DNA from: a virus
Reading direction: 5' to 3' (one strand)
Virus record (IMG/VR): IMGVR_UViG_3300050821_012852
Location: 1-24,185 of that record
DNA length: 24,185 nucleotides
Shown: positions 1-24,185 of the stretch, piece after piece
How the letters are laid out: each line of letters begins with the position of its first letter
Position numbering within the stretch: the stretch's first letter is position 1
Program-made: the position numbers and the translations under genes
The notes under the pieces: generated by a model
What the model was told of the DNA's origin: nothing
Database searches by the model: none
The model's input: the letters and a program-made list of their open reading frames with translations, nothing else

Positions 1-192
1 GGTCCGCGGCGGGAGCTGGTGCTCCTTCTGCATCACCTGGACGACCTGGCTCCGCGGTACCGCGTACTGCAGGAGCGCGTCGATCCGGTTGACCAGGACG
101 TCGATGTCGGCCTGGGAGCGGCGGCGGCCACCCGGGGGGCGCGGCGGCGGCGGCGATGGAGCATCCGGCTGCTCGGGATCTTCTTCGCTCAT
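1..192 (-). CDS. Partial N-terminus, possible small terminase subunit
   Basis: The first 64 codons of a gene that runs out of the window at position 1. Its ATG overlaps the TGA of the upstream gene as ATGA, which supports both reading frames. The visible protein has an acidic start (MSEEDPEQPD), a Pro/Arg/Gly-rich linker, and then a helical stretch with the pattern RSQADIDVLVNRIDALLQYA followed by VPRSQVVQVMQKEH. This looks like the first helices of a small helix-turn-helix DNA-binding domain. Phage small terminase subunits often begin this way and lie at the edge of the packaging block, which would suit a gene at the end of the replication block. The family assignment is an inference, because the diagnostic part lies outside the window. 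It could equally be another small DNA-binding protein. Confidence 0.6.
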   Translation of the reverse strand, partial: MSEEDPEQPDAPSPPPPRPPGGRRRSQADIDVLVNRIDALLQYAVPRSQVVQVMQKEHQLPPRT

Positions 193-407
193 CCCGCCGA
201 TGATGCGGCGTGAGCGGGACCGGGATCAAGCCGAGACCGCACGCTGCAGAGCGCCAACCACGCGTCGAACGCCTGGTAGTGGGCGTAGGTCAGGGGCTCA
301 GACTGGTCCACGCCGTTGATCCGGCGCCACACGGCCCAGCGCTGCTGGAGCCACGCGCGGTACTCCGAGAAGCGGCTCACCGCTTGGATTTGTCCCCTGG
401 CCTCCAT
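189..407 (-). CDS. Small protein of unknown function, 72 aa
   Basis: A 72-residue protein with no family that I recognise. It is rich in Trp, Arg and Ala, with short helical stretches such as SEYRAWLQQRWAVWRRINGV, and it has no signal peptide or membrane segment. Its stop codon overlaps the ATG of the next gene (ATGA), so the pair is probably translated together. No Shine-Dalgarno sequence precedes the ATG. Instead there is a TATCCT hexamer 14 bases upstream and an inverted repeat at 426-450 in the gap before it. It may be the first gene of a new transcription unit that continues into the packaging genes. The coding call rests on the overlap and the context rather than on homology. Confidence 0.6.
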   Translation of the reverse strand: MEARGQIQAVSRFSEYRAWLQQRWAVWRRINGVDQSEPLTYAHYQAFDAWLALCSVRSRLDPGPAHAASSAG

Positions 408-421
408 GACGTCACCAACCC

Positions 422-450
422 AGGATAGCCACGCTATACGTGTATGGCTA
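422..450 (-). promoter_or_regulatory. Candidate promoter with inverted repeat
   Basis: This lies in a 70-base gap and is unusually AT-rich for the window. On the minus strand TAGCCA (450-445) is followed after 17 bases by TATCCT (427-422), which has sigma-70-like spacing and resembles the TAGACG/TAnnnT pairs before the virion genes. The arms TAGCCA and TGGCTA (426-431 and 445-450) form an inverted repeat around a small ATAC/GTAT dyad. The site could therefore be an operator as well as a promoter. A start about 7 bases after TATCCT would give a leader of only about 8 bases for the 72-aa gene. Confidence 0.4.
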
Positions 451-477
451 GATCTTCTTGCGTGACCGTCTGGTGGC

Positions 478-1089
478 TCAACCGGGAGCGGATCGCGCCT
501 CGGCGACCTGGGCCTGGGTCTCGGCTATCCAGCGGTCGTACCACTGCCGGCGCAGGCCCTTGTTCCACATCCCGAAGCACTTGGTCAGCGTCTCGACCGC
601 GCGGTGGTGGTAGCGGCAGAGCGGGACCGCGGTCCGGTCGCAGGTCTTCCGCCGCTCCGGGTCTGGGTGCGCCAGGCCCTCGCCGGCGTGGTGCGGGTCG
701 CTCAGCCCCCCGCAGTTCCTGGGGTCCATCCAACGCGCGATGCAGGGTAGGGTCCTGACGACCGCTAGGTAAGCGGGGTCGTGGTGCTGGGCCCGGTCGC
801 GGGCGTGCCGGTCCATCGTCGCGCGGTAGTCGGCGCGCAGGGGCGACGGGGTTCGGTCTAGGACCGCGGGGCGGGGCAGGGACATCAGCGTCGTGCCGCC
901 GGCCCGGACCAGCGCCTCGCGCGCGGCCCAGCGCTCGACGTGATCGCGCTGGCGCGGCCGCCAGCGCATCACCACTTGGACGCTGGGGGGGCGCTCACCG
1001 ACCGCGGCCAGCTCGGCGCGCAGCCGCTCGGCGACCGACCGGTCAGCGTACGGGCCCACCGTCATCCTCCCGGCCCGGTGGTCGCACAC
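478..1089 (-). CDS. HNH-like nuclease, DUF968/YbcO-type
   Basis: A 203-residue protein. The C-terminal half carries spaced Cys and His residues typical of compact phage HNH nucleases: LPCIARW, a second Cys in RNCGG, a double His in DPHHAGEG, then KTCDRTAVPLCRYHHRAVE. This resembles the DUF968/YbcO group of prophage nucleases, which cut single-stranded or branched DNA. The N-terminal half is Arg-rich and unrecognised. The start is uncertain. The GTG used here gives 203 aa, and an ATG at 1065 gives 195 aa (MTVGPYAD) but has GGAGG directly against it, too close to act as a normal ribosome site. Both starts overlap the end of the upstream 61-aa gene. The nuclease activity is inferred from the metal-binding pattern only. 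Confidence 0.72.
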   Translation of the reverse strand: MCDHRAGRMTVGPYADRSVAERLRAELAAVGERPPSVQVVMRWRPRQRDHVERWAAREALVRAGGTTLMSLPRPAVLDRTPSPLRADYRATMDRHARDRAQHHDPAYLAVVRTLPCIARWMDPRNCGGLSDPHHAGEGLAHPDPERRKTCDRTAVPLCRYHHRAVETLTKCFGMWNKGLRRQWYDRWIAETQAQVAEARSAPG

Positions 1090-1228
1090 CCACGACGACG
1101 AGCCTCGCGGTTAGCCGCTCGGCCATCTTCTGCTCGAAGAACGTGCGCACTACCTGCTGGCGGTCCCGCCACTTCTGGTCGCGCGCGCGGCGACGCCGAC
1201 GCTGGCTGGCCTTCCCGTGCGCCATCAT
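1043..1228 (-). CDS. Small basic protein, 61 aa
   Basis: A 61-residue Arg-rich protein starting MMAHGKASQRRRRRARDQKW and continuing with a helical stretch (RQQVVRTFFEQKMAERLTAR). The ATG overlaps the TGA of the upstream zinc-finger gene, and GGGAGG sits 5 bases before it, a good ribosome site. The 3' end overlaps the start of the HNH-like gene. I recognise no domain. The strong positive charge suggests nucleic acid binding, but nothing more specific can be said. Its reality rests on the ribosome site and on the overlaps at both ends. Confidence 0.6.
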   Translation of the reverse strand: MMAHGKASQRRRRRARDQKWRDRQQVVRTFFEQKMAERLTARLVVVGVRPPGREDDGGPVR

Positions 1229-1995
1229 CCCGTCCTCCCGCGTCGCGCGGCAATGGCGTCGATGGCTTCGAACAACGCGCACACTTCGCCGGTCAGATAG
1301 TGCAGCGTGGCCCCATGGTTCTTGCCGTCCGATTCCCAGCGTTTGAGCTGCGCGTCCAGCTTGGCGTGTTTCTCTTTGAGCTGCTTCTCGCACGCTTCGT
1401 TCTCCGCGGCCCGGCCGGCGGCGATGCCTTCTTTGATGGCACGCCAGAAGTTGGGCCAGTTACCGCCGTTGGCGACACGGTCGTCCCAGCGTCTCAGTAA
1501 CTCGTTGGCGATTGCCTCGTCCCCGCCCGTCTCGGGTTGCGCCGCCTTCGGGTGGTCGCATCGGCCGTATCCTTTGGCAATGCAACGGTCACAGCGAACC
1601 GGCGGATGCGAGCCGAGCGTCTCGGGTTGCGCTGCTGGCTTCGACGTCAGGCACTTGTGAGCGGCGGAATGCTCAACGCAGGAATACTCGGCACATCCTG
1701 AGCACTGGAACGCCGCTGGTTTGTCAACGTCGTTCTCCATGCACAACTCACACGTTGTCGTGTCCGGACTGGTGCGGTTGATTGCGGCGGGGTTCTTACG
1801 GGCCAGTGCTACCGCCGGGCCGTCCATATGATTGCCGTCTTCGTAGATGGGCACTTGCATCCCCGTCTCCCCTTGCGGCGCCTTGGCGCGGGGGGGCTCG
1901 ATAAAGACGTGGGCTTTTGATGGTAAATAGTCCGCATGGTGCAGGCGCGCGACCCGGCAATCGGCCAACAAGCACCGGTCATCCTCGCGGCTCAT
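1225..1995 (-). CDS. B-box/AN1-like zinc-finger protein, 256 aa
   Basis: A 256-residue protein with a compact cross-brace zinc-finger pattern at residues 82-115: C-x2-C-x12-C-x2-C-x4-C-x2-H-x3-H-x-C. The spacing is close to B-box and AN1 fingers, which are best known from eukaryotic proteins, where they mediate protein contacts. A second small Cys/His cluster (C135, C138, C146, H148) follows. The two clusters lie between copies of the short repeat AAQPET. The C-terminal third (about 160-256) is a charged helical region with a coiled-coil look (ACEKQLKEKHAKLDAQLKRW). AAGGAG lies 7 bases before the ATG, which overlaps the stop of the XRE regulator (ATGA). The function is unknown. The finger suggests an adaptor or nucleic acid-binding role, which is inference. 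Confidence 0.75.
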   Translation of the reverse strand: MSREDDRCLLADCRVARLHHADYLPSKAHVFIEPPRAKAPQGETGMQVPIYEDGNHMDGPAVALARKNPAAINRTSPDTTTCELCMENDVDKPAAFQCSGCAEYSCVEHSAAHKCLTSKPAAQPETLGSHPPVRCDRCIAKGYGRCDHPKAAQPETGGDEAIANELLRRWDDRVANGGNWPNFWRAIKEGIAAGRAAENEACEKQLKEKHAKLDAQLKRWESDGKNHGATLHYLTGEVCALFEAIDAIAARRGRTG

Positions 1996-2207
1996 GGCTT
2001 GGCTCCTTGGATGATCCGGACCGCCTGGTCATACATCTCCGGCACCTCCATTCTCATCTCCCCGGTCTCGAGCATCCACAGGCGGATGACCGGGAGGTCT
2101 AGCACTTTGGACGCCTGCTCTCGGCTCATGCCCTTCGACTCACGCGCCTCGCGCAGGCACCGCCCGCGATCCGCGTCCCCGTTTCCCCAGAACGTCTTGA
2201 ACTTCAT
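1992..2207 (-). CDS. XRE/Cro-type helix-turn-helix regulator
   Basis: A 71-residue protein almost entirely made of a Cro/C1-type helix-turn-helix: GRCLREARESKGMSREQASK gives the first helices, then LDLPVIRLWMLETGEMRMEV matches the recognition helix and the following W/E-containing segment of XRE domains. Proteins of this size usually act as small phage repressors or Cro-like regulators. AGGAGG lies 11 bases before the ATG, and the ATG shares its A with the stop of the helicase gene (TGATG). It is therefore made together with the replication helicase rather than from its own divergent promoter, which is unlike a classic lysogeny switch. Possible targets are the repeated dyads at 4740, 6762, 12345 and 14206. 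That link is only a suggestion. Confidence 0.8.
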   Translation of the reverse strand: MKFKTFWGNGDADRGRCLREARESKGMSREQASKVLDLPVIRLWMLETGEMRMEVPEMYDQAVRIIQGAKP

Positions 2208-3589
2208 CAGTCAACGTACCTCCTGTCCTCCGGCGGAGGACCCATGTCGATCTCGGGGTCCGAGAAGCGGTAGGTCTTCCCCGACCAGTGGACCCGGATC
2301 CGGGCCCGGCGCCCGTTCCGGTGCTTGCCCAGGTAGAGGTCGACGTCCCCCTCTGGGATCTCGTCCGGGTTGTGCGTCAGCAGGATGATGTCGCTGTCCT
2401 GCTCGATGTCCCCAGACTCCTTCAGGTCATGGATCGTCGGCGGTAGGACGTTCCCCTCCTTGTCCTTCTTGGCCTTCGCGCCCTCGCGGTTCAGCTGCGA
2501 GACCATGATCCATGTCATCCCGAGCGACCCGGCCATCCGCTTGACCCACTTCGAGATCATCCCGATCTCCCGCGCGCGGTTGTCCTTCGGGCCGCTATTG
2601 CCCATCAGCTGGAGCGTGTCGAGGACCCCGAGGACCTTCTTCTTGTTCGGGTACTTCGCGCGCAGCCGGCGGCACCGCGCCTCGATCAGGCGCATCGAGT
2701 CGACCTTCTTCTCCAGGTAGAGCGGCATCGCGTCGATCTTGTGCTTGGTCCCGTGCAGCCTCTTGAAGTCGTCGTGGTCCAGAGCGCCGTGCTTCAGCTT
2801 CTGGCTGTTGAGGCGCGACACGTGCACGAACTCGCGCTCCCCGAGCTCGGCCCGCGACATCTCGAGGTTGAACACGATCGCGACGCCCTCCGGGTCCTCG
2901 GCGCAATTGGTGGCGATCTGCATCGCGAGCGCGGTCTTCCCGCCGCCGGTGTCGCCCGCGATGGTGATCACCTGCTCGGGCTGCAGGCCCGCGGTGATGA
3001 CGTCGAGCCTGGTGATGCCCGTCTTGATCCCGGTGACGCTGCTCTCGCCGGCCTTCGACTTGAGGAACCGGTTCTCGAACTCCTCCATTAGCGGGTCCGT
3101 CAGCTCGGCGATCGGCACCAGGTCGGACCCGAGCCCGGTGCTGATCTTGAGCATCTGGCCGGCGTGCTCGTCCAAGAGCGCAGCCACCTCGGTGCTACCG
3201 TAGGCGCGCGACGCGGTATCGAGGCAGGTCGCGATGACCCGGCGGAGCTGGGACCTCTCCTTCACGATCGCGACGTACTGGGCGATGTTCTCCGCGGTGG
3301 GCGTCTCGTTCGCCAGCTTGAGGAGGTACCCCTCGCCGCCCTCGAGCCTCTTCAGCATCTCGCGCGACTTGAGCTCGTCCGCCAGGACCACGACGTCGAC
3401 CGTCCGGTCACGGCGGGCGATCGCCAGCATCGCGTCGAAGATCTCGCGGTGCGCCGGCAGGACGAAGTCGTCGACCTGGAGCTCGAGCCCGACCGAGTCG
3501 ATCACCGACGGCTTGATGAGCACGGACCCCAGGACCGACCGCTCGGCCTCCAGGCTGCGCGGTGGCTCGCGGACCGCGATGTCAGCCAT
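2207..3589 (-). CDS. dnaB: Replicative DNA helicase, DnaB family
   Basis: A 460-residue protein with the full DnaB layout. The N-terminal domain (about 8-110) begins PRSLEAERSVLGSVL and includes FVLPAHREIFDAM. It is followed by a linker and the RecA-like ATPase domain. The Walker A motif GDTGGGKTA is at about 212-220. Downstream are FNLEMSRAELGER, the Walker B-region strand VLGVLDTLQLM, SQLNRE, and the C-terminal ESGDIEQDSDIILL and YLGKHRNGRRARI motifs. The enzyme unwinds DNA ahead of the phage replication fork as a hexameric ring. Homology sets the start at MADIAVREPPRSLEAE, which overlaps the upstream gene by 8 bases; an in-frame extension of 18 residues is Arg/Ser-rich and not conserved. 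The gene directly upstream is a plausible loader or initiator for it. Confidence 0.95.
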   Translation of the reverse strand: MADIAVREPPRSLEAERSVLGSVLIKPSVIDSVGLELQVDDFVLPAHREIFDAMLAIARRDRTVDVVVLADELKSREMLKRLEGGEGYLLKLANETPTAENIAQYVAIVKERSQLRRVIATCLDTASRAYGSTEVAALLDEHAGQMLKISTGLGSDLVPIAELTDPLMEEFENRFLKSKAGESSVTGIKTGITRLDVITAGLQPEQVITIAGDTGGGKTALAMQIATNCAEDPEGVAIVFNLEMSRAELGEREFVHVSRLNSQKLKHGALDHDDFKRLHGTKHKIDAMPLYLEKKVDSMRLIEARCRRLRAKYPNKKKVLGVLDTLQLMGNSGPKDNRAREIGMISKWVKRMAGSLGMTWIMVSQLNREGAKAKKDKEGNVLPPTIHDLKESGDIEQDSDIILLTHNPDEIPEGDVDLYLGKHRNGRRARIRVHWSGKTYRFSDPEIDMGPPPEDRRYVD

Positions 3590-4238
3590 AATCGGGCAGC
3601 TTCTTCCCGCCCGGCGCCGCGGGCTCCTCGACGCGCAGGCCACCGAAGTCGGTCACGAAGAACGCGAAGGGGTGCTTGGCGCGCACCACTGCCGGGGATT
3701 CCGAGGCCAGGAAAGCGGTGAACATCCGATGCGCGGACTGCTGCGCCTCGATGACCTCCCCAATCGGCAACCGCGCCAGGAGCTCAGTGAGCGCGGAGCA
3801 TCCCTTGGCGTCTGAGGTGTTGCCGTAAAACTTGTGGTACTTCTGGCTCCAGGCGAGCCCGTACTTCAGGCACCAGTCATATGGCTTCCAGATCCGTGTA
3901 ATCAGGGAGGGATTAGGAGATCCCCGATCCGGATCCGGTCCGGATACCGGATCGGAACCCCCCCCTAAATCCCCCCCCGATTGGACAGACCGGTCGCGAT
4001 CGGGGTCAAAATTTTCGTTACCCTGGCCATTAGTGGCCATCGGTGGCAATAGGCGTCTAGGCGGCGGCTTCTCCTGGCCACCTGGGAGCACCAGTGAGTT
4101 GGCGTTCGGGCGCTCGTCAGTAGTCCACCTGGCGCCGCACGCTGGGCAGGTGCGCCAGCGCTTGACGACCGCAGCGTCACCGAAGGACTTGGTCACGCGG
4201 GAGCCGGTCGCCCTGCACTTGGGGTTCTGGCAGTTCAC
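3582..4238 (-). CDS. Zinc-ribbon protein, putative replication initiator or helicase loader
   Basis: A 218-residue protein. The N-terminus is a zinc ribbon (C3, C8, C31, C34) with the sequence RWRTCPACGARWTTDER, very like the zinc ribbon of NrdR. Residues about 50-110 are a low-complexity Gly/Pro/Asp linker. The C-terminal half (about 111-218) is helical, with WKPYDWCLKYGLAWSQKYHK and HRMFTAFLASE. The GTG at 4238 is preferred over the GTG at 4256 because it forms a GTGA overlap with the HNH stop and has AAAGGA 8 bases upstream. It sits immediately before the DnaB gene, as lambda O, lambda P and related initiators and loaders do, and its linker DNA is repeat-rich. A DNA-binding end plus a helicase-contacting end is a reasonable model. 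The role is inferred from position and layout, and a transcription regulator remains possible. Confidence 0.75.
   Translation of the reverse strand: MNCQNPKCRATGSRVTKSFGDAAVVKRWRTCPACGARWTTDERPNANSLVLPGGQEKPPPRRLLPPMATNGQGNENFDPDRDRSVQSGGDLGGGSDPVSGPDPDRGSPNPSLITRIWKPYDWCLKYGLAWSQKYHKFYGNTSDAKGCSALTELLARLPIGEVIEAQQSAHRMFTAFLASESPAVVRAKHPFAFFVTDFGGLRVEEPAAPGGKKLPDYG
3916..4020 (-). other. Candidate replication origin inside the initiator-like gene
   Basis: This segment encodes the low-complexity linker of the upstream-of-DnaB protein. It holds five GATC sites (3919, 3926, 3932, 3950, 3998) and overlapping CCGGAT/ATCCGG hexamers at 3927-3952, including the perfect palindrome CCGGATCCGG (3929-3938). 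It also has two runs of eight C (3958-3965 and 3971-3978) separated by TAAAT, and an AT-rich patch CAAAATTTTCGTTA at 4007-4020. Iterated sites plus an AT-rich stretch inside an initiator gene is how the lambda-type origin is built. The comparison is structural only, and no function has been shown. Confidence 0.45.
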
Positions 4239-4696
4239 CTTCGGGTCCTTTCCCACCCGTCAAGACACAACCGGACGACATCAATGAGTCCTTCCGAGTC
4301 GGTATTGGCGATGTCCTGTACTTCATTGATGGGGACTCCGGCCGCCATCGCTATGCCGCTGACCTGCGCATGTGTCAGGGCCTGAACCACGGGTGGACCG
4401 TGGCCGGCGATCGCGGAGCGCGCGTGGACGAATGCAAGAACGCACTCGTCTTGAAACCACGACATCATCCCGATCGCGCGCATCATCCGACGTCTCATCT
4501 CGTCGGCCTCCCCGTGGCACTTCTGGCACAGGGCCTCCAAGCTGGAGGTCGGATAATCCCAGTCCTTCTTTCCCGCTTCGTAATAGCGGTGGTGGACATT
4601 TAGGCGCTCGGTCTTAGATGAGCAGTGCTCGCAGCGACCGTCGGCGCGTTCGATGACCTCGGCGCGCTTCTTTCGCCAGGCAACGGAAGTTTTCAT
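4235..4696 (-). CDS. HNH endonuclease
   Basis: A 153-residue protein with a classic HNH fold in the first 65 residues: WRKKRAEVIERADGRCEHC (first zinc knuckle), LNVHHRYYEAGKKDW (the double His with the catalytic His), then LEALCQKCHGEAD (second knuckle and last His). HNH enzymes nick or cut DNA using one metal ion. In phages they occur near terminases, as homing endonucleases, or in replication modules. The C-terminal part is helical and unrecognised, and it has a pattern (THAQVSGIAMAAGVPINEV) that could be a small DNA-binding helix-turn-helix. AGGAGG lies 10 bases before the ATG. It is followed by the putative initiator gene with a 4-base overlap. A homing role is possible, but the coupled position suggests a settled operon member. 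Confidence 0.88.
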   Translation of the reverse strand: MKTSVAWRKKRAEVIERADGRCEHCSSKTERLNVHHRYYEAGKKDWDYPTSSLEALCQKCHGEADEMRRRMMRAIGMMSWFQDECVLAFVHARSAIAGHGPPVVQALTHAQVSGIAMAAGVPINEVQDIANTDSEGLIDVVRLCLDGWERTRR

Positions 4697-4739
4697 AAGG
4701 CTAGGTCCTCCTAGTGGGGGGTGGCGGGGGGCTTGGGGA

Positions 4740-4755
4740 CGGGATATTACCCGGG
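4740..4755 (-). promoter_or_regulatory. 16-bp repeat, candidate operator (copy 1)
   Basis: The sequence CGGGATATTACCCGGG occurs here and again at 14206-14221, identical over 16 bases. It covers the stop codon of the 75-aa gene and lies about 44-59 bases before the HNH gene. On the minus strand it reads CCCGGGTAATATCCCG, a near-dyad around TAATAT. Related sites are GGTAATTACC at 6762-6771 and a shorter match at 12345-12356. It could be a regulator binding site or a minus-strand -10 element. Confidence 0.45.
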
Positions 4756-4974
4756 CAGGTCTGGGAACCAGGTCTGCCGGATGATTTCGACGCCGGCGGC
4801 GCTGACCTCCGTGGTGAGCCAGTGGCAGGTCCCGACGGTCTCGTAGACGACCTGGCAGATGTCGGGGAAGAGGTAGAGGTGGTCGCGCAGCCGGTCCTTG
4901 ATGAACCTCGCGAGAGCCCGGCGCATATGCTCCGCTACGACCTCGGGGGTGAACTTCGGTTCCCCCGCGCTCAT
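4747..4974 (-). CDS. Small protein of unknown function, 75 aa
   Basis: A 75-residue protein starting MSAGEPKFTPEVVAEHMRRA. It is predicted to be mostly helical, with a charged first helix (MRRALARFIKDRLRD) and a hydrophobic, Trp-containing end (GVEIIRQTWFPDLPG). I recognise no domain. The ATG at 4974 overlaps the stop of the HerA-like gene as ATGA and has GAGGAG upstream at workable spacing. A GTG at 4983 would be too close to that ribosome site. It may be a small partner of the ATPase, but only the coupling supports this. Confidence 0.65.
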   Translation of the reverse strand: MSAGEPKFTPEVVAEHMRRALARFIKDRLRDHLYLFPDICQVVYETVGTCHWLTTEVSAAGVEIIRQTWFPDLPG

Positions 4975-6734
4975 CGGAGCCACAGCTCCTCGACCGCGCG
5001 CAGCCGGTTACCCTGCGCGCGCTCGGCCAGGCCGTTGGCGGTCAGCTTCGACAGGTAGGTCGGGAATGTCCCGCCCTTGATCTCTAGCCTGGCGAAGTCG
5101 GCGAGCTCCGCCCTGGTCTTCGGCGTCCTCTCTGCCGCCAGCCACTCCAGCATGTCGGCGGCCTTCCCGGGGAGCTTCTCCCGCCACATGGCCAGCAGCT
5201 CGCGCGCGGTGGCGGGCTTGAGGACGTCGCCGGCGGCAGCGCGCCCGGCAGGCGTGAGACGCACCAGGCCGCCCTCGCGCGTGATGTAGCCCTGGACGCC
5301 GAGCCGGGACAGGTAAGTGGGGAACGACCCGCCGCTCGGCTTCATGACGGCCAGGGTCCCGAGCTGGCGGTAAGTCAGGGCCTTGGGATGGACCTCGGCA
5401 AGCGCGATGAGCATGCGGGTCGAGCCGTCATTCGGCGCGCGCGCGTCCTTTCGGGTGAACGCGCGCATGACCGCGGTGTCCCCCCGGTGGTCGCGCGGCA
5501 GGTCCTCGATCGAGAACCGCTTCCCGGGTGGGTTTGGGAGCGCGGTGTTGAGGCGCTGGATCTCGGCATCGAGGGTCGGCGCCGGATCGCCCGGTAAGAC
5601 ACCGATCGGGATCCCGGGCATCGTCTCGGTAGCATCCAGGGCGGCCTTGATGGTGCGCCACATTTCCCCGTGCTTGCGGGACGCCTCCTCGAAGGACCTC
5701 ATGCATCGGTCGAGGTTCTCGCGCGCGGTGTCGCGCTCGCGCTGGAGCTGGTACACCGCCTCGCCGGTGGCGCCCCCGGCGCTGATCAGGTTGCGTTGCA
5801 GCTCAGCGATCCGGGCGCGCAGGACCTTCGGGTCGTCGGTCTCCTTCTGGTCGGAGATCTTCCCCATCATCCCGCGGATCTTTTCCAGGTCGACCGGGGC
5901 GAGAGCGCGGACCTCCACGTCGTCCGGGTCGAACTCCTTGGGGCTCGCGCTGGTGTCCATGGTCCGCTTCGGGTGGAAGCGCGTCCTGACCATCATCCTG
6001 AGCCACTGGGGGGACCAGAGGTAGACCGTGCCGACGGGCAGGCTCGGGAGCTCCGCGAGCGCCTTCGCGTCCATGCCCTGGTCGGTCACCCAGCCAGCGA
6101 TCGTCTTGCGCTCATGCGGGCCCGTGAGCTGGCCGGTGACCAGGACCTCGGTCAGGTTGAGCGCCGACTTGCTCACCGCCTGGGGCCGCTGCGAGATGAG
6201 CGTCCCGCCGATCCCGAAGTTGCGCCCGACGCGCCAGAGGCGGAGGAACGCACCCAGCATGCGCTGCTCGCCGGGCATCGGGTTCTGCGGGACGAACTCC
6301 TGCGCCTCGTCGACGATCAGGTGCATGGGGGTCCGGTGGCGCTTCTTGAGCGAGTACAGGTGCTCCGCGAAGTCCGTGGCGAAGCGCCGCTGGTCGGCGC
6401 TGCTGAAGTCGGAGACATCTAGCACCACCGACTGCCGGCGCGCGGCGACCAGCTCCGCCACCAACTCGCCCGACCCGGGGGCCAGTGCGATGTCACCGCG
6501 CAGGCCCCCGAAGACTGGGATTGGGATGCCCCCCGGCCCGCCGGAGGCGTCCAGGCGCAGGCCGTACCAGACCCCGACGGGGTCGAGCACGACGACCTGG
6601 GCGCCGCCGTCGAGTAAGGTCTCAGCGAGTTTGCCGGCGTTGTACGTCTTGCCGGCGCCGCGCCGGGCTAGGAACGCGAACGTCTGCACCGGTGCATCCG
6701 CCGGCAGGTCTACGTCGGGAGCAAGCTGGAACAT
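4971..6734 (-). CDS. HerA/FtsK-like ATPase with two winged-helix domains
   Basis: A 587-residue protein. Residues 1-260 form a HerA-type motor: Walker A ARRGAGKT (23-30), VVVLDPVGVWYGL (48-59), Walker B MHLIVDEAQEFVP (137-149), and GRNFGIGGTLISQRPQAVSK (170-189), which matches the HerA sensor and arginine region. Such hexameric motors move along double-stranded DNA and in archaea work with a nuclease in end processing. Residues about 290-370 are a charged coiled-coil-like region. The C-terminus has two related winged-helix units, at about 441-502 and 528-587, sharing GGSFPTYLSRL and GGTFPTYLSKL. AGGAGA lies 8 bases before the ATG. The Cas4-like nuclease and the SMC-like ATPase upstream are possible partners. 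A packaging ATPase is less likely, because no terminase nuclease domain is present. Confidence 0.85.
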   Translation of the reverse strand: MFQLAPDVDLPADAPVQTFAFLARRGAGKTYNAGKLAETLLDGGAQVVVLDPVGVWYGLRLDASGGPGGIPIPVFGGLRGDIALAPGSGELVAELVAARRQSVVLDVSDFSSADQRRFATDFAEHLYSLKKRHRTPMHLIVDEAQEFVPQNPMPGEQRMLGAFLRLWRVGRNFGIGGTLISQRPQAVSKSALNLTEVLVTGQLTGPHERKTIAGWVTDQGMDAKALAELPSLPVGTVYLWSPQWLRMMVRTRFHPKRTMDTSASPKEFDPDDVEVRALAPVDLEKIRGMMGKISDQKETDDPKVLRARIAELQRNLISAGGATGEAVYQLQRERDTARENLDRCMRSFEEASRKHGEMWRTIKAALDATETMPGIPIGVLPGDPAPTLDAEIQRLNTALPNPPGKRFSIEDLPRDHRGDTAVMRAFTRKDARAPNDGSTRMLIALAEVHPKALTYRQLGTLAVMKPSGGSFPTYLSRLGVQGYITREGGLVRLTPAGRAAAGDVLKPATARELLAMWREKLPGKAADMLEWLAAERTPKTRAELADFARLEIKGGTFPTYLSKLTANGLAERAQGNRLRAVEELWLR

Positions 6735-6761
6735 GGCGGGGTTCTCCTGGGGTTTTCAGGG

Positions 6762-6771
6762 GGTAATTACC
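6762..6771. promoter_or_regulatory. Perfect palindrome, candidate operator
   Basis: GGTAATTACC is a perfect 10-base palindrome 28-37 bases before the HerA-like start, inside the only sizeable gap of this block (6735-6833). Its half-site GGTAAT is shared with the repeats at 4740-4755 and 14206-14221. A dimeric helix-turn-helix regulator is the natural reader of such a site. A neighbouring TATTTACACGG on the minus strand makes the area AT-rich enough to hold a promoter, although I see no convincing -35/-10 pair. Confidence 0.4.
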
Positions 6772-6783
6772 GTGTAAATACGA

Positions 6784-6811
6784 TGGCGACGCCGCGCCGA
6801 TTCGAACGGCG
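6784..6811 (-). other. tRNA 3'-end-like sequence
   Basis: On the minus strand 6811-6795 is a 5-bp stem with a 7-base loop, CGCCG-TTCGAAT-CGGCG, which fits a tRNA T arm including G53, TTCGA and C61. It is followed without a gap by seven bases (CGGCGTC), one unpaired G and CCA, exactly as at the 3' end of a tRNA gene. No matching D arm or anticodon arm is present upstream, where the SSB gene ends. It may be a chance hairpin, or an attachment-site relic of the kind that matches a host tRNA 3' end. Confidence 0.3.
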
Positions 6812-6833
6812 CCTTGCCTCGGCAGCGATGCTG

Positions 6834-7304
6834 CTAGAACGGGATATCGTCGTCGCCAGGCGGCGGGTCATTCGGTTCCGGGTCCGGGCTCGAGGTCGGC
6901 CCGCTGCGCCCGCGCGGAGGCCGCCGGTCCTGGTTGTAGCCATCGCCGTCACCCCCACCGCGCGCGCCGCCGCCCTGACCCCCGCCGAGGAAGACCACGC
7001 GGTCGGCTACGACCTCGGTCGCGTAGCGTTTGATCCCGTCCTTGTCATAGCTCCGGGTCTGCAGGCGCCCTTCGACGTAGATCGAGCGCCCTTTGCTCAG
7101 GTACTTCGAGCAGTTCTCGGCTTGGTCGCCCCAGACCTGGACCTTCACCCATTCGACGCGTTCTTGCTTCTGGCCGTTCTTGTCCTTCCAGGTCTCGCTA
7201 CAGGCGATGCTCAGGTTGCAGACGGCCTTGCCGCTCGGGATGTATTTCAACTCGACGTCGGCACCTAGATTGCCGATGCCGATCCACTTGTTAACGCTAC
7301 CCAC
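6834..7304 (-). CDS. ssb: Single-stranded DNA-binding protein
   Basis: A 156-residue SSB. The OB-fold runs from residue 3 to about 110: [75 protein letters not shown]. It is followed by a Gly-rich linker and the acidic tail DDDIPF, the standard docking tip for replication and repair partners. It coats single-stranded DNA at the fork. The start is the GTG at 7304, which gives the expected N-terminus and overlaps the upstream stop by 8 bases. A longer in-frame reading adds 52 Ser/Arg-rich residues not seen in the family. The ribosome site is weak, so translation probably depends on coupling. It is the last gene of the recombination operon. Confidence 0.95.
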
Positions 7305-8022
7305 GGTGCACCCAGAGCTCGGCCGCGCTGAGGTACTGCTCGACCTTGGCCAAGTCGAACTTGCGCCCGTCCTCGGAGAAGACGTGGGTCTCGATATCGG
7401 TCCAGACCCGGGATGGGCCCGCGGCCAGCTCGATCCGGCGGTACTGCCGCGCGACCTCATCCGGGCGCAGGCCGCCGGCGTAGCCGCAGTAGTGCGCCAC
7501 CGGGGACGGCCACTCGTCGGGCTCGCGCCCGGCGCCGCCGCTGCGGTCGAACAGGGGCACCGCCTTGATCCCCCGCATCCACAGGGCGCCGATAATCAGG
7601 TTGTTGACGTCGTCGAACTGGAGGATGTACTCCTCGCGGCCCCAGTCCCGGAGCACGACGGGGAGGAAATCCTCGTCGACGTCGTGCAGGTCGCCGTGGA
7701 AGTTGAGCTGCACGCGCTGGAACATGTCCGCGATCGTCGGCCGCTCGGCGCGGAAGCGGTTCGACCCGCGGCAGAGGGCGCGCACCCACTGGCCGCAGAG
7801 GTGACCGGACAGGCGCATCGGCCCCTGCATCTTATTGACCGTGTCCGCGACGAGCTTAAGTCGCTCGATCCATGCAGTGCTCGGGAACCGCGGCCCGCCC
7901 TCCTGCGACCGGGACAGCAGGATGCCCCACTCAACAAAAGGAAAACGCATGGTGAGTTGGATGAGCTGCTCGGGGTCGATGCTGTCGTCGGCCCCGGTGA
8001 CGGTGACTCGGTCTAGGATCAT
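7297..8022 (-). CDS. TIM-barrel protein resembling phosphoribosylanthranilate isomerase (TrpF)
   Basis: A 241-residue protein with barrel-like alternating strands and helices. Several features recall TrpF: a first strand ending in a Gly-Ala loop ([11 protein letters not shown]), HLCG where TrpF has [21 protein letters not shown] like the segment with the catalytic Asp and the GG loop, and [14 protein letters not shown] like the AGGLxPxNV phosphate-binding loop. Near the C-terminus WTDIETHVF and [11 protein letters not shown] occupy the last-strand positions. The catalytic Cys of the first TrpF strand appears to be replaced by Thr, so classical isomerase activity is doubtful. GAGGAGG lies 7 bases before the ATG, and the ATG overlaps the stop of the SMC-like gene. 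It sits between DNA-repair genes, which is odd for an amino-acid enzyme. The fold assignment is by eye; the role is unknown. Confidence 0.7.
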
Positions 8023-9476
8023 GACGGTTCCTCCTCGCTGATCGCCTCGATCTGAAGTTCGCCCCTGGTGACGCGCGTGCCGATGACCTGCCAGCCGCCG
8101 GCGACGGCCATCTTGAGGAAGCCCGGCAGCTCGTCCTCGTCGAGCTTCTCCATGCCGTCCACGGTCAGGACGCGCCCCTCGCCGCGCACCCGCTTGGCCA
8201 GCGCGACCGCGAACTCGAGTTGCTCCTTCCCGGACAGGTCGTCGATCGCCACCCCGTCGAGCGTGATCTTCTGGGAGACGTCCAGGCCGGGGATCGCCTT
8301 GCTGCGCGCCGCCAGTTCGCGCGGCGCGTCCGTGGTCAGCGTCCTGACAACCTGGTCGAGGTGCCCGGCCTCGTCCAGGTCCTTCACGGCGCGGACGCGC
8401 GCCTCATCAGCGGCGGCGCGCGCCGCCCGGTAGTCCTCGGCCTGCCGCGCCTGGGCGAGCGCCGCCGCCGCGTCCTGGACGCGCTTGGACGCGGCGTCCA
8501 GCTCCTCCTGGGGAACAGCCATCGAGTCGATGCCGGCCAGGGATTCCTCTAGCTCGGTGACCTGATCTAAGTATTGCCTGCGGCGCTTGACGGACGCGAT
8601 CGCTACGTCGGCCAGATCGAACGCCTCTCGCAGGCGCCGCTTGAAGGTCTCCAGTTCATCCACACTATCGGCATCGACGTCTTCTACGCCGCCGATCTGT
8701 ACCGGCAGCTTCTGCTCGCCGTCAGCATCGGCGCGCAGTCGCTCGATCTTCTCGCGCGTCGGCCCCGCCTTCGCGCGCGCCTGCTCATGCGCGGCACGGA
8801 GCCAGGTCAGCTCGTTCAGCTCGCGCTGCACCGTCCCTAGCAGCTGCACTGCCTCGCCCTCCGAGACCGCGGATGACGGCGATCCCATAGCGTCAGCCTT
8901 CGCCCTCAGCTCGTCCGCCCTGCGCCCCGACTCCTCGGCCGCCGCGTTGGCGGCGGTCCGCTTGTCGTAGTAGCGCTGACGGATCCCGGCCAGGACCTCC
9001 AGGCCGTGACCGATGAACGGGTTGCCCAGCATTGGTTCGCCCGTCCAGCGGTGGACGTCCTCACCGGTGACCTCCATCGGCATGACCTGGTAGATCATCC
9101 GGCGCCGCTCTTTGTCGTCCGCCAGGTAGAAGGCCAGCGGGTCCACCTCCTTGCCGAACAGTTCGTTGAGGATCGTCTGCGGCTTCGGCTTGATGTCGCC
9201 GCCCGGGCCGGTCACCACCAGGTCCTTGCCACCCTGGCGGATGGTCCGCCGGGCGTGGAGCACCTCCATGTCCACCAGGATCTCGGACTTGTCCGCCCCC
9301 TGGTGGATGCAGCTTGGGTCCAGCCCCTGGGCCAGGAGCGCGGCGCGCAGACCTCGCAGGATGCTGGTCTTGCCCCGCGCGTTGCCCCCCTTGATGACGA
9401 TCCCAGCGGGCGGGATCGCGATGTCCGCCGACGCGATGCCGGCGTAGTTCCTGATGGTCAGCCGCGTGATCCTCAT
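8019..9476 (-). CDS. SMC/RecF/RecN-like AAA ATPase
   Basis: A 485-residue ABC-type ATPase of the SMC, RecF and SbcC group. It begins MRITRLTIRNYAGIASADIA, the usual RecF/SbcC N-terminal strand, with Walker A GGNARGKTS at 30-38. Residues about 165-390 are charged helical coiled coil with no zinc-hook CxxC at the apex. The signature motif LSGKEQLEF is at 414-422 and a Walker B-like strand VLTVDGMEKLD at 437-447; the usual Asp-Glu pair is Asp-Gly, so the catalytic Glu is displaced. Such proteins handle DNA ends or load recombination proteins, often with a nuclease partner. The Cas4-like nuclease three genes upstream is a candidate partner. AAGGAGG lies 7 bases before the ATG, and the ATG shares its A with the upstream stop. 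Confidence 0.88.
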   Translation of the reverse strand: MRITRLTIRNYAGIASADIAIPPAGIVIKGGNARGKTSILRGLRAALLAQGLDPSCIHQGADKSEILVDMEVLHARRTIRQGGKDLVVTGPGGDIKPKPQTILNELFGKEVDPLAFYLADDKERRRMIYQVMPMEVTGEDVHRWTGEPMLGNPFIGHGLEVLAGIRQRYYDKRTAANAAAEESGRRADELRAKADAMGSPSSAVSEGEAVQLLGTVQRELNELTWLRAAHEQARAKAGPTREKIERLRADADGEQKLPVQIGGVEDVDADSVDELETFKRRLREAFDLADVAIASVKRRRQYLDQVTELEESLAGIDSMAVPQEELDAASKRVQDAAAALAQARQAEDYRAARAAADEARVRAVKDLDEAGHLDQVVRTLTTDAPRELAARSKAIPGLDVSQKITLDGVAIDDLSGKEQLEFAVALAKRVRGEGRVLTVDGMEKLDEDELPGFLKMAVAGGWQVIGTRVTRGELQIEAISEEEPS

Positions 9477-9754
9477 CAGACCGCCTCCTTCGGGGCCGGA
9501 GCCTCGAACAGGTGGAACACGAGCCGACCGTCACTAACCTGGATGGTCTCCACGTAGGGCCCCACGTCCCCCAGGGGATGCCCGGTGCCGCGCCAGCAGA
9601 AGTCGCGCCGTTGCACCGGCTGCTCGGTGTCGACCATCGCCCAAACGTAGGGCACGCCGTTCTGCGTCTGCACGGTCAGGACCTGAGCACCGGCGGGTAG
9701 GAACAACGAAACGAAATCGCCCACCCCAAGCTGGTACTTGTAGATGGTCTTCAT
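9476..9754 (-). CDS. DUF7352-like small phage protein
   Basis: A 92-residue protein starting MKTIYKYQLGVGDFVSLFLP, then GAQVLTVQTQNGVPYVWAMV, a GTGHPL turn, and GPYVETIQVSDGRLVFHLFE at the end. This pattern, with a short beta-rich fold, an MKTI-KY start and a V-H-FE end, matches a widespread family of small uncharacterised phage and bacterial proteins that I know as DUF7352. No function is established. It is embedded in the recombination operon with an ATGA overlap upstream and a TGATG overlap downstream, and it has a GGGAAGG ribosome site. The family call is from memory of the pattern. Confidence 0.8.
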   Translation of the reverse strand: MKTIYKYQLGVGDFVSLFLPAGAQVLTVQTQNGVPYVWAMVDTEQPVQRRDFCWRGTGHPLGDVGPYVETIQVSDGRLVFHLFEAPAPKEAV

Positions 9755-10890
9755 GGCGCTTTCGCCTTCCCCAGGCGCTCCATCTCCTCGGGGGTGGGCT
9801 CGGCCGCCGCGCGGTCGGGGTCCTTCTGCTCCACCCCGAACGAGATCTGGGCCCCGCCGCCCTTCTTGGCCGCTACCTCGGACAGCTTGGTCTCGGCCGG
9901 CGTGGCGCTCGCGGTGCCGCTGGTGGTGGCCGTGACCGCGGTCGCCGGCTCGGGCTTGGCCTCAGCGACGGGCTCGGCCTTCTTGCCGACGTCGACGCGC
10001 TGGCCCTCCTGCGCGGAGCCGGGCATCGGTTCCTGCGCCTGGGGCTGGGGCTCCTGCTTCGGCTGGGGCGCCGGGAACAGCTCGTCCACCGGGTCGCCCT
10101 GCTTGAGGCGCGTGTAGAGACCGGCCAAGATCTCCAGGTCGTCGATGCCCAGCTCGTCGATCGAGGAGCGCTCCACGCGCGCCAGGATGCGCGCCACGTT
10201 GACCCCCAGGTTGGCGAACGGCTTGATGACCAGCTCGCGGCGCTCCTGCAGCGGCTTGCCACCGCCGGTCGCCACGTGGCGGACACGCTCGAAGATGCGG
10301 GCGACGTAGGCGCGGGGCACGACGCTGAACGTGGCGTTGCGGCGCGCGATCGCGCTGGTCGCGTTGAGCGTCAGCACGATCATGTCGTTGCCGTACTTGC
10401 GGCCGCTGGAGCCGGTGATCCCGCGGGAGACCTCGACCGTGATCCGGTTGTTGTTCTCGAGGTCCCAGGCCACGCCCTGGCAGGTGACCGTCGAGTCGCC
10501 GATGTCGATCGGGCGCGAGCCGACGTGGATGTTGCCGTAACAGCTGGCGACGATCTCCGAGAGCCGGATCGAGGGACCGACGATGTCCTTCTTGACGCGC
10601 TTCTTGAGCACCTTGTCGTACTCGGTCCGCTTCAGGGTGTACATGCAGGACGCCGCCGTCGCCGCGTCGGAGGTGGCCATCTCGATCGCGCGCTTCTCGA
10701 ACTTCTTGAGGTCGCGGGGATAGGCGTGGGCGACGTCGACCTGGGCCATCGCCTCGGACTTGGCGATGGACGCGAGCGCGTTCTGGTCGATGCGCACGAG
10801 CGCCGACGACGAGCCCTGCTCGTCCTCGTTGTCGTCGCCAGGGGGTTGGTAGTTCGGGTCCTCTGGCGGGGTCTGGTTCTCGTTGCTCAT
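9751..10890 (-). CDS. Conserved phage recombination-type protein, possible ssDNA annealing protein
   Basis: A 379-residue protein. After an acidic start, residues about 30-255 form a conserved-looking domain with AYPRDLKKFEKRAIEMATSD, KKDIVGPSIRLSEIVASCYG, and TVTCQGVAWDLENNNRITVE. The GPSIRL(A/S)E(I/V) plus YGN pattern recurs in phage proteins encoded next to Cas4/RecB-like exonucleases. The remainder (about 260-379) is a Pro/Gln/Glu/Ala-rich disordered tail. The gene follows the Cas4-like nuclease with an ATGA overlap and lies two genes before the SMC-like ATPase. Phage exonuclease plus annealing protein pairs have this arrangement, so a Red-beta/RecT/Erf-like role is a fair hypothesis. I do not see a definite RecT, Erf or Rad52 signature. 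The ribosome site AAGGGAGAG is clear. Confidence 0.72.
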   Translation of the reverse strand: MSNENQTPPEDPNYQPPGDDNEDEQGSSSALVRIDQNALASIAKSEAMAQVDVAHAYPRDLKKFEKRAIEMATSDAATAASCMYTLKRTEYDKVLKKRVKKDIVGPSIRLSEIVASCYGNIHVGSRPIDIGDSTVTCQGVAWDLENNNRITVEVSRGITGSSGRKYGNDMIVLTLNATSAIARRNATFSVVPRAYVARIFERVRHVATGGGKPLQERRELVIKPFANLGVNVARILARVERSSIDELGIDDLEILAGLYTRLKQGDPVDELFPAPQPKQEPQPQAQEPMPGSAQEGQRVDVGKKAEPVAEAKPEPATAVTATTSGTASATPAETKLSEVAAKKGGGAQISFGVEQKDPDRAAAEPTPEEMERLGKAKAP

Positions 10891-12026
10891 TCGGTCTCTC
10901 CCTTCGGTTTCCTGCGTTCCACGAGCTTGCGGACGGGCTTCTGTTCGATCGCGCCGGCGGCGACCAGGCGGTCCTGCAGCGCGCGCTTCGCGGCCGCGCC
11001 GTTCCCCCGCCCGGCCTTCTTGGCCGCGATCTCGTCCATCACGGACGGCCGCGCCTCGAAGATCTGGTTCATCTCCTTGGGCGTGAACTCCTCTTTCAGG
11101 ATGTTGAAGGCGCGCTCGGTGTCGATCTGCCGGCGCCCGTTCTCCTCGACGATCCGGACGACGTGCCCGTCACCAGAATCGATGGGTCCGTTGGTCTCCA
11201 CCAGGCGGCGGACGGCCTCGCGGAAGGACTCGTAGGCGGTGACCACCACCTTGCCGCGCCGGAGCATCGAGACGACCTCCTCCTGGGGCAGGTTCTCGAG
11301 CCCCGCGGCGATCTGATCGCGCAGGGCGACGTTCCCGAAGATGGCCACGTCCTGCCGCGCGCGCGCCTGCATCGCCTCGCACGCGTGCGAGCGCGGGCAC
11401 CAGGTGCACTGGGGCCCCACGCGGTACGCGCCCGGCCGGGCCAGGACGCGCTGGCGCAGGCCCTCGACCCAGGCCTCGCAGCGCGCGCGGTCGAACCGGT
11501 ACGTCTCCACCTGCTGGTCGCGCGCCCAGACGACCGTCATGCGCACCTCGCGCACCTGGGACCGCGGCGCCAGGATCAGGCAGGTCGCGTACCCGGCCAC
11601 CTGGTCGTAGTAGTCGAGGTCGAGCCAGCCGAACTTCCAGTCTAGGCCGTTGACGACGTCGGTCCCTCCGTCCAACAGGTCGGCGTGTCCGACCAGCGTC
11701 AGGTCACCGATCTCCACCCGCAGCGCGACCTCGCGGCGCAGCGGCGCGCGAAAGTGGCGCCCGATCTCCTCCCAGACCTTCCGCCCGTACCAGACGATCC
11801 GGCCCAGCTCGTCGCGGTCGGTCCCCCAGCGCGCGCCGATCGCATCCAGGTCGAGGGGCTCGTCGTCCACGACCCCGGTCATCGCCTCGTGGCCGGCGTT
11901 CCCCATCTCACCCTCGGCGCCGCCGACGCGGACCTCGAGGGCATCGCCGACAACGCTGGGGGGGCACGCGAACGCGCGCGGGAGCGAGGAGCAGCGCAGG
12001 ACAGTCTTCGGGATGAGGACGGTCAT
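10887..12026 (-). CDS. Cas4/RecB-like PD-(D/E)XK nuclease with Fe-S cysteines
   Basis: A 379-residue nuclease of the Cas4/AddB/RecB type. Visible parts are an N-terminal Cys pair (C12, C21), the conserved His in GNAGHEAM (H46), the core LVGHADLLDG (D116) followed by VNGLDWKFGW (D129, K131), the QVAGYATCL helix that follows the core in this family, and the C-terminal cluster C207-x2-C210-x5-C216 (CTWCPRSHAC). One N-terminal Cys plus the three C-terminal ones would hold a 4Fe-4S cluster, as in Cas4. Such enzymes resect DNA ends for recombination. The remaining 160 residues are charged and unrecognised. The start MTVLIPKTVL overlaps the upstream stop (ATGA); a longer in-frame reading adds 47 residues out of another gene. 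No CRISPR array is present, so a phage end-processing role is preferred. Confidence 0.9.
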   Translation of the reverse strand: MTVLIPKTVLRCSSLPRAFACPPSVVGDALEVRVGGAEGEMGNAGHEAMTGVVDDEPLDLDAIGARWGTDRDELGRIVWYGRKVWEEIGRHFRAPLRREVALRVEIGDLTLVGHADLLDGGTDVVNGLDWKFGWLDLDYYDQVAGYATCLILAPRSQVREVRMTVVWARDQQVETYRFDRARCEAWVEGLRQRVLARPGAYRVGPQCTWCPRSHACEAMQARARQDVAIFGNVALRDQIAAGLENLPQEEVVSMLRRGKVVVTAYESFREAVRRLVETNGPIDSGDGHVVRIVEENGRRQIDTERAFNILKEEFTPKEMNQIFEARPSVMDEIAAKKAGRGNGAAAKRALQDRLVAAGAIEQKPVRKLVERRKPKGETE

Positions 12027-12328
12027 GATGACGGCTCCGCTATGGGATCCGGCCGCATCGCCAGGACCGCGTCCCTGAGCAGCCAGACGTTCGACCCCGT
12101 CGGGGACCTGATCCAGGGTTTCCGATCGTCGCCGGGCGGTGACTTGAGCACGTCCCGCGCGACCCACCCGTAGATCGTCCCCCCGCGGACGCCGACGAGC
12201 TCCATCGCCTCGGCGGGTGAGATGTAGCCCGCCGAACGCATCCGCTCTTTCAGCTCGGCGGTCGTGTGGCGACCGCCGCCCCGGCTCTTGTTGCGGGCCG
12301 CGATCCTCTTCTTTGCTCGCTTCGTCAT
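12023..12328 (-). CDS. Helix-turn-helix protein, MerR/excisionase-like
   Basis: A 101-residue protein with a very basic N-terminus (MTKRAKKRIAARNKSRGGGR) and a winged helix-turn-helix of the MerR/excisionase type: GYISPAEAMELVGVRGGTIY, then GWVARDVLKSP and GSNVWLLRDAVLAM, where the wing ends. Proteins like this act as excisionases, small activators or packaging-associated DNA binders. CGGAGG lies 4-5 bases before the ATG, and the ATG overlaps the stop of the sigma-like gene. It is made together with the sigma-like protein and the nuclease. No integrase is visible in the window, so an excisionase role cannot be supported, and a transcription regulator is as likely. Confidence 0.75.
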   Translation of the reverse strand: MTKRAKKRIAARNKSRGGGRHTTAELKERMRSAGYISPAEAMELVGVRGGTIYGWVARDVLKSPPGDDRKPWIRSPTGSNVWLLRDAVLAMRPDPIAEPSS

Positions 12329-12993
12329 CGATCCTCCGTGGTCTGGTTTATTACCCGCCGCGCCGCCCGCGCTCCGTCATCCTGCCTGACTGCCGCCCCG
12401 AGCCGGCGCACGAGACCGGCGAGCGCCTTGCGCGGGATCCCGATCAGCCAGGACACGTCTTCCGGTTCCACCGGCGCTCCGTCCCATCCGAGGTGGGTCT
12501 CGATCGCGCGCCGCTCGCGCCGGTCGAGCGCGGCCAGGTGGGGCTCCAGCGCGCGCCGCAGCCGGACCCTGGCCGCCGCGCGCCGCCGCGCGCGCTCCCA
12601 CCCGTCGAGCCGCGCGTCTGGAGTATCCCCACCGGACAGCAGCATGACGCCACCGTCAGACCGGCGTCGGGGGCCGTGGTCGGCGATCTGGACGCGGTGC
12701 TGGAACTCCCGCGCGCGGGGCGACATGTTGACCGGGATGCGGACCGCCGCGAGCGCCAGGCTGGCCTTCACGCCCGCGCGCCGAGCCGCGGTCCTGTAGA
12801 GGTACCCGCGGACGTTCTTGCTCGGGTCGAGCTGCTTCTTCGCCATCGTCTCCACGACGTGGAGAGCGGCTTCTTGCGCGACGTCGTCCAGGTCCACCAC
12901 GAAGCCGCAGGCCCGGAACCGGCGGCGGACCGCCAGCGCGGTCAGGGTGGCCATCTGGACGACTGAGGTCGGGTCGTGAGATTGTCTCTGCAT
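12325..12993 (-). CDS. Sigma-70-family RNA polymerase sigma-like factor
   Basis: A 222-residue protein with the two-domain form of a group 4-like sigma factor. Region 2 is at about 20-80: FVVDLDDVAQEAALHVVETM followed by NVRGYLYRTAARRAG, matching the DAEDLVQE and P-R-AWLYRIARN segments of ECF sigmas. A Arg/Gly-rich linker follows, then a region 4-like helix-turn-helix at about 155-205 (LDRRERRAIETHLGWDGAPV, VSWLIGIPRKALAGLVRRLG). It would direct host RNA polymerase to phage promoters. The virion genes of this window have a recurring TAGACG/TAnnnT promoter pattern that it might read, which is inference. AAGGA lies 6-7 bases before the ATG. Match quality to region 4 is moderate, so a DNA-binding protein that is not a sigma factor remains possible. 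Confidence 0.72.
   Translation of the reverse strand: MQRQSHDPTSVVQMATLTALAVRRRFRACGFVVDLDDVAQEAALHVVETMAKKQLDPSKNVRGYLYRTAARRAGVKASLALAAVRIPVNMSPRAREFQHRVQIADHGPRRRSDGGVMLLSGGDTPDARLDGWERARRRAAARVRLRRALEPHLAALDRRERRAIETHLGWDGAPVEPEDVSWLIGIPRKALAGLVRRLGAAVRQDDGARAARRVINQTTEDR
12345..12356 (-). promoter_or_regulatory. Partial match to the GGGTAAT repeat
   Basis: On the minus strand GGGTAATAAACC lies inside the last codons of the sigma-like gene, 17 bases or more before the start of the helix-turn-helix gene. It shares the GGGTAATA core with the two 16-bp repeats at 4740 and 14206. It overlaps coding sequence, so it may be fortuitous. Confidence 0.25.
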
Positions 12994-13049
12994 AGGGAGT
13001 CCTTCCCTTTCTCGGAGCTATCCCTCTTGGCGGGGGGCGGGTTCTTGGC

Positions 13050-13086
13050 GGCGGGGGTCCCACAGGGACCCCCGCCGGTTTCTTTT
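13050..13086 (+). terminator. Perfect 12-bp GC hairpin with T-rich tail on the plus strand
   Basis: GGCGGGGGTCCC (13050-13061) pairs perfectly with GGGACCCCCGCC (13065-13076) around an ACA loop. On the plus strand it is followed by GGTTTCTTTTC, so it has the form of an intrinsic terminator for plus-strand transcription. On the minus strand, the coding direction, the hairpin directly follows the stop of the 159-aa gene but has no U-tract after it. It may therefore block antisense transcription, act as an RNA processing or stability element, or pause the minus-strand polymerase. Confidence 0.5.
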
Positions 13087-13566
13087 CTACTTCTTCAGCT
13101 GCAGCGCCTTCGGCGCCGGCTTGAAGTAGTTCAGCGGGTAGAGGCCGATCGGCGTCCCGTCCGCGAGCTGGAACTTGCCGTACTTCCCGTGGACGCTCGC
13201 CAGGATCAGGCGCGCGAGCTGGAGCGGCGTGAACGCGCCGCCCTCGACGAACCGGCCGATGCGCGCCGGCTTGACCTGCACCAGGTCCCCGGCCGCCATC
13301 GCCCCGGCCGGGGGCTTCCATCCGCTCGCCTTGAGGGGCGGCATCGCGTGGCCGAAGTCGACCAGGGCCTGGTAGGCGAGCCCGGCTTTCTCCCGCGCGG
13401 TCTCCAGGGCTGGCTCTGCCAGCTCATCCCCGTGCGGTCCGAGCTGCTTCTGGAACCGGTCGATCCACTCCTGGGCGGAGTACAGGCGCTGGACCACGCG
13501 GTCGAGCGCCCCCTTGGGCTTCTTCTTCTTCTTGGCGGCGGTCGGCGCCGCAGCTGCGCTGGTCAT
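13087..13566 (-). CDS. Basic protein with SH3-like C-terminus, unknown function, 159 aa
   Basis: A 159-residue protein. The N-terminus is an Ala/Lys-rich tail (MTSAAAAPTAAKKKKKPKGA), like the tails of histone-like and other nucleic acid-binding proteins. A helical middle (about 20-75) includes VVQRLYSAQEWIDRFQKQLG. The C-terminal 60 residues are beta-rich (GDLVQVKPARIGRFVEGGAF, then GKYGKFQLADGTPIGLYPLN), suggestive of a small SH3- or KOW-like barrel. AAAGGAG lies 7 bases before the ATG, a near-ideal ribosome site, and the gene stands alone with gaps of 105 bases before it and 93 after it. This suggests strong, independently controlled expression. DNA or RNA binding is inferred from the tail. 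No family recognised. Confidence 0.75.
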   Translation of the reverse strand: MTSAAAAPTAAKKKKKPKGALDRVVQRLYSAQEWIDRFQKQLGPHGDELAEPALETAREKAGLAYQALVDFGHAMPPLKASGWKPPAGAMAAGDLVQVKPARIGRFVEGGAFTPLQLARLILASVHGKYGKFQLADGTPIGLYPLNYFKPAPKALQLKK

Positions 13567-13644
13567 CTTGGTTCTCCTTTGGCGGGGGTCGTCTGGTCGG
13601 GATAAGACCGGACGGGAGAACCGTACCCTAGTTCGTAAATATCG

Positions 13645-13660
13645 TAAACAGATTTGTTTA
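13645..13660. promoter_or_regulatory. AT-rich inverted repeat, candidate operator
   Basis: TAAACA-GATT-TGTTTA is a perfect 6-bp inverted repeat in the 105-base gap upstream of the 159-aa gene, between it and the RuvC-like gene. Next to it, on the minus strand, TTTACGA occurs twice 9 bases apart (GTTTACGATATTTACGA). This is the most AT-rich patch of the window. It probably holds the promoter and an operator for the 159-aa gene. I could not choose a convincing -35/-10 pair. Confidence 0.45.
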
Positions 13661-13671
13661 GGGGATCGCCG

Positions 13672-14202
13672 TTACGCGCTGGTGACTACGCCGTAGTGGG
13701 CGATCAGGAGTGCGTCCACGCGCCCGGTCTTGAGACCGCCGCGCGGCCCGCGGATCAGCGCCGACGCCGCCGGGTACAGGCGCGCGGCGTGCGCCGCCTC
13801 GGCCGCGTCGTTGTTCTTGGCGACGTCGGCCAGGCAGACCTTCTTCCAGCGCTGTGGGGTTACCAGGGTGTGCTGCATCCCGAGCGCGGCCAGGATCCCC
13901 TGCCAGATACCGAAGCCCACGCCGAACGTAAACGAGCTGGCGACGCCCTGGTCCGGCATGCTGTGCACCTTCTCGAGGAATACGCGCGCGCCTTCCCCGT
14001 CGTAGGGCCTGAGGATCCCGAGCATCGCCTGGATGTCGTAGCTGCGTCCGGTCTTGGCCGCGAAGGCCGGGACGTCGTGGATGACGATGGCCCGACCTGT
14101 TTCTTTGAAGAGCTCCGACGGGCGGACGTCCGTCCTGCCGTCGATGATGGCGATCGCTCCGTCTAGCCCCGGGTCGATGCCGATGGTGACGTCTTGGTTC
14201 AT
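13672..14202 (-). CDS. RuvC-like Holliday junction resolvase
   Basis: A 176-residue RNase H-fold resolvase of the phage RuvC-like group. The first strand MNQDVTIGIDPGLDGAIAII carries catalytic D10. RVFLEKVHSMPDQGVASSFT carries E77 followed by the conserved segment before the helix GFGIWQGILAALG. TPQRWKK, and GRVDALLIAHYG near the C-terminus with D163, complete the acidic site. It would cut four-way junctions and branched replicated DNA before packaging. The ATG is preceded by no ribosome site; instead TAATAT lies exactly 7 bases upstream inside a GC-rich inverted repeat, as in a leaderless or very short leader start. The gene lies between the lysis enzyme and the 159-aa protein. The assignment is firm at family level. 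Confidence 0.9.
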   Translation of the reverse strand: MNQDVTIGIDPGLDGAIAIIDGRTDVRPSELFKETGRAIVIHDVPAFAAKTGRSYDIQAMLGILRPYDGEGARVFLEKVHSMPDQGVASSFTFGVGFGIWQGILAALGMQHTLVTPQRWKKVCLADVAKNNDAAEAAHAARLYPAASALIRGPRGGLKTGRVDALLIAHYGVVTSA

Positions 14203-14222
14203 CCCCGGGATATTACCCGGGG
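14203..14222 (-). promoter_or_regulatory. Inverted repeat with TAATAT before the RuvC-like start (repeat copy 2)
   Basis: CCCCGGG-ATATTA-CCCGGGG, a perfect 7-bp inverted repeat, fills the gap between the lysis gene stop and the RuvC-like ATG. It contains the second copy (14206-14221) of the 16-bp repeat found at 4740-4755. On the minus strand TAATAT is placed 7 bases before the ATG, the spacing expected for a -10 hexamer of a leaderless gene. No -35-like sequence is seen. It could be a promoter, an operator or both. Confidence 0.5.
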
Positions 14223-14223
14223 G

Positions 14224-14760
14224 CTACGAGACCGGCGCGGCCGACGCCGGGAGCGCGACCGCGTCGGCCAGGTCGACGTAGCCCATCAGGATGCCGCGCT
14301 TGCCGTCGAGCGGGTTCCAGGGCCCATGGCGCCAGACGCTGTCACCGTTGCGCGCGCCGTCGCGGTTCGTGTTGCCCTCGACCGTCGAGATCGTCCCGTC
14401 CGGGTAGGCGGTGTCCACGAAGCCGACGTGCCCCAGGCCGTGCCCGTGGTCCATCACGAAGATCGCGCCGCGCGCGGGGCTGGTCCTCCGGAACCGGGGC
14501 TCGGCAAGCTTGTAGACGTTCTGCGCGCCGACCGTGCGCGGGCAGGGGTTCGGCACCATCAGGACGTTCGAGGCGCGGCGGAAGCACCAGTACAGAAATG
14601 CAGCACACCAACTCTCGCCGGGCTCACCGCCGGCGGCAGCGAGATATAGCTCCACCTCCGGCCCGCGGTTCTGCCCGCCGCTCTCACGCACCCCGACCTG
14701 GGTGGTCGCGATCGCCAGCGCTGCCTCGGAGATCGTGTTCGCGCAGATGAGGTCGCTCAC
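14224..14760 (-). CDS. CHAP-domain endolysin
   Basis: A 178-residue single-domain cell-wall hydrolase. After a short helical start (ALAIATTQVGVRESGGQNRG), the CHAP/NlpC-type papain-like core shows the catalytic Cys in GESWCAAFLYWCF (C52), the catalytic His in GHGLGHVGFVDT (H111), and an acidic/polar third residue in ISTVEGNTN (E128 or N130). Such enzymes cut peptide or amide bonds in peptidoglycan at the end of infection, or as part of a virion for entry. No signal peptide or membrane anchor is seen, and no holin is recognisable nearby, so export is unexplained. The GTG start forms a GTGA overlap with the upstream 125-aa gene. That coupling to a likely virion gene leaves open a tail-associated lysin. 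Confidence 0.88.
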   Translation of the reverse strand: MSDLICANTISEAALAIATTQVGVRESGGQNRGPEVELYLAAAGGEPGESWCAAFLYWCFRRASNVLMVPNPCPRTVGAQNVYKLAEPRFRRTSPARGAIFVMDHGHGLGHVGFVDTAYPDGTISTVEGNTNRDGARNGDSVWRHGPWNPLDGKRGILMGYVDLADAVALPASAAPVS

Positions 14761-15134
14761 GTCTTGTTCCCCGCGATGATGTACTCGATCCGCCCGATCC
14801 CCGAGACGCTGAGCGCCGTCAGCTCGTCGCCGGCGTTCTTCGCCTTCAGCAAGAAGACGTCCGAGATCGGGATGAGCTGGTTCGCGCCGTTGGCCCAGGT
14901 CACCGACGCGACCAGCGACTCGCCGTCGACGGCGCGGATGACGACGTACCTGATCTTCGAGATCGCCCCGAGCGCCGGCGTGAAGTTGCCGGCGATCGGG
15001 ATGTTCCCGCCGAAGCTCCCGTCGTAGGTCTCCTTCGACGCGAGGTCGATCGACTGGGACAGGAGGGTCGTCGCGTCCGAGCTCGACGCCGGGTCCGACT
15101 GGACCGCCCCGGCCATCGTGAGCGTGAACGGCAT
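14757..15134 (-). CDS. Small probable virion protein, 125 aa
   Basis: A 125-residue protein starting MPFTLTMAGAVQSDPASSSD and predicted to be mostly beta strand (RYVVIRAVDGESLVASVTWA, LIPISDVFLLKAKNAGDELT, VSGIGRIEYIIAGNKT). Its Ser/Thr/Gly-rich composition and lack of charge fit a tail or fibre accessory protein. The ATG at 15134 is chosen because TATCAT lies 7 bases upstream and TAGACG 17 bases before that. A second in-frame ATG at 15143 would lie inside that TATCAT. There is no ribosome site. The stop overlaps the GTG of the lysis gene. No family recognised, so the virion role is from composition and position. Confidence 0.72.
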   Translation of the reverse strand: MPFTLTMAGAVQSDPASSSDATTLLSQSIDLASKETYDGSFGGNIPIAGNFTPALGAISKIRYVVIRAVDGESLVASVTWANGANQLIPISDVFLLKAKNAGDELTALSVSGIGRIEYIIAGNKT

Positions 15135-15141
15135 GGCCCCC

Positions 15142-15170
15142 ATGATAGGGGGCCGGCCGGCGCGCGTCTA
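15142..15170 (-). promoter_or_regulatory. Leaderless-type promoter of the 125-aa gene
   Basis: On the minus strand TAGACG (15170-15165), a 17-base spacer, TATCAT (15147-15142), 7 bases and then ATG at 15134. TATCAT differs from TATAAT at one position, and TAGACG matches TTGACA at four of six. The first TAG is also the stop of the upstream gene. A perfect inverted repeat GGCCCCC/GGGGGCC (15135-15141 and 15148-15154) brackets the -10. No Shine-Dalgarno sequence is present. Confidence 0.6.
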
Positions 15171-15683
15171 CTCAGCCGCTTGCGGCGCGGCTTCCGGGGG
15201 CGGGGCGGGACTCGGGTCGGGAGCGGCGGGGACCTCGGCCTGGGCCTCGTCGACCGTGAGCGCGGTCCCCTCGGCTACCGGCTTCACTTCTTCGGGCGGC
15301 GGGAGCTCGTAGACGCCGACCTTCGCGTCCAGGAGCTTCTCCTCGATCCCGCCGAGGTTGAGCGTGTCGCGGAAGTCCATCTCGGCCAGCAGGTTCGCGA
15401 GCAGCACGTCGATCGACTCGACCGTCACCTCGAAAACGCCGCCCTTCGGGGCGTCGTCGGGCCGCATCTGGCCGCCGGCCTTCTTCACCCGGTGCCAGAC
15501 GTCGATGACGTCGATCTGGTCCAGTGCGACTCGAAAAGCTAGGCGCTGCTCGCGCGTCAGCTTCTTGCCGCTTGGCTTCTCGGCTTCCTTGACCAGGTAG
15601 AGGACCAGGTCCGACAGCTCGTAGGCCTCGAAGTGGATCTTCCTGGTCGGCCCCAGGTCGGCGCGTCGCTTGGCTTCTCCCAT
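15168..15683 (-). CDS. Conserved phage-type protein of unknown function, 171 aa
   Basis: A 171-residue protein beginning MGEAKRRADLG, an N-terminus that recurs in many small phage proteins. Residues about 15-110 are a mixed helical domain (FEAYELSDLVLYLVKEAEKP, KLTREQRLAFRVALDQIDVI, ESIDVLLANLLAEMDFRDTL). The rest is an acidic Pro/Ala/Glu-rich disordered tail (VPAAPDPSPAPPPEAAPQAA). There are no membrane segments. The ATG has no ribosome site, but TATTCT lies 7 bases upstream. The gene follows the giant fibre gene. In tailed phages a fibre assembly chaperone often takes that place, and a helical protein with an acidic tail would suit it, but this is inference only. Confidence 0.72.
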   Translation of the reverse strand: MGEAKRRADLGPTRKIHFEAYELSDLVLYLVKEAEKPSGKKLTREQRLAFRVALDQIDVIDVWHRVKKAGGQMRPDDAPKGGVFEVTVESIDVLLANLLAEMDFRDTLNLGGIEEKLLDAKVGVYELPPPEEVKPVAEGTALTVDEAQAEVPAAPDPSPAPPPEAAPQAAE

Positions 15684-15690
15684 GCCCAGG

Positions 15691-15717
15691 AGAATAACAT
15701 CGGCCCGCCGGGATCAA
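15691..15717 (-). promoter_or_regulatory. Leaderless-type promoter of the 171-aa gene
   Basis: On the minus strand TTGATC (15717-15712) includes the stop of the fibre gene and is followed after 15 bases by TATTCT (15696-15691), then 7 bases and ATG at 15683. The spacing between the two hexamers is shorter than usual, so only the -10 is convincing. Arms TTCTCC and GGAGAA flank the ATG as a small inverted repeat. No Shine-Dalgarno sequence is seen. Confidence 0.45.
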
Positions 15718-18700
15718 GGCACCGAGAAGAGAGGCGTGACGCACTTCTGGCCGAGCGGCCCCCGCACGACCATGTAGCCGACCGGGGTCGTGCTGGCCCC
15801 CGCCGGGAGATTGACGATCGACCCACCGACGGCGCCGGTCGCCTCGAGCATCGCCGGCCCGCACTGGAAGGTCGCGTCCGTGCCCTTGATCCGGAACGTC
15901 TCGGTACCGTTGCCCAGGAAGCGCATGTCGCACGTGGAGCTGCCGATGTTGAGGTCGAAGTTGCGCGAGCTGCCGGTGAAGAGGACCCCCACACCGGTGT
16001 TGATCTCTATCGTGCCCGCGTTCGGTCCGGACGCGCTCGTGACCGTGAGGCCGTTCCCACCGACGGCGTCGATCAGGACGCCGCCGGCGCCGGTCACCTC
16101 CAAAAGGTTGCCCTTGAAGGTGATGCCCTGGTCGAACACTGCCGGGCCCTGGACCCAGAGGGACACGGCCCCGAGCGTGCCGTTGAACGATCCACCGCCG
16201 GTGATCGTCGGCGGCCCGCCGACGCAGAGGGTGGCGGCCGCGGGGACCGGGATGCCGCTGACGGTCCCCGCGCCGACGGACACGGTCGTGTTGTAGACGG
16301 GCGGCTGGATCGTGACCCAGTTGAACCCGGTCGCCGTCGTGACGTTCGCGCCGCCCGTGAGGTTGACCGTCGAGGTGTTGACGGCGACGTAGTCGAGGGT
16401 CGCGCCGGCCGAGCTGGAGACCGACACGTTGCCCGCGACGGCGAACATGGGGACTCCTCCCAGGAGCCCCGGCGTTCGCCCGACGCCGAACGGGTCGTTG
16501 CTCACGACGGCGCCGCGGTGCGCGCCGTCGGTCGTGCCCTGCAGGAACAGGACGCCGGCGGCCGTGGTGCTGCCGACGACCTTGTTCCGCACGACGACCT
16601 CGCCCGACGAGAGCAGGCGCATCGCCTCGGCCTGGGTCGCGCCCGTCTGCAGGGTGACGTCGCCGACCGACCCGAGGTAGAGCGGCCCGGCGACGTTGTT
16701 CATCACGAACGCGGTGTCAGCGTGCAGGTTGGGGACGGTGCCGAACGGCGTGAGGTTCGCCCCCGTGATGCCCGCGGCCAGCGCCTGGCCCGACCCGCTG
16801 TTGTTGGACGCGAAGAACTGCGCTCCGGCCGAGGTGCCCGCGCCGGTCGTGTTGACCGCGATCGTGGTGAACTGGTTCGCGCTGTTGGTGACCGTGACGT
16901 CGGTCCCCGGCGCGTTGGTCCCGACGCCGAGGCGCTTGTTCGTGGGGTCCCACACCAGGAGCGCGTCCTGCGCGAGCGTGCCGCCGGCGGCCGCCCCGAA
17001 CGTCAGCTCCTTCGCAGCCAAGGTCGCGACGCTGAGCTGGCCCGACGAGCTCGCGGCCTGCACGACGCCACCAGCCGAGAGGCTAGAGACGTTGACGAGG
17101 CCGCTGGCCAAGATCTGCAGCCGCGCCGCCTCGGTGGCGCCGGTGGCGAGGATCAGGGTCCCGGGCGCACCGACGTAGAGGTTCGACGACCCGAAGAAGG
17201 GGACCACGTAGGGGATGTTCGGTCCGACCAGGGGACGGTTCGTGGTCGCGGTGAACCCTGTACCCGCGACGCCGACCGCGACGCCGATGCCTCCGCCCGG
17301 GTTGTTGCTCGCCACGAACTGCGCGAGCGCGGCGACGCCCGCGCCGGCGTTCCGCACCATGACCTGGGTGGAACCGTTCGCGCTGTCGAGGACGTCGACG
17401 TCCGTCGTCGGGACGTTCGTGCCGATCCCGAGCCGGTTGTTGGTGTCGTTCCAGAAGAGGTTGGTCGCGTCCTGCGCGACGCTGCCGCCGGACGCACCGC
17501 CGAATAGGACCGCGCCCGCGGTGAGGGGACCGGCGGCGGGGACCAAGAAGTCCGTACCGGCGGTGGCGTTCGACAGCACGCCCGTCGTCACCGCGCTCTT
17601 GACCAGGCCGCCCGCCGTGAGGCTCAAGATGCTCACCGCACCCGCGGCGTCGATCTTCAGGCGCTCCGACTGCGTCGCGCCCGTCTGGAGCGTGATGACG
17701 CCGTGAGATCCGAGGTACAAGGTCGGCGTCGGTCCCGGGATAGACGTCGTCACGAAAGCCATGTTCGCGCCGAGGTTCGGGACCGTGCCGCCGGCAACGC
17801 GTGAAGGTCCCCCCATCCCGAACGTGACTGCGGCGGTCAGGTTAGTCGCCGCGAAACTCGCGAGCGCATTGGCCCCGGTGCTGGAATTCGTGATCAGGAC
17901 ACCCGTTGTCCCGTTGGTGTTGTTGAGGATCGCTAGGTCGACTGCTGGGATCTGTGACCCGATGCCGAGGCGCTTGTGGGTGTTGTCCCAGAACAGGTTC
18001 TGGTCCTGGTCGAGGAGGCCGCTGCCGCTCGCGTTGCCGAACGGGATCTGCCCGCCCACCACCGCGATCACGGTCGGCGCCGAGATGCTGCTGGTGACGA
18101 CCTGCTGGAGGACGCCCGACGCGAGCGTCCCCAGGTTGAAGGCCGAGGACCCGCCGGTGGTCACCATGCCGAGGGCGCCCCCGCCTCCGCCGCCGCTGCC
18201 GATCCCCAGCTTACCGGTGGTCGGGTCGGCGACGACGACGCCGCCCGCCGCGAGGGCCGAGATGAAGACGTTGCCGCTGGCGTCGATCCTCAGGCGCTCC
18301 GACTGCGTCGCGCCCGTCTGCATCGTGATGAAGCCGAAAGAGCCGAGGTACAGCGCCGGGCTGGGCCCGATCGTCGTCGTCAGGTAGGCCATGTTGGATC
18401 CGAGATTGGGCGTAGTTACGCCCGCGGAGATGCTCGTCCCCGTCATCCCGAACGTCGCCGTCGACGTGGCGTTGCTGGCGGTGAAGTTCGCCGACGAACC
18501 AGCTCCCGTCCCCGGGTTGCTCACCAGGACGCCGGCCCCAGTCGTCGAGGTGCGCGAGATGGCGATGTCGAAAGCGGGAGTGGTCGTGCCGATCCCGAGG
18601 CGCTTCAGCGTGTTGTCCCAGAAGAAGTCAGCGTTGTCCTGGGCCACCGCGCCGCCGGCGCCGGCGAACAGGACCGACCCGGTCGTCAGCGCCGTCGCGG

Positions 18701-21700
18701 GCGCGAGGTAGTCCGTGCCCGATACCCCGATCGACAGCTGCCCGCTAGAAGCAGCGGCCTTGACCATGCCGCCCGCGTTGAGGCTCGACAGGCTGACGTT
18801 GCCGGCGACGTCGATCTTCAGGCGCTCCGCCTTAACGGCGCCCGTCTGGAGAGAGATCGTCGTCCCCGCGCTGATGTAGAGGGGGAACCCGGCGATGGCG
18901 ATGAGGTAGCCCGTCGAGGGGCCGAGGTTGGGCTCAGGGCTTAGTGAGGTCCAACCCGAACTCGTGATCCCGAGGCCGACCGAAACGGCCGAATTCGTCG
19001 CGATGAACTCGGCGGTCGCGGCGGTCGCTGTGCTGAGGTTCTGGACGCGCACGCCGGTGGTGGCGTTCTGACTGCGGCTGACGGTCAGGTCATGCGTCGG
19101 TGTACTCGTCCCGATCCCGAGCCGGTTGCTCGTGTCATCCCAGAAGAAGCTCGCGTTGTCCTGCGCGATGTTCCCGCTGGCCCCGGCGAAGATCACCGAC
19201 CCAGTAGTCAGGCCCCCGACGGGCGGCCCGATGAAGTCAGTCCCCGAGACGGCGATCCCGAGCTGCCCGCCGACCGCCGCCTTGACCAGGCCGCCCGCCG
19301 CGAGGCTCGAGACCTGCACCTCTCCCGTGGTGAGGATCTTCAGCCGCTCCGCCTGCGTGGCGCCGGTCTGGAGAGAGATCGTGTTCTGAGAACCGATGTA
19401 CATCCCCAGCGTCGACACGGCCAAGAGGAAGGTCATCCCCGCCGTCAGGTTCGGAACTGCCGCGCTGAACGCTGAGGAGTTGAGCCCCATGGTCCCGAGG
19501 CGCGTCGCGTGCGAGCCGTTGGCCGTGGCGATCTGGGCGGCGGTGGGGCTGGTCGACGTGGACGAGTTGATCACGCGCACAGTGGAGTTGATCCCCGTGG
19601 TGGTGTTCGAGATGTCGAGCGTCGTACTCGGCGCATTCGTCCCGAGGCCCAGCCGGTTATTGGTGTCGTCCCAGAAGATATTCGCGTTGTCCTCGGCCAG
19701 GTGACCGGATGCGTTGGCGAACACCACCGAGCCCGGCGTGAGGGACACGGCCGCGCCGCCCACCGCGCCGAGGACGTCGTTCCAGTTGACCGCGCTGGTG
19801 CCGATGCCGCCGGCCGATCCGAGGTTCAGGATCGTTTGCCCGCGGTTGTCGTTGAGCGTGGTCCCCGCCGGCCCGACGACCACGTTGCCGGCCGTGTCGT
19901 CCCACTGCCGGGTCGCTAGCACGGACACGTTCGTCGTCCCGACGGTCCCCTGGGTAGTCGTGATCTGAGAAGCCCCGGCGCCGCCAGTCACGGTCGGGAC
20001 CTGCGCCAGGTCCAGTCGGCTCCCGCGACCCTGGAAGTTGACCAGCGTGTTGCTCGAGCCGATGGTGCCGTAGGTGTAGCCGGAGTTGATGATCCGGCCG
20101 CCCGAGATCCCCAGGAAGTTGATCGCGGGGTTGAGGTTGCCGAACGTCCCCGTCTGGTTGAACTCCATGTCGGCGGTCCCCTGCGAGCCACCGTTGATCG
20201 CGGTGATGACGCCATTCGCCTCGACCTGGAGGCCCTTGATGGTGCAGGTGGTGTTGAGGCGGAGCGACCCGGTGGCGACGATCAGGCGGTGGTACCCGCC
20301 CGTGACAGATCCGTAGCCGCCCGCCACCAGGAAGCTGGCCCCGGAGACGAGCCCGCTCACGCCGTTCTGGCAGTACAGGACTGACCCGGGCTCAGAGATC
20401 GCGTCGCCGAGGCAGTTGTAGAGGCTGAGGGCGCCGCCGTATACCAGGAACCGCCCCGACACCTTAAGGTCCGTAAGTTGGAGGACGCCGACGTTGCTTA
20501 CGAAGTTGCTGCCCAGGTTGGGCACGTCGTAGACGGTGATCGCGTCCCCGTTCGCCCATGTGACCGGGAGGCCAGCTGGCGTGATCGGCTGGCTGATCCA
20601 GGCCTGCTTGGCGCCCATGTCCTGCACCACGCGCGCGGTGCTGAGGTCAGACGTTCTCCGCACGACCAGGTTCAAGAAGGAGGTCGTCCCATCACCGAGC
20701 GTCCAGCTGGTCGTGATGCCGGAGCTCTTGATCAGCGTGGGCTGGCTCGTCGCCCCGTTGCGCGCCACGACGCCGCCCGAGAGGTCGAGGGTCCCCGAGT
20801 ACAGCACGCGCTGGACGCCGACGTAGTGCGGGGAGAAGTTGGAGAAGGTCAGGTCGGGGGACGTCAGGAAATACGGCTGCACCGTATCGCCCGCGTTCAG
20901 GTCCCCGGCGATCGTGATGGTCTGGTTGAGAGACGGCTGCGCGCCCCAGAGTCGGAGGTGGACCTCGCTCAGGCTCCGGAGCTGGTGGGTACCGTCGACG
21001 CCGGTGTTGTCGTCGTTCGCCGTGCCGCTGGTGTTGGCCGGGTCGACGAAGAACGCGGCCTGCGAGGCCCAGAACCGATCCACGATCCGCATGCGGACCC
21101 AGCGGCCGACGCCGCCGAGCGCTGCGAAGTACAGGAAGTTGTCGACCGTCGCCGTGCTGGTGCGGTCGAGGTAGACGAAGTCGCGCCGCGACTTGAGCCG
21201 CGCCACCACCGTCCCGGTCGCTGGGAAGGCGAGCGTGTTGAGCGGCACCGCCCCGGTCGTGGCGCCGTCCGCCTCGAGCAGGGCCACCGCGCCGGCGCCG
21301 AGCGCCGTGTAGGCGCTGCCGTTCTGGCTGACTTCGAACTGCTGGGTGACCTCGTTGTAGCGGAAGCGCCCGGTGCTCGCGGCGCTGACCGCGACCGCCG
21401 ACCCGGCGCCCATCGCCAGCGCGGCCGCGGTCGGGCCGGCGGCGCCGATGCCGACGCCGAAGTCGGTCCGCATGCCGCCGGTGCCTGGGAACGTCGCGAT
21501 CGTGACCGGGCCCGTCCGGTTGATCAGGTTCAGGACGTCGGTGATGTTCTCCAGTGAGATCGCCGCGCCGCCGGTCCGGTCGAGGCGTAGGCCGGGGCTC
21601 GCGCTCTTGACGTGCAGCTCCTCGAGCGGCGCCGCGATCCCGACGCCGACGTTGCCGGTCGCGCGGTCGACGACGAGCGGTCCGCCCGACGCGGTGTTCA

Positions 21701-22340
21701 CCCGCAGCGCGGAGGCGCCCGTGAAGCCGCCGGACGACCCGTCGATGACGACGCCGCCGCCGTTGCCGTCGTTGAGCAGGAGCGTCTGGTCGACGGCGCC
21801 GACGCCGACCGCGTAGGCGCCGGCCAGCGTCTCAACGACGCCGCCGCCGAGCGCGATCGCCCGGACGATCTCGTGCCATCGGTTCTCCGGGGCCGCGTAG
21901 CCCTGGCGACAGTTCGGGTTCGACGTGTCCTCGAGCGCCTCGAAACCGCCCGGTTTGCGGAGGGGTAGCGCGCCGCTGGGGCCGGGGATCGTCAGGCCCG
22001 AGAGCCGCGCCACGGCGCAGGTCTTCCGCACCTGGCCGGGGCTGCCCGGGTTGATCGTCGCGCGGACCAGGTACGTCCCGTCCTTGTGCACGGCGCCGCT
22101 GTCGGAGTCGACGACGAATGAGGAAGTCGTGGCGGTCGCCAGCACCACGGGTTCGGGACCGGCGCCGCCCGCGGCGGAAAACTCCGGGCGGCCCAGCAGC
22201 TCCCAAAGTACCGACGTGACGCCGACCGTGCTGGTCAAGGAGAGGCCGACGGTCTCTCCCGCGAGTAGGTCCTGCCGGAAACCGGTGACCGCGGTCGCCC
22301 CGTTCCGCGTTGAGACGATTTGGACGGACTCGAACGCCAT
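15714..22340 (-). CDS. Giant tail-fibre protein with six tandem repeats, 2,208 aa
   Basis: A very long Gly/Ala/Thr/Ser-rich protein with hardly any charged clusters, typical of phage fibres. Residues about 1-130 form an Ig-like beta domain (VTSVLWELLGRPEFSAAGG, DGTYLVRATINPGSPGQ). A fibre motif NVGVGIAAPLEELHV is at about 229. Residues 350-830 look like an irregular beta-helix. From about 870 to 1,960 there are six repeats of 167-209 residues, each with a pattern like FWDDTNNRLGIGT-x2-P, LQTGATQ-ERLKI and SSLAAGGxVKA. Residues 1,960-2,208 form a distinct C-terminal part, probably the receptor-binding tip. LGIGT-P fibre repeats are common in phages of environmental bacteria. There is no ribosome site; TACCAT lies 6 bases before the ATG. 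A virion location is secure by type; the receptor is unknown. Confidence 0.88.
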   Translation of the reverse strand: MAFESVQIVSTRNGATAVTGFRQDLLAGETVGLSLTSTVGVTSVLWELLGRPEFSAAGGAGPEPVVLATATTSSFVVDSDSGAVHKDGTYLVRATINPGSPGQVRKTCAVARLSGLTIPGPSGALPLRKPGGFEALEDTSNPNCRQGYAAPENRWHEIVRAIALGGGVVETLAGAYAVGVGAVDQTLLLNDGNGGGVVIDGSSGGFTGASALRVNTASGGPLVVDRATGNVGVGIAAPLEELHVKSASPGLRLDRTGGAAISLENITDVLNLINRTGPVTIATFPGTGGMRTDFGVGIGAAGPTAAALAMGAGSAVAVSAASTGRFRYNEVTQQFEVSQNGSAYTALGAGAVALLEADGATTGAVPLNTLAFPATGTVVARLKSRRDFVYLDRTSTATVDNFLYFAALGGVGRWVRMRIVDRFWASQAAFFVDPANTSGTANDDNTGVDGTHQLRSLSEVHLRLWGAQPSLNQTITIAGDLNAGDTVQPYFLTSPDLTFSNFSPHYVGVQRVLYSGTLDLSGGVVARNGATSQPTLIKSSGITTSWTLGDGTTSFLNLVVRRTSDLSTARVVQDMGAKQAWISQPITPAGLPVTWANGDAITVYDVPNLGSNFVSNVGVLQLTDLKVSGRFLVYGGALSLYNCLGDAISEPGSVLYCQNGVSGLVSGASFLVAGGYGSVTGGYHRLIVATGSLRLNTTCTIKGLQVEANGVITAINGGSQGTADMEFNQTGTFGNLNPAINFLGISGGRIINSGYTYGTIGSSNTLVNFQGRGSRLDLAQVPTVTGGAGASQITTTQGTVGTTNVSVLATRQWDDTAGNVVVGPAGTTLNDNRGQTILNLGSAGGIGTSAVNWNDVLGAVGGAAVSLTPGSVVFANASGHLAEDNANIFWDDTNNRLGLGTNAPSTTLDISNTTTGINSTVRVINSSTSTSPTAAQIATANGSHATRLGTMGLNSSAFSAAVPNLTAGMTFLLAVSTLGMYIGSQNTISLQTGATQAERLKILTTGEVQVSSLAAGGLVKAAVGGQLGIAVSGTDFIGPPVGGLTTGSVIFAGASGNIAQDNASFFWDDTSNRLGIGTSTPTHDLTVSRSQNATTGVRVQNLSTATAATAEFIATNSAVSVGLGITSSGWTSLSPEPNLGPSTGYLIAIAGFPLYISAGTTISLQTGAVKAERLKIDVAGNVSLSSLNAGGMVKAAASSGQLSIGVSGTDYLAPATALTTGSVLFAGAGGAVAQDNADFFWDNTLKRLGIGTTTPAFDIAISRTSTTGAGVLVSNPGTGAGSSANFTASNATSTATFGMTGTSISAGVTTPNLGSNMAYLTTTIGPSPALYLGSFGFITMQTGATQSERLRIDASGNVFISALAAGGVVVADPTTGKLGIGSGGGGGGALGMVTTGGSSAFNLGTLASGVLQQVVTSSISAPTVIAVVGGQIPFGNASGSGLLDQDQNLFWDNTHKRLGIGSQIPAVDLAILNNTNGTTGVLITNSSTGANALASFAATNLTAAVTFGMGGPSRVAGGTVPNLGANMAFVTTSIPGPTPTLYLGSHGVITLQTGATQSERLKIDAAGAVSILSLTAGGLVKSAVTTGVLSNATAGTDFLVPAAGPLTAGAVLFGGASGGSVAQDATNLFWNDTNNRLGIGTNVPTTDVDVLDSANGSTQVMVRNAGAGVAALAQFVASNNPGGGIGVAVGVAGTGFTATTNRPLVGPNIPYVVPFFGSSNLYVGAPGTLILATGATEAARLQILASGLVNVSSLSAGGVVQAASSSGQLSVATLAAKELTFGAAAGGTLAQDALLVWDPTNKRLGVGTNAPGTDVTVTNSANQFTTIAVNTTGAGTSAGAQFFASNNSGSGQALAAGITGANLTPFGTVPNLHADTAFVMNNVAGPLYLGSVGDVTLQTGATQAEAMRLLSSGEVVVRNKVVGSTTAAGVLFLQGTTDGAHRGAVVSNDPFGVGRTPGLLGGVPMFAVAGNVSVSSSAGATLDYVAVNTSTVNLTGGANVTTATGFNWVTIQPPVYNTTVSVGAGTVSGIPVPAAATLCVGGPPTITGGGSFNGTLGAVSLWVQGPAVFDQGITFKGNLLEVTGAGGVLIDAVGGNGLTVTSASGPNAGTIEINTGVGVLFTGSSRNFDLNIGSSTCDMRFLGNGTETFRIKGTDATFQCGPAMLEATGAVGGSIVNLPAGASTTPVGYMVVRGPLGQKCVTPLFSVP
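16600..19740 (-). repeat. Six tandem repeats inside the fibre gene
   Basis: Six imperfect copies, each about 500-630 bases, encode the block beginning GSVLFAGASG and containing FWDDTNNRLGIGT. The Trp of that motif lies near 19672, 19139, 18617, 17989, 17452 and 16950. The fourth copy is longest because a Gly-rich insertion (GIGSGGGGGGALGM, near 18190) precedes it. The copies differ in sequence throughout but keep FW, LGIGT, TGAT and ERLKI, so they are old duplications, possibly kept variable by recombination among them. Confidence 0.85.
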
Positions 22341-22346
22341 CCCCCG

Positions 22347-22375
22347 ATGGTATGAGGGGTGGTGTCAGGCGTCTA
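22347..22375 (-). promoter_or_regulatory. Leaderless-type promoter of the fibre gene
   Basis: On the minus strand TAGACG (22375-22370), a 17-base spacer, TACCAT (22352-22347), 6 bases and ATG at 22340. The TAGACG hexamer is identical to those before the 125-aa and 493-aa genes. No Shine-Dalgarno sequence lies between TACCAT and the ATG; the six bases are CGGGGG. The gap between the two genes is only 46 bases and is filled by this arrangement. Confidence 0.6.
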
Positions 22376-22386
22376 GAGACCCGGTC

Positions 22387-23868
22387 CTAGCGCACGATCC
22401 CGGACAGCTTGGTGACGCCGTGGTCGTAGGCCTGGATCGACATCGTGACGACGTCGCCGGCCGCCAGGCCCTGCCCCGTCTGCCATACCGTGGCGTTGGC
22501 CGGGTTGAAGAAGAACGGCGCCGTCCGCGCGTTGGATCCAGAGCTGTTGTTCTTCACGAAGCAGAGCGCGTTCACCAGGGTCGGCGATCCCAGCGACAGC
22601 GGCACGCCGCCTCCATCGCCGCGGTCGAGCGCCAGGATCGCGGTGGCGGAAGTGGAGACCGCCGAGACGCCGACGTCGATGAAGGCGCGCGTCGACACGG
22701 CCGGCTTGGACCCGGGGACGCCGAACGACTCCGCGCCCGTGATCGTCTTCGTCAACGACGTGTTCTCCGCGGCGCCCAGGATGTAGGTCATGTCCTCCGA
22801 CATGACGCAGGCGTGCCGGCGCGTCGTCCCCGCGCGGACGAACCCGATCCCGATGTAGACGGCGCCGGAGATCGTCGTGGTGCCGCGCGGCGTGGTGATC
22901 GCGGAGCTGGGCTGCCCCAGGTTGTTTGGCGCGACGAGGCTCTCAACTACGGCGACCGGGGCCATGCCACCGCCGGAGAGCGCCGTCCCTTGGGGCGCGT
23001 GGCGTCCGCCGCACAGGTAGATGTAGTACGGCTTGTCGGTCGCGCCCGCGGCGATGCTGAACGGGTTGTTCGCCGTGTCCTGCGAGACGGGGACGCCGAA
23101 GAGGGCGCTGGCGTCGAGGATCTCACCGTCGATCAGGACGAGGCTGGACGGCCCCGTCATCGTGAGGCCGGACGACGTCGTCGTGGGGTCGACGGTGCAG
23201 TCCCAGGTCAGTCGGCACCCGCTGAGGATCCCGCTCATCCGCGACCACGGGAACTCCGCGCGCCGAGAGAGCCGCGGGCAGGGGCCGAACGAAGACGCGG
23301 TTGGCGCGGCAGCCGGGACGAGCACCTCGAACAGCGCGCACTTGCCGGAGGGGACCGCGGGCGGCACCGGCGTTCCGGCCGGCGTCCCGGTGACTACGGT
23401 GATGATCGCCGCCGGGCCGCTGGTCTTGAAGACGCTCTGCGCAGCGATGGTGCGGGTCGATGGGTCGACCAAGATGTTCCTCGAGACGAGGTCGGTGTCA
23501 GCGCTCGCCGGCTGCGCCACCACGAGGTCGATGCGCGGGTTCGTCCCGTCCGGCGTCGCGAACGAGAGCGCGGGGACCGACCGCCAGCGGAGCACCTCGA
23601 AGGGCGAATCGTCGACCGTCAGACTCGGGTCCGTCGGGAAGTAGAAGAACGCGTCCCCGTCGGCCAGGGCCATCTGGAACCCCGACGTGAACGTCAGCGC
23701 CAGCGCGCTCAGCGCGCAGCTGAACGGGACGCCGACTGGGTCGGCGCTGCCCGCGGCGAGTACGTTCTGGAGCTCGCGTGACCAGAGCTGGTAGCTCCGG
23801 TTCTCGTCGCTCGACAGAGCGGTTTCCCGAGCGTTGATCTTCTCGCGGCTGAACGGCACTCCACCCAT
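22387..23868 (-). CDS. Probable tail or baseplate protein, 493 aa
   Basis: A 493-residue protein starting MGGVPFSREKINARETALSS. The first 60 residues are helical (SYQLWSRELQNVLAAGSADP). The rest is beta-rich with low charge and frequent Gly, Ser, Thr and Pro, for example GFQMALADGDAFFYFPTDPS and TNPRIDLVVAQPAS. The last part (about 380-493) repeats short beta elements (AILALDRGDGGGVPLSLG). A helical N-terminus for attachment and a long beta body suit a baseplate or fibre-base protein next to the giant fibre. A segment such as DKPYYIYLCGGRHA plus several Cys residues is unusual for fibres. No family recognised. The ATG has no ribosome site; TAGCCT is 6 bases upstream. Confidence 0.8.
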   Translation of the reverse strand: MGGVPFSREKINARETALSSDENRSYQLWSRELQNVLAAGSADPVGVPFSCALSALALTFTSGFQMALADGDAFFYFPTDPSLTVDDSPFEVLRWRSVPALSFATPDGTNPRIDLVVAQPASADTDLVSRNILVDPSTRTIAAQSVFKTSGPAAIITVVTGTPAGTPVPPAVPSGKCALFEVLVPAAAPTASSFGPCPRLSRRAEFPWSRMSGILSGCRLTWDCTVDPTTTSSGLTMTGPSSLVLIDGEILDASALFGVPVSQDTANNPFSIAAGATDKPYYIYLCGGRHAPQGTALSGGGMAPVAVVESLVAPNNLGQPSSAITTPRGTTTISGAVYIGIGFVRAGTTRRHACVMSEDMTYILGAAENTSLTKTITGAESFGVPGSKPAVSTRAFIDVGVSAVSTSATAILALDRGDGGGVPLSLGSPTLVNALCFVKNNSSGSNARTAPFFFNPANATVWQTGQGLAAGDVVTMSIQAYDHGVTKLSGIVR

Positions 23869-23874
23869 ACCGCG

Positions 23875-23904
23875 AGGCTACCGCGGTTGCCGCAGGCGCG
23901 TCTA
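23875..23904 (-). promoter_or_regulatory. Leaderless-type promoter of the 493-aa gene
   Basis: On the minus strand TAGACG (23904-23899), an 18-base spacer, TAGCCT (23880-23875), 6 bases and ATG at 23868. An inverted repeat ACCGCG/CGCGGT (23881-23886 region and 23869-23874) surrounds the -10. The -35 hexamer and the ATG distance agree with the fibre and 125-aa promoters; the -10 is the weakest of the set. Confidence 0.5.
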
Positions 23905-23913
23905 CCTACGCGG

Positions 23914-24185
23914 TCAGGGGCAGAGGCCGTTGAGCTTGATCATCGCCAGGGCGGTGCCGCACGATGTGGTGCCGGTCATCGCGGAATTGTAGACCGTGAG
24001 GCACTGCGCCTGCAGCTGCGCCTGGCTCGGGTTGGTCAGCGAGTCGCAGCACGCCAGGAGGTCGGCGCAGGTATAGCCGGCCGCGCCGCCAGTGCCGGCG
24101 CCCGCCGCGCCGCCGGCGCCCGCCGTCATCCCGCCCGCGCCTGGCATCCCGCCGGTCCCGGGAGCGCCAGCGGCGCCGCCGGCGT
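23914..24185 (-). CDS. Partial Gly/Ala-rich, Cys-rich protein
   Basis: The C-terminal 89 codons of a gene that begins outside the window. The visible protein starts with a Gly/Ala/Thr-rich linker in which Gly pairs recur (GGAAGAPGTGGMPGAGG, then MTAGAGGAAGAGTGGAAG), followed by a compact 50-residue domain with six Cys: YTCADLLACCDSLTNPSQAQ, QCLTVYN, TTSCGTALA and NGLCP at the end. A Gly/Ala linker before a C..CC..C..C..C domain is typical of secreted or surface proteins of Myxococcota. In a phage this could be a virion-surface or adhesion domain picked up from the host. The true start and any signal or lipoprotein sequence are outside the window. An internal Met at 24147 should not be taken as the start. 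Confidence 0.72.
   Translation of the reverse strand, partial: AGGAAGAPGTGGMPGAGGMTAGAGGAAGAGTGGAAGYTCADLLACCDSLTNPSQAQLQAQCLTVYNSAMTGTTSCGTALAMIKLNGLCP

Follow-up and report, generated by a model that had tools for sequence, protein, structure and literature searches.

A candidate class of leaderless TAGACG promoters ahead of late-region genes in a phage that probably infects myxobacteria

A TAnnnT box whose first T lies about 12 nt before the start codon has been reported as a mark of leaderless genes, with the delta-Proteobacteria listed at 8 of 33 genomes (Zheng et al. 2011; PMC3160421). Leaderless middle and late phage mRNA is already known, as most mRNAs of these two stages in the Thermus phage phiYS40 are reported to be leaderless and possibly preferred over leadered ones (PMC3594737), and for Cluster O mycobacteriophages, SigA-like promoters have been predicted at which transcription would begin on the start codon's first base (PMC4351075). 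In T4, the starts of e, soc, 49 and I-TevI are reported to be structured on long transcripts, the structure being absent from the RNA made at the late promoter (PMC3014915, PMC2988022), and the late sigma factor gp55 is reported to recognize promoters of the form TATAAATA. Titles and abstract openings, most subscription papers lying outside this search, mention no leaderless promoters of myxobacterial phages.

The window that we analyzed is a stretch of virus DNA of 24,185 nt (positions 1 to 24,185 of IMG/VR record IMGVR_UViG_3300050821_012852). We hold with moderate confidence that three of its minus-strand genes, those starting at 23868, 22340 and 15134, each have a compact TAGACG promoter of their own, are expressed as leaderless mRNA, and form one co-regulated and probably late class. 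The first-pass annotation had placed TAnnnT hexamers 6–7 nt before five ATGs, and all five are present on the minus strand: TAGCCT (23875..23880) before 23868, TACCAT (22347..22352) before 22340, TATTCT (15691..15696) before 15683, TATCAT (15142..15147) before 15134 and TAATAT (14210..14215) before 14202. Reading in that order, the boxes begin at 23880, 22352, 15696, 15147 and 14215, the gaps to the ATG are 6, 6, 7, 7 and 7 nt, and the first T lies 12, 12, 13, 13 and 13 nt before the start codon. TAGACG, a candidate −35 element, was also found as described upstream of 23868 (23899..23904, beginning at 23904), 22340 (22370..22375, beginning at 22375) and 15134 (15165..15170, beginning at 15170), and the intervening spacers are 18, 17 and 17 nt long; the −10 boxes of these three units fit TAnCnT. 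The 15683 gene has no TAGACG. As had been claimed, none of the five starts has an SD-like string, against 13 of the 18 other starts (one-sided Fisher 0.0075), 4 of those 13 strings being only 4 bases long.

The genes concerned had been labeled virion genes, a description that holds for some of them at best. The 23868 gene (22387..23868) encodes a 493-aa protein with weak local matches to minor tail and virion structural families (E 1.7e-6 and 6.5e-6 over about 40 residues); the 22340 gene (15714..22340) encodes a 2208-aa protein with internal repeats of about 170 codons each. Neither the 171-aa protein of the 15683 gene (15168..15683) nor the 125-aa protein of the 15134 gene (14757..15134) has a family match, and the label does not fit the 14202 gene (13672..14202), a RuvC-like Holliday-junction resolvase (phrog_1770, E 4.5e-29). 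A CHAP-domain endolysin (14224..14760, minus strand) has a GTG start that overlaps the stop of the 15134 gene.

A skeptical account of the pattern would be that it arose by chance in GC-rich DNA from short gaps, stop codons and codons prone to spell TAGACG. TAGACG by itself is indeed above expectation on both strands (5 copies on the minus strand, where 1.9 are expected, and 8 on the plus strand), and the TAG of the copy at 15165..15170 is the stop codon of the preceding 15683 gene. However, the control on both strands opposes this account: TAGACG-N16-19-TAnnnT occurs in the window as exactly three minus-strand pairs, each ahead of an ATG without an SD string, and as none on the plus strand, and the expected mean for TAGACG-N17/18-TAnnnT in 40 order-2 Markov sequences is 0.025. 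The possibility raised earlier that such pairs might lie at random genome positions is thus not borne out in this 24-kb window. The shuffles oppose it as well. TAnnnT stands at 6–7 nt in 5 of 24 starts (a set chosen by the analyst, in which position 3592 is not a start codon), whereas 3000 dinucleotide shuffles of the sequence upstream gave 0.18 on average and 3 at most, and the full pair of TAGACG and TAnnnT appeared in none of them. Counted irrespective of the −35 element, TAnnnT-N6/7-ATG has seven minus-strand occurrences and a single plus-strand one (0.85 expected per strand), with two of the seven (23991 and 9649) falling within ORFs. We consider an origin by chance very unlikely.

The looser promoter copy proposed near 407, ahead of a 72-aa gene, fails on both distance and frame, since 14 nt separate its TATCCT from that ATG, and the alternative start, a GTG 6 nt away, is in a different frame and opens merely 12 codons. 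The 14202 box also stands apart. Its TAATAT sits inside the 16-nt CCCGGGTAATATCCCG, a second copy of which (4740-4755) precedes an SD-led gene, and a GGTAAT box has four minus-strand copies, all in the leaders of 14202, 12328, 6734 and 4696. The division of the genes into two classes therefore stands at the sequence level, as TAGACG ahead of late-region genes versus GGTAAT leaders, with the amendments that 14202 joins the GGTAAT class and that 15683 lacks TAGACG.

The surroundings of the −10 boxes hold a further regularity. Perfect inverted repeats enclose three of the five boxes, with stems of 7 bp at 15134 (arms 15148-15154 and 15135-15141), 7 bp at 14202 (14216-14222 and 14203-14209) and 6 bp at 23868 (23882-23887 and 23869-23874); in each, the −10 box lies in the loop and the 3′ arm abuts the ATG. 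These repeats could be operators or RNA-protein sites, the hexamers then not being promoters: an AT core is flanked by GC arms, a second copy of the 14202 box exists as noted, the stretch GGTAATTACC (6762-6771) is perfectly palindromic, and the phage encodes HTH proteins at 12023-12328 and 1992-2207. However, the arms of the TAGACG sites have no sequence in common, and such sites would leave TAGACG 17–18 nt upstream unexplained. We regard this as quite unlikely overall, and as likelier at 14202 than at the remaining sites.

The same repeats may instead time translation, which would add to the promoter reading and not replace it. Read-through RNA would stay untranslated, because the hairpin abuts the ATG and there is no SD sequence, and promoter-born RNA, having neither arm, would be translated as leaderless mRNA. 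T4 genes e, soc, 49 and I-TevI, as described, follow the same logic (PMC3014915, PMC2988022). The arms differ in letters between sites yet keep their pairing, the gaps between the genes concerned are 21–46 nt, flank shuffles equaled the observed stems in 8 of 20000 cases, and stems of at least 6 bp occur in 0 of 63 host leaderless candidates. Against this, the stem at 22340 is merely 4 bp and 15683 has no perfect stem; folding is clearly better than in shuffles only at 15134 and 14202 (z −2.1 and −2.5; −0.3, −0.6 and +1.0 at the other three sites); the accessibility difference has a p of 0.055; and folds of −9 or better also occur at 6 of 46 host sites. Such hairpins are not enriched in the other fetched loci (16 versus 15 and 5 versus 4 controls), and the test was devised once the sites had been seen. 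The inverted repeats thus allow a T4-like device that restricts translation to promoter-born mRNA, unproven as it is, and we judge its presence unlikely.

The compact promoters of the preferred reading can be set beside those of a probable host. The SSBs most similar to that of the phage are myxobacterial, and the host clade is probably myxobacterial, an assignment that rests on this one gene. TAnnnT peaks 6–8 nt before the ATG in two myxobacterial genomes, and TTGAC-N18/19-TAnnnT-N6/7-ATG occurs 131 times in 18 myxobacterial genomes versus 15 times reversed. None of the sites sampled in the two-genome survey had TTGAC 15–20 nt upstream, so most host sites seemingly lack a TTGAC −35. Because TAnnnT at 6–8 nt is enriched in myxobacteria and the SSB is myxobacterial-like, leaderless expression as first proposed is plausible and would be largely of host type; the spacing would start the RNA at the ATG, and SD strings are absent at those genes. 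In the Myxococcus phage Mx8, TAnnnT at 5–8 nt is found in 0 of 85 annotated starts.

The TAGACG element differs from this host signal. TAGACG promoters are not enriched in 18 genomes of the host clade (5 versus 13 reversed) or in 377 (98 versus about 160). Among the 11 of those 98 matches that were inspected, five precede one kind of secreted-protein gene and have the −10 box TACCAT in common, so the clade tolerates this box. In support of co-regulation, among 46 host leaderless candidates the pairwise frequency of a common −35 hexamer is 0.001, and 0 of 200000 random fives drawn from them held a −35 triple.

Taken as a mechanism, the preferred reading would give 23868, 22340 and 15134 each a sigma-70-type promoter, TAGACG-N17/18-TAnCnT, and the endolysin would be expressed by coupling to 15134. 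Transcripts would start on the ATG or a base or two from it and would be translated without an SD site, as is the case for a minority of genes in the probable myxobacterial host. The common −35, unenriched in the host clade, would group the three genes as one co-regulated class, which we infer to be late. Host RNA polymerase would read these promoters with either a host sigma factor or a phage sigma-like protein, for which a 222-aa sigma-70-family-like protein (12325..12993, minus strand) is an unproven candidate.

All scores of this protein lie below curated cut-offs. Region 2 reaches 22.2 bits with Pfam Sigma70_r2 (cut-off 24) and 22.5 bits with TIGR02937 (cut-off 42.9), and the predicted fold of residues 1-75 matches mostly sigma chains (Z up to 6.2). 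For region 4 there is no Pfam match; when residues 121-222 were modeled, the 50 chains listed as matches were sigma factors with one or two exceptions, but the best E was 0.6. A sequence search of solved structures returned no sigma-like match, and viral_contigs, phages and 282 genomes from the phylum yielded no relatives, an empty answer that shows nothing. A combination of phage sigma factor, TAGACG promoter and −10-loop hairpin at the ATG, putting promoter, timer and leaderless start in about 36 bases, appears rather improbable.

The element is known from only three sites, on one fragment with no close relative. The 23868 protein has no relatives in viral_contigs or phages; the 22340 protein has none in phages and repeat-level matches to four viral loci; and for the incomplete ORF at the window's right-hand edge, no relative was confirmed. 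Four virus records (G019, G020, G405 and G406) each have one to three window proteins, and no late class of the TAGACG kind was found in the first three or in the middle 21.6 kb of G406. Across 18 virus records, TAGACG-N16-19-TAnnnT occurs 10 times versus 20 reversed. A scan of viral_contigs with a tightened 14-base pattern matched at least 119 stretches; among the 119 matches listed, none has a late gene in common with the window, and 33 open at least 60 codons, versus 22% of all ATGs there, an outcome that carries no weight either way.

If the preferred reading is true, the phage divides its genes not only by promoter but also by mode of translation, with promoter and start in about 36 bases. 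A phage that probably infects myxobacteria would then offer a late regulon open to testing, together with a candidate sigma factor. The box distance is that of the TANNNT leaderless genes as reported (PMC3160421); here the boxes are phage-borne, and three starts have a common TAGACG −35. In phiYS40, leaderless mRNA was measured, along with IF2 and IF3 shifts (PMC3594737), whereas the present case concerns another host and is known from sequence alone. Cluster O mycobacteriophages are described with such starts at a few promoters (PMC4351075), and here they are repeated ahead of several late-region genes. In the T4 accounts, the SD and/or AUG is hidden and the late RNA is leadered (PMC3014915, PMC2988022), whereas here there is no SD and the −10 box lies in the loop. 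Like gp55 in T4, a phage-encoded sigma could define a late promoter class, a role for which the 222-aa protein may be a candidate. Leaderless late expression would then extend past the Thermus and mycobacterial phages found in print.

The five TAnnnT hexamers that the first-pass annotation had placed 6-7 nt before the minus-strand starts of genes 23868, 22340, 15683, 15134 and 14202 were recovered, as were the three TAGACG hexamers at 23868, 22340 and 15134, and the observation holds up after two members are moved or removed. The minus strand has three copies of TAGACG-N16-19-TAnnnT, every one in front of one of these ATGs, and the plus strand has none; the expectation for spacers of 17 or 18 is 0.025 (mean over 40 order-2 Markov sequences). 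When 24 upstream stretches (one of which, 3592, has no start codon) were dinucleotide-shuffled, none of 3000 shuffles reached five starts with TAnnnT at 6-7 nt, and the full pair likewise arose in 0/3000. All three paired sites carry C directly after TAGACG and C at position 4 of the -10 box, and at one of them the TAG of TAGACG is a stop codon. Further TAnnnT-N6/7-ATG strings lie within minus-strand ORFs (two) and on the plus strand (one). Shine-Dalgarno (SD)-like strings were found at none of the five TAnnnT starts versus 13 of 18 other starts. Judging by sequence, the three TAGACG genes are probably expressed from leaderless mRNAs.

The proposed five-site class loses 14202, whose box fits a GGTAAT group better. 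Each of the four GGTAAT copies on the minus strand falls within the leader of a DNA-metabolism or regulator gene, with boxes at 14206-14221 (gene 14202), 12345-12356 (12328), 6762-6771 (6734) and 4740-4755 (4696); the 14202 and 4696 leaders share the 16-nt CCCGGGTAATATCCCG, one copy is a perfect 10-bp palindrome, and SD strings are present at 12328, 6734 and 4696. The GGTAAT box may be an operator or define a second class of promoter.

The label "virion genes" fits the region, not each member. In this IMG/VR record (24185 bases, 69% GC), which the window covers in full, the minus strand carries all recognised genes, among them 23868 (local, weak similarity to tail or virion proteins), 22340 (internally repetitive, 2208 aa), a CHAP endolysin (14760) whose GTG start overlaps the stop codon of 15134, and a HerA/terminase-like ATPase (4971-6734) that has relatives in two virus records at 38-48% identity. 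However, 14202 encodes a RuvC-like resolvase, and the 15683 and 15134 proteins had no match in family searches. A cut-off ORF at 23914-24185 (minus), Gly/Ala-rich with a Cys-rich end, is unlike the neighbouring phage genes, and a search for its relatives confirmed none.

The SSB (6834-7304) suggests a probable myxobacterial host: among its 67 matching genome loci, the titles of the best nine name Myxococcales or Myxococcota in seven cases and "Proteobacteria" in the other two; the 18 genomes reached through these loci include 16 with myxobacterial titles and two "Proteobacteria". Across the 18, TTGAC-N18/19-TAnnnT-N6/7-ATG gave 131 matches versus 15 for the reversed pattern. In 400 kb sampled from each of two bacterial genomes, TAnnnT lay 6, 7 and 8 nt before candidate ATGs 4, 8 and 10 times in G011 (about 0.6 per position at 13-45 nt) and 12, 14 and 4 times in G015 (about 2.4), or at 22/226 and 30/282 ORFs, respectively; TTGAC was not seen at 15-20 nt from any of them. 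Given this enrichment, and leaderless genes in 8 of 33 delta-proteobacterial genomes in the survey by Zheng et al. (PMC3160421), the phage TAnnnT signal is, as a predicted promoter element, of host type. It is not universal in phages of such hosts, as phage Mx8 has TAnnnT at 5-8 nt in 0/85 annotated starts. Another virus record, G020, has TTGACA and TACCGT 7 nt before an ATG near 4027 (plus), which is one putative host-type leaderless-like promoter.

The full pattern with the candidate -35, TAGACG, is not enriched in the 18 genomes (5 versus 13 reversed) or in 377 genomes (98 versus about 160). Five of 11 fetched matches (98 in all), in myxobacterial loci L126-L130, are TAGACG-N18-TACCAT 6 nt before the ATG of one kind of secreted-protein gene, so TAGACG is tolerated in the clade. 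Among 46 host leaderless candidates, a -35 hexamer is common to two with a frequency of 0.001, and random fives contained an identical triple in 0/200000 draws; with chance sharing that rare, the three identical phage hexamers point to co-regulation of their genes. A candidate dedicated reader of these predicted promoters is the 222-aa sigma-70-like protein at 12325-12993 (minus), which is divergent, with no relative in the collections searched. It matches Pfam sigma region 2 slightly below cut-off (E 1.3e-4) and NCBIfam sigma70-ECF far below cut-off (E 6.9e-5). Structure matches (Z at most 6.2) were weak: sigma chains made up 45 of 50 listed for a full-length single-sequence model (pLDDT 67; best E 0.098), and for a model of residues 121-222 (pLDDT 72; best E 0.6) only one or two of the 50 listed were not sigma chains. 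The gap at 12994-13086, between the 13566 and 12993 genes, holds a GC-rich, very stable hairpin (the gap folds at -42 kcal/mol), followed by a T-rich run on the plus strand only.

At 15134 (7 bp), 14202 (7 bp) and 23868 (6 bp) a perfect inverted repeat holds the -10 box in its loop and has its 3' arm adjoining the ATG; the stem at 22340 is only 4 bp and 15683 has none. Equally good stems arose in 8/20000 flank shuffles with TAnnnT kept fixed, a test designed only after the sites had been seen. Stems of at least 6 bp occur at 0/63 host candidates, and no enrichment of -10 hairpins was found in other fetched loci. Energies of the 26-nt folds are -16.9 at 15134 (z -2.1), -15.4 at 14202 (z -2.5), -9.6 at 23868 (z -0.3), -6.5 at 22340 (z -0.6) and -4.2 at 15683 (z +1.0); 6/46 host sites reach -9 or better, and the accessibility difference has p 0.055. 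RNA started at the ATG would be without both hairpin arms, and read-through RNA would contain the hairpin.

Like the 14202 protein, the product of T4 gene 49 is a resolvase, acting on Holliday junctions. A possible timer, with the hairpin on read-through RNA and missing from RNA begun at the ATG, would follow the logic of T4 genes e, soc, 49 and I-TevI, where start structure is present on long transcripts and absent from late-promoter RNA (PMC3014915, PMC2988022), although the phage sites here are without an SD. Leaderless middle and late mRNA is on record for the Thermus phage phiYS40, according to a review (PMC3594737), whereas here the leaderless mode is predicted from sequence; the present system would thus vary that theme and is not new in kind.

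Follow-up and report, generated by a model that had tools for sequence, protein, structure and literature searches.

In phage lambda, iterons and an AT-rich tract lie in the middle of the initiator gene O, in that order (PMC7466680). We analyzed a 24,185-bp stretch of viral DNA (the window), which is an entire IMG/VR record and probably a fragment of a phage genome, and compared one of its genes with this system and with others. As in the lambda origin, which is also found in gene O of Stx phages, direct repeats occur in the linker-coding middle of a putative initiator gene, an AT-rich tract lies on their C-terminal side, and a replication gene is located directly downstream. The two systems also differ. 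The annotated lambda iterons are 18 bp long, whereas the candidate repeats of the window phage are 10 bp; a P-type loader follows O, whereas a DnaB-type helicase gene follows here; and the 224-aa window protein, which has a zinc ribbon as its N-domain, did not match any lambda O-type family in Pfam and PHROGs scans. The N-terminal halves of the PHROG 9474 and PHROG 16167 initiators and of DUF1376 (YdaU-like) primosomal proteins are found on relatives of the window protein's C-domain, but the window protein itself has the zinc ribbon in place of such a half. The zinc ribbon, with its two cysteine pairs, resembles that of the repressor NrdR. However, the window match is below the Pfam cut-off, no ATP-cone was found after the zinc ribbon in a Pfam scan of the 224-aa protein, and the rest of the protein and the gene context are different. 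The coordinates of the features are given in Table 1.

Table 1. Features of the putative initiator gene and its surroundings, in window positions
Feature	Position	Strand	Evidence
Putative initiator gene, 224 aa (zinc ribbon, disordered linker, helical C-domain)	3582-4256	-	
NrdR-type zinc ribbon coding part (residues 9-48; profile match 12-48)	4113-4232	-	Pfam PF22811, weak PDB NrdR matches, three strands in model
Linker-coding DNA, residues 49-121, proposed origin	3894-4112	-	Direct-repeat excess; linker predicted disordered
C-domain coding part, common to ten phage relatives	3627-3893	-	
DnaB-type replicative helicase	2207-3589	-	Pfam DnaB_C 1.8e-54, DnaB 4.7e-29
HNH nuclease gene, directly upstream of the initiator gene and overlapping its start	4235-4696	-	
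Three 10-bp tandem repeats TGGCCATTAG/TGGCCATCGG/TGGCAATAGG, best iteron candidates	4024-4053	.	Sole window position at this score
Further TGGCCA, possible fourth partial repeat copy	4075-4080	.	
AT-rich patch CAAAATTTTCGTTA, candidate unwinding element	4007-4020	.	Surrounding 30-mer in the window's top 0.17% for AT
G8-ATTTA-G8, possible G-quadruplex	3958-3978	-	Motif scan; RNA-parameter energy only
GATC sites, CCGGAT/ATCCGG units and 11-bp repeat (3924-3945); putative accessory element	3919-4001	.	

The zinc ribbon matched PF22811 with an E-value of 1.9e-5 and 24.9 bits, just under the cut-off of 27.2, and gave weak matches to NrdR in the PDB; its three strands were modeled with low confidence. 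The linker is rich in Gly, Pro and Asp and was disordered in the structure model (pLDDT about 45-51), while the C-domain was confidently modeled as helical. The C-domain had no sequence match in Pfam, PHROGs (none at a meaningful E-value) or the PDB (weak matches only). Searches of the PDB with its fold gave nothing at E<=0.001 from Foldseek and weak matches from VIA-align (best Z 3.7), and all matches to phage proteins among viral predicted structures, such as a regulator from a Klebsiella phage and a protein from a Ralstonia phage, had E-values above 0.2. The DnaB gene starts within the last codons of the initiator gene. A canonical G-quadruplex motif, GGGGGGTGGCGGGGGGCTTGGGGACGGG, was seen on the plus strand at 4716-4743, upstream of the HNH gene.

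A profile search with the C-domain found ten further uncultured-phage records, a small set, in which the domain is 34-47% identical to that of the window. No relatives of the protein or of its C-domain were found in cultured phages, none of the C-domain in two scans of bacterial genomes, and additional viral scans with other alignments gave no new records. In eight of the ten relatives, the N-terminal half matches a known phage initiator or primosomal family: PHROG 9474 replication initiation in L006, L008 and L010, PHROG 16167 replication initiation in L009, and the primosomal-type DUF1376 in L007, L012, L013 and L014. The N-terminal halves of L011 and L015 were assigned to no family. The linker proteins could not be aligned, and all invariant residues are within the C-domain. 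DnaB is encoded near the initiator in 4 of the 11 records (the window, L007, L012 and, further on, L009), and a homologue of the window's HNH gene precedes the initiator in L014. Several other features of the relatives were observed. The initiator of L007 (3519-4432) changes frame between its DUF1376 and C-domain halves, either through a sequencing error or through a true frameshift in the linker. A C-x2-H ... C-x2-C tail, zinc-binding in look, follows the C-domain in L006, L008, L010, L013 and L015; the window protein does not have this tail and has its zinc ribbon at the N-terminus instead. Also, the gene directly upstream of the L006 initiator (3026-3496) encodes a DnaA C-terminal DNA-binding domain (PF08299, E 9.8e-10).

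Direct repeats were assessed by counting near-identical 12-mer pairs at offsets of 6-59 in the 210 nt before each C-domain and comparing the count with synonymous permutations. Ten of the 11 family members showed an excess in both runs (p<=0.011, most <=0.001), and the eleventh, L007, gave p 0.011-0.023. The window's repeats are less pronounced than in most relatives, with an excess in the linker DNA at p 0.005-0.011 and at p 0.032 when codons were drawn from the usage of the gene. For L006, L007, L011 and L015, the excess was found at codon-periodic offsets only. As a positive control, lambda O around the annotated iterons showed the same statistical signature (p<0.001). In contrast, only 2.5% of 81 in-frame windows from the other genes of this phage reached p<=0.011, and the parts of the relatives' initiator genes that encode the N- and C-domains were never in excess. 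When windows were ranked by repeats over whole records, the linker fell within the top 0.2-2.6%. The repeat sequences differ from relative to relative. Repeats present beside a linker protein that cannot be aligned are the opposite of what the original prediction had set against itself, namely relatives with the linker conserved as protein and the DNA repeats lost. Cumulative GC skew, which had been proposed as a check, did not point to the site: in the window and the ten relatives' records, most of its extremes fell at the ends of the records or at a distance from the linker, and it gave no signal.

Other repeats were noted outside the initiator linkers. The window is also repeat-rich near 1-320 (GCG-type repetition) and near 2290, neither of which looks iteron-like. 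An 11-bp repeat (GGGGTTCTCAG) is present in 2.5 copies beside an AT-rich stretch at 6738-6764, where the SSB gene is separated from the start of the gene at 4971-6734, and an inverted repeat outside the larger ORFs at 425-451, TAGCCACGCTATACGTGTATGGCTA, is a possible operator. A different kind of array was seen in L002 (IMGVR_UViG_3300044819_000092), downstream of the initiator gene of that phage, and was absent from the other records compared. It has a 5-nt period (NNGGC repeated), is apparently noncoding and spans about 4118-4230 and 4970-5710, with a lag-5 identity of 0.51-0.54 per 300 bp. Its blocks of about 50-90 nt are separated by a repeated element near TTTTCTTCTCAACGGYTTTTCGAGG, present in at least six copies about 88-117 nt apart.

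The excess of repeats could have arisen without any origin function, from slippage together with relaxed codon usage where the protein linker is low in complexity and free of constraint. The linkers of the family members are indeed low in complexity, and the C8 runs of the window, the four copies of GCTCCC in L006 and the three copies of TTCACGG in L010 look like slippage products. However, equally low-complexity windows of the same loci were seldom in excess (3.6% of 220 at p<=0.013), and the repeats are frequently separated by other DNA instead of being strictly tandem. A natural recombinant pair also argues against slippage. L007 and L012 have N-domains identical at 82 of 99 positions, and their linker DNA contains the same 12-bp repeats, which have been kept despite C-domains that are widely different (36/88). 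In a second recombinant pair, L010 and L013 share 68 of 88 C-domain residues, while their N-domains are unrelated and their repeats different; the likeness of their linker DNA is confined to the 43 nt next to the C-domain and begins after the repeats. The two pairs indicate that the repeats are passed on together with the N-terminal half, as would be expected if that half reads them. We regard slippage alone as an unlikely source of the repeats. The ten relatives, the lambda O control and the recombinant pairs support the proposal that origin repeats lie in the linker-coding part of an initiator gene before DnaB. A linker that can drift as protein would leave its DNA available for an origin.

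Within the window linker, the original prediction had pointed to an origin made up of a GATC/CCGGAT cluster, two C8 runs and an AT-rich patch. All these motifs were found where it had placed them. GATC occurs at 3919, 3926, 3932, 3950 and 3998, and the four sites per 35 bases form the densest such stretch in the window. The overlapping units are CCGGAT at 3929, 3940 and 3947 and ATCCGG at 3927 and 3933, with the palindrome CCGGATCCGG at 3929 and another copy of it at 2294. The C8 runs, at 3958 and 3971 with TAAAT between them, are the sole C8/G8 runs in 24 kb, and the AT-rich patch CAAAATTTTCGTTA is at 4007-4020. For the suggested minus-strand G-quadruplex, the G8-ATTTA-G8 sequence is the only canonical motif on that strand, and such a structure may form there.

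To some extent, the cluster reflects codon choice. When the protein was kept constant and codons were sampled according to the usage of this phage, the maximum of GATC per 35 nt (p=0.0004) and the G8 count (p=0.004) were unusual, and neither the CCGGAT/ATCCGG count nor the AT-rich 14-mer was matched in 5000 trials (0/5000 each). When only the linker's own codons were permuted, G8 was still significant (p=0.0008), but GATC/CCGGAT became borderline (0.07-0.08). A good part of the GATC signal therefore comes from Asp being written as GAT. Asp is encoded by GAT in 5 of 7 cases in the linker, compared to 33 of 319 in the other genes of the phage (GAC in 286/319). The same preference was seen in nine relatives, with GAT in 18 of 21 cases in the last 120 nt of the linker compared to 22 of 134 elsewhere in the same genes. 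GATCCGG was considered as a family-wide motif, since it is found near the C-domain in several linkers, but was rejected because it is inseparable from Asp-Pro coding.

The range covered by the original prediction ended just short of three 10-bp tandem repeats at 4024-4053, which it had missed. This is the best three-copy 10-mer tandem in 24 kb. It was spotted by eye before testing and was tested over five periods; against synonymous nulls it gave p<=0.0002, with 0 of 3,000 trials matching when five periods were allowed. In the direction of the gene, the order is zinc ribbon, 10-bp repeats, AT-rich patch, G8 runs with the GATC cluster, and C-domain. The prediction of iterons followed by an AT-rich region, with the GATC cluster as the iterons, failed because the gene is read from the minus strand, where the patch precedes the cluster. 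If the 10-bp repeats are the iterons, the lambda order is restored; if the GATC cluster is, it is not. With the 10-bp repeats, the window shares three features with lambda: direct repeats in the interdomain linker part beyond the demand of the protein (weaker than in most relatives), an AT-rich tract adjoining them on the C-domain side, and the overlapping helicase gene directly downstream.

Another possible explanation is that the GATC/CCGGAT cluster at 3919-3953 is itself the iteron set and the 10-bp repeats are irrelevant. Its GATC density and the three copies of ATCCGG at 7 and 11 bp fit such a role, as does the GATCCGG-like DNA in the linkers of L008, L009 and L014. However, this likeness hardly stands out from a synonymous null, with p 0.026 for L009 (linker DNA on the C-domain side) and 0.23 for L008 and L014, and it follows an Asp-Pro-rich peptide. 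Also, L009 shows it although its N-domain is unrelated, and the AT-rich patch is on the wrong side of the cluster for the lambda order. The cluster is thus probably not the main iteron set, and we consider this explanation improbable. The repeats could also be an operator at which an NrdR-like protein binds inside its own gene and regulates the replication operon without starting replication, as the likeness of the zinc ribbon to that of the repressor and the potential of bound repeats to block downstream dnaB transcription might suggest, but this is very improbable given that relatives with initiator-type N-domains retain the same layout, that the ATP-cone of NrdR was not found and that an AT-rich patch next to the repeats fits an origin better than an operator.

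The most likely reading is an intragenic origin of the lambda type, whose initiator combines an NrdR-like zinc ribbon as DNA reader with a helicase-side domain that is undescribed. We give a probability of about 0.72 to the linker-coding DNA at 3894-4112 being a replication origin with a lambda-like layout, in a gene whose product is not recognizably related to lambda O. In such an origin, the zinc ribbon of the gene's own product would bind the short direct repeats in its own gene, with those at 4024-4053 as the best candidates, and the adjoining AT-rich patch at 4007-4020 would open. The conserved helical C-domain may then help to recruit or load DnaB from the next, overlapping gene. Co-inheritance in the relatives argues for repeat binding by the N-domain, gene order points to the step between C-domain and DnaB, and unwinding and initiation within 3894-4112 are what we infer from the sequence. 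More tentatively, and at somewhat less than even odds, the family may be a modular class of initiators in which one uncharacterized domain on the helicase side pairs with unrelated DNA-binding domains, each with its own iterons in the same gene. Here, an NrdR-like zinc ribbon would have replaced the usual N-terminal domain as origin reader and brought its own 10-bp iterons.

If this reading is correct, the lambda principle of an origin within the disordered linker of the initiator would extend to uncultured phages with initiators not recognizably related to lambda O. The new helicase-side domain and the zinc-ribbon origin reader are nominated as candidates, and repeat excess over synonymous permutation offers a simple computational test for phage origins in metagenomes. 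In the natural recombinants, reader domain and repeats appear to be swapped as a single cassette and the helicase-side domain to be retained, and these phages make the co-inheritance of initiator and origin directly testable.
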